A stretch of 64,000 nt of DNA from Narthecium ossifragum (lineage: Eukaryota; Streptophyta; Magnoliopsida; Dioscoreales; Nartheciaceae): contig OY986964.1 in assembly GCA_963920575.1 (NCBI GenBank), forward strand, positions 11,468,663 through 11,532,662, written 5' to 3'. The stretch's first letter is position 1. Each line of letters begins with the position of its first letter. The position numbers were made by a program, and so were the translations under genes. The notes under the pieces were generated by a model that saw only the letters and a list, made by a program, of their open reading frames with translations, ran no database searches and had not been told where the DNA came from. Shown piece after piece: positions 1-64,000 of this stretch.

Positions 1-1165
1 CCTATGTTTGGAATGATCCTGTCCTTTTTAAGCATTGTCCGGACCAAATTATGAGATGTTGTGTACTCGAATCTGAAATTATCTCCATCCTGACATCATG
101 CCATTCTCATGCATGTGGAGGACATTTTTCAGGCCGTAGAACCGGAACCAAAATCTGTTAGTCTGGGTTTTATTGGCCCTCGATTTTTCATGATGCTCAC
201 AGTTTCTCTAAAGCTTGCATTCGTTGTCAACAGTTGGGTAGTATTTCTCGTCAAAATGAAATGCCTCAGACTCCAATTATTGAATGTGAAGTATTTGATA
301 TTTGGGGTGTTGATTTCATGGGCCCGTTTCCTCCTTCGAATGGCTACACTTACATCTTATTAGCCGTTGATTATGTTTCAAAATGGATTAAAGCCATAGC
401 CATTAGAACCAATGATTACCGAGTCATAATCAAATTCCTTCATTCTAATATCTTCTCTCGATTTGTCATCCTAGAGCAATAATAAGTGACGGTGGATCGC
501 ATTTCATGAATAGGTATTTCTGTCACACTCTAGATATATATAACATCTCCCATAAGGTTGGCACCCCCTATCATCATCAAACCAGTGGAAAAGTGGAGGT
601 GTCTAATCGGGAAATCAAACGCATCCTTGAGAAAGTAGTGTGCTCGGATAGAAAAGATTGGTCCATGTGCTTGAATGAGGCTTTATGGGCGTATAGAACA
701 GCATTCAACACACCCATAGGGATATCACCATATCGATTGGTCTATGGTAAGCATTGCCGCTTACCGGTGAACCTCATGGACAAAGTGTGGTTAACTATTA
801 AAAAGAATAATTGGTTACGAACAGGCCGGAATGCTCGTTTGCTTCAACTCAATGAGTTGGAGGAAATACGTAATGAAGCTTATGATAATGCTCTTATTTA
901 TAAGGCTCGAACTAAAGCTTACCATGACAAGTTCATTACTCAGAAAACCTTCAATGTGGGTGACAAGGTTTGGTTATTTAATGCTAGACTTCGGCTTTTC
1001 CTAGAAAAACTTAAATCTAGATGGACTGGTCCATTCGAAGTTACTCAAGTCTTTCCTCATGGGGTTGTTGAAGCCCGTCATCCCAACTCTGATTCTACTT
1101 TTAAAGTGAATGACCAAAGCTTGAAACTCTATGTAGAAATTCCTCTTACCTTAGAAACCACATAA
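1..1165 (+). pseudogene. Athila-type Ty3/gypsy integrase, 3' end of pol (broken)
   Basis: This is the C-terminal part of a retrotransposon polyprotein, the integrase that inserts the cDNA copy. The frame starting at base 3 shows a zinc-finger-like block with a HSHACGGHF segment and a later CIRCQ pair. The catalytic core follows (GVDFMGPFP, then SDGGSHF) and then the glutamate block (TSGKVEVSNREIK), which together fit the D,D-35-E triad. The tail (FNVGDKVWLFNARL, WTGPFEV) is the usual integrase C-terminal domain. The core wording and the downstream sequence match the Athila lineage. An in-frame TAG lies at 159-161, and a one-base frameshift near 460-470 splits the core between the frames 234-482 and 506-1165, so the gene is dead. 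Reverse transcriptase and gag lie outside the window. Confidence 0.9.
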
Positions 1166-1208
1166 CTTTTGCATGAACCAAATCATGAGTAACTGCATTC
1201 TCCGTGGG

Positions 1209-1252
1209 TCGAGCTAGAGACGTTAAACCAAGCGCTTGATGGGAGGCAACCC
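1209..1252 (+). other. Conserved post-pol motif of Athila elements
   Basis: Just after the integrase stop lies a stretch that includes AAGCGCTTGATGGGAGGCAA. From memory, a near-identical sequence follows pol in many Athila elements, where its function is unknown. It supports the lineage call for the integrase and marks the start of the long 3' region of the element. Confidence 0.6.
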
Positions 1253-1505
1253 ATTCTTGATGTGTTTTAATTAGTTTCTCTCTTTCAAGTTTTCTTTGCA
1301 TGCTTGCTTAATTTCTGCTTATTTGCATGTTTGATTTTAATTGTCTGATAATGTTGTCGTCATTGCTTTTGTTTTGTCGTGTTAATTGTTAGACTGGGGT
1401 GTCCACTCTTTAATATGAATGGCCTTGGAGACGTTAGTATTAATGCATAGGTGGTTAGAGCTTAATTTCCAGGTTCTAATACAACCCCTGGCATTTTGAC
1501 GAGTA

Positions 1506-1941
1506 AGATCGATCCGTGAAGGAGGGAAGGATCGATCCTTCTTTGCCCCACATACTACATAACCTGGGTATAAGTAGGATCGATCCTAGTTGGTTAATTA
1601 ATTGTGACAGAGTGAGGTGTTTTCTGCACTACAACTCAGGATCGATCTTTCCATCCCTCCTTCAAAAGTAGATCATCTAAGACTGTAAGATCGATCCTAT
1701 CACGTGAGTATGATCGATCTTATGTGGTAATTTTTGTGACAGAGCGTGGTGTTTTGGACGAGTACCCTCCGGATCGATCGGTCTATCCATCCTCCACAAA
1801 CTAGCCCAGTTGAGTAAGTAGGATCGATCCTTTTCATCGAGATAGATCGATCTTGCCTATTTATACACTTATTCATCCGATCGCACCAGATGCCTCCACG
1901 TAGTGAAGGATCGATCCGGTAGGTCTAGGACGATCGATCCT
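1506..1941. repeat. GATCGATC palindrome array inside the Athila 3' region
   Basis: About eleven copies of a GATCGATC core lie between these bases, mostly extended to AGGATCGATCCT or AGATCGATCTT. They tend to fall in pairs 20-25 bases apart, with 40-60 bases of unrelated sequence between pairs. The array is not in an LTR here but between pol and the 3' LTR of the element. An A/T-rich TATTTATA lies near 1858. No coding capacity was seen. The same core recurs in the LTRs of several families in the window. Confidence 0.85.
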
Positions 1942-2483
1942 CCTCAAATCTTTTGAAAGAAATTTTTTTTTCTGTCGTCGTTCCCAAGTTGGACTCAAAC
2001 TCCAACTTGAACAACTATCTGTTCGCCGGCCTTTCCGTCTTTATCCTACTGGAGTTCTACTCCGACTAGATCTCCTAGAGTTTGGGTCTATATCTATTAC
2101 TTTCGCTGTGCGCCCTCCGTTCTACACACTATTCCCTTACCTCCGGTTTGAGTTCTCCGTCGTCCTCAATGATTCCGGCGTGCTCCTCCAGGCTCTACTG
2201 TCCCACATATTCTGCTTCTATACCTTTGGTAAGGACCCAAAGCGCCTCCTCTTTATCTATACCGCTTTCTCTCGATCTTTCGTTGTTTCTAAGAAATGGA
2301 CCCATGGTTTTCGCCATGGACTCCGACCACTGACGCAGGCAACCACGGCCGGTGTCCACCGTACTTCCTCCCTTACTTTCATTCTCTTCTCCTCCATGTC
2401 TTTCTTCTTTCTCTTTCTTTGCTCTTTCTCTCCATCTTTCCCCTCCTCTGTTTTCGGCCATCTTAGTTTTCCCTTCACTCCGT

Positions 2484-2523
2484 GAAGGATCGATCTTCAA
2501 CTTCTAGATAGATCGATCCTTCC
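2484..2523. repeat. Paired GATCGATC palindromes
   Basis: Two cores (AAGGATCGATCTTC and AGATCGATCCTT) are separated by about a dozen bases, repeating the paired arrangement seen upstream. They lie about 80 bases before the start codon of the broken acidic reading frame at 2604. Confidence 0.7.
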
Positions 2524-2603
2524 ATATCCAGTCTTTCTTCACCCTTCTCTTCTTAATTTTTCTCTCACCAACGACCATTCTAGTCTGCAGACGTACGCCC
2601 ACG

Positions 2604-3182
2604 ATGTCTCAATCTAGCAACTCATCGTATTCTGCCAGCGACAGCCCACCTAGTTCACCAGGGCACCACTTCAAGCCGGGGTCTCCTATTTCTTAGGCAT
2701 CGAGATTTTCGTCGGACGAGGACTTTGCCAACACCGTCGACTCGAATTGACCACCGTCCCCGCCGGTAGTCTTCTGTTTTCTTCCTCGGGAATTTCCCGA
2801 CCATTTTTACCCTGCCAGATCTGTGTTTGAATATCCTGTCGGTGTTGAATTTCTTGGGCCAATGCCACCTCCTGATGTGTTTGCCTGTCTCGTGTATGCC
2901 ATCCTGCATGATCCCGACGTCGACGATCCGTGGGTAGCATTCCGACTGCCAGATGGGTATGCGATAGTTGTGCCACCACGGTCCCTGATCGACCCCGAGC
3001 TTCTGTCGCCATCTGTATCGCCACCAGGGTCACCTTACGCGTCAGATGACCCTGACCGTCCACTTCCCCCGAGGTCGAGCGAGGTCGATTCTGATGAAGA
3101 AGAGATTAACGAGGATGATCTCATGGACCTTTTGGAGGACGATGATGAAGATGAGGATGCAAACGCGGACATCGATGATTAG
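2604..3182 (+). pseudogene. Broken acidic reading frame in the Athila 3' region
   Basis: One frame runs from an ATG at 2604 to a TAG at 3182, interrupted by in-frame stops at 2694-2696 and 2748-2750. The N-terminus is Ser/Pro-rich. The middle is more ordered (GVEFLGPMPPPDVFACLV). The C-terminus is strongly acidic, with long Asp/Glu runs (DDLMDLLEDDDEDED). There is no transmembrane segment, zinc finger or recognised domain. Athila elements often carry an extra ORF between pol and the 3' LTR, sometimes called env-like. Position fits that slot, but the sequence shows no envelope features, so I call it only an element-encoded relic of unknown function. Confidence 0.5.
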
Positions 3183-3383
3183 GCATTAGGACATTCTCAT
3201 TTTGTTTTTAGGATTGATGCTTTGTGTCAGTTTTAATTTATGCTCCTTGCTAGCCAGGTTTTTTGTCTTCGTAATTTGAATTTTTTGCGTTGTAGTATTT
3301 CTTTTTATTATTTACTTCGTTAATAAAAACTGAGTTTCAGCATGATTGAGTGTGTGGTTTTGATTGTTGTGGTGCACTTTGCA

Positions 3384-5831
3384 TGTCGCGCCCCGGCCCA
3401 GAAAACCCATCCGGACCGGGACACGAGGGGGGGGTTACTACATCTACTAACAACAAACTGGCGGAAACAGTTATAATAATCAATCAGAGGGCAGAAGTAA
3501 ATCTAACATCTACTATTCCAGTACAATCCAAAAACTGTACATACATCAGAGTAATATCAAAATTTACATATATCAGTCCTCAAAAAGTTACGTCATCAGA
3601 AGTCTCCAGAAAAGCACAGCAGAAGCCCTCTTGATCCTCAAGCATGACCTGATGTCGACGCGCCGCCGCAGAACGAACAACTGGGGGCCACTGTAGAAGA
3701 GCTGGTACCTGCACCTGCAAATACAACAGCCCAGGTAGGAATGAGCAAAAGCTCAACAGGGTTCTACTCTACGACACACACAAGGAAGACAACAACAACT
3801 GTACTAACTCTGTGCCAAGGACCCCATAAATCCTGTCAATAACCCGAAGGGTACCTGTCCAAAGTACGTTCATCCGACAACCACTATTCAAGGACAGACC
3901 ACCTCCGACAATCCCTGACACATGGTGGACATGACGATACCAGTATGACACCCCTCTCCAAGCGGGATCTCCACACTTGGCGGAACAACCCTGGTTATGA
4001 CAACCATCTGTTAGCACTCAAAGCAACAGAGCCAACACGACCTCTAAACTCCAAATCAAAAGCTAAGTCATGTCAGGGAGCCCATAAATCCCATCGATAC
4101 CCCCAGGGTTCCAGTCCATGTAACCATCTCTCGCCACAAACAAGGAGAGCTTCAGCACATGTGGAACACCCTTTCCCATGCTAGATACCAAGCATGACGA
4201 CACATGTTAGGGTAACGACATCCACCTCTTAGCAATTGATACTGGAGTACTAGGGACAAACCTCAATCATCAGAGTTACAGTCAAACCTTAGACCTCGCT
4301 ACCCAGCCTCGATCCTAGAGCTAAATCCGAGCTTCCAGCCTGGAGATGGCGACCCACAGATCGCCCACGCCCTAACCATGCAACTAATGCACAATCAACA
4401 ATGCATGCTATGAACATACACATACAAGAGATAGGCATGCAACAGTATGATACAGGTATCATACAAGTCAACCGGATCGCTGCAGCGGTACTACCAACCG
4501 CTGCCAGCCAATCCACAGCGGGTCCCGGCATTACGACAGTACCACGACCGTCAACCGCGGACTTCTGCAACGGGAAGCAACCTCTAAAACGCTGATGAAC
4601 AGTAAAATATATTATTATAATCCAAACATATAATATTATATTTAAAACACCAAAAACCTCTACTTAGAGGCTAATTGATCCCGTCGATCCGACATCCAAA
4701 CGATGTCGGATTCGAGATCCAACTTAACTATCAGTAGATCAACATGTCGGGATCAATATATCCCAAATCCATAAACATCCAACAGTCCGATTAACGGAAA
4801 AACACTAATCAAAACCGCTAATCAAACTAACTTACCATTACTTGCTGCAGCGTAGCCCACCCGTACGAAATTCATAACAAATCGTAGGAAAATTGGAAAA
4901 TCATGAAATCAGTTGGGTTTGAGATTAGAGTCAAAAATCTACAACTCTTAGGTTCATCACAACCCAAGAACATGCACGTACGGATCGTAAAACTCGCTGC
5001 AAACCGGCTATTCTTTAAGAACAGCAGAAACCGAAAAATCCGAGATTAAACATGCTTAAATCCTACTAAAATCTCAACCAAAGCTTATGAAACTTATAAC
5101 AGAAATGATACTAAGCAAGAGGAAGCCAACAACACAAAGAACTACAAGATCTACCGGCTAGATTAAGAGAAACCCATTAAACAACTCTTGCAGGTAGAAA
5201 ACCTACCGGAACCCTTAATCCTCGGCTGATTCCCCGCTAATCAGTAACCAACATGGTTTCAAACCACACCAGGGATCTTCCTCACGCCGCCACGGTTCCA
5301 ATGAGCCTTCAAACGCTCAAAACGGTGGTCGGAGGAGGGAGAACGGTGGAGAAGAAGGAGCTGGCGGAAAACAGGGGAAGAAACAGAGCTCGCGAGAAGA
5401 AGAAAGAAGAAGGAAGAAGAAGAAGGAGAAGGAGAGGAAGGAAAGAGGAAGAAAAGGCAGGGGAAAGCCGGAAAAGGAGGGGAAAAGGGGGAGGAGAGGA
5501 GCGAAAGTCTCCTCTCCCACTGACAGAGGAGAGCGACGGCCAACGGCGGCCGTCCTCTCAAAGAAGAAAAGCCACCGACTCGATAGCGATCGATCGCTCC
5601 AAGGAGCGATCGGTCGCTCACGGGCCGTCAGCCGCCCAAAAACAGTCTTCTGCGCGCCCGAGCTGGGATCTTCCGATCCCGGGTCCACCTAACTATTCTA
5701 TTCAAACGCATACACCAAAACAAGGCCGGTGTGTGCACACGCGGGTGTGAAACAAACCGACAAGGCGCAATTTACCAAATTACCCTTATGGTCAACAACG
5801 AGCTACAGGATTAGAGGGACAGGTCCTCACA
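3384..5831 (-). mobile_element. Solo LTR A (TGTGAGG family), 2448 bp
   Basis: On the + strand it reads TGTCGCGCCCCGGCCCAG at one end and AGGTCCTCACA at the other, so on its own strand it starts TGTGAGGACC and ends with CGCGACA. The exact 5-bp duplication TTGCA flanks it at 3379-3383 and 5832-5836. No internal retrotransposon genes are present, so it is a solo LTR left by recombination between two LTRs. It interrupts the 3' region of the Athila element. A hairpin of GATCGATC type (GCGATCGATCGCTCC and its near complement) lies at 5585-5620. Purine-rich tracts near 5340-5520 produce spurious ORFs on both strands. Confidence 0.92.
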
Positions 5832-5836
5832 TTGCA

Positions 5837-6310
5837 TGCCTTGGAAGCTCATAATACTTGCATATCAACATAGGGTCGAAATTCCAGGTTTTCCGCCCAC
5901 TGTAGCCTTGTTGGTAGGAGAAGCATGTTTAGAATGCTTTAAGTGCTGCCTTTTGAAGTCGCCGCGTGGACTACGATCGATCCTTCCCCCCGGCACGGAT
6001 CGATCCTAGTCGCTGTACTTTGGGGTTTAAAACTGGGTGTAGGATCAATCCTAGGGTATTTTCACCCTACGATTGATCCTCCTCTCCTCTCTTCCCTTTT
6101 CGCTCGAGTGCTGTCGCTCGTCATCACCTCCGCCGACCGGTGCTCCACCTGGTCTCCGGCAAGATCTCCACACCGCCGATCTCTACCTCACTCCATTCCC
6201 ATCCTCCATTCCTTTTTCTCCATTCAAGGCCTCGCCCTTTCCTCATTTCCCATTCCAAATTTCCACCGGCGGTTCTATCTTTCCCTACGAGCTCATCCGG
6301 CACCGATCGT
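5837..6310 (+). other. Continuation of Athila 3' region with palindrome array
   Basis: This is host-element sequence resumed after solo LTR A. Four GATC-type cores lie at about 5973-6082. The last two form an inverted repeat, GGATCAATCC against GATTGATCC, around a short loop. The rest is C/T-rich and low in coding signal. No credible gene was seen. Confidence 0.55.
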
Positions 6311-7957
6311 TGATGTCGCTCAAATGTGTCACGTACAGCGGTCACGGTGTAGTACAGCATAAGAGAGGTCGAATCCACAGAGAGACAAGCAGAAAAGATC
6401 CAGAAACACAGATAACAATGTATCGAAAACAATCAAGAGCGTAAAAGATAAGAAAGTAGATCGAAGATGTAATGATAAGATAAAGTTAGCGAAAGAAATC
6501 AAGATTTGAATGACGCTAGGCTTCAGGAATCACTTCACTTGGATTTAGGTTCTTCTCTTCTCAATGGTTCATATAATACTCAGTTAAGGGATTCACATCC
6601 CAATCACCTTAACCAGAATATAAGGAACTATAAACCTAACAAAATATATAAATGTCTCTTCTTACGATTGATTCTTCCTTATTATAGTTCTAACTTCATC
6701 CAACCCAAACCTAAGAATACAGGATACCGGCTGTCACTACAGGCAACGCGCAACAAAAGTTCATCGGGACAAAGCCCTAAATCTATCTAACCGGATCTCT
6801 AAGAATACATAATACCAACTCTCACAATCGGCAATGCATGGCAAAGATTCCTCGGGATAGAGCCCCAACCTTGTCTTACCAGATCCCTAAGAATACACAA
6901 TACCAGCTGTCACTACGGGCAATGTATAGCAAAGGTCTCACGAAACTCGGTAGGAGAATCAAAAGAGATAACTATGGGATCACAATATCATAAAAGAAGC
7001 ATGACTGGGTTTATAATATTAATCATCCACATAGAAATCTATAATCTGAAAATAATCTTTGAAGATCCAATACATATAAAAATGTTTAACAATAAAGATT
7101 AAAACTATGAACCATTGTTGGAGAAGAAGCCCTAGTCCTCGCTAGATCATCCGTCCGCCATGCCCGCGGATTACTCGGCCATGGATGGAGATTCATTCAT
7201 CTTCTTCCTTTGGAAAACGTCCAGAAAAGAGCCTTCAAAAACGTCCAAGAAGTCCCTCTGACTTACCCTAACTTTCCTATTTATAGGCTCCAAAAATTAG
7301 CAAACTCGGGTTAAGGTTAAACCCGTTATACGCCCTTGGCTGATCTGGCGGTCGACCATGAGACCCTGACGGTCGATCGTGAGGTGCACAATTTATTTTG
7401 ACAAGCTGCGATCGATCTTCGCATCGACTCTGCGAAGTATTTTTCCTGACAGAGGCTGACGGTCGATGCCACGGTCGATGCGACAGTCGACCGTGAGCAT
7501 CTTACGATCGATCGTGAGGATTTTTGAACTCGACGGTCGACCGTGAGGATTTGACGGTCGACCGTGAGGATTTTTGAGCGCGACGGTCGACCGTGAGATC
7601 TGACGGTCGACCGTCACTATTCATTCAGCACTGCTCACTGGTACGAAAAATGTTGTAACTTTCTCTTCGTAACTCGGAATCATGAACCATAAAATTTTCC
7701 AGAAAGTAGACTTCAAGAGATTTCCAATGGTATATGGCACATCATCTGGTTCTTCTTGGAAAGATACAGTTTAATCTTTGAAGTTGACCCATATAATCTT
7801 TTCAGCTTCTTTCAGCTCCAATTTTCTGCATTTTTCAAGCAACTATGTGAAGTAACATATACTATAAAAATAGTGCTAAAGCAGTTGATTAAAGGTGAAG
7901 ATATAGCAATTGAGATGGTTATAAGGTTGTTCAGAGTGCACTTTCATGCACTTATCA
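6311..7957 (-). mobile_element. Solo LTR (TGATGAGTGC family), first copy, 1647 bp
   Basis: Ends are TGATGTCGCTCAAATG and CATGCACTTATCA on the + strand, flanked by the exact 5-bp duplication ATCGT (6306-6310 and 7958-7962). A TATA-like CTATAAATAGG read on the - strand at 7277-7287 indicates minus orientation. No internal genes lie within it, so it is a solo LTR. It is closely similar to the copy at 8015-9638 throughout, except for the block at 7340-7615. Both were inserted into the same Athila 3' region about 50 bases apart. Confidence 0.92.
7340..7615 (-). repeat. GGTCGACC-type palindrome array upstream of the LTR TATA box
   Basis: Roughly ten cores of the form CGGTCGACCG, CGGTCGAT or GCGATCGATC lie here, several spaced about 20-30 bases apart with GTGAGGATTT-like spacers. 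On the LTR strand the array lies about 55 bases upstream of CTATAAATAGG. The sister LTR at 8015-9638 has a different array (CGGATCGATC type) at this position. Confidence 0.85.
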
Positions 7958-8014
7958 ATCGTCGTCTTCATCACTACCATGGAGCGAGCAAAGAACGTCA
8001 TCCGCAAGGGCCTC

Positions 8015-9638
8015 TGATGTCGCTCAAATGTGTCACGCATAGCGGTCGCAGTGCAGTATAGCATAAGAGAGGTCGAACCCACAGAGAGACAAGCAGGAAA
8101 GATCTAGAAACACAGATAACAATATATCGAAAACAATCAAGAGTGATAAAAGTTAAGAAAATAGATGGAAGATGTAATGATAAGATAAAGTTAACGAAAG
8201 AAATCAAGATTTGAATGAGGCTAGGCTTCAGGAATCACTTCACTCGGATTTAGGTTCTTCTCTTCTCAATGGTTCATATAATACTCAGTTAAGGGATTCA
8301 CATCCCAATCACCTTAACAGGAAGATATGGAATTAAGAATCTATCAAAATATATAAATGTCTCTTCCTACGATTGATTCTTCCTTATTATAGTTCTAACT
8401 TCATCCAATCCAAACCTAAGAATACACGATACCGGCTGTCACTAGAGGCAACACACTGCAAAAGTTTATCGGGACAAAGCCCTAACTCTATCTAACCGGA
8501 TCTCTAAGAATACACAATACCAACTCTCACGATCGGCAATGCATAGCAAAGATTCCTCGGGATAGAGCCCCAACCTTGTCTTACCAGATCCTAAGAATAC
8601 ACAATACCAGCTGTCACTACGGGCAATGCATAGCAAAGGTCTCGTGAGACTCGGTAGGAGAATCAAAAGGATAACTATGGGATTATAAGATCATGAAAGA
8701 AGAATGATTGGATTCATAATATTAATCATCCACATAGAAATCTATAATCTGAAAATAATCTTTAAAGATCCAATACATAGAAAAGAGTTTAACAATAAAA
8801 ATTAAAACTATGAACCATTGTTGGAGAAGAAGCCCTAGTCCTCGCTAGATCATCCGTCCGCCATGCCCGCGGATTACTCGGCCATGGATGGAGATTCCTT
8901 CATCTTCTTCCTTTGAAAAACGTCCCGAAAAGAGCCTCCAAAAACGTCTATGAACTCCCCTTTGATTAACCCTAAGTTTCCTATTTATAGCCCCAATGTC
9001 TCTCCATTCTCGGATTAGATCTAAACCGTTGATTTTCTTCACTGGGAAAGTAGAATCGATCGGACGCTAGGTGTCGGATCGATCCGACTCATCAAAATCT
9101 TCAATTTCTGGCCACGCCCGAGTCGGATCGATTGGACTCAGTAGGATGGATGGAGGGATCGATCGGACTGTGTACAGCTGAAAAATATGCGTTCTGTCAG
9201 GTTTCTGCTTAGTCGGATCGATCGGACTATGGGTGTCGGATCGATCAGACGCAGTAGGATGGATGGAGGGATCGATCGGACTTTCCAGCGTATTTACTGT
9301 TTTGCCATCCAGACTGCGCCGTTGGTACGAAAATTGCCGTAACATACTCTAGGAAACTCGGAATCACGAACCGTAAAATTCTCCAGAATCTAGACTTCAA
9401 GAAATTTCCAACCATATATGGCACATCATCTGGTTCTTCATGAAAAGGTACAGTTTAATTTTTGAAGTTGATCCATATACTCTTTTCAGCTTCTTTTAGC
9501 TCCAATTTCCTGCATTTTCCAAACTATGTGAAGCATATAAAAGTATAAAAATAGTGCTAAAGAAGTTGATTAAAGGTGAAGATATAGCAATTGAGATGGT
9601 TATAAGGTTGTTCAGAGTGCACTTTCATGCACTCATCA
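8015..9638 (-). mobile_element. Solo LTR (TGATGAGTGC family), second copy, 1624 bp
   Basis: It has the same ends as the copy at 6311-7957 and an exact 5-bp duplication GCCTC at 8010-8014 and 9639-9643. The - strand TATA-like box is at 8981-8991. The segments before and after the array align closely with the first copy, including the TGAACCATTGTTGG and CCATGGATGGAGATTC blocks. It is a separate insertion, because its target duplication differs. Confidence 0.92.
9052..9290 (-). repeat. CGGATCGATCGG-type palindrome array upstream of the LTR TATA box
   Basis: About seven cores such as TCGGATCGATCGGACT and AGGGATCGATCGGACT lie here, with a repeated GTAGGATGGATGG linker seen twice. On the LTR strand the array ends about 60 bases upstream of the TATA-like box. 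The block replaces the GGTCGACC-type array found at the same place in the sister LTR. Confidence 0.85.
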
Positions 9639-9643
9639 GCCTC

Positions 9644-11445
9644 GTCGGCAAAGGGAAGGCCGCCGCCGCGTCTTCTTCCATCCCTTCCGCCAGACGACCA
9701 CCGTTCCCGCATCCCCGACGAGTTCATCTCTGGCAGCCTCGACTTCTTCCCCTGGATCTACTCCTTCTCCACCTCTGACACGGCCTGTCCGCGCCTCTAG
9801 AGTGCCCCCTTCTTCTTCGATGGCTGCTGCACCTCCTTCTGGTAAGCGGATGGCGTCCACCGCTACGTCATCATCCAAACCACCCCCGGGGGAGAAGCAA
9901 CGCAAGAAGGCCCATCCATCCACTGCTCCGACCTTTTATGTCCTTGTGTGCTGAATGTGCTTATTTTATGTGTAGTTGCAGGTGGAAGCTTAAAATTGTT
10001 TACCTTATATGTCATTGTGTGCTGAATGTTTGTACAGCCCTTGTGCTTATTGAATAAATAGAGGAAATGCTGCCCAATTTTTCTCCAATTTTTATGCTCA
10101 TTCGTTACTTTTCATACATGCTGTCATGGGGTATTCATTCTCTGATTTTACAGGGCATATATGCTATGGAATGCACAGCAGGTTGACATCACGACATTAC
10201 TTGGTTTTCATGACTAACCTTGATCCGCAAATCTCTTTGTATTTTTATCACCAAGGTTACATTTTCTTACAAAACCTCTACAGGTTATCTCTACCCTATA
10301 TTCTTTGATTTATTTTTATGACTTAGTGTAATTGGGGAAAATTACATTTAAGTTGGGGGGTAGAATTCTAGGAATTCGTGTTTATTTATTTATTTTATGA
10401 TAACCAACTAGTATACATCCCTAGATTATGTCAGAAGAATGAAATTATGAGACTTATTGATAAAGATGCTTGATTTAGAAAATTGTCTTATGAATTATTC
10501 AGAAATTTATATATCATGTAACATTTAGTAAATTTAGCTATGCATGACATGAGTCTATACTTTAGCACTTTTACCATGATTTAGGGATACCTTGACAGAT
10601 CTTATTGCACTTGAGCACTTTCACATGTGAATGAGTTGAAGTTAGATTCTGAGCCTGAGATTAGGATAGATTTACGATTCTAGGTCATGTCGTAAAAGAT
10701 ACATGAACACATGTAATTTTCTGTCTGCAAAAAATATCTGTGTATGAAAAGTGTAGGTTTTCAACTTAGTAACCGGGCATGATGCCTAACCAGCGTTCTG
10801 TTCGCGACAAACAGTTAAATTTCCTAACAATGAGAAAAAGGACTTCATACTTAGTAACCGGGCAATGTGCCAAAAAAGGTGTATTGTTCACGTAAAACGG
10901 TTGAAGACCCTTGTGGAAAAAAAAAGAAAAAGAAAAAAGAAAAAAAAGAACAGACATTGCATGTGATAAGTGGAAAATATGTGCTTACTTAGAATTGTGA
11001 TTTTGACTAGTTGAATGCTTAGAAATGATGGATACTCTGATACATGTGGAACCAAATCCACACACTGGAGAGTCAAAGCTATTTTTGAATCATGATTAAA
11101 TATGTTAAAGTACTGAAAGTGTGCTATGACCTGTTTTTATTTACTCTACTTTTATATGACTATGAATTGAAGAATAGATTCATGAAAATTGTTTCTACTT
11201 AAGGCATTTGAGTCAATGAGTATGATAATTGATTTCGGACGACATGTTTAAGGGGATGTATAGATGTTTGTGTGTATCATCACTGAAAACCCTCAGGAGA
11301 CTATAACTCCTCCACAGGGGCCACCCAGGGGTTTAAAGGCTTGTTGCACATGCTAAGTGCAATCGTGAGACCTACAAAAGTGGCTAGTTAGATTTACTGC
11401 TTTAATATTAATTTTTTGTTTGTTTGCTCGAGGACTCTCAAAGAT
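9644..11445 (+). other. Rest of the Athila 3' internal region
   Basis: This is element sequence between the nested solo LTRs and the 3' LTR. An open frame of about 95 codons (9670-9954) is Pro/Ser/Ala-rich with a basic Lys/Arg end and no recognised domain. It could be the tail of an element ORF. From 9955 the sequence is A/T-rich and non-coding. Two imperfect copies of CTTAGTAACCGGGCA lie near 10768 and 10850. A polypurine-like AAGTTGGGGGGTAGA occurs near 10350, well short of the LTR. A GA-rich tract lies at 10917-10948. Confidence 0.5.
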
Positions 11446-11459
11446 CAAGTTGGGGGGTG
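11446..11459 (+). other. Polypurine tract of the Athila element
   Basis: The sequence AAGTTGGGGGGTG abuts the first TG of the 3' LTR. Position and purine content fit the plus-strand DNA primer site of LTR retrotransposons, and the wording is typical of Athila elements. Confidence 0.75.
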
Positions 11460-11619
11460 TGATAAGACTTGAAAACTGCACAAAACACGCTTGTAATTTG
11501 ACTTTGTTGGTCTCCAAGCAATGCTTCACTGACTACTTTTATCCTATTTCAGATATCACATACCATATTATGAGTTAGATCAAATTTGGAGCTAAAAGAA
11601 GCATATTCGGGCAATTCTG

Positions 11620-11865
11620 GCATGAAGGATCGATCTTCCTTCTTGATAGGATCGATCCTACTCGTCCAGTAACTTGACTGAGAGCAAATATAAAGGGATC
11701 GATCTTCCTTAATGGAAGGATCGATCCTCCACGGGACATATCAAGACAACAAGTGAAAGATCAATCCTAATCAACTAGTAGGATCAAGCCTTTGCGGGAC
11801 GTCGCCAACAATTGAAAACAATAGGATCGATCTTCCTCCTCGGAAGGATCGATTCTTTGCTGCCA
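11620..11865 (+). repeat. GATCGATC hairpin array in the Athila 3' LTR
   Basis: About eight cores form pairs such as GGATCGATCTTCC followed five bases later by GGAAGGATCGATCC, so each pair can fold into a hairpin as well as each core being a palindrome. The pairs are separated by about 50 bases of unrelated sequence. The array ends about 55 bases before the TATA-like box. Confidence 0.85.
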
Positions 11866-11918
11866 GAAAAGAAGATCAACCGCCCAGATCTAATCCGTGG
11901 GTGGATGCTTTCCTAGGC

Positions 11919-11926
11919 TATAAATA
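11919..11926 (+). promoter_or_regulatory. TATA-like box of the Athila LTR
   Basis: TATAAATA, within CTATAAATAG, lies after the palindrome array and before the probable transcript start of the LTR. The equivalent box is seen on the - strand in both TGATGAGTGC solo LTRs. Confidence 0.6.
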
Positions 11927-13002
11927 GTCAGTTTTTAGGGATTTTTGTGGTTTCTTCCTGGACCTTTTTGGAGAGAGCTTTCTTGTCGTTCCTTTGAACT
12001 TTTCTTTGAAGATTCTTTAGAGGAGATCCATGACGGAAGGAGTTCGTCGACTTTCACCTATGAATCGACCCCTAAAGATGAGTAGCTAAAACCCTAGTCA
12101 TAGGATTCTTATGATGTAGCTAGGGTTTCTACTATGAAGTTCTGAGATCTAGGGCTTGTATACATTATTGATTGGCTTATATGGATTGATCTTTCGTTCT
12201 TTTATATTCTTGTGTTGATTTCCTGTTGGATGTGTGGATTGTTCTCGTATGCATTTGATTCTAGAGCTTATGCTTGTTACGGCTTGGATTGGATTCATCT
12301 AGTAAGGGGACCATGCTAGTCCCATGGTATCTCAGATGAAATCTTCTTCGCGATTAGGGATTGTATAGTGATAGAACCACTATAGTAGTGCTAGAACCAT
12401 TGCGTTCTATCCTTAATCATCCATATATCCTATTTTCGTAGATTTGGCCATCAAGATACTAAACATATCTTGATTTTACACCTAAATCCATACCATTACC
12501 ATTGCATGCGATGAATTCATCCTAATCAGAGGATTCATTAGCAGTGGACGTAACTAATCATTCGGTCACTGACTTTTAGATAACTTATCGTGCCGGCAAG
12601 AAATCCTAACCAGAACTTATCGAGTGATAGGGAGAACTAGCCATTCACCTTTCAACTATTAAGACAAGCCATTCATCATGATTAATGTGCCCTTGGCTTA
12701 GAATGACCTGGTAGAACCTTAGTTATTGATTAAGAATCATGTGGTCTCTTCTCTTGTACTCATAAATCCTTTAATATAAACTTAGTTTAATATCAAACCG
12801 TAATCTTTTTCACAACGCATTGGTAGGAGACTAAGTAAGCGTTCAATCTCAATCACCTAAGTCCCTGTGGATTCGACTCAGACTCTCCGCTAACTACTAT
12901 TTTTAGTAACTAAAGTAGAGCACCGGATAATATTTGTAATTTTGGTAAGACTTGTTATGAAATGACACTTTTCAAGTTCTATCAATGGTGGCTATGCCCT
13001 AG

Positions 13003-13235
13003 ATGAAAGGGATGGGGCATCTGAGTGGATATTGCGCACTGGAGGAGGGCGATGGTGGAGGCTGGAGGAGGTTGGGGCGGGGGATGGAGTCCAGAGGAGC
13101 TAGGGCGGTGGTGGAGGCGGGGGCGTGGAGGCCGGAGGAGGGCGGGGCGAAGTCGGAGGAGGGCGGTGGTGGAGGTCGGACCGCCAGAGGAGCTAGATCG
13201 CGATGGGGGTGGGAGGGTGGGGGAAGGGGGATTTA
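13003..13235. repeat. G-rich degenerate repeat right of the Athila LTR
   Basis: The tract is built from GGAGG and GGTGGAGGCGG-like units. Both ORFs across it are compositionally biased Gly/Arg-rich shadows. It has guanine-run spacing that could form quadruplexes. The remaining sequence to 13781 shows no gene, apart from three copies of a 15-bp unit containing CGCTCATCGCCTA at about 13674-13712. Confidence 0.55.
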
Positions 13236-13781
13236 ATACGATATTGGGTTACGGGTTATTGGTAGGTCCGGGAAAGAGCAAAGCTTCGGTCTGCAAGTCA
13301 ATCTAGGCCTCCATTAATTTTTTTCCGTTAATCCTCATCGCGCCGCGACGTGATCCCCGCACCCCCGATACAACGGTTCGCGTGTGCATCGGTTGATCCT
13401 CGTCCCGATACCAAATAAACATCAGGTACTGTAGTACGACTCTCTAATTATTTGAATTGAGCATTATATATAACTGAAGAGTAAAATTAACCAGTTGGCA
13501 ATAATACCACTCTCTTTTACAATCAGACCATCAACTTGCTTATCATTCCAGATCCATAAACATGCTCCATTGATTACACTAATGTTAAAAAACTAAATAC
13601 ATGTTATTTTATTATTATTAAACCATTAAAACTAACAACCTCTGGAGTCTCCGACAAGAGGAAAACATCGTCGCATACGCTCATCGCCTACGCTCATCGC
13701 CTATGCTCATCTAATCTTTGTATGTACTCTTCCCCTTCACAAGTTGGCAATCCTAACAAGCGCGCACTAACCAATACTACG

Positions 13782-15281
13782 TCAGTGGTTGTCGGCGATG
13801 GACTGGGGCTTGGGCTCGAGGACCCAGTGCTCGCCGTGCGACCTCACCTTAAGCCGTTTCACCATCACGAACTGTTTCACCGCTCGCTTGACGCCCATGT
13901 TTTCCACCTTCGTGTGGTAGTCGTGCCCAAACATCAATCCCCCCCGGCGGAGCACCTCGAATGCCATGTTGATGTCTGCCCATGTCGAGTGGAAGTCGTG
14001 GCCGGCGTCCATCTCTACTAGGTTTGCGTACACGCCCCACTCGCACAGCGCCGCCAGTCCCGCCGTCATCATGAAAGGCAATGGCACCACCCTCTTCTCC
14101 TCCCCTGTCGTGGCCACCGCCAAGATGAACTGCCACAGCATCCACTCGTCCCCCTGCTTTGCCACCGGCAGGTGCCGCGCTAGCCTAGGCTGGCCCCAGA
14201 ACCCGAGCCAGCCACGGAAGTCATCGAGGCAAAGGATGACAGAGGCGTTCAACGAGTGGCGACGGGTGAGTGCGGCCATGTGAAGGGCGGACACACCGAG
14301 GAAGGTGCTGATCTCGATGATGATGCGGGGGCGCACAACAGTGATGACCTCCTCGAACACGGCGGTGGTGAAGCCCCAACCATGAGGGTGGCGCGTGGTC
14401 AGAAGCAGGATCCCGGACGTGGTGATGCAGGTCAAGAAACTGAACAGGCTGAGGCTGAACCAGCGAGGCATCCAAGGAGATCGGGGCGAACTCGGTTTCC
14501 ATCAGTCCGAATTAGGTCTCCGAACGACCGTGGCCGTCAGATGGCATAACTTTTGATCACGGTGTTCCATCGGGGTGGATGAGGTGTCAAATCGACCGGC
14601 TTGGCGATCTCTACAAGAGTCATTAAAGATCAAATATCTCCCCATGATCCAAGGTGTTCCGAGCCCAAATTCCTTTTTCTGACTCCCCAAAATTCAGTTT
14701 TATTAAAAACATTCCATATTTGACAGTTTTCCATAATTAGGGTTTTTTTTCCAGTTTTAGCGGTTTGTTAATAGTTTGATTGAGATTAGTTGCTATCTTT
14801 AAGTAGTTTGAGTTCATATGTAAGAAGGCCTCTCTTACTCTATAAAAGGAGATTAGGGTTTGTAATTAGAGTTTAGTTTTTGAATTAATGAGATTTGAGT
14901 AGTTTTATCCTATTGAGAATTCTGGTTTTCTCTCCCACGGAGAGGACGGTCGTCTCTCCCATCGAGAGGCCATATCTCTCACGCTCACCCTGCGCCACGT
15001 GGCCGGAGAAGGGAAGCCGGTGAAGGCCGACGAACTGTCGTAGATGCGGTCGAGGATGGTCGGCACGACCTCGTCGCTCGGAATGGGAGCGGCGCAGCGT
15101 GTTCTGAAGCGAAGGAGATGATGGAGCGGCGGCACGACCAGCGTAGGCAGTTTTGGGAGATGGGGGGAATTGGCGTTTTCTTGTAGGAGGACAAGGAGAG
15201 GACGCAGAAGGTGAAGCCGAGGGAGAAGACGACTGCGACCGCGGCGGCGGAAGCCAGCAATACCTGGTCGACGTGCTTCAT
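13782..15281 (-). pseudogene. SAM-dependent methyltransferase-like gene, frameshifted and interrupted
   Basis: The C-terminal frame (13782 to about 14397) matches a plant-specific methyltransferase-like family. It carries a motif-I-like segment RIIIEISTFLGVSALHMA, then VILCLDDFRGW and a DAGHDFHSTWADIN block near the end. Upstream on the same strand, a start codon at 15281 opens an N-terminus with a membrane segment (LLASAAAVAVVFSLGFTF). About 45 codons in, a frameshift in a C-rich run moves the reading into a second frame that continues (RFRTRCAAPIPSDEVVP) to about 14940. Some 540 bases of unrelated DNA then separate the two halves. The parts are in the right order but cannot be translated together. 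Family membership is from memory of the conserved blocks, and the substrate is unknown. Confidence 0.7.
14400..14940 (+). mobile_element. Insertion inside the methyltransferase-like gene
   Basis: This block separates the two coding halves. On the + strand it has a short arginine/serine-rich frame, then A/T-rich non-coding DNA with a TATA-like CTATAAAAGG at about 14858. That arrangement resembles the end of a retrotransposon plus part of an LTR. Borders are approximate. No target duplication or clear TG...CA ends were found, so the element type is not assigned. Confidence 0.4.
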
Positions 15282-15346
15282 GTTGTAATAACGACCGGTT
15301 TTTTTAGGTAGCAGGCAATGTAGGATTAGAAGGATCGGTTCATTTG

Positions 15347-15558
15347 GGGCCCGTTTGGCTCGCCGGAATGGGAGCGAATGGGAGTGAATCCCGAAATCCG
15401 CGGATTCCGGATTCCCGGATTCCGCCGTTTGGCTCGCCGGCGGATTCCGTTTTCGCCGTCCGCTCGTCGTGAGCGGACGCCGTCCACGGTATCCGCTCCT
15501 GCGGATACCATGGATTCCGGATCCCGGATTCCATCTGGGATCCGAGCCAAACGGACCC
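15347..15558. mobile_element. MITE, 212 bp, with 16-bp terminal inverted repeats
   Basis: The left end GGGCCCGTTTGGCTCG matches the reverse complement of the right end CGAGCCAAACGGACCC with one mismatch. The trinucleotide TTG flanks both sides (15344-15346 and 15559-15561). Ends of this type with a 3-bp duplication resemble Tourist/PIF-Harbinger MITEs. The interior is itself rich in inverted GGATTCCGG units. There is no coding capacity. Confidence 0.7.
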
Positions 15559-15837
15559 TTGAAGAAGATGGAATGAGCAGCAAAAATGGTGAAAGAGAGG
15601 TGGTGTGGTACAATAGTAGTAGCTGGGTGATATTATAGTGGTTACTGGAAAAGAAAAGGATGGGGATGATTTCAGCTTTAATTTGGAGGCCATCAGATAA
15701 AAAGGGAAGTGTATAATGGAATTCACAGAATGGTTGTTGTAAGTCATTGTCTTGAATCAAGAACAAAAGGAAGGATAAGTGTTAATGTGTTATCCTAGCT
15801 TATCAGTTTGCAGCAGCAACTCCTGCGTTGCTACCTA

Positions 15838-15858
15838 GGGGGGGGGGGGGGGGGGGGG
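15838..15858. repeat. Run of 21 guanines
   Basis: There are 21 consecutive G residues, preceded by CTACCTA and followed by TGCCAGTC. It is a likely replication or sequencing-length hotspot, and the exact length should be treated with caution. Confidence 0.9.
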
Positions 15859-16558
15859 TGCCAGTCAGTTATGGGGGAGAAGGGGCACAGCAATGGAAAA
15901 CGTGTCTGTTGCCCACCTTAGAAGCGGGAGGCCAGGGGGCAGCTGAACACCCCTCCAGGAATGTAGGGCATGCCTATATCAGACTTCATATAACCACCGG
16001 AATGTAGGCGCCTAAAGTTTCCCCTTCTAGTGGTCCTCTCTCTCATTCATATGTTTCCTCTTCTGGTTCTAGTTAATGGTCCCACCACGTCTCTCTTTGA
16101 CCGCCTAATTTTTTAAATTTTTTTCTGAATTTTAAAAACTAGCAGCTAATGTACTTATATGTTAATAATTTTGAATATCATAAGTATCTCTCAAATCTTT
16201 TCTTCTTACGTAAATATGCTAATGTAGCCCTTGTCATTTAAGAAGTTTAATATCTGATATTAGCAATTTTAAAAGAGAATATATAGAATTTGAAAATTTT
16301 CAAGAAACATTATGGTTCTTTAAGTCCATATTAGATTAGATTAGATGAGAAGACATAAGCCAGTACAAGAATGTTTAATTAAGAAGCTAAATATTTGAGA
16401 ATTATGTATCATATTTAAAACATTTAAAAACAAATACATATTTAGAAATATAAAAAAATTATATAATTGGAACTTTTAATATGTGACGTCTTTAATATAA
16501 TCTCTTTTATCCCTTTACTGGTGGTTTAGTCATGTCCACACCACTTTTGATTATATTA

Positions 16559-16790
16559 GAAAATTATTAAACTATTTTTATTCAAATGAAGTAAATAAAT
16601 GCTAATTCGTACATGCATTTATGTGGTTTTTCATTTGCACCGGAGACCACTCAAATTTTCTAATTTAATGTTGGAAAATTGTAAAATATTTTTATTCAAA
16701 TGAAAAAAATAAATGTTAATTGTTCCTGCATTTATGTAGTTGTTTATTTGCACCGGAACCATTCAAAGTTTTTAAATCAGTTCATGTTGG
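16559..16790. repeat. Direct duplication of a ~115-bp A/T-rich unit
   Basis: Two adjacent copies share TTTTTATTCAAATGAA, CATTTATGT and TTTGCACCGGA in the same order with a period of about 115 bases, diverged by substitutions and small indels. The surrounding 15860-16810 is A/T-rich and has no gene. Confidence 0.7.
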
Positions 16791-16819
16791 AAAATACTAC
16801 ATGTATTGTATAGATTAAT

Positions 16820-18840
16820 ATAGATTAATTGCAAGACACGTCCATCTTTTAATTTAATATGTTTGTCATTTATCAATTGATCAAACATTTGATGGGCTTT
16901 AGAATTAACAAATAAAAACTTTCTCATTTGCGGTTTTCTATGTTTTGACATTTTTTTGCCCTTTAATTCTTGTTCAAGCCTTGCTAACGCTTTTGCATGT
17001 ATATGGTTGACTTTTAATTAATTCGGCCCAGCACGTATCATTGTCACTTCCACAATCATTTTCTATTGATTCTATATGATTTATGTCATAATTGGGATCA
17101 TTATAATAAGTCCCTTTAGAAGAGCTTCTTATTTGTTCTACTTCATGCATCATACGCTCATATCGTACTACATGTGTAGTCAATTTGAAGATATCGACAA
17201 AATCTCTATCGTCGAACTTTTTAAAAAAAATTCAATTGACAATCCTGCAGGAGCGATTTTAACAAATTCTTTTTCGAAAAAATAGATAAAACATTTACTT
17301 CTCGCCCTTTTGAACCTTTGAAAAAACTCATCTACATTTTCTTCTAGCCGCTGTCTTAATTGAGCTAAATTGGCCATCGTTATTTCTGGTTCTGTTTTAT
17401 AAAATTGAGAATGAAATGCATATTTCATCTGCTGCCAATTTTGTACTGAATTCGATAGCAGTTTTATAAATCAAGAATAAGCTACTCCTAACAGTGAGTT
17501 TGGGAAAATTTCCACCTGAGTTTAATAAAATCACTCATTTCTCTAAAGTGCATGGAAAACTTTCCGATATGTTCAATGGTTGATGTTTCGTCCACGCCAG
17601 TAAACATAGAAAATTCTAGAACTATATAGTTTCTGATAAATGGATACATTTGGTCAATCCAATCAGGGTATGGCTTCCTAAATGTTGGTCTCGTAGCCGC
17701 CCTCCCTAGACCGATTTGTTCTTGTAGTAAATCAGCCACCATTTCACGCAAAACATTCAGCTGATCGTACGGACGGTTGTTATAAAGCTTATTAAATTGT
17801 TATTCCACTAGTGGAAAAACATTCATATGAGGCATGCCATTTGCCCAATAGGCATTCTGTTGAGGAATTTCCAACACCCTTTGGTTATTATTATTTTGAC
17901 TAAATTGGTTAAAGTTTTCATTCCTTTGAAAGTTATTATTCTGATGATTTACTGGGGCATTATTTTGCTCATTCCATGAAATGAAGCCATTAGTATTATT
18001 CCAAAGGAATTGAGCATTTGGGTTAAATGGTGGAGGGATAAAATTTTGTCTGACACCATTCTAAGGATTTTGGTTGTAGTTAGGCATTGGAATGCCATTC
18101 GTATTTGGCACTTGTCCATTAAAGTTAGGCACACATCCATTCTGAGAACTATTAGGCATTTGTCCGATCACATTTGGTCTTTGTGGATTTACATTATTTC
18201 CATTCGAGTTTCCACTAAGCACTTGATTATTAGTGTTTTATCCATTTCATCCAATTTGACTATTCTAACCATTCATATTTTGGCCAATAGGAGGGTTATT
18301 CAACAAAACATACCCATTATGTGTCTCAGGCCCAACTATAGTGTTTGGAGGAAAATTTTGATCATGCCCAGTTGGCCGGTTAAATGGGTTTGTATATATG
18401 TTGTCCGTCTTGGGTTGAAATTGTTATTGGTCTAATAACATTATTTTCATTAATCGGCCTACTAACATTACTAGCATTTGATATTGATGTTGTTATAAAA
18501 TTTTGTATAGCGTCCAAAAGAGGCCTTATAGCTAAACTTATGTGATTTGCAGGCATTTGATTATTAGCGTTTAAAGCTTTTTCAACCATTAAACGGGTAG
18601 TCTGACTAGTGATTGCCTCGTAGTCTCGACCACCTCTGGTCGATGGACATCTACGCTCCACGCTGCAGTATATAGTTCTTTCTACGAAACAAAGTGGTGG
18701 TTGTAAATTTTCATCATCACTAGCATGTTCGATGAGTGGCGCATTGTCGTGCTCAGCGTTAGCGATGTGAGTATCTAAACCAGTCCTAATTCATTCCATC
18801 CCGTCAAGTCCAATTTCCATGTAGATTTGACACAAGGTCC
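16820..18840 (-). pseudogene. Tat-lineage Ty3/gypsy gag (decayed)
   Basis: Read on the - strand from about 18800, the fragment has an N-terminal region, then an Asn/Gln-rich stretch (17880-18380), then a core with RPTFRKPYPDWID, STIEHIGKFSMHF and EITMANLAQLRQRLEE. These blocks are typical of gag in the Tat/Retand group. A later segment (KALARLEQELKGK) reaches about 16820, where the element stops without pol. Several stops and frameshifts break it. The gag product normally forms the virus-like particle that packages the element RNA. It lies directly downstream of its primer site and LTR. Confidence 0.7.
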
Positions 18841-18854
18841 CACCGAGCGTGCCA
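18836..18854 (-). other. Primer-binding site of the Tat-lineage element
   Basis: On the - strand, TTTTGGCACGCTCGGTGGGA follows the LTR end after a few bases. TGGCAC at this position is the expected complement of a tRNA 3' end and matches primer sites I recall from Tat-type elements. The tRNA identity is not assigned. Confidence 0.6.
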
Positions 18855-19672
18855 AAATGTTTTTTAAATAGTTCTACTTGGAGATTTGTTTCACAAAAAT
18901 TGGTGCTTCGACCAAGTTCACAGATGTCGTTGATGAGGTTGATCAGGGACGTAATAAGAATCAAACTCTCTCAAACTCAGTTCGTGTCGATCTGCTTGGA
19001 GATCATGACCTATCGATTCTGATGCATCTTAACTAGATAATTGGATTAGATCAAGAAGGCTGAGATAGTTATCTAAACTTATCTAAGAAAGCAGTGAAGA
19101 AAGCAATAAGATAAGTGTAGAAAGCAAATAAATCTATTTATGAAAGAAAGTAAATCTACACTAAGTCGGAGCAGGTAAATCTACTTAAGAAAGCATGTAA
19201 AGTTACCTAAACAAGTATGATAATCCTAACTGAAGAAAAGCGGATAAGCATAAACTAATAGGAAAACCAGTAAGACTAAGTTAAAGACGCAGGAAAGAAC
19301 TTAAAACATGACATTGCATTGATTAATAGCAACTTACAGGAAAACGAAAGGTTCAATACATGATTAAACACAAGAGATTCTGTGCATAGCTGGATCGGAA
19401 TAGCGAGAGATTTTCCTTAATAAGTTTACATATTTATACATACTACATATCCTAGATAATTCCCTGAAACCGCCTTGTAACCGTCCAAGTGATGCTCTAC
19501 GTCTTCCCTCTTTAATAGTTGCATGATCTATCTGGGTGATTTATAGGCTTCCACGTGTCCTAATAACTTTAACATTCTCCACTTTGTTGATGATATCAGC
19601 ATGTGAAAGATCAGTCAACATCGTTCATTGGTCAGCATTGTTCATCAGTCAACGTCTTTGATGGATTAATCA

Positions 19673-22012
19673 TGTGAGGACCTGCCCCTCTACCCCTGTG
19701 GCTCGTTGTAGACCGCAAGAGCAATTTGGTAAATTATGCCTTGTCGGTTTGTTTCACACCTGCGTGTGCACACACTGACCATGTTGGTGTTAGTGTTTGA
19801 TTAGAAAGGTTAGGTGGACCCGGGATCGAAAGATCCGGGCTTGGGCTTGAGTTTTAGCCCAAGTCTAGCTTTCTGCACCTAAAGGATCGATCTTTCTTTG
19901 CTAGAAGATTGATCTTTTAATGCCAGAAAGTCAAGGCGTGATCGTCATGAAGGATCGACCTTTCCTTAGGAAAAGATTGAGCATTCATAGGTTGGTTCGT
20001 TTATCTATAAAACGGATGTACTCCTCTTCCTTGAATCCCTTTTGAAATCCGCGTTCTTGAGCTCAGAGCCGTCGGATTTTGGAGAGATTTGGGACGATCC
20101 AAGGCTTAGCGGCGGGGATTGAAGCAGCTATTGCCTAGGTAGGGATCCTAGCTACGTTTGGTTTCCGGTTTTGTGAGTTTTGGGTTGATTGTGTTTTGTT
20201 TCGCTTAGATCTCACAACAAGTTAGTTTGTAGTATTTCCACCGGTTTTGAACTCGTGGTCCTTCGTACTACCAAATCCCAGGGTTTTGTCGGATTTGGTG
20301 GAGTTTTTCGATGGTATTTCTCGCCGGAGGTTTGCCAGAGAACCCAACAAGATTGATCTTTCTGGGAGAAAGATCGATCCTTCATTGTTGGCCATGTTGA
20401 ACCCGAGCATGATCAATCATCGGGTGAGGATGATCGATCCTCGTGCCCTGGGTAGCATGGGATTCCCTTTGTCGCGAGGAGGATCGATCTTCTTGGGAGG
20501 AAGGATCAATCATCATTGGCACGATATGGAAGGATGCTCTCTGTCGCACTGATGATCGATCTTCCTAGGAGGAAGGATCGATCATCTTTGGCTCGACAGG
20601 GAAGGAAGCTCTCTGTTACTGGGAATATCGATCCTTCCTTAGGGAAGGGATCGATCCTTTTAGGACAGAGAGGGATTTTCTTAGTTTTGCCCTCGGGGCT
20701 TTGTATGTACAGTTTCCTTATAGCCTTATATCTTGTACATACTCTTAAGCATGCTATCCCCATATTAGGGGTAGTGGTGAACCAGGAGAGTGATGACTCC
20801 TGGGATGTTTAGAATAAGCGGGCGAGTAGCCCTATTGTTTTCCATAGCCTTGCATGCTGGCGTGCGCCGAGGGCTTTTACCTGCGTGGTTTGTCTCCGTT
20901 GTTTGCGGGGCTGCTTCTCGATACAGGTTGCTGGTGGACTGTCTGGCAGTTTGTGGTGTACCACTACAACAGTCCCAGACCTTAAATAGCTGTTCACCAC
21001 CCCGGACCGGCAGTGTGCCAAACCCAGACCGTGTTATGCTATCATCACATACTGCTGCATGCATTAAATGTTTTTATGTGTATGTTCATCGCATGCATCT
21101 CTGTTGTGCATTACTTGCATGGTTAGGGCGTGAGCGATCTGTGGGTCGCCGTCTCGAGGCTGGAAGCTCGGATTTAGCCCTAGGACCGGGGTTGGGTAGT
21201 TTGGACCCGGTTTGAATTGTGGTGTCCAGTCAAATTCGATGATAGGCTTCGATGACTGGTACACCTGATGCTTGATGATTGTAGAGGTCGTGTCGGCCTC
21301 AAGTCGGATGTTGAGGTGTAGCCGGTGTCCCACTGTGTTGACCCTTGAGTAGAGGGGTTGCCTACTCAGCGGTGCCATTTCCCGCCTGCAGTGTCGTTCC
21401 CTGCTTGTGGGCCAGCAGTGTTAGTTCCTGCTTAATGAGTGTGACCTGACATGTGACCAGTTTTTCTGGAAGACCATGATCGTGGGCCTCAGGGACACGC
21501 GGTGGGGTTATGGGACCTCTGTATATACCCAGGTCTTACTTGAGGGCGACACTGTTGCGTTTCCCTCTTCCTTCTGTGTGTCGTAGTGTAGTTTCCCTAC
21601 TGAGATTAGTTGCTCACTCCTACCCGGACTGTGTTTTGCAGGTGCAGGCGTTAGCTCCTCTTTGGTGGCCCCCTACCGAGCAGTTGGTCGGCGGTGCGGC
21701 GGCGCCAGGCGGAGTTCGAGAGGTGGCGATCTTTTACTGCTTTAGCCTTTGTTAAATAGCCTCCTACGGGAGTAAATGTTGTATTTGGATCTTCCCCAAG
21801 CCTCTTCGAGGATATGTATATTAAATTCTTTTGGATTTGTAATCTTGGGTTCGATGCTGGTTAATTTATTGTTGTTTAAATTGAGGATGTTTTGGTGAAT
21901 TGTTAGGGAGACCAATAGGTTAGAGGGAACCCTCGCCAATTTTTCCGTGTTTCGTTAGGTTCTGGTTTACGTTGCCCGGCCCGGTTGGGCTTTCACGGGT
22001 CAGGGCGCGACA
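19673..22012 (+). mobile_element. Solo LTR B (TGTGAGG family), 2340 bp
   Basis: It begins TGTGAGGACCTGCCCCTC and ends CAGGGCGCGACA, flanked by the exact 5-bp duplication AATCA (19668-19672 and 22013-22017). There are no internal genes. Palindrome arrays lie both before (19878-19985) and after (20355-20660) a TATA-like box at about 20005. The right part, around 21600-21660, contains the family-typical block TGCTCACTCCTACCCGGA. It sits inside the LTR of the Tat-lineage element. Confidence 0.93.
19878..20660 (+). repeat. Two GATCGATC hairpin arrays around the LTR TATA box
   Basis: The first array (19878-19985) has diverged cores such as AAGGATCGATCTTTC and AAGGATCGACC. The TATA-like TCTATAAAAC follows at about 20004. 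The second array (20355-20660) contains near-perfect hairpins, for example GATCGATCTTCCT, a three-base loop, then AGGAAGGATCGATC. Stems therefore include both the palindromic core and a purine/pyrimidine arm. The related solo LTR at 57602-59884 keeps this two-array layout. Confidence 0.85.
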
Positions 22013-22129
22013 AATCACCTAGCTGATCACATGCTTGATTAATTAATGTCATATGTTTACCTTTCAGCACCATATGTGTACATCGGTCATTGCTTGATCT
22101 ATTCGGTCATTGTTTTATGGTAATAATAC

Positions 22130-23049
22130 ACCAAACAAAGAATAGCCCAATAATAAGCAGACTATGGATTTCGTTGGACCAAAGATATTGTTGTATTGTG
22201 TATTGACTGCACCAACAAATTCTCTATTACATGATCTATTAAAATGCAAGTATTGAAAAAATTCAAACAGTTCACAATAGATTAAAACTGAAGTAGGTTC
22301 AACAGTGCATTGAACAAACCTTCTAGGTCATGAATGTCCGCTATAATCATCATGTTCAGAAGCAAAACACTTTACTCAACGAATGCCATGAAAAGAAAAA
22401 TGAATGCAACTGATCTACTGAAAGCAAATCCCTTCAATTTACACTAAAAATAGCAAAAGCAAAGAGAGGCAACTATGAACGCAAGTAATCATCCTTAACC
22501 ACTGTCAATGAGCATCAAACCCAGGAATCTCAACAATTATACGTGATCGTCTTGATGTCCAACTATTGAGCATTATTACTTACTACTTTGATTGCATCCT
22601 TTAGGTGATCGTTTTGATGTCCCACACTGGGTTGCAAAGAGTTGTAGAAATACCAAATACAATCTCTTGTATCGAGCTTGAGCAGTGTTCAGTGGTCTGC
22701 CTGCCTTCCTTGTAACCCTTTGTTTGAACATATTGGGAACAAGACTTGTTTCTCATCTTCACAAACGTCTATGCATTCCTTGGCTAGCTGCCTTATGTAG
22801 TGTTCATTATTACTTTGTAATGCCAATGTTTGTATAAGGAAATAACAGTCAATACTGTTGGCAAATTCAAAAAATAATCACAGTCAAATGCATTGAAGTT
22901 TTTGTACCCAGCATGAGCTATGCATGAAGGAGGTTTTGTGATCGAATTCCTTTCTTTGGGATAGTATGCTCGTGTATCCATTGATCACATGTGCAGTGAA
23001 ATTGAAGTTAGCTTTCAATAGTCTCTTTTCTCTTTACTCATTGCTCTTC
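22130..23049. other. A/T-rich stretch without a recognised gene
   Basis: No domain, repeat array or element end was recognised. Only short ORFs are present. Confidence 0.5.
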
Positions 23050-23079
23050 TATCTACACCTTTCCTTTGATATCAAACCA

Positions 23080-23480
23080 TCCAGAATGAAAAAGAGAAAG
23101 GAGAATAATGCAAAACATTCATGAACATTAATGACAAAGAGAAAAGAGAATATTGCATTCCATTCATGTATATTAATGAAAAAGAGAACAGAGAAAAATC
23201 TAAACCATTCATTTATATTAATGAAAAAGAGAAAAGAGAATACTGCAATGTGAAAATTGCAAACAGAAAAGAGGATAATCCAACCCATATATGATCTCTA
23301 AATGCTCTTTGATAGGTATTCTCTTTTTACAAATAGAATAATGAAATCCAATCATGTATATTAACCAAGAGGATAAAAGCGAAAACTGCAAACATTGCAT
23401 GAGCACTAAATCCTTTTTAACAAGTATTCTCTTTTTACAAAGAGAATAATGCAATCCATTTATGTATATTAATCAAAAAG
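23080..23480. repeat. GAGAATA repeat, left block
   Basis: Units combine AAAAGAGAAAAGAGAATA with a linker resembling CATTCATGTATATTAATG, repeating at about 55 bases, plus two hairpins of the GTATTCTCTTT type near 23320 and 23420. It is the same repeat family as 25800-26700, on the other side of the decayed gene. Confidence 0.7.
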
Positions 23481-23879
23481 ATAAAACAGAACAATTCAGA
23501 TTATACATTAGCACAAAGAAATTGATTTGTTGTGGTGCTTACTGTGCTTGGTAGGTATTAGTATGCATTTCACCATGATGATGTTGTTATGTTTCACTTT
23601 GTCACGCTAGATTGTAGCGCTGCATTAGGAAATAATGTTATTTAGTAACATTTGTGAGTAACAAACCATCTACTTCATATGCAATTGAGTATGATTACTT
23701 TGTTCCTTCATTCTTCAGGATTGTTTTGATTTTTTCGTACGCTGCATCATTCAAGATCTGGCCACATTTATATGATTTCTTCAATTTCATTCTTTGTGTT
23801 TTTGGCCTCTAATGGATGTTGTAGGTGTAATCTGGATCTTTGTTATTCTGCCGCTTCTTTCCTTTAATTCCCCTCACCA

Positions 23880-25790
23880 TTTAAGTCTCTGCTAGTTGCA
23901 TTGCTATATTTTTTTCAAGATGTTGCAATGCGTCTTCAATAATGCCTTGGTTTTCCTTTTCTTTTGAGGTCATTTCATCCTCCAATGTCTTTATCCAAGC
24001 TTCAAGTGTTGTGATCTTTGCGGTCTTATCTAATCCTTCAGATCTAAGCATTAGGTTCTTGTTCCTGAGCTCATTGATCTCAGATTTCGTCTCAGACATT
24101 TCTTGGCTAGCAACCCACAATTTCTCCTCTGCTGCCTTCAATTTTGCATCTCTGTCGTTGATAAATCTTGTCAGTTGATCAATTTTGCTAATATAGGGGT
24201 CGAATTATGTTTCAATATGTTGAGCAATTTGTGCATCATCACAACTCTCTTTAAGCTCCTCCCTATTCTTGATGACTAGTTTCAATGTGATCCTCTGTTT
24301 CTCAACCTTAACTACTTTTCTCTCCAGTTCCAAATTTCTGTTTTTTGCTTTGTCTATCTCAGTGATTGTTGTTTGCATTTCTTTTTCCCTCAGTGGTTCA
24401 TTTTCAGCATGCAGTTTGCTCATGCCTTCATTTCCCGCGTCTTTTTGTTGTTGCTCAGATGCTATTGCATCAATGGTATGGTTGTTGACCTACATTCCAG
24501 TTGATATGATCATCATTATCTGAAATTTTTGAAGTGGGAACGTTGTCATGGCCACCATCATGATCATCATCCCCCTCATCTTGATCATTAATGAGTACGA
24601 TAAAAGAGAATACTGCAAAGAGAATACTGCATTTCATTCATCAAAATTATTGGAAAAGAGGAAAGAGAATAATCAAAACCGTTCATATATATTAATGAGA
24701 AATTGAAAAGAGAAAACTGCAAGGAGAATACTACAAATATAATATTGCAAAGAGAACTTCATACTAATCTTCTTCTTTCTCAACATCCTCTTCATCTCCC
24801 TCATTTTGATCATCTTCTACATCAGCCTCTTCATAGGCATCTTTTCTTCACTTTTTTCAAACAAGCTTTTATACAACTTTGCCTCATTAATTGTGCCTTC
24901 CAATTCTTGCGACATGAACTGTAAAGAGAAAAGAGGAAAAAGAAAGGTGAAAATGAAAAAGAGAATTATTAAGGAAAATGAGTATTGACAGGGCATTGAA
25001 TATGTACAAGGGAATATAAATGTTGACATTGCATTTTGAATGTATTTAGTGAGAAAATTTACATGTCCTAACCTTGGAGGCAGGTATTGTCTCTGGCACG
25101 ATTGTTCCGCCCTCATTATTCAAGTCCCATTTTATGCACCTTGGGACTTTATGTTTTGTTCTGAATAGGTGGACCAGACTGGTGTGTTCACAGAACCAGT
25201 ACAGCAGAAAATAGAAACATGATGAGTAAATTGAAAGCTTTTCTTATCTTTATACTATATTGCTAGCATAAGATAATGGGTTTAGTCCGCATACCAGAAG
25301 GAGAATTGTGCAACCAATGACTGTAGGGTGATTGTTGGCATTCTTTTTCAAATACTCAATTAGTGTATGAAGAATCAATTCAATCCAATCATATTTCTTC
25401 ATATCATTGAAGTCCTCAACAAATTCAATGAACCCTCATGCCAATTTTTGCCCCGTCGTGCTGAAGAACAATGAGCCAAACAATATTATGCATAGGAGCC
25501 TAACACAGTCCTCTTTTGTGGTTCTTGATTTTGCACTGATGAGTTCAACAACTTTCTTATTTAGCATGCTTATTGTGATGTCTTTCATCTATGGGAAGAC
25601 CATGTCCATGAATGCACCTTGTTTATGGCACGCTGCCTTTGTGATCTTGTTCTCATGTATTGCGATCAACAATGTAAAGAATGGAGTCTTGAGCATGATA
25701 TCAAGGTGCTCTTAAATAATATCATTATGCACCTTTTGCATGACATTTGTAATTGTCACTAGTGTAGACCTGTTCTGCTCAATTTGCTGG
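23880..25790 (-). pseudogene. Decayed multi-exon gene resembling plant-mobile-domain proteins
   Basis: On the - strand, one exon encodes IEYLKKNANNHPTVIGCTI and ends at a GTATGC donor near 25292. The next encodes a conserved-looking block YWFCEHTSLVHLF then KVPRCIKWD, ending in AAG before GTTAGG near 25072. Downstream frames at 24205-24423 and 23881-24141 are Lys/Glu-rich coiled coils. The order of a hydrophobic GC.I.LL block, a W/F-E-H block and a P-R-I/C-x-x-W block resembles the plant mobile domain and Ulp1-associated proteins carried by some Mutator-like elements. I recognise this from memory only. Introns contain the GAGAATA repeat. Stops and frame breaks indicate decay, and no transposase was seen. 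Confidence 0.45.
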
Positions 25791-25799
25791 AATCAAAGG

Positions 25800-26700
25800 A
25801 TTACGAAAAGAATAAACATTAACATAAAAGGGAAAAGAGAAAACTGCAAACATTTCAACTAAATCCTATTTCATAGGTATTCTCTTTTTCCAAAGAGAAT
25901 ACTGACATCCATTGATGTATATCAATGAAAAAGAGAAAAGAGAATACCGGAGGCCTTTCATGAACACTAAATCATCTTTCATAGGTATTCTCTTTGGCAT
26001 CTATTCATGAAAATTATTCAAAAAGAGAAAACAAAAAATTGCAAACAACAGGCATAGCACAATACCCAATTTGATAAGTATTATCTTTTACCAAAGAGAA
26101 TACTGACATCCATTGATGTATATCAATGAAAAAGAGAAAAGAGAATATCGGAGGCCTTTCATGAATGCCAAATCATCTTTCATTGGTATTCTCTTTTTCC
26201 AAAGAGAATACTGCCATCTATTCATGAAAATTATTCAAAAAGAGAAAAGAGAAAACTGCAAACAACAAGCATAGCACTATACCCTATTTGATAAGTATTC
26301 TCTTTTACCAAAGAGAATACTAACATCCATTCAGGAACATTAAGCAAAAAGGGAAAACTTGAAACTGCAAACAATAGGCATATCACTAAATCCTTTTTGG
26401 CATGTATTCTCTTTTTTTAAAGAGAATACTGAAATCCATTGATGTACATTAATGAAAAATGAGAAAAAGAGAAAACCCGAGATCTTTCATAAACACCAAA
26501 TCCTCCTTCAAAGGTACTCCCTTTTTCCAAAGAGAATACTCACATCCACTCATGAACATTGATCAAAAAGAGAAAAGAGAAATCTACCAACAATAAACAT
26601 AGCACTAAATCCTTTTTGTTAGGTATTATCTTTCTCACAAAGAGAATATTGAAATCCATTTATGTACATTAATGAAAAAAGAGAAAAAAGATAAAACCCT
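25800..26700. repeat. Hairpin minisatellite, ~105-115 bp period
   Basis: About eight units each contain a hairpin in which GTATTCTCTTT is followed, after a four-base loop, by AAAGAGAATAC, then a linker with ATCCATTGATGTATAT and GAAAAAGAGAAAAGAGAA. The stem is perfect in the clearest units (about 25880 and 26187) and decayed in others. No coding potential was seen. 26700-27160 to its right has no recognised gene. Confidence 0.8.
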
Positions 26701-27167
26701 AGATTCTTGAAAATCCCCTTTTCTCTTTCCCGTTTATTTCGAGGTCAAAAAACTCGAACAAAATAGAAGGGGAGTCGTCTATACCTCTTTCTTGACCATT
26801 TTTTATCGTTGAACCGGGAGGAATACGGTGGAAAACTCCGGCTTGATGGAATATTGCTTCCACGGTGGATGAGACAATTCCTTTCTTTAGAAAAGAGAGA
26901 ATATTGCGTCGAAAATCTCGAAGTCTGCTTCAAAAACCACTTGGATTCTACTTTTAGTATGGCCTCCGTGCGAATTTATCACGTAAATTGGAATTTTGAA
27001 TGTTACGCGAGCGGTTCCTATCGCGCAAAAGCCGTCGTTTGATGTTATAGGGTCGGGGGTATAAGAGTCTTTTGATCTCTAAAATGGTGTTAAGGAGTTA
27101 AATCTAATGGTTGATGTTCTATTAGTAGGATAAGTTCATATTATGGTGCTCCCTACTGAAACCCCAA

Positions 27168-27325
27168 AATTCTTATACTTAAAGTACATATTATTATTGT
27201 ACCTGAAATACAAGTTGCTAATTGTATTTGAAGTACAAGCTGCTCTCGTACCTGAAGTACAAATTGCTTTCGTACCTGAAATACAAACTCTCCTAGTGCC
27301 GAAGTACAAGTTATTGTGAAGCCTA
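27168..27325. repeat. 24-bp minisatellite (GTACCTGAAGTACAA)
   Basis: Five to six consecutive units share GTACCTGAARTACAA followed by a nine-base variable spacer. The period is a multiple of three, so a short ORF on the - strand reads through as an eight-residue repeat, but no start context or domain supports a gene. Confidence 0.7.
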
Positions 27326-27689
27326 AAACACACAGGGAGAAATTTTATACTTGAAGTACAAATACTGAAGTTGTTGCCTATTGAAATGCATAAGCCGGAA
27401 GGTTTGGTATCTAAAGTACCTATTTTTATAGTTGTTTACCTATTTATGTGTTGTTTACTTATTACATGTTTAAGCTTTATATGATTTTTGGAATGAGAAT
27501 TGGGCGGGCCTTTGGGTCTACTCGACCTGATCAGCACGGCCGGTCAGACATTCGGGGAATGAAGTCTGGGGTTCGAATCTGTGGATCTATGATCTACAAA
27601 AACCCTGGGGAAAAGGAAAAAAAAAAGGAAAAAAAATTGCTCTTTATTTATGTCATTAATTTTTGGCATATTTGTTGATTTCTTTTGAA

Positions 27690-29190
27690 CATTATTATCA
27701 TAAGCAATCTAATAAAGCAGGATTTCTTGGCTATCGAAGTTACTGGAAGTTACTATAAGACTTGGGCATTAGATGTCGAGCTGCATTTAAATGCTGAAAA
27801 TCTGGGACATGCAGTAAAAGAAGGGAATACTGCCATGGAGAATGAAAAGGCCAGTGTCTTAAGCTTCCTCCGGCGTCATCTGAGTGAGGATATAAAGAAT
27901 GAATACCTTACTATAACACATCCTTTAGTTTTTTGGAAAAACTTAAAGGAAAGATTTGACCACCTTAGAACTATTATCCTACCTGGTGCATGATATGATT
28001 GGATACACTTAAGAGTACAAGATTTTAAAACTGTTAGTGAATATAACTCTACATAGGATCACTTATCAATTAGCCTACGTTTGGTATAGGAATAATTAAG
28101 CTATTTTGGGTTAACAGATTTTGGGGCTAAGAAACCTGGAATAAGGGGTGGGGATAAAGTTATTCCCATTTTGTTGTTTGGTTGAAAATTGGGATAAATA
28201 AGTAATGATTGCTTGGAATGAGGAATTTGTGTTTGGATGAAAAAGGTGGGATATAGGTAAGAATTGGGCCAAATACCAAAAAATGCCCTTCTATATGATC
28301 ATGTTCCTACTTGATCAAAAAATGACGATAGTGGACAACTTCATCGGGATTCGTGCATGGAATAGACGAATAAGTTTTAATACAATGCAAATGTCTTCTT
28401 CTTCATTCTACCTCCCTTCTCCTTCTTCCCACCGCTACCACCATCGCCGCCGCCACTGCCACCCCCGTCCCCACCCCTGCCACGGCCGCTGTCACCCCTT
28501 TCTCCATAATGAGAAACATAATGAGATTCTTCTGAAAAACCACGAGTCTCGTCCCTCTGGATCTGCACCATTTCCTAAAGGGAATGCTAATACCTATCAT
28601 GGACACGACTATTGACGTGGACGTGGTCGAGGTAATGATAGATTCCATTATTATAAAAAAGGATATCCTAATTCTCAGCCCCCTAGAAATGAGCTAGTAG
28701 AAAATAAAAAGAGAAAAGAACCTCATGATGATAATCTTAAAAAGTATGATGATGAATCCTATCGGCGTCGAAGAAAAGGACACTGGTCGCGATCCTGTCG
28801 TACGCCGAAGCATATTGTAGAGCAACATATGGCCAAGAAGAAAATAGCTTAGATGAACTACACTGATCTTGAAGTACTGGAAGATATCTCACTGGATGAC
28901 CCCATGGGTTGCACCGCCTTAAACATATCATATTTCCTAACAGAGCCAGAAGAAAAGATAGATTTCCATGTTGGAAATTTCCTAGAAGGAAATGAATACA
29001 TGAACTACGATCATGTATTAGATAGTTTGAGTTCTTGCTATGTACTACTTTACATGTGTTTAACTAGTTATGCATGTTCTTTTGCACCAGTCTTTCCCAA
29101 GATGGATGGTGTTATGAGCGTTTTCCTCATAAGCCTTTCAGACTCGCGTGCCGGGTCGTTGGGGATGGAATGCTAGTGTGGGGTTCTCTT
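27690..29190 (+). pseudogene. Ty1/copia gag, broken and interrupted
   Basis: Frame 27685-27993 carries the gag (UBN2-type) core of plant Copia elements: TWALDVELHLNAENLGHAV, RRHLSEDIKNEYLT and NLKERFDHL. It continues past a stop (IHLRVQDFKTVSEY). An unrelated block of about 430 bases (28065-28500) then intervenes. Gag resumes with NHESRPSGSAPFP, and then the zinc-knuckle region KGHWSRSCRTPKH, in which the expected first two cysteines are replaced by arginines. Further short frames reach 29190. Protease, integrase and reverse transcriptase are absent, so this is an internally truncated relic of the coat-protein gene. Confidence 0.8.
28065..28500. mobile_element. Insertion in the Copia gag
   Basis: The left border region CTACGTTTGGTATAGGAAT resembles the CGTTTGG ends of plant MITEs. 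The interior is G/T-rich on the left and a C-rich triplet tract (CCACCGC-type) on the right. No matching right terminal repeat was found, so the borders and class are uncertain. Confidence 0.4.
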
Positions 29191-29320
29191 AAAATTGGGA
29201 TTGTCTTTCCCAATGGTGCCTAAGAGGGAGAAGAGTTTCGGGCATGAGCTTAAGTACTCCAGATGACGAGCCGGGGGAGTCGGCTTGAGCCGACACGGGA
29301 AGTCAAACGTTGGCGCGGCG

Positions 29321-32227
29321 TGTGAGGACCCGTCCCTCCGACCCGGCTCGACCGCGTCGGTCGAGGGTCGATCTCTTCGTAGCCTGTTTCCGCGTCGAGC
29401 GCGATCGGTTGATCGCATGGCCTCCTTGCGACCCCAGGGGCAATTTGGTCAAATTGCGTCTTGTCGGGTGGTTTCACACACGCGTAGTGCACACATGGCT
29501 TTGTAATGATGTATGTGCTTGAGTAGACCCATAGGAGGGCTTTAGATCTGAAGATCGGAGTCCGATCGTGAAGATTGGAGTCCGATCGTGAAGATCGAGA
29601 TTTTGAGCAGCCTTGATTAACTCTGGCTAATCTAGTGGTTAGGAGAGCTTAATCTCCACTCACTTGAAAATGCCTTAAACCCTCGTTAGGGTATTAATCC
29701 GCTCGATACGAGAGAGAGAGGGAGAGAGAGAGAGAGAAGAGAGCGGCGGCGGCCGACCAAGGGGAGAGAGAGACAGCATCCACGGCGACGGCGACGGCGA
29801 CGGCGGAGGGCTAGGCGAGCTCGACGACCACGACTGGAGGCAACCCACGGCCCGAGGAGAGAGGTAGCGGTGACGTGCGACTGGCGGCGAGCTCGGGGAC
29901 GACAACCGCGGTCGGAAAAGCAGGAGAGGGACGAGATCCCGACGCCCAGAGGTAGGGGATTCCTACCCTAACCTTTGGTTAGGCCACTAGGGCTTTATTG
30001 GATGCATGTTATCTATGGTTTCTATGAAAATACCTTATCCTCCATTGCTGCCGTGGTTAGATCTATGTATGTCCATGGATTTGTGATGACTTTTTCTTCC
30101 CCTCCTATCTGGTTTGATGGGTTTCATGGCTGTGTTTGAGTTTCCTATTTCCTCCGTGCTTGATCGGATTTCTCTTCCTCTGTTCTCGGTTTTCTTGCTC
30201 CCGGTAACCCTTCCTGGATACATGCTGGTGGATTCTCCCCTTGTTCTTAGCTTACCTGATGCCTGAACTCCTCCTCCAGCTCTTTCCTGATCTTTCTTTG
30301 TTGATTTGGATTCACTGATTATAGTTGAGTTCATACCTTATTGGGATTGTTGTGATTGTCGATTTCTGTTTGAAATGATGCCGATCCTTGGCTCTTCTTG
30401 TTGGCTCTGTTTTCTTGTGAAGCTGGTAGTCTCGGGGTAGGCCAGCAAGATGACTATTGGTCTGCTTCCATGCTGCAGTGACCTTGGCAGAGCTCTGTTG
30501 AGTAGCAGCTCTGTCAATCTGATTGAGTTCGCAGTCTTCTTCTAGTTATTTGGAGCAGTGCTCGACGGAGGGGATAACAGTAGAGTTAATAGTAGCTTTC
30601 TTCACTACCCTTAGCTTGACCGATTGAGTTGGCTGAGGTTTTGGTTTAATGGATAGTTATGATGTTCCTCCGAGGCTTAACCTCTTTGTTTCTCCCTCTC
30701 TTATACCCACCGATTGCTCTCAATGTCGTCATAGAAGTGTTCTGTAATTGCTTGGCTTTGGATGGTAGTTCCTAACCCCTTGTTTTCCAGTCAAATTCAG
30801 CTATACTATTTCTTTTGGTTATTTGTTGAAGTTCTAGACTACCAAGTTGTTATTGGTTCAATTTCCCTATGATAGGTGTATTCGTATGTCAATCGTATCT
30901 AGTGCATGTCATAGTAGCTTGTTCCCTTAACTGTGCCAGGCCTTTGATCAAATGTTATTTTATAATCCTTAGCTGGTCAAATCTGAAATTCTATCTTATT
31001 TCTATACCATGCTCATGCCTAGGGCCGGCTGTGTGCCCTTTCTATTTTTAATTGTGAGAATTTCTAGATCTGATTGGGGCGAAGGTGTGCCTGTGTATAT
31101 ATATTGAATGGAATCAGCTATGATTGTGATATATGAATGTTGTGCTTGGGTCTTTGTTAACTCTTGAATGCCAAATCTATTTCATAGGTATGCTATATAT
31201 TGTGGACATATGAATGATGAATTGACATGTAGAGACACCTAGGCCTAGTTGTTTGATTAGACTCATGCATGTTGTATGCATTAGAAGCATTAAGGCTAGG
31301 TGCGGGCGATGGGGCTCGATCGCCGATCCGAGGGCTCGGGTAGCTCGGATCTAGCTCTAGGAACGAGGTATGGGTAGGAGGACTAGGGCGAGATTGTGTG
31401 GTTCTGATCTTATATTGATCGAGGTGGTAACCTAGATATGATCATTTGAATTATGATATTGAGATGTAGAGGTCGTGTCTACTTTCGCTCCAAGTGCTAG
31501 ATATGGATGTCGATGTCCCTGACTTGTGTCCCCACTAGGGATGGTGGTATTGAGACTGGGCAGGGTGGAACCTGGATAGGAGCCCGCAGTCGTGTTGTTT
31601 CCCCTTGTTGGGTGAGGGTGGGACCTGGACAGGAGCCCTCGGGGAATCGACGAGGCTAGGGTTAGTCTCTTGGCATATTTAGCCTTGACGAAAGTAGATA
31701 CAGTTGCAGTCTATCCTTTCCTTGAGAGTGCCGTAGAGTAGAACCCTACTGGGCTTTATGCTCACCCTACCCGGGCTGCGTTTTGCAGGTGCAGGCGCCG
31801 CTCCTTCCTCAGTAGTTCCAGGCGGATCAGTTCTTGGAGGCGCATCTACTTCGGGTAGACCTTGAGGTTGTTGACAGATTGAGGGCTTCTATTCAATATT
31901 TCATTTATTTTATTTGATGTAGTTAAACATTTGGAGACTTATGCATCTTATTTGAGGATAATTGTATGACTTTAACTTTTGATATTAATGACAATGTCGC
32001 TTATTTGGATGTTTCATTGGATGATAATAATGATATCAGTGTGAATCTACAAATTATGTTCTTATGATTCTGTATTTGAAGTTATTGTGAATATGAGGAA
32101 TTGTACAGGTCCTTGTGTAAGAATTATAGAGGAGACTCTGTCAAAATTTTCCGCGCCATTGATGATGTAACAGGTTTAGGTTGCTCATTCCTCGATCTGG
32201 ATGGGTCTTCTGGGTCGGGGTGTGACA
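29321..32227 (+). mobile_element. Solo LTR C (TGTGAGG family), 2907 bp
   Basis: It starts TGTGAGGACCCGTCCCTC and ends GGTCGGGGTGTGACA, flanked by the exact 5-bp duplication CGGCG (29316-29320 and 32228-32232). Family blocks such as CACCCTACCCGGGCTGCG are near 31770. Its palindromic motifs are looser (GGTCGAGGGTCGATC near 29360, and repeated GAAGATCGGAGTCCGATC near 29550). There is a GA microsatellite at 29710-29745. No coding sequence. Confidence 0.92.
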
Positions 32228-32589
32228 CGGCGAAAGTGGTCTACTCAGAGGACGGTGTGGTCGGGGCACTGGGAAGGCACTGCATGGCGCGCGGTGCAAC
32301 CCGTGGCATGGCGCGGTGGTAGTGACAGAGCAGCGAGCCGGGTGGTACCTGTTACCGGGAAAGTGCAGTGGAAAATTTTTCTCGAGTTCTTCTCAATGAT
32401 GGCATCAAGACATTTTTTTATAAGCCTTCCTTCATCTTCTTCACTTTGTGAACACATAAGAAGACACGTTTAGATAAAGGGTTCTTCCATTTTCTTTATT
32501 GAAGCAATTGTATAATATAACCTCTCAACTCTCTCTTTCAAGCCCTTGGTTACACCATTACTCAATTACAAAGGAAACCCAACCCTAAG
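32228..32589. other. Unassigned spacer between solo LTR C and the chromovirus-like relic
   Basis: There are no domains or repeats beyond the CGGCG duplication at the left edge. Removing solo LTR C would make it contiguous with the sequence left of 29321, which is also unassigned. Confidence 0.4.
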
Positions 32590-32735
32590 TGTCACACCCC
32601 GACCCAGAAAACCCACTCGGTCCGGAGCATGAGGGCCAGCGCGGTCGCGAGAGGAGGAGAAGAAAGGAGAAAAAGGAGAAAAAGGAGAAAAAGGAGAAAA
32701 GGAGAAAAAGGAGAGAGAGGTCGGACGAGATTGGT
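32590..32735 (-). mobile_element. LTR end fragment D (TGTGAGG family) with purine microsatellite
   Basis: About 55 bases match the terminal part of the TGTGAGG family (TGTCACACCCCGACCCAG on the + strand). A (GGAGAAAAA) tract follows at about 32650-32720, and then the integrase relic begins abruptly. The rest of the LTR is missing, so this is a truncated insertion or a deletion junction. Confidence 0.7.
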
Positions 32736-33430
32736 GGATGGTTCATCGTTGAGAACTTCAACTGGGAGCCCATTATCTTGAAGAGATTTGTCCAAAACCT
32801 CCCAGTGAACTGCCTGTCCCGATCACTGATGATGTCACGGAGAAGTTCAAAGTACTTCACCACGTACCTGAAAAACAAGTCAGCAATCACGTTGGAGGGG
32901 CACTCCTTTGGTGCCGGGATGACGATGGCATACTTTGAGAACCAGTCTACAACCACAAGGATTGTAGACTTCCCGTCTACTTTCAGAAGACCCACAATGA
33001 AGTCCATGGATATCGAATGCATGATGCCGTCGGGTATGGGGAGGGGCTGAAGTAGGCCCTCCTGCTTCCTCCTATCCATTTTGTCTAGTTGGCACACTAG
33101 ACAAGTCTTCACGTGCAACTCCACATCCTCCACCATCTTTGGCCAGAAGTAGCTGCGGCTGAGAAGAGCCATGGTACGCCCACCTTGAGTCATGCGACTC
33201 TTTGATGAGTTCCGCCCTCAAGTTCCCCTGTGGAACAAGGATTCATCCGTCCTTGGCCTTGAGGATGTCATCCTCGAGCCAAAACCACCTGACGATCCCC
33301 TCCTAGACCTCCTTCACAAGCTTCTGGTAGCTTGGATCGTTCCTCGCCACCAACTTGATCTGGTCATTCATGTCTGACTCGACCCGGATCAAGGCCGCAA
33401 CATAGTCCGCCACTTCTTGTCGACTAAGCG
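32735..33430 (-). pseudogene. Chromovirus-like integrase, truncated
   Basis: The - strand frame shows the zinc-finger end (FWPKMVEDVELHV, then CLVCQ) and the catalytic core (MDFIVGLLKVDGKS, VVVDWFSKYA, RYVVKYF, IISDRDRQFTG). It stops within the third catalytic block, at LKFSTMNHPP, where fragment D begins. The expected catalytic glutamate, C-terminal domain and any chromodomain are therefore missing. The N-terminal zinc-finger histidines upstream of 33193 are out of frame. The wording resembles plant chromoviruses (Tekay/Galadriel group), but without the tail the lineage is not certain. Confidence 0.85.
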
Positions 33431-33433
33431 TGT

Positions 33434-33860
33434 CTAAAACCTAATTGTGCCGCCTTGGCTTGTGTTGCCAATCAAACTCGAACTCTTGAAGGAACTCCTG
33501 CCATCGAGCCTCTTTGGAGAAAGCTTCTTTTGAGTTTGAAAGTAGGTGTTCACCATGTTGTCCGTCTTTATCACGAACTTGGTGCTGAAAAGGTACACAC
33601 GCCAGGTGCGTAAACAAGGTAAAGACACCACCATCTCCTTCTCCTGTGCCGAATAGCGCTGTTTCGCATCGTTCAGCTTGCGGCTTTCAAAAGCCACTAG
33701 GTGTCTCTCCTGAACCAGCACCCCGCCGATAGCTCTGTCAGATGCGTCCATGTGGACTTCAAAAGGGAGATTAAAGTCCGGGAGCCTCAACACTGGCTCG
33801 CTTGCAATGGCTTCCTTGATCAACTGGAACGCCTCCTTGCATTGCCCTGCCCAACACAAC
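33434..33860 (-). pseudogene. Ty3/gypsy RNase H domain
   Basis: The frame contains FEVHMDASDRAIGGVLVQ (first catalytic aspartate), HLVAFESRKLNDAKQRYSA, EKEMV and VIKTDN in the order found in Ty3/gypsy RNase H. The domain degrades the RNA strand after reverse transcription. It lies between reverse transcriptase and integrase on the same strand, as in all Ty3/gypsy elements, but a stop and frame break separate it from both. Confidence 0.85.
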
Positions 33861-33898
33861 GGTTGATCATTCTTAAGAAGATCAATTAGCGGAGTTAC

Positions 33899-34850
33899 CT
33901 ATTTAGAATAGCCCTTGATGAACCTTATGTAGTAGTTGGCTAGACCAATGAACGATTGAAGTTTGGGCACCTTGGTTGGGGCCGCCCACTCCAAGATAGT
34001 GTCGATCTTCCGCGAGTCCATCATCACGTTGTCGCCCCTCAATTTGTGCCCAAGGATGGACACTTCCTCGACCGCAAACTCGCACTTCTCCTTCTTCACG
34101 AAGAGTTGATGCGCCCGCAACCTCTGCAGGACCCACCGGAGATGATCTACGTGAGCTTTCAAGCTCTCACTGTAGATGACGATGTCATCCAAGTACACCA
34201 CAACGAATTTGTCGAGAAAGTCCTGGAGGACGTCGTTCATCAAGTGACAGAAGGTTGCTGGTGTGTTGGTGAGGCTGAACGGCATGACTAGGAACTCGAA
34301 TGCGGCGTACCGAGTGATGCAGGTAGTCTTGGCCTCATCTCCCTCCGCGATCCGCACCTGCCAATAACCAGATCGAAGATCCTGTTTAGAGAATACCTGA
34401 ATCTTGGACAGCCGGTCAAAGAGGTCATGTGCCAAAGAAACCAGGTACTTGTCTCAGTCCGTCAGCTTGTTCAGGGCTCGGTAGTCGATACACATCCTGA
34501 GGGAGCCATCTTTCTTCCTCTGGAACAGAATTGGTGCTCCGAAGGGTGATCGTGAGGGCCAGATGAGCCCCGAGTCAAGCAACTCCTCTAGTTGCCTTTG
34601 AGCTCACCAAGCTCTGCGGGTGCCATGCGATAGGGAGCTTGAGCTGGTGCGCGCGCGTGGGGCAGTAGCGCAATGCGGTGATCCACCACGCGTTGGGGAG
34701 GAACTTTCTCGGGCAACTACGACGGCATGACGTCCTAGAACTCCTCCAAGAGATCAAGGACTGGTGCAGGTATGTTGGTTGAGGGCTCCGCCTGGACCGC
34801 GGTCAGTGCGCTAGGGTGCGGCTGCGATGTGCAGCCGGCACCAGTTTGTT
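33899..34850 (-). pseudogene. Ty3/gypsy reverse transcriptase (broken)
   Basis: The upstream part has the substrate-binding block ([19 protein letters not shown], then DYRALNKL). A TGA codon and frame breaks follow near 34450. The 178-residue downstream frame carries [26 protein letters not shown] and the catalytic YLDDIVIYS motif, then the thumb region KEKCEFA and [10 protein letters not shown]. Domain order and wording are clear. The stop codon means no full polymerase can be made from this copy. Confidence 0.9.
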
Positions 34851-35600
34851 ACCATGCCGTTCCAGTTAGCCCGCCAGGCAAGAGCAGAGCGCGCTGCGCG
34901 CCTGCTAAAGCTTGTCTTCCTTGGTCGTGTGCCAATTCTGGTGTCGTCAATGCTGTTGGTGTTTGGGCCGCACCAACTCCAAATTGTCGTGTGCCATCTC
35001 CTCCAAGACACGTGCCATGCGCCGTGTGCCGCACTTCGTGTCCGTTGCTCGAGCCAAGTTGCTCGTGTAAGGTCACCAAGAAGGTGGCCTCGCCCTTCCG
35101 CATGTCGTCCTTCAGTTGTAGCGCCGAGAGTAGCCCCGTCTTGGACTTGGCCTGACCAGGTCCAACAGCTTGCATGAAGTGGGGACTCTCTGTGACAGGG
35201 AGTAGCATGTCGTTGATGTAAGGCATGAGCAGGGCCTTGCTGCTCCTGAAGAACTCGTTGCCCAAGATGATGTTGAAATCATCGAGGGGCACTACTGAAA
35301 AGTCCAAGGTCGCCTTCCGTGGTCCGATCTCCACCAAAGTACATGCAGCACTACCAACAACAAGTCTTGCATCAGAGTTTTCAACTTTGATGCAGTTAGT
35401 ACTGGTGGTGATCTTAGCCTTGAGATGCTCTGTCGCACGTTGTGCTAAAAAGTTGTGAGTGGCTCCTGTGTCTAGCATCGCCATCATCTTCACTCCTTGA
35501 AGTGTGACTGGAATATGCATCAATCCAGAAGTAGGGTTAGCTCTCAATGTATTAAGAAGTTGGATAGGATTTACTCGTGCTGGCGAGTCCTGCTCCACCT
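34849..35600 (-). pseudogene. Ty3/gypsy aspartic protease region
   Basis: The 249-codon frame contains the retropepsin active site MLDTGATHNFL, with PVTLQGVKMMAM before it and IILGNEFFRS after it, the usual order in plant Ty3/gypsy proteases. The enzyme processes the gag-pol precursor. The frame continues into a linker towards reverse transcriptase. It is the longest intact open stretch of this relic but is isolated by breaks on both sides. Confidence 0.85.
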
Positions 35601-36316
35601 CGCCTTCCTGAGTGATCAGTGTGTTGCCCTTCTCACGCTTCAGACAGTCTCGAGTCTGATGGGGTCCTCCACAGATGAAGCACCTTGAAAGATTCTTGGC
35701 TGGTTCCTATGGCTTGGCTCTTTCCTTTTCTTTTGACCTTCTCCCTTGGACTTCGGCTTGTCCTTAGGCTTGGGTGGCCGGTTGCTTTGCTCCACCAGCT
35801 TGGTCTGATGAAAGTCCACCAAGGCATCCACTGTGGCCATGGCTGAGGGGAGATCTTTCACCCCTTGTCTCCTCAGCTCAACATGCGCCAATGTCTGATG
35901 CCCTGACAAGAAATTGAACAGCTTGTCGGACTCGGACATGTCTTTGATGTCCAGCATGAGACTACTGAAGGCCTTCACGTAGTCTCTGACGAGTTCGGTC
36001 TGCCTCGGATTCTTGAGCGCCTCCCTAGCAACTCATGTTGTATTGATAGGGAGGAATTGATTCTTCAGCTCCTTGATGAAGGTGTCCCACGTTGCAATCT
36101 TGGGACGTCTGGCTGCACCATCATCATCTAGCCACATGCACCATCATAGCTTGGTGTCGTCGAACTGGTACATAGCTGCAACGAAAACTTTATCTACCGC
36201 CTGGATGTGAGCTGCTTTGAAGAACTGCTCCAAATCCCAGATAAAGTTCTCCAATTCTTTAGCGTTCCTCATCCCGCTATAGGACTTTGGCTTAGGCACT
36301 CTGAATTTGCCTGAAG
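35600..36316 (-). pseudogene. Chromovirus-like gag with CCHC zinc knuckle
   Basis: On the - strand, gag reads GKFRVPKPKSYSGMRNAKE, then FIWDLEQFF, then KAFSSLMLDIKDMSESDKL, a basic linker, and a CX2CX3HX4C zinc knuckle (CFICGGPHQTRDC at about 35645-35683). The knuckle binds element RNA. Frame breaks occur near 36120-36030 and just before the knuckle. The N-terminal part of gag lies at 39944-40050, separated by solo LTR E, whose 5-bp duplication falls within a gag codon run. Confidence 0.85.
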
Positions 36317-39300
36317 TATCGCGGCCCGACCCGCAAAGACCCAACTGGGCCGGGCAACGCGAACCGGAACCTAATTAAATGCAGAATAATTTTTGTGAGG
36401 GTTCCCTCTAGCTTACTGGTTTCCCTAAACAATTCATAAGCACCATTATTTAACAAAAATTAACAACCTCAAAACATATAATAAGATAATTCAAATCCTT
36501 AGGGTTACATTCATATACATCACACTCCCATAGGAGGCTATCTAACAAAAAAGGTAAACAGACGATCACTGCTTCTCAAGAACTGCCAGACGCCGTTGCG
36601 GTACCAAACACCTGCCCGGTAGGGGGCACTGAAGAAGAGCTAACGCCTGCACCTGCAAAACACAGCCCGGGTAGGAGTGAGCACTAAGCTCAGTAGGGTT
36701 CTACACTATGACACACAGAAAGGAGGAAACGCAATAGTGTCGCCCCCAAGCTAGGCCTAAGTGTGCTACGGGGTCCCATAACCCCATCAGTGTCTTTAGG
36801 TATCCAACCATGGTCACCCTAATGAACTAGGCCCATCCCGGAAACACCTAGTACAGCAGGAAGAAGACACTACTGGACAGGACAAGTCTCTGCCGGGCAG
36901 GCACACCCTCTGCCCAAAGATGAAACGACGACACTGGCTACACCCTCAGCACCTGGTTCGAGGCCGACACGACCTCTAAAATCATCGATCAACATGTATT
37001 CAAGTCATCTAAGCCTATCATCGATATCGACTGAATACTACAATCCAACCTGGACCATGCTATCGACGATCAACTCATCGCCCGCGCCCTATCCTTATGC
37101 ATCTGATGATTCACTAAATATTCATAATTAAACCCCTTAAATTACCTTTGTTAGGCCTAGAGTAGGTGTATTTGATATCATATTGCTTGATTTCAGGGTT
37201 AAGTAGGATTTGAGAAGAAATACCAGAAATTCGGCCAAAAATCACTAAATTCTGCAAAAAGATTACTTCGTTGACTGTTTGGAAATAAATCACCAGAAAT
37301 TCTACACAATTCTAAATATTCTGAAATTCTGGAAGATAAAAGAAACCTTCAAGAGCTACAAATTGTATGTTGAAGACTTTGTGAGATTCCGTATACATTG
37401 GCGCCAGTTTTGAAGCAAAGTCGGAAATATGAAAGCTGAAATTTGATAAAGGCTAAAATTAAGTAATGACGTGGCAGTTAATGACCCAGTCAGATCGACT
37501 AGAGTGATGGATCGAAATTAAGTTCGATGGATCGCTCCGATGACGTCATCAACCCAGAATTTAGGAAAATTAGAGTTTAAGTTCAACAATAACTCCTAAT
37601 TCCGGGATTAAGGGTTTCTATTATATAAAGCGGTGATTCCAGCCGAATTTCTCATCTTTTTGACAATCTTTGGAGGAGGAAGAAGAAGACGGAGAGGATA
37701 TAGATGGTGACAGCTTCCTATTCCAACCCGATAGCTTTCATCCAAAAGATGAGTTGCTAATTCTTGTACTTAGGATTATTCATGAAACCCTAGTGTAGTT
37801 TGGGTTTTTCTTTAGTTTGATTCTTGTAAACTTCTTCTCAACATGATCTTATAAATATGATTTTAATGATTAGAGATTTGAGGAAACAGAGTTCCTTTAA
37901 AGTATTTTCAGTCGTATAAGCTTTCTGTGATTGTTTATACAGATTTATGAGATGGTTTTCATGTGATTTATGGTTTTCTTTTGAGATAGGCTATGCTATG
38001 CTAGGATAGGTTGTGCCAAGGTCATTAGGAGTAGTATAACTTAAAGTAATCGTAGGATCAAAGACAACCTATGCCAAGAAAGATAGGATATACCGTTAGG
38101 AACATAAATCTTATTTTAGGGATTCATGTGAGCTTGTAGACATATGATCCATAATGTTGAGAGAAGAGAACAAGATGATAACTAGAGAAGACTAATAACG
38201 AAACTAGGGCGGATTGAGTAATTCCTAAGTCACTTATCCATTGATTCAAATTGATCAACCTTTTATTTCTTTTCTTTATTAGTTTAGATAACTCTATTCT
38301 ATCTTTGATTCTTTTCCTTAATTTTAGGGTTTCGAGAATTGATTTCAGTTTCCAACGTTTTCCCTGTGGATCGACTCCCGATTTCACCGCTATTTCTATC
38401 TAGTAGTGTAGTGATTGAATAAGGAATATAAATTTATATTTGATTAAGTTTGCAACGTTTTAACGACGACCTTCGCGAGCGATCAGCATCTAATGCACAA
38501 TCAAAAATGCATGCTATGATCATGCGCAGGTAAGAGGTAAGCATGCAATAATATGCTAAGATAACAACCGGGTTCAACTGGATTGCTGCAGCGATACCAA
38601 CGACCGCTGCCAGCCAACCTGCAACGGGTCCCGACATTACGACGGTACCGTGACCGTCAACCGCGAACCCCTGAACAAGAAGCAACCTCGAAAACACAGA
38701 TGAACTTATAATATAATATGATATGTTTTGAACATATCATATTATTTAATCATCAAGATCCCCTAATTAGAGGCTAAGCGACCTCATCGATCCGACGTCC
38801 AAACGACGTCGGATTTGAGATCCAACTTAGACAAAACGCAGGGAAACATTCGAGAACCAACATATCCAAAACCAGGAAACATCCGACGGCTCGATTACCG
38901 TAAAAACACTAAGCAAAACCATTAACTTCACTAATTACATCTAATTGCTGCAACGCAGCCCATCCAAAGGAAAATCATAACAATTCATAGGAAAATAAGA
39001 TAATTATTAAATTTGTTGCAGCTGAGAGTAGATCCAAAGATTTCTAACTATCATATTCATCATAAATCAATATCATGTGTGTACAGGCCGGAAAACACGC
39101 CGTAAGCCGGCTGTTATTCTAGAACAGCAAAATCGAAAAATTATGAGTTTAAACATGCTAAAATCCTACTAAAATCTCAATCATATCATATGAAACTCAA
39201 ATCAGTAATTAACCTAACCTAGATACACAAAACAACACCAAGAACACCCAGATCCACCGGCTAGATTAAGAGAAAACCCCTATTAAACCCATGTAGGAAG

Positions 39301-39938
39301 AAATCTACCGAGCTAAGCAAAACTCGGCTGAATCCCAGTTATCCGAGCACCAAACTAGCTTCAAACCAAGCCACAAATCTTCCTCATGCTGCCACGAATC
39401 CAACAAGCCCTCAAGCACTCAATTTGATGGCGAGAGGAGGGAGAATAGAGGGAAGGAAGGAAGGCTGGAAACAGGGGAAACAAAGCCGTGGGAAAGGAGG
39501 AGGAGGAGGAAAAAGAAGCCGGGGAAGAGACGAGGAAGGAGGAAGAGGATAAGGGAGAGGAGAGAAGATATTTCTTCTCACCTGAGAGCGACGGCCAACG
39601 GCGACCGTCCACTCAGAAACCCACCGCCTCAACTTCCTGGCACAAGAAGTTCGATCTCTTTTGCCCAGAAAGTCAAACTTAGGCTAAAACACAAGCCCAA
39701 GCCCAGATCTTCCGCTCCCGGGTCCACCTAACCATTCTAATCAAACATTAACACAAATACGGTCAGTGCGTGCACACACGGGTGTGAAACAAACTGACAA
39801 TGTGCAGTTTACCAAATTACCCTTGTGGCCCAAGAAACAATGCGATCCATCAAATCGCGTGCTCGACGCGAAACAAACAAACGAACCATGGACCCGACCC
39901 AGCCGGTCGACCCAGGAGTAGAGGGAAAGGTCCTCACA
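36317..39938 (-). mobile_element. Solo LTR E (TGTGAGG family) containing a nested solo LTR
   Basis: Ends are TATCGCGGCCCGACCCGC (the usual TG mutated to TA) and AAGGTCCTCACA on the + strand. The exact 5-bp duplication TGAAG is at 36312-36316 and 39939-39943, inside gag. The total of 3622 bp includes the 1382-bp element at 37104-38485, so the LTR itself is about 2.2 kb. The block GCCCGGGTAGGAGTGAGCAC near 36670 is family-typical. Unlike its relatives it shows no clear GATCGATC array. Confidence 0.9.
37104..38485 (+). mobile_element. Solo LTR (TGATGATTC family), 1382 bp, nested in solo LTR E
   Basis: It runs from TGATGATTCACTAAATATTC to TTCGCGAGCGATCA, with the exact 5-bp duplication GCATC at 37099-37103 and 38486-38490. 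A TATA-like TATATAAAG lies at about 37622, 75 bases after a cluster of GATCGA motifs (37485-37545). A truncated relative forms the 5' end of the gag-bearing element at 62476-63240. Confidence 0.92.
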
Positions 39939-39943
39939 TGAAG

Positions 39944-40050
39944 CCTCTCGGGGTTCCATCTGAGCCACCGCCTGCTTGAGCACGGTGAGCTCGCTATCGA
40001 TCCAATCGATAAACTGGTCAAGAAGAGCGGAGATACCTGATACGTTCTCT
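39944..40050 (-). pseudogene. N-terminal gag fragment of the chromovirus-like relic
   Basis: The - strand reads VSGISALLDQFIDWIDSEL and VLKQAVAQMEPREA and is in frame with the gag segment that restarts at 36316 on the other side of solo LTR E. It is cut on its upstream side by fragment F at 40051. Confidence 0.7.
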
Positions 40051-41415
40051 GTCACACCCCGACCCAGAAAACCCATCCAGGACGGGGCGTGAGGGTTCCT
40101 ATCACTATTCATCTTCAATTGGCGCGATACAAAGCGGAAAAGACGGATAATTTAAACAATTGTATTCCAGAGGCGAACAGATATTCAATTCATATACATC
40201 AAGTTGTACAGTTACAAAATTCTATTCTAATACTTCCAAGGTAAAGATATAATACATGATCCCAAAATCCTCGAAATTTTTACAACATATATTATCAAAA
40301 AGGGTACAACAGTTTTATCCTCCAGTAAAACCTCAAACGCCTCTGGATGTACTCGCGCCGCCAAAGGCCGATCCTGCCGGCCCACTGAAGAAGAACTGCC
40401 GCCTGCACATGCAAACGCAGCCCGGGTAGGAGTGAGCGATAAGCTCAGTAGGGTTCTACTCTACGGCACACTGAAAGGAGGGAAAACAACAACAGTGTTG
40501 TCTCCCAGCTCAAGTCTAACGGATGCCACAGGTCCCACAACCCATCGATGTCCCAAGGGCTCCTGCCATGAACTCTCTCTTGAAAATGTTACCAAGATCA
40601 CCCTAATCACTGACAGGGGAACATTACCATGCAGGATCACCCTTACCCAGCAGGGATACCACTGCCATGGGGACCACGTCGGGAATACATCGATTGCATC
40701 CTTAGCACTTGTCCTTGGAAGACAACACGACCTCTAAACCTCAACCACTGATCAAAGTCGACTATCACAAATCCTCGATAACAAGATATTCGATTATACA
40801 ATCACACCCTACTCCTGACTGCCCAGCTACGTCCCTAAGGCCAGATCCGAGCTACCCGAGAGCCTCGGATCGGCAACCCAAACCATCGCCCGCCTAACCT
40901 CGAATGCCTCTAATGCACACAATGCATGAGCCTAGGCAAACATCTATCCTAGATATCTCTACATGTCACATCATCAATTATAAGTCCAACAGATATACAA
41001 TAGCCCTCGGCACTCGCCGGCAAGAGGCTAAGGTTCCACAATTCCACATTAGCTAGCACTCATAGCAAGCTAATGGCTAAGCAAACCATTAAGCAATTAA
41101 ATACCAACCACACATGTATTTAAAAGCAAGCCACATCATCAATTTACCCAAAGGAAAACAACATGCGATTCAATTCTTAGTCTCAATGGAAATCCCTTGA
41201 AAACTTCATGAAAACCTCATACCAACCTCCCACATGTTTAACTATCAAACCCAAGTGAAAGCCATCCAAGAAAAACCAAAAAACACAGTTCATGGGCCCA
41301 CAGTCGATGCGACGATCGACCCGACGGTCGACCGTGAGGCCATGGTCGATGTCACTCATCGACCCTGGGAAGCCCAAAACCAAACAGCGCCTGACGGTCG
41401 ATGCGACGGTCGATA
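40051..41415 (-). mobile_element. Truncated LTR F (TGTGAGG family)
   Basis: The + strand starts TGTCACACCCCGACCCAG and carries the family block GCCCGGGTAGGAGTGAGCG near 40425. It runs to a cluster of CGGTCGAT and CGACGGTCGACCG palindromes at about 41290-41415 and then stops. The other end (CCTCACA) is absent, and an Athila leader and primer site follow. The palindromes occupy the same relative place as in complete family members, so only the outermost part of the U3 is missing. Confidence 0.75.
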
Positions 41416-41470
41416 AACAACTGATAAGCAAGAAACTATATTAAGTAAACAACTTAAAACACCGTAAAAA

Positions 41471-41488
41471 TCCCCGGCAACGGCGCCA
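41471..41488 (-). other. Athila primer-binding site
   Basis: On the - strand this is TGGCGCCGTTGCCGGGGA, the known Athila/Ty3-gypsy primer site complementary to the 3' end of tRNA-Asp. It sits seven bases inside the LTR at 41495-43077 and so marks that LTR as a 5' LTR on the - strand. Confidence 0.9.
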
Positions 41489-41494
41489 AAATTT

Positions 41495-43077
41495 TGATAC
41501 GACTTGAAAAGTGTCGTGGCTTAACAAGTCTAACCAAAATTACAATATATTCCGGTGCTCTACTTTAACTACTAAGAACTAGTAGATAGTGGAGAGTCCG
41601 AGTCGAGTCCACAGGGATTTAAGGGATTTAAATCAAATACTTAGCAAATCTCCTACTAATAAGTTGAGAAAAGATTGCAAGTTGAAATTAAGCTAAACTT
41701 ATACTAAAGGATTGAAGAATATGAGAGAAAGGACCATATGATTCTTAATCAGTAACTAAGGATATACCTGGTTTTCCAAAGATCAGGGTATGCAAACACG
41801 ATAAATGGCTCCCTAAAAGTTGATAAAGGAATGGCTAGTTCTCATTATCACTCGACAAGTTCTGTTTAGGATTCCTTGTCGGCAAGAACAATTAATGAAA
41901 TCTCAGTGACCGAATGATTAGTTACGTTCACTGCTAATGAACCCTCTTACTCAGATGAGTTTATCGCAAACAATGCCATAGAAATGGATTAGGTGTAATA
42001 TCGAGATGACTTCGCATCTCGATGGCCAAAACTACAAAGATAAGATGCATGAAGGATTAGGGATGGAACGTAGTGGGACTAGCACTACTATAGTGGGACT
42101 AGCACTATACAATCCCTAATCACGAACAAGATTCCATCCAAGATATCATGGGACTAGCATGATCCTCTTATTTGGATGAATCTAAATCACGTCCTAACAT
42201 ACACAAGCTCTAGAATCAAGTGCAAGCAAGAACGATCCAAACATCCAGCAAGAAATCAACACCAAGATATAGGCAAATATAATCAATCCATAAAACCAAA
42301 TAATCGTGTATACAAACCCTAGATCTAAGAAATCCCTAGTAAAAACCCTAGTTACATCATAAGAATCCCATGGCTAGGGTTTTAGCTACTCATCTTCAGG
42401 GGATAATCCATCGGTAGAAGTTGATGATCTCCTCCCGCCATGGATCTCCTCCAAAGAATCGTCGAAGAAAAGATGTAGAAAAGATAGGTGAACTCTCTCC
42501 AAAAACGTCTGAAAAAGCCCCCCAAAAATCCCTAAACAATGACTACTTATAGCCCAAGAGACAACTACCCACGGATTATATCAGAGCCGTCGATCTTTGC
42601 TTCTGGCCGGGTCGGATCGATCCAACCTTTGGAGCCCGATCGATCCTACTCCTTAACTCCCTTAATATTGTGCAACGCCCGAGCTGGATCGATCCAACTC
42701 TTTGAGTTCGATCGATCCTACACCTTTACTTGCTGGTATTCCCGTGCTGGATCGATCCGTCTGTCGAGTCCGACCGATCGAACCATCGTTGTTGCGCTAC
42801 ATCCCGCGCTGGATCGATCCAGCTCCTGATGTTCGATCGATCCTGCGCTTGTTCATTCTCCCCTCGTTGGTTGAGTTGGATCAATCGAACCTATTGAGGC
42901 CGATCGATCTAACTTGTCAGAATCGCCAAAATACCATTCTTTTAGCTCCAAAGATGATCTAACTCGTAGCAGGACCTGTTATACCTGAAATGAAATAAAA
43001 GTAGTCAATCCAGCATTGCTCGGGGCCCAACAAAGCCAAATTACAATGGTGTTTTGTGCACTTTTCAAGTCTTATCA
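41495..43077 (-). mobile_element. Athila 5' LTR, 1583 bp, reverse orientation
   Basis: On the + strand it starts TGATACGACTTGAAAAG and ends CTTTTCAAGTCTTATCA, the same inverted ends as the LTR at 11460-12984. The primer site lies to its left. Only about 80 bases of internal leader remain before fragment F. The palindrome array is at 42605-42915, and a TATA-like CTATAAGT on the - strand is at 42545-42552. The outer flank is ATGGG at 43078, but the partner duplication is lost. Confidence 0.88.
42605..42915 (-). repeat. Tandem paired GATCGATC array in the Athila 5' LTR
   Basis: Five consecutive units, each about 65 bases, contain CTGGATCGATCCA followed about 19 bases later by CGATCGATCC. The last unit is degenerate (GGATCAATCG). 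It is the most regular array in the window and lies about 55 bases upstream of the TATA-like box on the LTR strand. Confidence 0.88.
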
Positions 43078-43802
43078 ATGGGGATGTGTGGGATCCCTGG
43101 TAGGACTTAGCTCTTGATTTGGAGTTTAGGGATTGTATTGACTCTGTGCTTTGAGTGCTGGGAGATGGTTGTCGTAACCCCGGTTGTTTCAACAGGCGTG
43201 GAGATCCCGCTTGGAGAGGGGTGTCCTACCGGTAGCATCCCTGAGCAGTGGCCGTCGGAGGTGGTCCATCCTGTGTCAGGGACTGTCGGAGGTGGTCCAT
43301 CCCTGAGCAGTGGCCGTCGGAGGGACGTACTGAGGACATGTACCCTTCGGGTTATTGACGGGATTTATGGGGTCCTTGGCAGGCCTTAGAACTTGGCACA
43401 GAGTTAGTACGGTTAGCGTCGCCTTTCCTTGTGAGAGTCGTAGAGTAGAACCCTACTGAGCTTTTTGCTCATTCCTACCTGGACCGTATTGTTTGTAGGT
43501 ACAGGTACCAGCGCCTCTCCTGTGGGCCCCGATGTTCGTCCTGTGGCAGCGCGTCGCCAGCCGACCTTGTTTGAGGGCCAGGACGGTTTTGTCTGTGCGT
43601 TTGCGGAGACTCCAGAAGATGTAATCTCTTTTTGATACTTGTACATGTAACTCTGATGTTTATAACGTTTTGTTATAATTAATGTTAACTTTACTTTCGC
43701 CTTTCGTTCATTGTGTTCTGTCTCCGCTGTTGGTTGTCAGTAGATGTAGGTTTTGCCCTCGTGTCCCAGTCCGGGATGGGTTTCCTGGGTCGGGGCGCGA
43801 CA
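43078..43802 (+). mobile_element. 3' end of a TGTGAGG-family LTR (G)
   Basis: It ends TGGGTCGGGGCGCGACA and includes the family block TTGCTCATTCCTACCTGGAC near 43470. The 5' two-thirds are missing, because the Athila LTR abuts it at 43077. A 22-bp piece, CCTGAGCAGTGGCCGTCGG and neighbours, is duplicated at about 43241 and 43302. Confidence 0.75.
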
Positions 43803-46130
43803 GCATCTGTCAAGATCCACCCGCACTTCGACTCAAAATAGGACTCCTTCCTATTTCCATGTGCCAAGTATGGAATCCCCGGTGCCATCTTCCATCTTTG
43901 TCGTGTCATCCCATGCCGGAGACCTAAGCCAAGTGGAATTAAGATGATCGCACGCTCAGATTGGCTTCAATGGCCAACTGTTTTCCGCCAGGCACGTCGA
44001 GTCTTAGCCCAACCAGAACTCCCGCACAACTAGGATTTTCCCCGTGCCAAGTCTTTCATTTGTCGCGTAAAGTCCCTCCAGGATCCTAGTCCAACTGAAA
44101 TTTCGATGATCGCACGATTGATTTGGCCCCGATGGCCTACCGTGTCGTGTCGGGCGCATCGTGGCACGCCGAGTCCTAGTCCAACTAGGACTCCTCGTGC
44201 CATTTGAGTTTTTCCCATGACAAAGCTCGCCATGAGCCTTGCCCTTATGTGCGAAGTCCTAGTGGCACTAGGAATGGGAGTCATAGTAGGACTCGGACTC
44301 CTACTCTCACTCGGACTCGAGTCGTCGCCGTGCTGCGCCATGCCGTGCCGCTCCTCGCCATGTTGCACCAAGCCGCGTCGTGCCGCGCGCCAAGTGTCTT
44401 GGCGCCCGCATTTTGCTCGCGCACTCGCTTGGGTTCCTTTGCCGCGCATCTCGCTCGATGGAATCGCACCATGGCGCGTCAACTTTTGCTTTCTCTCGGA
44501 CCGCGCGGGCTATCTTCAAACTCAACCATGCCATCTTCAAGGCTTCTCGTGCCATTGCTGGGGCAGTTGCTCGCACACTTGTTGAGGATGGTTTGCTCGC
44601 TATCCTAAGGCCACCTAGCCTCACATCACCCATGGCACCAACCACGCGTCATGGCTCTGGCCCTTGGCCACGCCATCTCTTGGTGCCGCGCGCCAAGGCT
44701 TGCGTCATGGGCTAAAGGCCTTGACAGTACCGGCGTGTGTGTGGGAAGCACGACGACTGGCGCGCGGGGGCGCACGGGGATGGCGGGTGGTCATCCTGGA
44801 GCCCAGCGGTGGGGTGGTGCGGGTTTGAGGTGGGCCACCGAGTGGCACGGCGTGGATGGAGCCTGAGGTCGACGAGGCCGGTGCGGTGGTACGACAGTAT
44901 GGTGGGGTTGCGGACGTGCAGCGGTACGGGCCGCAGGACGATGGCCGAGGCGGCAAGCGAGGGCAACGGTGAAGGAGGTGGTGCCGGGACAACAGTAAGC
45001 CAGGTGAGGCCAACGGACGAAGGTGAGGGGGAGAGAGAGAGAGTGATTGGAGAAAGGGGAAGAAGAGGGTTGTTGGTTCTAATAGAGGAAGCGGGAGGAG
45101 TTGGAGTTGGAGTTGGAGAGAAGGGTTGGAGTTTGGACTGGAAAAGGAGAGGAGGAAGGAAGGTGGTGGTGGAGTTTGGATAGAACTAGGAGAGGCTTGA
45201 GGAGTTCGAGTAGGAAGGGGGAGGATGAAAGAAGAGGAAAGAGGAAGGAAGTGGGAGGAGGTCAGCGGGAGGCGGCGACGCTGGGGCCGCGTCCGGCGAA
45301 CGGACGGCCTAGGTGACCGTCAGTGGTAAGCAGCTGGGAAACGTGGCTTGGGCCGCGGTTCCTTCCATGAGTGCGGTGGCGTGGGTTGGTGATGCTAGAC
45401 CGAGGGAGGAGGTTGACAGAGGGAGGAAGGGAAGAGAGAGCCGTGACTGGGCCGCGGGTCTTCCGTGAGGTGGGCGACGATGTGGATGACGCGAGGCCGA
45501 CGGCGCTCAGGCCGGAAGGAGGGAGGCCGAGGAGAGAGGGAGGAAGGAACAAGGAACGGAGAAGAGAAGAGGAAGAAGGACGCGTGGCTTGGCTGTAGTG
45601 GTGGCCGCGCGGGTGCTGGCATGGGGTCAGGGGCACCTGCTTGAGTGAAGGATGAAAGAGAGGGAGGTGGCCAGGGAGAAGGAAGAGAAAGGACAAGAAG
45701 AAAGAAAGAAGAGAGAAGCGGACTTGGCACAGTGTTGCCGCGCAGGCACGACACGAGGCGAACAGTCGACCCGAGAGGAGGGAGAAGAAGAGGACGGCAG
45801 GAGAAGAAGAAGGGAACAAATGATTAAAGTGGGAGAGCTTGGGGGGCCTCGGCTTGGCTAGAACAAGCAAGGAGAAGAAGAGAAAAGAAAGAGAGCAAGC
45901 GGATCAAAGCTTAGGCCAAGGTGGGAGAGAGAGAAGCAATATCGGCGGCTGTCGCGGTTGGATGAAAAGGGTGAAAATGTGATTTTGACGCTTTCATGTT
46001 TTGCAGAAAAGTTCCACACATTCCGTTTGATGGAAACATTTACAACAAAATCAAAAGAAAACATCTTTTCAACACTGTTTTCTGTTTTCATGAACATAAA
46101 GATAGAAAATGATATAAACAAACCGCCCCC
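43803..46130. other. GC-rich and purine-rich region without a convincing gene
   Basis: The left part repeats segments such as CGAGTCCTAGTCCAACTAGG and has long overlapping ORFs on both strands, as expected from high GC alone. 45030-45860 is purine-rich (GGAGGAAGGA-type). A TGTCAAGATCC start at about 43808 could be an LTR end, but no partner was found. None of the open frames shows a domain. Confidence 0.45.
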
Positions 46131-46365
46131 TTGGTTTTCTGAAAAATATTTGCCTCCATTCACAGCAAGATGTCTTTGCCGACCTGATCTTCACCCCATA
46201 TTTGCAATCGCATAACTTCAATGCTGTCTGTCTTTGAAGTCCTGCAATTTTTTCATGATATGTTCACCATGTAAGAAAGCAACACGCAAATTCTCTGAAA
46301 TTCCTGCTTTGAAGACAAAAGATGGAATAAGAGATGAGGAGGAATACCAAGGCAGCACAGACACG

Positions 46366-46860
46366 GGTAAGGGATACCGGTACGATACGATACAGATACT
46401 ACAATTTCTAAAAATTTAGGATACATATACATCAAGAATACGGCAATATAATAAGTTATATTATGTATGTTTAATACGAGTTAACTTCAAAAAAATGAAA
46501 ATCGTTGTCTCGTGCATCCAAAGAAAAAAGGATACATGCCAAAGAAGAGCCATGAAAATATCGTAGATTATTTTTGGGAGATATGGGATATGTACATTTG
46601 TCATGACTCCTAATGTAATTATTTTTGGGAGATCTGAGACACATAGATATGTCATACTCCTAATTTAATTACTTTTTAATTATCAAAATATCCAGATATG
46701 TATCTAGAATCACCTAATACTTATCCAATACCATATCTTATTATTCACCTACTTTATTTAATTCCAAAAATAGAGGGATACCTATCCGACACGTATGTGA
46801 GAGTATCGGTGGCGTATCTGTATCCGACACGTATCGGATAAGGGTACGCCTCCTCTTTCG
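46366..46860. mobile_element. Candidate TIR element next to RAD1
   Basis: The left side has ACGATACAGATAC and the right side GTATCTGTATC followed by CGTATCGGATAAGGGTACG, an imperfect inverted pair around an A/T-rich interior in which TTTTTGGGAGAT occurs twice. No coding sequence or clear target duplication was found, so this is only a candidate. Confidence 0.4.
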
Positions 46861-47060
46861 GCGTACCCCTGCTGCCTAGAGCAAAACAAATTCAGATAAA
46901 AAGTAAAAATTCAAGTAGTCATCTTAGGTGTTTTAGATAATTGAAGCTTGCAGCTTCACTCTTATGATGCAGCATGGGGGAATTTCGAGTAGACTACCTC
47001 TAATGGCAAATTTGCAATATCAAGGCAAGGTTTCACCTTGGATTATTTCTTAAAACGCGT

Positions 47061-49696
47061 CTATTGGTTCTCGTCTTCCTCCGGTTTGACATAGAACTCG
47101 ATATATGCAATTCGACTAGGATGCTGATGCCCACCAGGATCACCATATGGATGCTGTGCCCCTGGTCTTATGACTGAAACCAGGTGCTGTATTTTGAGCA
47201 TCCCTCCCCTCCCAATGGTCAATTTGCTTCCTCTGTTGTCCTTTGAGACACTAGTAGGTATGTTTGAAGTTGTTGCACTAAAAAATTTGTACTTATACCT
47301 GTATATGACAGCAGATTCTTTTTCAGGTTAGAATTGTCCATCATATTGTCAGCCTATAATTAAAGGATGAAAGCGAACCTGTATGAGACGCAGTGATCAC
47401 ATTGGAATGCAATTAGCAGATCATTATTTGCATAGTAAGGGAATTCTATCTGTCAACGTGTGCTACAAATTAGGATTGGATCAAAGCTCGGGACATCTCT
47501 ATGTCAAGACAATCGTATAAAGAACTCAGACATCTCAACACACATTGAATTCTCATACCTGCAATTCACCGTGACCTTCACCTCTGAAGGTCACAGTAGG
47601 AGGCTCTGACTGTATAAGTATCTGGATGCTGGAAGCCGGCCATTCAAGATCATCAATTACTTCTTTCAGAACAGCAGACTGCAAACGCGACAATGTGCAG
47701 AATCATAACCAAGACTAACAGGACCAAGCCATTAAAATATTGTATAGACTTTATGAAACAAAGATGACAGTTCAAGTAGCATGTACCTTTACAGTAAAAC
47801 TGACAGGAACACTGCCCGCAGGTTCGAAATTATAATCCCACGAGATGGTGTCTGGGATCCTCGTTCTGACCTCAGCATAAATGCAGGCATCTGGGGAATC
47901 CACTGATCTATCCATGTAGAGTTCAATTGGATCAAATCAGTGCATGGCATACAACATGAAATATAAATCCACAACTTCGGTGCGTATACAGTGTCATGAT
48001 AACCACGAGCTTCTATCATGCATGTAGATCGTAGATCTGCTTGTGCAAGATAATGCATTTGTTTAGAGCCAAGCACAAACTAAAAGCATGCCATACCACC
48101 ACAATCGTAATCTATGCTGGCCAACAATGTAACTGGTTCCATATTCAACATCTCATTCATAAAGCCACTAAGCACACTATCATTAACAACCCCAAATTTC
48201 GAAACTGAAACAAGAAATATCATTAATCATGTCATGTCATGTCGGTACCAAATATGGGAAACTAAAGAGTACATACATGACTGCTAAAAAACATAAAGAA
48301 GGTGGCATAAGATTTCCTTGATAATGGCTGCTGAACTACTGCTCCAGCAAAGATCATGAGAATACAGAACTACAGGTCCAGAAAACTGCCAACATCTTTT
48401 GAAGGTTCTCGTGAGTGCGGTTGCTTCATGAATGCAGAGTTATTACTTAATGAGTTAATAAAGCAATAAAGGACTGGCTAAGATACTTCATTTCTGAAGG
48501 TCCTTGGAATAAGCCAACAAAAAATGTCTAGATGTAAATCTATAATAGGCACATCATGACGGAGGAAAAAAGTAGGATGGATGACAACGTGAGATTCATT
48601 CACTGGTTGTCACTACAAGAATCAAAAGCACAGCTAGGATATTACCAACAATGGATATCAAAACTGCCAATGTATCTTTTCAGTGCTTGAGGAAACGAAA
48701 GCATAGAAAGCTAAGATGATATGGACAAAAGTTGAGCCTAGTAAATACTGCAGTGCAAAATCAAGATGAGAGCACTTTCTATTGACCGGATACTTTAAGA
48801 ATGTTGCACTTGCTGAGATCACGACCTGAAAATCCATGCTAAACTAGCAAGAAAATAAATGGACACATCAAGAGAAGCTAGATCAATACAACTTTTAAGA
48901 AGCTACTGTAAACAAGCATTGTGCGTTGTGACAATATCAAGATCACAATCTCCTCTTGCAGCACCCACATTTGCATATCGAGTCTACTACTAACGGGATC
49001 CGGAATCTTCTCAGTCTCAAAGATTGGGAAATGCAACGTCTATACGGGATAATGAAGAAATGGTTCTCAAAATTCACTTTTACACGCCAGAGCATCTCTA
49101 AGATTTAAACCTTTAACACATTCTTAAAAGTACATGTCTCCCAAAGAGGAACTAAAAACCCAAACAAACAAGAAGAGAAGTAGAATGCAGCAGGTACCTG
49201 AGGAGGAGCTGCATGTCGGGGCCGGGGTATCGGATCTCAATGACCGGGGAGTGGCCAGGCGACGAGAAGATGCTAAGGCAATCGACCAATAATCCCAGGC
49301 TAAGCCCAAACCTTGGGCGTCCTTCGGCGGCGTACTCATACGATACGAACAGCTGAAAAATATTTGCGCATTATATCACACCAAATCGAAGAATTTCTTG
49401 TTTCGATCAAGGAAAGGAGGGATCTTGTGCGGACCTCGCGCTTGAGGTAGACCTTGGCCTGAAGGCACCCGGACTCCTCCACGATGATGACGATACCGTG
49501 CTCCGAGATCTCCACTACCGAGTCCTGTGAACAAGAAGAGGAGATTGATTACCTAGGGTTTGGGACTTGTGATTACATGATGATGATTGACCTGGTGGCG
49601 TTTCCATCGGACGGAGGATAGGGCATCGACCATGCCCTGAACACTGTCGAGCCGGCAAACGAGGTCCGCCGCATCGTCGCCGTCCGGTGAGCTCAT
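47061..49696 (-). CDS. RAD1: Cell-cycle checkpoint clamp protein RAD1 homologue
   Basis: RAD1 is a subunit of the nuclear 9-1-1 clamp (RAD9-RAD1-HUS1), a PCNA-like ring loaded at DNA damage to signal the checkpoint. Seven exons on the - strand, all with GT...AG borders, are 49696-49592, 49524-49435, 49352-49198, 47907-47787, 47678-47559, 47449-47379 and 47298-47061. They join into one 299-residue frame without stops, the usual length for plant RAD1. Diagnostic segments are RPRFGLSLGLLVDCLSIF, EIRYPGPDMQLLL, ISWDYNFEPAGSVPVSF, DLLIAFQCD and LTIGRGGMLKIQHLVSV. The start at 49696 gives MSSPDGDD and a typical N-terminus. Intron 3 is 1290 bases. This is the only gene here that looks intact and under selection. 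Confidence 0.93.
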
Positions 49697-49989
49697 CGTC
49701 TTTGTGGACAGTCACTATCCTCTTTCCCGCCCGATTCGAAGTCCATAGGTCTTCCAGTAGTCAAAGATGGCGACCCCGGCCTAGGCCTCAACGCTAAGCC
49801 TGGCCTAGGCTCGACTTTATTGGGCCAAAAGGCACAAAGCCCATCTCATGATAGACGCAGCCTAGATAAAGTGTGTTGGTAAGTTTTAGGAGGTGTTTAA
49901 ATATAGCGGGGGAAAAAAAATTGAGGAGGGCCTTAAATATTGTTTGATGGTAGGATATTCCACCACTTCGTTTTTTTTCACTTTCTCGA

Positions 49990-50657
49990 TGGGCGTGTTT
50001 GATTCATGTGAAGTGGCTTGGAAGTCACTTTTTGAAGTGACTTCTGAGCCACTTCATGTGTTTGGTTGCTCAGAAGTGGGACTGAAGTGACTTCAACCCC
50101 ACTTCCAAATCATTGTAGCCAAAGCTGCCACTTCCCATTTCGACTTCGGGTCTTTTTGGCGTGAAGTTATTTGAAGTGAAAAATAATATTAATAATATTA
50201 TACTATAATAAAATATTAATATAAATATGTCTCAAATATCACGTGTCACCTCGTGATTGGTCCACGTCATCTAAAATAGTATTAATAATATTATACTGTA
50301 ATAAAATATTAATATAAGTTATTAAATTATTAATATTTTAATATTAAAATATTATTTTAATGTTTTAATTTTAATATTTTAAGTGGCAAATAATGTTAAT
50401 AATATCATATTGTAATAAAATATTAATATAAATAGATCCCACATGTCACGTGGCACCTCGTGATTGGTCCACGTCATCTAAAATAGTATTATTTTTAATA
50501 TTTTAATATAGGGAAATTATTAAAATATTAAATAGTTGGGGGTGACCATATCCCACTTCAAACACAAGAACTCAGAAACCCCCAGAAGTCACTTCACTTC
50601 ACTTCCCATAAATCACTTCACTTCAATTCACTACTTCTCAGCAACCAAACTGGCCCA
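49990..50657. mobile_element. MITE-like element, ~668 bp
   Basis: The ends TGGGCGTGTTTGATTCATG and, inverted, TGGGCCAGTTTGGTTGCTG are similar, and both are followed by GAAGTG-rich sequence that recurs inverted at the right (TCACTTCACTTCACTTCCC). The interior is A/T-rich and contains two copies of a ~220-base unit with CACCTCGTGATTGGTCCACG. Target duplication is unclear and there is no coding sequence. It lies about 300 bases upstream of RAD1. Confidence 0.6.
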
Positions 50658-51360
50658 ATGTTAAAAATAAGAATTGCTTCTCCAATGGTGATTACATGAG
50701 TAACACTAACTTTGAAATTTTTTACTTCCTGGTGGCAGCAAGCAATCAGAAGTGATATCTTTTTCGGCAACAAAAAATAATAATAATAATAAAAGTCCCT
50801 TATAACTTACTTTTCTTTTTCATTTTTCTGCAACCAAAAAAACTCCATGAAATCAAAAGATTGCATGCATGATTGGCATGCAACACATTAAAAGTAGAGT
50901 GGGGGCTCATAACCTCCATTATGAAATTAATTATGTTAAATTATCAACTATCCCAAAAGCTTAGAACAGCCGGAATAAATGAACTAAATCTTTTAATAAA
51001 TCATAGTCCAACAATAACTAGTCATGCTATTATGCTAATCGTTCCGTAACCCATTCTATCAATTTTAAAATTATCTGTATAAAAAGTAGACAATAATCGT
51101 CACCGGCCGGCAAGGTAACCCGCCAAACAGGAGGACATTGTGGGTCACGTGGATGGGACCCTCTTGCACATGTATAGCGTCGTCCCGTACGTGCGCATGC
51201 GGATGTAGGGCAACCCTCTGGTGTCTCCGTGCAATTTAAGCTGATCGATGGAGAGCCAAATAATGCTGTCAAGACTTATGAGAGCAACAGCATTTGGAGT
51301 CAAACTATTCGTTTTCAAGTTTACTGTGTCCCCTCTTCACAACCCGAGAGCTGGAGCATC

Positions 51361-52200
51361 GTTTTTTTTTTTTGAAGAAGTAAGCCGAAGCTGAGTTACA
51401 AGCCACTAAACCCCAACACCAGGGAAATCAGGTGGTGGCACACCAGATCCCTTAAACCAAAACAAGTTTCTAACATTCTGTCTACCCACCTTAGCTAAAT
51501 AATCAGCGTACACATTATGCTCTCTAAGGACATGAAGGATAACAGCTTCCTTCATCTGAGCCGCCAACCAACACGCTCGTTGGAGCTCGTTCCTTAGAGG
51601 CTCAGGCCAGGAGTATGTCCCCTTGATGTACCCAACCAAATCCTTAGAGTCAAGCTCAAAAATGGCCTCAGAATCAAGAAGGCCGTCTGGAGGGCCTTGA
51701 CAAACGCTGCCAACTCAGCTTCCACCGGCGAGGTAGCCTCCACGCTCTCCGGTAAACACCACTCCACACTCCCGTCTCGAGTGAAACATGTAGCGCCCAC
51801 ACCTGCTAAGCACCCAGCCGAAACAAAGGAAGCGTCAGACTGAATCACAACAAACCCATCACCTCCGCCGCGAGGAGCTGGACTACGTCTAGAATTCACA
51901 GTAATCCATTCTCTAGCAGCCCAGACCACCCCCCGAGCGACGTCCCTTGCCATGACAACCTCGCCACGAAAGAGCAAGTTATTGCGTTGCTTCCAGAGTC
52001 GCCACATCCCATATCCAACTTTAGCCTTCCTCAGCCTCACCAAATCACTCTTGACAGAGCAGTCCATCAAGCTGATCCAACTTTCCCACCCTGAGCACCC
52101 CAGAAAAACATGATCAAGGAGGAACACCTTCCTCCAAACATCCCGAGCAAAGTTACAATGGAACAGGCAATGTTCCTCTTCGGCTCAGATGAAGGAAGCT
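51361..52200 (-). pseudogene. L1-type LINE, 5'-truncated 3' end
   Basis: The - strand frame 52127-51594 carries the zinc-binding reverse-transcriptase tail (LFHCNFARDVW just upstream and YGMWRLWKQRNNLLFRG) and then an RNase H-like domain (FVVIQSDASFVSAGCLAGVG, SPVEAELAAFVKAL). A frameshift near 51690 moves the end of the domain to the frame 51639-51406 (LVGYIKGTYSWPEPLRNEL, HVLREHNVYADYLAKVG). A T run at 51362-51373 on the + strand is the poly(A) tail. Endonuclease and polymerase are missing, the common result of incomplete target-primed reverse transcription. Confidence 0.88.
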
Positions 52201-52350
52201 GTATCCAAGTCTAGCTAAAACAGGTTGGTGATATATATGGACAGTCCAATCCTCTTTCTCTCCCTCAACTTGTACGTACACTCTCATCAACCTATATATG
52301 CTATGTTATATATATGTCATCTATGGCTCTGCTGTATATCTATTATATAA

Positions 52351-52640
52351 GGCACAACAGTTTTTGAAATGTCTTTGCCTATATACATAAATCTATGGTC
52401 CAGGTTTCATCTACAAAACATTCAACGGTCTGATTTCATCTCAGATCTTAACATTCCCGCTCAAAATTTTGGATTCCCGCCCAAAATTTTAACCAAAAAA
52501 CCCACAACCTCATCTCTGAATCTACTGCCAGAATCCTCCCGCCAAGAAACGCCGCAAAGAGAGAGAGAACCACGAAAAGAGAGAGAGAGGACGGGATGTG
52601 ACTGAACACCCAGCCATCCCATCCACCTCTCTCACTCTCC
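52351..52640 (+). repeat. Left terminal inverted repeat
   Basis: Left arm of the inverted pair with 60770-61020. It is slightly longer than the right arm because of an extra segment around 52475-52560. Confidence 0.65.
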
Positions 52641-53059
52641 CATATCCCATCTCCCTCTCTTCTCTCATCCCCCTCTACCCGCTCCGTCGGCTACCAGCTT
52701 CGTCGAGCTCGCCCCATGCCGTCAGCCACGCCAAACCCGCCGTCGGCCATCTCCCACGTCCCATCCCCCTTTGTCACTCTCTCCCCATGGGCGGGGAAGC
52801 TGGGAGATGGCCCACTGCAGTACGTGGGCGGTGAAGCTGCCGGCGTCGGAAGGACGGGAGACAATGGGTGGGGAGGTCGGTGGCGAGCTGACCGGTGTGA
52901 GCACGGGGGGCGCCAAAGAGTCTTTACCCCGCCGGATCTCGCCCCCGATCTCAAGATCCAAGCTTAAGCACTCCAAATCGCCAGATCTGAGCTTCTATCC
53001 ACCAGATCTAGCCGCAGCCGCGAAAATCACCACCAAATCCAGAAAGAAAATGTCTAGAT

Positions 53060-53180
53060 TTTGAGCCTGTTCCCCTCCAGGTAGAGCTCATCCCTGCAAG
53101 CCATGACAACTCCCATCTCTCACCCCCCTCTCTCACTCTCTCTTCCCTTACAGAGACCTCGCTCGGAGAGGAGCTGCTCG
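53060..53180. other. Intron-like segment near the left TIR
   Basis: GTAGAGCTCATCCC follows a CTCCAG at about 53080, and a pyrimidine-rich tract ending CCCTTACAG lies at about 53150. This donor-acceptor pair resembles an intron between low-complexity coding-like segments. It may be part of a transcript made from the element, but no protein domain was recognised on either side. Confidence 0.3.
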
Positions 53181-53684
53181 CCCAACCCGTCGTCGGCCAC
53201 TCGATCAGGGGAGAAGAAACGCACTGGTTCTATCTTGGAAAGGTTAGGAAATTTGTTTTTCTGCATCTCTTTGGATGTTTCCTTTGCTTTTCTTCGCGTA
53301 TGGCCGAGGGTATTTGATAATCGCCTATCTTTTTTAATCGCCTTTTTTTTTCTGTGTATTGATCATTCTGTAGGAGAGAGCACGGAGCCTTTAAGATGAT
53401 TGGAAAGATGATTGGACACTTCTGTCTGCAAATTTCTTAATCTATTATGATATAATGCGTGCATGTCATTAACCAGGTGATATCGTTCAGCCTGTAGAGT
53501 TTGAGCTAATCAATTGCGAGAATATGAAGTTTTGTCAATCTTTATGAAACAACTCCCACATGGCCAATTGCTTTAATTTGGATATTAAGAATGATTTGAA
53601 GAGATAAAAGATGCATGACTAGGTGTCTTTCTCATGTTCTATATCCTTGCTTATTAGATCTTATCTTGCTAAATCCTAATACAG

Positions 53685-54272
53685 TGGTTTGAAGTCCTTG
53701 ATGGGCTCCTGGGGAAGCACTGGAGAAATGCGGGGCTCTTCTTCAACTGCACTTTCCTTCTCTTTGGATCAGTAATCCAACTGATTGCATGTGCAAGGTG
53801 GGTCACTGGAAATCTATAATAGCTAGGTGTTATGCAATTGATATGTGTTCATATATTCTTTTTTTTGTTATCTCTAATGTGCAGCAACATTTCCTACATC
53901 AATGACAACCTTGATGAGAGAAATTGGGCATACATATTTGGGGCCTGTTGTGCCACAACTGTCTTCATACCCTCATTCCATAACTACATGATCTGGTCTT
54001 TCCTAGGCCTCTTGATGATCACTTATACTGGCATGGTATCTCACAACTGCCTCTTTGATTTTTATGGCCAGGTAATTAAGTCTATATTTGCAAAAATATC
54101 ATTGATCCCTGTAAAAGTACTGTAGTATGTATCTTTAACTGCTATAGTTAGCCTTCTCTTTAATGCTTTCAAGGTTGAAGGAGTAAAGCACTCAGGTCCA
54201 ACCAAGATGGTTCTGTATTTCACTGGAGCCACCAACATTCTTTACACCTTTGGAGGCCATGCTGTCATAGTG
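53685..54272 (+). pseudogene. AUX1/LAX auxin influx carrier, internal exons only
   Basis: Three exons with canonical borders, 53685-53797, 53885-54071 and 54174-54272, encode blocks of the plasma-membrane auxin/H+ symporter family: WFEVLDGLLGKHW, NCTFLLFGSVIQLIACAS, YIFGACCATTVFIPSFHNY, and GVKHSGPTKMVLYFTGATN then YTFGGHAV. N-terminal and C-terminal exons are absent, and the next exon after 54360 ends within a few codons. In the second exon an extra base near 54030 and two near 54061 shift about a dozen codons (GMVSHNCLFDF) and then restore the frame, destroying a conserved membrane segment. It is therefore a non-functional fragment, inside a region bounded by inverted repeats. The family is certain; the individual LAX member is not. 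Confidence 0.88.
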
Positions 54273-54991
54273 TGAGATAAGATATTGCTATTATATATAA
54301 ACTACGTTTTTTTTACACCTCTAGAAGTTTTAACTTAAGTTCTTGGATTTGGGACTGCAGAGAGATCATATTTTTATGATTGTGACACAAAAAGGTTATA
54401 GAATGACATTTTTCATATTTTTATGTCATCTTTCTTGCAGAAGAGGCTAGAAGGCCTCACGGAAGCTGAACTTGAAGAATTGTTGGAGCAAGTAGAGGAA
54501 GAGGAGGTGGCTTGCAAGGGGTGAGCAAGTCTGAGTTTAGTCCAGTGATTGTGAGCTCAGTGCTACTGTCATTGCTTCAGTCCAGTATGAATGGAGAGTT
54601 GGGAAAGGACACTCTAGAGTAATCACAGCACTCTATATTTCCCCGAAGATTTGCACGAAATTAGATATTTTGATGGATTTTCATTTCTTGGCATCTCTGC
54701 TGTTCTTTTTTTCCTTAATTTTTTGGTGTCTTCTATCTCATGATGTTAATTTAGTGAGTTGCTGCTCCTAATTTACTATATAATTTATTGCAAATTACTC
54801 CAAAGTATCCTTAGACATTGAACATATTTTTCTAGAGTATCCTTAGTCATTGTCTGTTCAATTTTTTGCAACTCTAGAACATTGTTTGTTCTATTGTCTT
54901 TGCTAGAGTATCTTTTGTATTTGAGGAATATTGTAAATTTGCCTCATTTAGTCGGTTTTGCTGATTTTTTTTAGAAAAAATCCTAAATATT

Positions 54992-55055
54992 CGTGACGTA
55001 GGCACGCGCATTTCCTAGTATATATACACTAGTGAATGTCCGTGCTTATGACACG
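54992..55055. mobile_element. Two facing Helitron-like 3' ends
   Basis: On the + strand CGTG, seven bases, CACG, eight bases, then CTAG followed by T (54992-55019) has the short-hairpin-plus-CTRR layout of a Helitron 3' end. On the - strand the mirror arrangement occurs at 55055-55029 (CGTG, seven bases, CACG, eight bases, CTAG). The two ends face each other across about ten bases of TATA sequence. Stems of four base pairs are weak, so this is only suggestive. Confidence 0.4.
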
Positions 55056-55573
55056 TACACTCATATAATACATGAAATCTTTAGTGTACCTGATGTTTCA
55101 GTATATATTCTGCTAGTGGTTTGTTTTATCGTGAGCAAGTCGTGCAGCTTTGTTTCTATCCGAGTTTGCAGTTTTTTTTGTGTGCTTTAAAGTTTACTTT
55201 GTGTAAACTATAGATCTAGTGTGCTAAAGTAAAAGGAGTCTGTGTAAGCTATAGTTAATCAATGGTCATGTCATAACTCCTCAGGACTTAACTTTCATTT
55301 TCCACTTAACTGTTAGTCCTGCTGAGTATCTGAGAAGTCCATTCTTTTTGTACCAGGATGTTTTAAGCTTTCAATTTCTAAAGCCACCTTTGTAAGTGGT
55401 ACATTTTTTTTCCTGCATATATTTTGTATCATATATCTCCAGACTTGGGAAAGTTATGAGTGGTATGAGGATAAGCATCTTGTATAGAGTGTTATGCTTG
55501 AGGGCCTATGGCTTAAAAACAGGGCAATTGTGATTTGTGATATGCAAATCTGCAGTCAGGGAACCGGTGCTTG

Positions 55574-55578
<5 letters not shown>

Positions 55579-55619
<41 letters not shown>
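55579..55619. repeat. (TA)n microsatellite, ~20 units
   Basis: An uninterrupted TA dinucleotide repeat of about 41 bases, downstream of the LAX fragment. Confidence 0.95.
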
Positions 55620-55621
<2 letters not shown>

Positions 55622-57601
55622 TAAACAATTCAGCATCACTTACTTCTTCATGATGATACATTTTGAATTCCTAGGTAGTAATAAGTCATTATATTCTTCA
55701 CCTGTAGCTTTAATGGTAGAAAATAAAAAATATATGCATGCAAACAACGAAACAATCAAATCTACCAATTGATTGCAAACATATTAAGAAAAAACTAACC
55801 CTACTTATTGGTGCCGGATGTGCAAGCAGAACTTCAAAGGGGGAGTTGATGATGAGGAGTTCGCTGCAAATTAAGGCAATTAATATCAGATAATTTGATC
55901 ATTACTAAGTTCTCTTTTCTTTTCTTTTTCAATTGAAAGTGCATGATAGTTAGACATTTACACTATTAGAAAGGAAGACAACATCTGGCTACAAACATAC
56001 ACTACATAATATGAATATCGAAATGCACGTATCTGGATTTTAAAAATTGACCGTAGAATACAAAAATTAAAACAACGATAGCACATATATCATAGCTCGC
56101 ACTGACGGCAGCTGTCATATGGCTGTAGATTCATGGAGTAACGTGCAAATCTGGGCTCCAGAGACATTTTTATAAGTTTTGCATACATAATTCTGCCATA
56201 CTTGCAGAAACATGAAGCTAGTTTCAATTTTCTATGTTGTGCATCAAGAACCAAGCTTTTTTGCACCATTTGGGGTCGACAATGTGACATAATAGTAGAT
56301 CAAGAAACCCTCACGGATCAATTAAAAAGATACGAATTACATGTTCTCAGAATTTGTAAACCGATGAACAAAAGGTTGCCTCTAATGAAACGGAAGGCCA
56401 GTTGGTGCAACTCACCATGACTACATAGGAAAGAAAATTCTAGACGATGTTGGAAGAATATAGATATACTTTTGATGGTGCATATAGATAGTGCATATAG
56501 ATATACTTTTGATAGTGTAGGAAGAGGTGGCGCCGATGCAGAGAGGAGACAACAGGGAAGAAGGACCGACGTCTTGGGTGACCTCTCCGACGTCGGAGAA
56601 AAAACTAAGACCTTTACCGTCGACACCCAAGCCATCCGGCCTTCTCCCTCTTCACCGCCGGACTCTCTCGTCGCCAAGCCGTCTGTTGCCCCGACAAAGC
56701 CTTGTGGAGAAACAAAAAAGAGGACGTCGCCGGTCTTCTCCGTCGATCAATTCGCTGTCGAACTTCACTCCCACATCCTTCTTCCCTCCCCCCACCGTCC
56801 GATACCTCCTGGAGAGACAAAACAACCGCCCGGAGTTTAGAAGCAAATGAAGAAGAGCCAAGAAGAAAGACGCAAGAAGCAGATGAAGGAAAACATAGCA
56901 GAGAAAAACGAAGCGAAGAAAGAAAAGAAAAAAAGGAAGAAACCAAAAAAAAAAAGAAGAGTAGAAGAAACAGAGGAAGATGAAAGCGAAAAAAAAAAGA
57001 AAGGGAAGGAAGAAGGAAGAAGAGGGAGAAGAGGGAGACCCTCGCCTGACTCGCGTCGGGCCCCTTCTTCTTCCCCATCGGTGACGTTGCCCAAAGCCCC
57101 CGACGGTTCTTCTCCTTCTCCACCAAAGAACTCAACCGAGAGGGTGCCAAAAGAGGCAAAAAAGAGAGAAAGAAGAAAAAGGAACAGGAGAAGAGGGAGA
57201 CGCCGCGATACTTACCTTCACTGCCTCCAAGCCCGAAGGTCCTTGCCGTCGACTCGTCTTCCTTTCTTCTCCCCCGTCGGCTTTCTTTCCTCCATCGTTG
57301 ATCCCTCTCTCACCGTCCACCCATCGGCTAGAGCTCCTTTCTCCCCACTACCACTACATTCGCTATCGTCGAGCCCTCGATGGTTTTTCCCTTCTCGTCA
57401 TCGACCAGGACTCATGGAGAAAGGTCCCGAAGGAAATGAAGAGAAAGAAGAGAAAGAAGAGAGCAGAGGTATAAGGAAAGACGTCGGTCCTTACTTGAGC
57501 TTGCCTTGTCGTCGCCGCGTCGGACTTCATCACCGTCGCCCAAAGCTACTCATGGATCCATGTTGCTTCCCTTCTTCAGCCGCCTCTCCCTCATGGAAAG
57601 A
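55620..57601. other. Low-complexity region without a recognised gene
   Basis: 55620-56490 is A/T-rich with a 66-codon - strand frame of unknown nature (56090-56290). 56830-57200 is an A/G-rich tract that yields a Lys/Glu-rich open frame of 258 codons (56847-57623) running into solo LTR H, with no domain and a compositionally matching frame on the other strand. It is best treated as non-coding. Confidence 0.5.
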
Positions 57602-59884
57602 TGTCGCACCCCGACCCGCGTAGGCCCAACCGGGCCGGGTGACGCGAAGCGGAACCTAACCTAATGCGGAAATTTTAGTGAGGTTTCCCTCTAATCGTAG
57701 TGGTTACCCTAGCAATTCATAATCATCCTGTATTAACATACAATTACAAATCTCAATGATTGAAACTGATATAAATACAAGTCCTCAAACAGGGATATTA
57801 TATATTTATCACTCCCGTAGGAGACTATCTATAACAAAAGGTACAACAGAGATCGCCGCTCCTCAAGCACCGCCAGACGCTGCCACGTCACCAAACACCG
57901 CCCGATAGGGGCGACCGAAGAAGAGCTAGCGCCAGCACCTGCAAAACGCAGCCCGGGTAGGAGTGAGCACTAAGCTCAGCAGGGACACTACACTACGACA
58001 CTCACAAGGGAGGGAATACAACAGTGCCGCCCCCAAGTCTATCCTAGGTGTATACAAGGGTCCCATAACCCTATCGGAAGTCCGTGAATGCAGGCCCAAA
58101 ACACTACATACTCTCAACAGGACACAGAACACTGTTTGGCGGGCCAGGACACCGCTGGGCAGGCACTCCTCCTCCCAAGAGTTTAAGAACACCGGACTCC
58201 GACTACACCTCAGATACAACTTGGAGTCGACACGACCTCTAAACCTCAATCACATGTATTCAGGTCATCTAACCCTATCATCGAAATCGACATAATACTA
58301 CAAATCGAGTCCTGGACCAAGCTACCCGCAACGGTCCTAGAGCTAAATCCGGACTATACGAAAGCCCCGGATCGGCGATCAACCCATCGCTAGCATCCTA
58401 CACAGATGCAACCAATGCGCAACACAATGCATGATATGAACATGCGTAGGATAATACATGTAAGCATGCAACAGTATGTGATGTATATCAAACAAGGTCT
58501 GGGCACGGCACCCTGCCGGCCCGGGGTGGTGAACAGATAATTAAGGTCTAGGAGCTGCTATAGTGGTACCCCCACCAACTGTCAGCAGTCCACCACACAC
58601 CTGCACCGGGAAGCAGCCCCGCAAACAACAGCTCACAGATATCACAGATAAAGCCCTCGGCGCACGCCGGCATGCAAGGCTAGGGAAAGCTGTAGGGCTA
58701 CCCGCCCGTTTATTCTAAACATCCCGGGAGTCATCACTCCCCCGGTTCACCACTGTCCCTATTATAGGGCTAACATGCTTAAACATATGTACCAAGTATA
58801 AGACAGTAAAGAAAATGGTACATGCAAAGTCCCGCGGGCAAAACCAAGAAGAAATCTCTCTCTCTGCCGTAGACGGATCGATCCCTCCCTCCAAGGGAGG
58901 ATCGATCCTTCTAATGGCAGAGAACGATCTCTCCCTATCGCGGCGAGTGCGATCGATCCGTCCCTCCAAGGGACGATCAATCCTACTCGCGATAAGGAAC
59001 ATCCTCCCTGCCGCGCCAAGGAGGATCGATCCTTCCCTCCAAGGGACGATCAATCCTACTCGCGACGAGGGGATCCCATGTTACCCAAGGCACAAGGATC
59101 GATCGCCCCCACCCGGGAATGATCGATCCTGCTCGGGTTCAGCATGACCAATGAAGAAGGAACGATCCCTCTCCCAGAAGGATCGATCGCGTTGGGTTCT
59201 CCGGTAAGCTTCATGCGAGAAATATCGTCGGAAAACTCCACCAAATCCCATCAAAACCGGAGATCTAGTGGTACGAAGGACCACGAGTTCAAAACCGGCG
59301 GAAATACTACAATTCATCAAGTGTATAACAAGATCTAAGCAAAGATCAAAGACAACCGAAAAAACTTCCAAAAACCCAGAAGAAATGTAGGTAGGATCCC
59401 TACCTAAGCAATAGCAGCTTCAATCCCAGCTGCTAGGCCTTGGATCGTCCACAACCTCTTCGAAATCCAGAAAATCTTAGCTCAAGAACTCGGATTTCAA
59501 AAAAGATTCAAGGAAGAAGGTTTCGTTCATTTTATAGACAAACGACCCGACTTAGCAGGATCGATCCATCTCAAGAGAGCGATCGATCCGACCCAAGAGA
59601 GCGATCGATCCTTCTCAACGATCCGCATTCCTAGCATTGACTGATCGATCCTTCTAGCAAGGAAGGATCGATCCGTCTTTCGTAGGAAGCTGGACTTGGG
59701 CTAAAACTTAAGCCCAAGCCAGATCTTTCGATCCCGGGTCCCACTAACCATTCTAGCCAAACATTACCACAAACATGGTCAGTGTGTGCACACGCGAGTG
59801 TGAAACAAGCCGACAAGGCGCAATTTACCAAATTTTCCTTGCAATCCACGACGAGCCACAGGAGTAGAGGGACGGGTCCTCACA
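57602..59884 (-). mobile_element. Solo LTR H (TGTGAGG family), 2283 bp
   Basis: The + strand runs from TGTCGCACCCCGACCCGC to GGGACGGGTCCTCACA. Flanks are AAAGA (57597-57601) and AAAGT (59885-59889), a 5-bp duplication with one mismatch. The family block GCCCGGGTAGGAGTGAGCAC is at about 57950. Two palindrome arrays (58870-59190 and 59558-59690) flank a - strand TATA-like TCTATAAAATG at about 59530, the same layout as solo LTR B. There are no internal genes. Confidence 0.9.
58870..59690 (-). repeat. Two GATCGATC hairpin arrays around the TATA box of solo LTR H
   Basis: The downstream array holds hairpins such as GGATCGATCCCTCC, a six-base loop, then GGGAGGATCGATCC, repeated with small changes three times. 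The upstream array (59558-59690) holds five cores, including AGCGATCGATCC twice and a final pair with GAAGGATCGATCC. The layout matches solo LTR B while the arm sequences differ. Confidence 0.85.
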
Positions 59885-59919
59885 AAAGTCGTCGGTCTTG
59901 ACAGAGCGCCGGCGGCGAC

Positions 59920-60500
59920 GGCAGCCAGATGGAGAGAGGAGAGCTCCACGCAGTTTGGATGCTCGGAGATCGATGATGTTGGCGGCGTGGGTCGAGCTCG
60001 ACGACGGCGGCATGGCTGGATAGCTCCTCTCCTAGCGAGGTAAGGGAAGTGAGAGTGAGAGAGGGCGATGGGAGTACGAAGGGGGGTTGGCGCGATCGGC
60101 TACAGGGATACCTGCCTGGCTGTCCGGGAGAGGATGCGGCAGACACAGCGCCGACGGCGGCGATGACGGTGGCCAAATGGAGAGAGGGGAGCTCCACGGG
60201 GTTTGGAAGCTCGAAGATCGATGATGTTGGCGGCGTGGGTTGAGCTCGACGACGGCGGCGTGGGTGGATAGCTCCTCTCCTAGCGGGGAAGGGAAGAGAG
60301 AGTGAGAGAGGGGGATGGGAGTACGAAGTGGGGTTAAGGCGATCGGCGGCGGGGATTCCTACCTGGCTATCCGGGAGAGGATGCGGCAGACAAAGCGCCG
60401 GCGGCGATGGCGGCCAAATGGAAAGAGGGGAGCTCCATGGGGTTTGGATGCTCGGAGATCGATGATGTTGGCGGCGTGGGTCTCGACGACGGCGGCGTGG
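59920..60500. repeat. ~245-bp tandem repeat, about 2.4 copies
   Basis: The segments starting near 59925, 60172 and 60416 share AGAGGGGAGCTCCA, GATCGATGATGTTGGCGG and GAGCTCGACGACGGCGGC in the same order. The period is about 245 bases, with a few percent divergence. Short ORFs across it are Gly/Arg-rich and repeat with the unit. It lies just inside the right terminal inverted repeat. Confidence 0.85.
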
Positions 60501-60769
60501 GTGGAGGCCGATGCGTCCGACGGAGAGGGAGGTGTGGCCGACGGCGTGGGGCGAGGACGATGCGTCTGACGGGGAACTGGAGGCCGGCCTTCACGGAGCG
60601 AGCCACGGGCCGACGGCGGGTTGGGCGAGGGGCGAGGTTGATCACTGAGAGGCGGAAGCGATCCCTTTGGATCTCAGCTCTCTTCCTCCGCCGCCTTCTC
60701 GCGATCGCCAATGGATGATGGGGGATGGCCGGCAGCGTGGGGAGCCAGGAAGAGAGGTAAGGGAAGAGA

Positions 60770-61020
60770 GAGTGGGAGAGGTAAGGGGAGACGGGAGAAG
60801 TAGAGGGGGATGAGATGGCTGGTTCTTTCAGTCACATCCCGTCCCTTCTCTCTCTCTATTCAAAAATTTCAAAAATCGGTGGGAGAGTGTTATCTGGCTG
60901 AAAATTTTGGATGGGAATGTAAAATTTGATGATGAAATCTAGACCGTTGGATGTATTTGGAGATGAATCTGAACCGCTATTTATGTCTTATATTTGAGAC
61001 ATTTCAAAAATCACTTTTCC
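60770..61020 (-). repeat. Right terminal inverted repeat
   Basis: Right arm of the inverted pair with 52351-52640, ending TTTCAAAAATCACTTTTCC. Confidence 0.65.
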
Positions 61021-62290
61021 TTATATATATATATAAGTGATCGATGCAGCTGCGCGCTTTACTGATCCGACTGCTTGACACATTCATTGCATGCGCGCAA
61101 CGTCAGAGACAGTGCAATGCATCAACTGATCATGGATGTAAAGCAACAACTGGCATGGCCTCTGAAGATTGTCTCAAATTAAGCAAACCCGTACAGAAAT
61201 CATGTATTTCCTGATGTGAGCTCTAGTATTCATCAAGAATCAGCTTGAGAGATGATAGCTGTCTGATGACTCGAGGCCGTTTAATACATCAGAGGAGTTT
61301 GCTGTTCTTTTGGACTAGCCAAGAGGGAATAAGATGCCATTCACAAGGAGCAAGCAGGTCATGAGCAGGACTTTTCATCTACAGACATGTGGCGAATGAT
61401 TTTATCACATGGAGTGGGAATATGGATACGTTGAATGTTGATGGTCCTCGCACATGGGTCCTCGCACATGATATTCTCTGAACTCGTCATTCCCTTTTCA
61501 CGTGTGGGGGAGCTAAGACGTTAGTGACTTATTAGGGTTAGTATCCATTTATAACATATACTAGCATAATACCTAAGTCAGCTTCTGGGTCATGTAGGAC
61601 ACGTCAACTGTTCATGCATGCCACGTCATTGCTAACAGGTCCTACGTAGCATGAACCTATATTTATACACATATATGATATATAAGCAGAATTTTTAGCC
61701 AATTGGTACCCCTCAAGATTGCTTTTGCCGTTTTAATACCCTTTCATTATTTCTTTGCAACTTCATACCCCTCAGCCAATGAAAACACATAAATACCCCC
61801 CACTTATCCCATGGCATCATACATGTCATCATACGAGTTATTTCTATGCGTGGTTATGGGGGTTTCTACGGTTTTTTCCGCCACCATCTCTTCCCCCATA
61901 TCTCCTCTTTCTCCCTATCTCCTCAAACCAACACCGACGAGATACCTTCATATAACTTCTGAAGGCTGGACGGATCCGTCGCGGCGGCGAAGGCAAAGTC
62001 TTCGCAACCCTCGGGGAGGGCGCAGAAAGGTGAGGAGAATGGCACGAGGAGCAGCAGAGTGTCGTTGAAGTGCAGCCCAAGGGTCTGGAGGTCGGGCTTA
62101 GAGATCTCTTCCTCCCGGACAAGAGGAGAGGTCACCACCTCCGCCCATGTGCGTCCGACTGTGGCCGCTTGTCTCTCCCCTAGATTTGCACTCAGGGGCG
62201 TCGCTAGCAAGCGCCTCTGCCAATCTAGATCAACACCATGCTCACACACCCTTTTCATCGGTGGCTCTCACACTCGCCAGGTCTGGATCA
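61021..62290. other. Stretch without a recognised gene
   Basis: 61021-61850 is A/T-rich and non-coding. A 111-codon - strand frame (61923-62258) has no recognised domain and lies in GC-rich sequence with ORFs on both strands, so it is not called as a gene. Confidence 0.45.
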
Positions 62291-62475
62291 ATACCTTAAC
62301 AACACATAAAAACAACAAAAAAGTACGCATAAAAACACATTAACTGCTCACGATGGAAAACACCTAAACAGCGCATAAAAACAACCAAAAGTACACATGA
62401 AAACACCTTAACTGCTCACGGTGGAAAACACCTTAACAACGCATAAAACAACAAAAAGTACGCATAAAAACACCT
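62291..62475. repeat. ~70-bp tandem repeat, about 2.7 copies
   Basis: The units contain AACGCATAAAAACAAC, AAAGTACGCATAAAAACAC and TTAACTGCTCACGGTGGAAA in order. The third copy breaks off where sequence related to the TGATGATTC LTR family begins. Confidence 0.8.
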
Positions 62476-63240
62476 TTGGAGAAGGAAAAAGATGACGGCG
62501 AGGATGCGGATGGTGACAACTTCTTATTCCAACCCGATGGCTTTCATCCAAAAGATGAGTTGCTAATTCTTGTATTTAGGAATATCATGAAACCCTAGTG
62601 TAGTTTTGGTTTTTCTTTAGTTTGATTCTTGTGAACTTCTCGATGCATGATCTCATGAATATGGTTTTATTATTAATAGAGTTGAAGGAACAGTGCTCCC
62701 TTGACGTACTTTCAGTCCTACATGATTTCTGTGATTGATTGTAGAGATTTATAAGATGGTTTTCATGAAATTATTGATTTGCCTTTGAGATAAGTTATGC
62801 TACGCAAAGATAGGTTGTGCCAAGGTCATTAGGAGTAGTATAATTTAAAGTAATCGTTGGACCAAAGACAATCTATGCCAAGCAAAGATAGGTTATACCA
62901 TTGGGAACATTAACTTTCTTTTAGGGATTCATGTGAGCTTGTAGTCATATGATCCATAATGTTGAGAGAAGGGAGCAAGATGATAACTAGAGAAGATTAA
63001 TAACGAAACTAGGGCGGATTGAGTAATTCCTAAGTAACTACTCCATTGATTCGAATTGATCAACCTTTTATTTCTTTTCTTTATTAGTTAGATAACTCTA
63101 TTCTATCTTTGATTCTTTTCCTTAGTTTTAGGGTTTCGAGAATTGATTTCAGTTTCCAATGATTTCCCTGTGGATCGACTCCCGACTTCACCGCTATTTC
63201 TACCCTGTAGTTTAGTGATTGATTAAGGATTATAAATTTA
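62476..63240 (+). mobile_element. Truncated 5' LTR of a gag-bearing Athila-type element (TGATGATTC family)
   Basis: It aligns along its length with the 3' two-thirds of the solo LTR at 37104-38485, for example CCAAAAGATGAGTTGCTAAT and TGTGGATCGACTCCCGA. The U3 with TATA box is missing on the left. On the right, instead of the GCGATCA end, a copy of ATCGACTCCCGACTTCACCG is repeated at 63248, followed by leader sequence. No primer site was found, so both LTR borders are damaged. Confidence 0.75.
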
Positions 63241-63389
63241 ATATTTTATCGACTCCCGACTTCACCGCTATTTCTACTCTTAACTCACTTTCTTTGCTTA
63301 GTTAAGTTTTTTTTTATCTTTCTTATTTTTCCCTTTCTTTATTTTATACTTTTTAGGAATTTTCTGACAATTTTTTGGAATTTTTGCAG

Positions 63390-63549
63390 CATTGGAACAG
63401 ATTTTTCTTGAAGGAAGCATCTCACCCGCAGCTTGGAGCGATCGGTCGGACCCCAAACCGACCGATCGGAATTGCGCAATCAGGTAAGTTTTCTAAATTC
63501 AAAATTTTCCGTTTCGATCATTGTTTTTCGGATTTTCTCCTCTCCTCAG
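63390..63549 (+). other. Predicted leader exon with hairpin and 66-bp intron
   Basis: AATTTTTGCAG precedes a 94-base segment (63390-63483) that ends ATCAG before GTAAGT. The following 66 bases end in a pyrimidine tract and CTCCTCAG at 63549. This looks like an exon and a short intron in the untranslated leader. The exon carries a perfect 11-bp stem, CGATCGGTCGG (63439-63449) and CCGACCGATCG (63458-63468), with an eight-base loop. The gag start codon is 47 bases downstream of the second acceptor. Confidence 0.5.
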
Positions 63550-63595
63550 AATCTTCTGTTTTCTTTTTCTCTTTCTGATATATGATTTTGCATGC

Positions 63596-64000
63596 ATGGC
63601 CAATTTTTATATGCCACCGGGTGCCATGTCGAATGACGATTTGCCTTTTGGTTATGGACCCGCTTACAATAATGACATATATGGTTTCTCAAATCCGGCA
63701 TATAAATCACATTCATACGTGTATAATCCGAATTTTAGAAACCATACATACCCTAATTGGCAATTCAAAGGTTATCAACCTCCTAACGTTCAACCATGGA
63801 ACATAGAAACACCGTCCCAAAATTTTGAACCTAGTTTTGGACAGCAATCTCCTTCACAAGCATCCTCTAACCCGACTATGGATACAATCATGAGGACACT
63901 TGCCAACATGAATGCTAGTATGAATAACATGAATGCTAAGATGGAAAAAATTGTAAGAGATGTTAACTCTAATGATCAATCAATTAAGAAAATAGAGACA
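63596..64000 (+). CDS. Athila-type gag, 5' part, runs off the window
   Basis: An ATG at 63596 opens 135 codons with no stop before the window ends. The N-terminal half is Asn/Pro/Tyr-rich (MANFYMPPGAMSNDDLPFGY, PNWQFKGYQPPNVQP). The second half has a Met/Asn-rich helix followed by a heptad-like segment (MDTIMRTLANMNASM, KMEKIVRD, NDQSIKKIE), which resembles the part of plant Ty3/gypsy gag just before the zinc-knuckle region in Athila elements. An earlier start is possible, since a typical Athila gag has more sequence ahead of this block, so this copy may be N-terminally shortened. No break is seen in the visible part. Confidence 0.65.
   Translation, partial: MANFYMPPGAMSNDDLPFGYGPAYNNDIYGFSNPAYKSHSYVYNPNFRNHTYPNWQFKGYQPPNVQPWNIETPSQNFEPSFGQQSPSQASSNPTMDTIMRTLANMNASMNNMNAKMEKIVRDVNSNDQSIKKIET

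Follow-up and report, generated by a model that had tools for sequence, protein, structure and literature searches.

Arrays of palindromic cores near the TATA box in Athila-type and TGTGAGG-type LTRs of Narthecium ossifragum

The window analysed here, a stretch of 64,000 nucleotides of Narthecium ossifragum DNA (contig OY986964.1), contains several LTRs carrying clusters of short palindromes, and it raises the question of whether LTRs with different ends share one promoter-proximal architecture of palindromes and hairpins, as claimed in an initial annotation, and of how such an architecture could arise and spread. Our results support a common architecture, one that has probably spread by recombination from LTR to LTR.

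Core arrays and their distance to the TATA box

The core GATCGATC is present in 55 exact copies in the 64 kb, when 1.2, 1.4, 3.4 and 14.2 copies are expected under Markov models of order 1, 2, 3 and 4, respectively, the higher orders taking up the motif signal itself. GGATCGATCC is found 18 times (0.07–0.8 exact copies expected, orders 1 to 4) and CGGTCGACCG five times in the window (0.01–0.07 exact copies expected), four of these being in SolA (Table 1). All 55 exact copies of GATCGATC are contained in 12 stretches, together 2,872 bp long, whose boundaries were hand-drawn around the clusters, and two of the seven copies of GGTCGACC lie outside them. CGATCGATCG, initially proposed as a clustering core, has just two copies in the window, at 5587 and 7505. 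Cores are often paired as dyads at a spacing of 20–24 bp (about 22 bp), and arrays contain tandem duplications, at offsets of 62, 72, 75, 113 and 134 bp.

Perfect palindromes of at least 10 bp number 142 in the window vs 51–81 across 10 simulated sequences, many of them coming from one AT run, and clusters of at least three GC-containing palindromes number five vs eight in 10 simulations, which is weak beside the core counts. The CpG observed/expected ratio of the 12 stretches is 0.77–1.64 and exceeds the window value (0.78) in 11 of them, or in just seven once core CpGs are masked. CpG transitions make up 10 of 31 one-mismatch core variants inside arrays and 2 of 28 outside, the share inside arrays being as expected for methylated, silenced DNA. 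A search of viral contigs for the dyad pattern, uninformative for plants, returned 36 loci, none comparable, with a maximum of four cores per 400 bp; at the locus with this maximum, L031, the count is produced by overlapping GATC repeats.

Table 1. Array-bearing LTRs and internal stretches of the window
Feature	Position	Strand	Description
AthP	11460..12984	+	Athila-type LTR, probably 3' LTR; array cores 11628-11854
AthM	41495..43077	-	Athila-type 5' LTR; exact cores 42615-42909
SolA	6311..7957	-	TGATGAGTGC-type solo LTR, TSD ATCGT; array 7350-7612, chiefly ACGGTCGACCGT
SolB	8015..9638	-	TGATGAGTGC-type solo LTR, TSD GCCTC; array 9054-9277, chiefly GATCGATC
T20	19673..22012	+	TGTGAGG-type solo LTR, TSD AATCA; U3 cores 19885-19960
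T20 second array	20340-20670	+	3' of TATA
T59	57602..59884	-	TGTGAGG-type solo LTR, TSD 4/5; U3 cores 59559-59673
T59 second array	58860-59210	-	3' of TATA
Hairpin with single core	5560..5640	-	In TGTGAGG-type solo LTR 3384-5831, TSD TTGCA; core at 5588
Internal array	1490..1960	+	11 exact cores; 3' of integrase reading frame ending at 1165
Lone dyad	2480..2530	+	Same internal region as 1490..1960; 89.7% identity to AthP dyad over 39 bp
Internal cores	5960..6100	+	Two exact cores and two one-transition variants; flanked by two nested solo LTRs, same internal region
Small cluster	41300..41414	-	GGTCGACC-type; just internal to AthM primer binding site

A core scan shows that the clusters reported initially in both Athila, both TGATGAGTGC solo and two TGTGAGG LTRs are present, and that, read along the LTR strand, their last core ends 22–64 bp short of a TATA box, the range first given being about 20–80 bp. 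These six are the LTRs combining an array and a TATA box among the 10 scanned. In three others, of TGTGAGG type, the scanned stretch contains one core form and gives no TATA match, and one, the TGATGATTC LTR, in which looser motifs had been reported, has a TATA box and none of the nine searched core forms. In the LTR at 3384–5831, the scan covered 633 bp without a TATA match. Core forms, counted within the LTR stretch scanned, number nine in AthM, eight in SolA, seven in AthP, seven in SolB, five in T59 and three in T20.

The distance from the last core form (an exact copy or a near form among the nine searched) to the TATA box is 64 bp in AthP, 63 bp in AthM, and 64 bp in both SolA and SolB. 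This spacing is absent from the TGTGAGG LTRs, whose sense strand was assigned from the TATA box alone (45 bp in T20, 22 bp in T59). From last core to TATA box, the sequence of SolA cannot be aligned with that of SolB (z 0.7) or AthP (z 0.9), and aligns only weakly with that of AthM (z 2.1); for AthP, AthM and SolB, the equal distance can be plain descent. Helical phasing of cores to the TATA box at 10.5 bp is not significant (30.8% of null sets as high), and the best period among all those tried, 21.75 bp, is marginal (4.8%). AthP has another TATAAA within the array itself.

Promoter-proximal placement, stated initially as a general rule, holds for 26 of the 55 exact cores, which lie 5' of a TATA box, and fails for the other 29: 13 are 3' of it in two TGTGAGG LTRs, 15 are internal and one is in a TATA-less LTR. 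The downstream arrays of T59 and T20 share 75% identity and are thus conserved, not hypervariable. The 15 internal cores probably fall within the post-pol region of an Athila element. In particular, the array at 1490..1960 probably belongs to the element having AthP as its 3' LTR, as the TSDs of the nested solo LTRs would make the two continuous; a AAGTTGGGGGG tract lies at 11447, directly ahead of AthP. The cluster at 41300..41414 shares 85–90% identity over 31–39 bp with parts of the SolA array. As to coding frames, the top match of the integrase frame is from Ipomoea, followed by assorted plants. For a methyltransferase frame at 13785–14501, the named matches ranking above Drosera (rank 58) are 50–60% identical and apparently all from monocots.

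Hairpin folding

That many copies are hairpins, as first noted, holds statistically for the dyad set. The 25 dyads have a mean folding energy of −14.16 kcal/mol, vs −11.38 kcal/mol with shuffled spacers (0/300 sets as good) and −13.09 kcal/mol for half-swapped dyads (5/300 sets), although four of the 25 fold no better than about 70–90% of their own shuffles. Whole arrays fold on the sense strand with z −3.1 to −9.5 (10/10 arrays), and the antisense strand folds equally well in most arrays.

One possibility is that the hairpin itself is the function and that the arrays work as RNA, whether in dimerisation of the genome, in packaging or in the stability of the 3' UTR. Since U3 also forms the 3' end of the genomic RNA, their position at the promoter would then be incidental. 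The excess over both control sets, the folding of all ten arrays and the existence of arrays outside promoters, in transcribed regions (the internal and downstream cores), are in agreement with it. We nevertheless regard it as possible but unlikely: the half-swap excess is small and comes partly from repeated dyads within a family, the four poorly folding dyads and the antisense folds do not favour it, and it leaves the constant TATA distance without explanation.

Alternatively, the arrays could be a functionless mutational by-product, arising from slippage and strand switching both during reverse transcription and within methylated DNA. Tandem blocks within arrays and the rapid divergence of arrays are what such a process could leave. 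It appears quite unlikely, as one core recurs in two LTR families, the 63–64 bp distance is common to two dissimilar cassettes, and the 55 exact cores persist although methylation should erode the core CpG.

Family relationships and probable exchange of the array block

The flanks of the array in SolA and SolB are 88% and 93% identical, the latter from the TATA box onward, when the arrays themselves have 54% identity vs 49% for shuffled sequences. At the level of local similarity, the SolB cassette does not resemble that of SolA (z −0.5) and does resemble those of AthM (z 15.7) and AthP (z 13.2); outside the cassette, SolB and AthM reach just z 5.0 and 4.9. Clear homology (z 23.9) links the cassettes of AthP and AthM, whose flanks have 77–80% identity on both sides of the array. 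Forced global alignment gives −70 vs −130 shuffled (sd 16) for the SolA and SolB arrays, and −35 vs −102 shuffled (sd 13) for AthP and AthM. As the SolA/SolB score beats its shuffles, these two arrays have something in common, at least the motif. The near-identical flanks around unlike cassettes suggest that the cluster has been exchanged as a whole block in this type of LTR, and recombination between LTRs, already envisaged as a spreading route, is thus likely.

A short U5 signature is common to the Athila, TGATGAGTGC and TGATGATTC LTRs, and these 'families' may all be Athila-like, although the LTR ends of the last two are otherwise weakly alignable with Athila (z −0.1 to 5.8). The TGTGAGG family is separate from the others by LTR ends (z −1.9 to 2.8). 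Dyads of 32–37 bp are common to T20, T59 and AthP, at 84–88% identity. The initial view of distinct families with unalignable U3 is partly mistaken. It has to be given up for the two named Athila LTRs, which are one family, and is weakened by the Athila signature in U5 of the TGATGAGTGC and TGATGATTC LTRs and by the alignment of the SolB cassette with the Athila cassettes.

Could all this reflect plain common descent from one Athila-type U3, with divergence and without exchange? The shared U5 signature and the homology of SolB and Athila cassettes would fit. This reading is nonetheless improbable, since SolA and SolB combine 93% identity from the TATA box onward with cassettes devoid of local similarity, and since T20 and T59, from another LTR family, have their dyads in common with AthP.

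The primer binding site of AthM (41471–41488, minus strand, 6 bp past the LTR end) matches 18 of 18 bases of the Athila-type tRNA-Asp motif. AthM in this respect resembles Diaspora, of the Athila group, for which a tRNA-Asp site 5 bp past the LTR is described (PMC1142308). The ATHILA ORF-1 domain (PF03078) has no match among the 30 frames scanned; it is reported in just 16% of Athila elements (PMC6317226).

A proposed exchangeable enhancer array and its known counterparts

What is demonstrated here is the arrays, the hairpin excess, the spacing, the unlike cassettes in near-identical LTRs and the kinship of the SolB and Athila cassettes. We consider it probable that the arrays are fast-evolving, exchangeable U3 enhancers for a putative dimeric factor, their palindromes also forming RNA hairpins. 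Each RTCGAY-centred palindrome would most likely be bound by a putative dimeric transcription factor of the host, and in Athila-type LTRs the cluster would act as a U3 enhancer kept 63–64 bp 5' of the TATA box; a literature search found no known factor binding GATCGATC. The cassette, from about 320 bp into U3 to the TATA box, would change as a unit: (i) it could grow by local tandem duplication (offsets of 62–134 bp), and (ii) template switching between RNAs packaged together could replace it, the remaining LTR being unchanged. In the genomic RNA, the palindromes would form hairpins in the 3' UTR, which would therefore probably be a source of small RNAs too, and small-RNA production would favour quick array turnover.

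A bolder version, which we hold to be unlikely, is a portable palindromic promoter cassette exchanged among the retrotransposon lineages of a single genome, with shared self-complementary hairpins pairing the RNAs of different elements inside a particle and arrays serving both as enhancer and as recombination handle between families. If true, host silencing would meet a single common promoter pool, continually reshuffled.

Three features seem to be new: arrays of the Sirevirus kind in Ty3/gypsy Athila LTRs, the 63–64 bp distance from last core to TATA box in 4/4 Athila-type array LTRs, and the apparent block replacement between SolA and SolB. The last is a natural promoter-swap experiment, with unlike cassettes at equal TATA distance in near-identical LTRs. 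Present in Athila-type LTRs as well as in another LTR family, the array architecture would be a recurrent promoter solution of plant LTRs.

The closest known system is that of the Sireviruses (Ty1/copia), which corrects the initial statement that no named element of this kind exists. According to Bousios et al. (2010; PMC2829016), their repeated palindromic motifs precede both the TATA box and env, with at least eight copies per element and a CGG-CCG core signature, and are described as Sirevirus-specific among the Ty1/copia elements compared. Our arrays likewise consist of dyad-symmetric palindromes clustered in U3, shortly 5' of the TATA box in six of the scanned LTRs, and the SolA motif CGGTCGACCG is identical to the Vitis Sirevirus consensus, CGG-CCG core included (PMC2829016). 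Most motifs here, in the GATCGATC arrays, lack this core, as does the published exception Tnd-1 (ACAATCGATTGT, centre ATCGAT; PMC2829016). The 15 internal cores lie 3' of an integrase fragment and may correspond to the Sirevirus copies upstream of env, but Pfam recognises no env-like frame among the 30 frames scanned. Unlike Sireviruses, AthM at least carries an Athila-type primer binding site, and the Sirevirus site ATTGGTATCAGAGC is absent from both strands of the whole window at up to three mismatches. Dyads of about 22 bp and cassette replacement have no mention in the parts of PMC2829016 consulted.

Other systems share single traits, as far as the sections consulted describe them. Tnt1 elements similar elsewhere differ in U3, and their regulatory region evolves by modules (PMC1838419), as between our otherwise similar LTRs; Tnt1 is, however, Ty1/copia, and palindrome arrays are not described in those sections. 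Del LTRs, which are Ty3/gypsy like the Athila type and from another lineage, have a CpG-rich 5' block, variable in length and sequence and proposed as a moving silencing target (PMC4029996), in a main text where 'palindrom-' and 'tandem' are absent. Among the open-access matches listed, no title or opening of an abstract describes palindrome arrays in gypsy LTRs, whether of Athila or of other elements, a weak absence. In maize Sireviruses, the palindrome-rich cis-region, a structured and highly variable LTR regulatory region like the present one, is reported as a small-RNA hotspot (Bousios et al., 2016, via PMC10760457 and PMC5311732); the superfamily differs, and small RNAs were mapped there, when sequence alone is considered here. 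Such a promoter architecture has already been linked to small-RNA targeting in maize, and the arrays are best read as a likely Athila-type Ty3/gypsy counterpart of the Sirevirus palindromic repeated motifs.

Palindromic cores and the TATA box

The window is plant DNA dense with decayed LTR retrotransposons, and the palindrome arrays that the initial annotation placed upstream of the TATA box are real, orderly and partly explained. The exact core, GATCGATC, is present in 55 copies, where Markov models of orders 1 and 2 predict 1.2-1.4; the expectation rises to 3.4 and 14.2 at orders 3 and 4 because these absorb the motif. Under Markov models, GGATCGATCC (18 copies vs 0.07-0.8 expected) and CGGTCGACCG (5 vs 0.01-0.07) are also in excess. 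All 55 exact cores fall within 12 stretches, together 2,872 bp, whose boundaries were drawn around the clusters themselves. CpG transitions make up 10 of 31 one-mismatch variants inside arrays (2.6 expected if every change were equally likely) and 2 of 28 outside, a pattern that methylated DNA would be expected to show. Arrays arising as a mutational by-product seem distinctly unlikely.

Features of the window (LTR handles as used in the text)
Feature	Position	Strand	Description
Integrase fragment	162-1165		Pfam match weak, under curated cut-off; plant integrase protein matches strong
Unnamed LTR	3384-5831		solo; perfect 5 bp target duplication
SolA	6311-7957		solo; perfect 5 bp target duplication
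SolB	8015-9638		solo, same family as SolA; perfect 5 bp target duplication
AthP	11460-12984	plus	Athila-type LTR directly after AAGTTGGGGGG tract
Methyltransf_24 frame	13785-14501	minus	sole recognisable host-like gene fragment among frames scanned; best named matches monocots
T20	19673-22012		TGTGAGG-type solo LTR; perfect 5 bp target duplication
Degenerate tandem repeats	within 23085-26704		two clusters, period ~109 bp
Unnamed LTR	29321-32227		solo; perfect 5 bp target duplication
Decayed gypsy pol	32588-36032	minus	gag, protease, reverse transcriptase, RNase H, integrase matches
TGTGAGG-type LTR	36317-39938		solo; perfect 5 bp target duplication TGAAG
TGATGATTC LTR	37104 to about 38450		nested inside solo LTR 36317-39938
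Perfect palindrome GATGACGTCATC	37539-37550		U3 of TGATGATTC LTR; other palindrome, similar place
Primer binding site	41471-41488		next to AthM; exact match to the Athila-type tRNA-Asp motif
AthM	41495-43077	minus	Athila-type LTR, then primer binding site match
T59	57602-59884		TGTGAGG-type solo LTR; target duplication matching at 4/5 positions
TGATGATTC-type LTR fragment	62474-63249		second of its type
Lone strong hairpin	63439-63468		downstream of that fragment; related letters (GCGATCGGTCGG...CCGACCGATCGG)

If the target duplications are taken at face value, we infer one continuous plus-strand element, running from the integrase fragment to AthP and holding the first unnamed LTR, SolA and SolB. 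Read along the LTR strand, the gap from the end of the last core form to the TATA box is 64 bp in AthP, SolA and SolB, 63 bp in AthM, 45 bp in T20 and 22 bp in T59; AthP has an additional TATAAA within its array. Array and TATA box occur together in six of ten LTRs scanned; in three others the scanned stretch holds a single core form but gives no TATA match, and one has a TATA box and no core. By place, 26 exact cores lie upstream of TATA, 1 in a TATA-less LTR, 13 downstream (all in T20 and T59) and 15 internally.

The constant distance appears partly due to descent, since homology (z 4.4-8.2) links the core-to-TATA segments of AthP, AthM and SolB. It is nevertheless kept in SolA, whose segment is not alignable with that of SolB (z 0.7) or AthP (z 0.9) and aligns weakly with AthM (z 2.1). 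We consider plain descent very improbable as the account of the arrays.

Divergence and probable replacement of the cassette

SolA and SolB are 88% identical across their initial 319/315 bp and 93% over the part that begins at the TATA box and runs to the LTR end, and the array between has 54% matching columns vs 49% in shuffles. AthP and AthM are 77-80% identical on both sides of the array (flanks 80% and 77%; array 51% vs 45% shuffled). Forced array alignments outscore shuffles in both pairs (SolA-SolB, -70 vs -130, sd 16; AthP-AthM, -35 vs -102, sd 13), so common motifs or remote homology remain.

By local alignment, the cassettes (the U3 segment from ~320 bp into the LTR up to the TATA box) of AthP and AthM are homologous (z 23.9), and that of SolB is similar to AthM (z 15.7) and AthP (z 13.2), similarity to AthM outside the cassette being low (z 5.0 and 4.9). 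The SolA cassette has no local match with SolB (z -0.5), AthP (z -0.1) or AthM (z 0.2); its array resembles a small cluster just inside the AthM primer binding site. The arrays downstream of the TATA box in T20 and T59, in contrast, are conserved at 75% identity across about 345 bp. On these alignments, the simplest reading is that the promoter cassette would have been replaced in the SolA/SolB pair, either one being the changed partner. Replacement could have occurred by template switching between co-packaged RNAs, as precedents in Onsen (recombination, one event within U3; PMC5668417) and Drosophila rover (PMC12992720) suggest.

In pairwise alignments, AthP, SolA, SolB, AthM and the TGATGATTC LTR all carry, close to the LTR end, a signature resembling TCCCTGTGGATTCGAC. 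Apart from it, these ends align weakly between families (z -0.1 to 5.8), and 'Athila-like' is therefore a suggestion for SolA, SolB and the TGATGATTC LTR. As TGTGAGG ends show no alignment with any of these (z -1.9 to 2.8), the LTRs compared may represent two lineages only.

Hairpin folding

Neighbouring cores lie 20-24 bp apart in 31 of 64 cases (21-24 bp in 25 of 53 with a narrower core set). These 25 dyads fold at a mean of -14.16 kcal/mol. Shuffling the spacers gives -11.38, with none of 300 sets reaching the real value, and swapping the halves gives -13.09, with 5 of 300 reaching it; 10 of the 25 dyads fold better than 95% of their own shuffles and 4 worse than about 70%. Whole arrays (40 shuffles each) reach z -3.1 to -9.5 on the sense strand in 10 of 10 and -1.6 to -9.8 on the antisense strand, vs a mean of -0.93 in 65 control windows of 300 bp (20 shuffles each; z is -3 or lower in 6% of them, with a minimum of -10.1). 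Dyad-centred stretches of 26-53 bp recur at 77-92% identity among AthP, internal arrays, T20 and T59. A function at the RNA level, on which this folding bears, is doubtful; we rather favour a fast-evolving enhancer array as the probable candidate function. The palindrome of the TGATGATTC LTR includes TGACGTCA, which resembles a bZIP site.

Comparison with known elements

Among the matches listed in the open-access literature, titles and abstract openings name no gypsy or Athila palindrome array. Thirteen Sireviruses are reported to carry palindromic repeated motifs upstream of the TATA box, and also upstream of env where present (PMC2829016); the Vitis consensus is identical to the CGGTCGACCG found here. 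Maize Sirevirus palindromes are described as small-RNA hotspots within a variable region (PMC10760457, PMC5311732). The U3 modules of Tnt1 (PMC1838419) and the CpG islands of Del (PMC4029996) are looser parallels. On the carrier test, applied to AthM, whose primer binding site is of Athila type, the arrays are not members of the Sirevirus motif class; by analogy, they may work like Sirevirus motifs.
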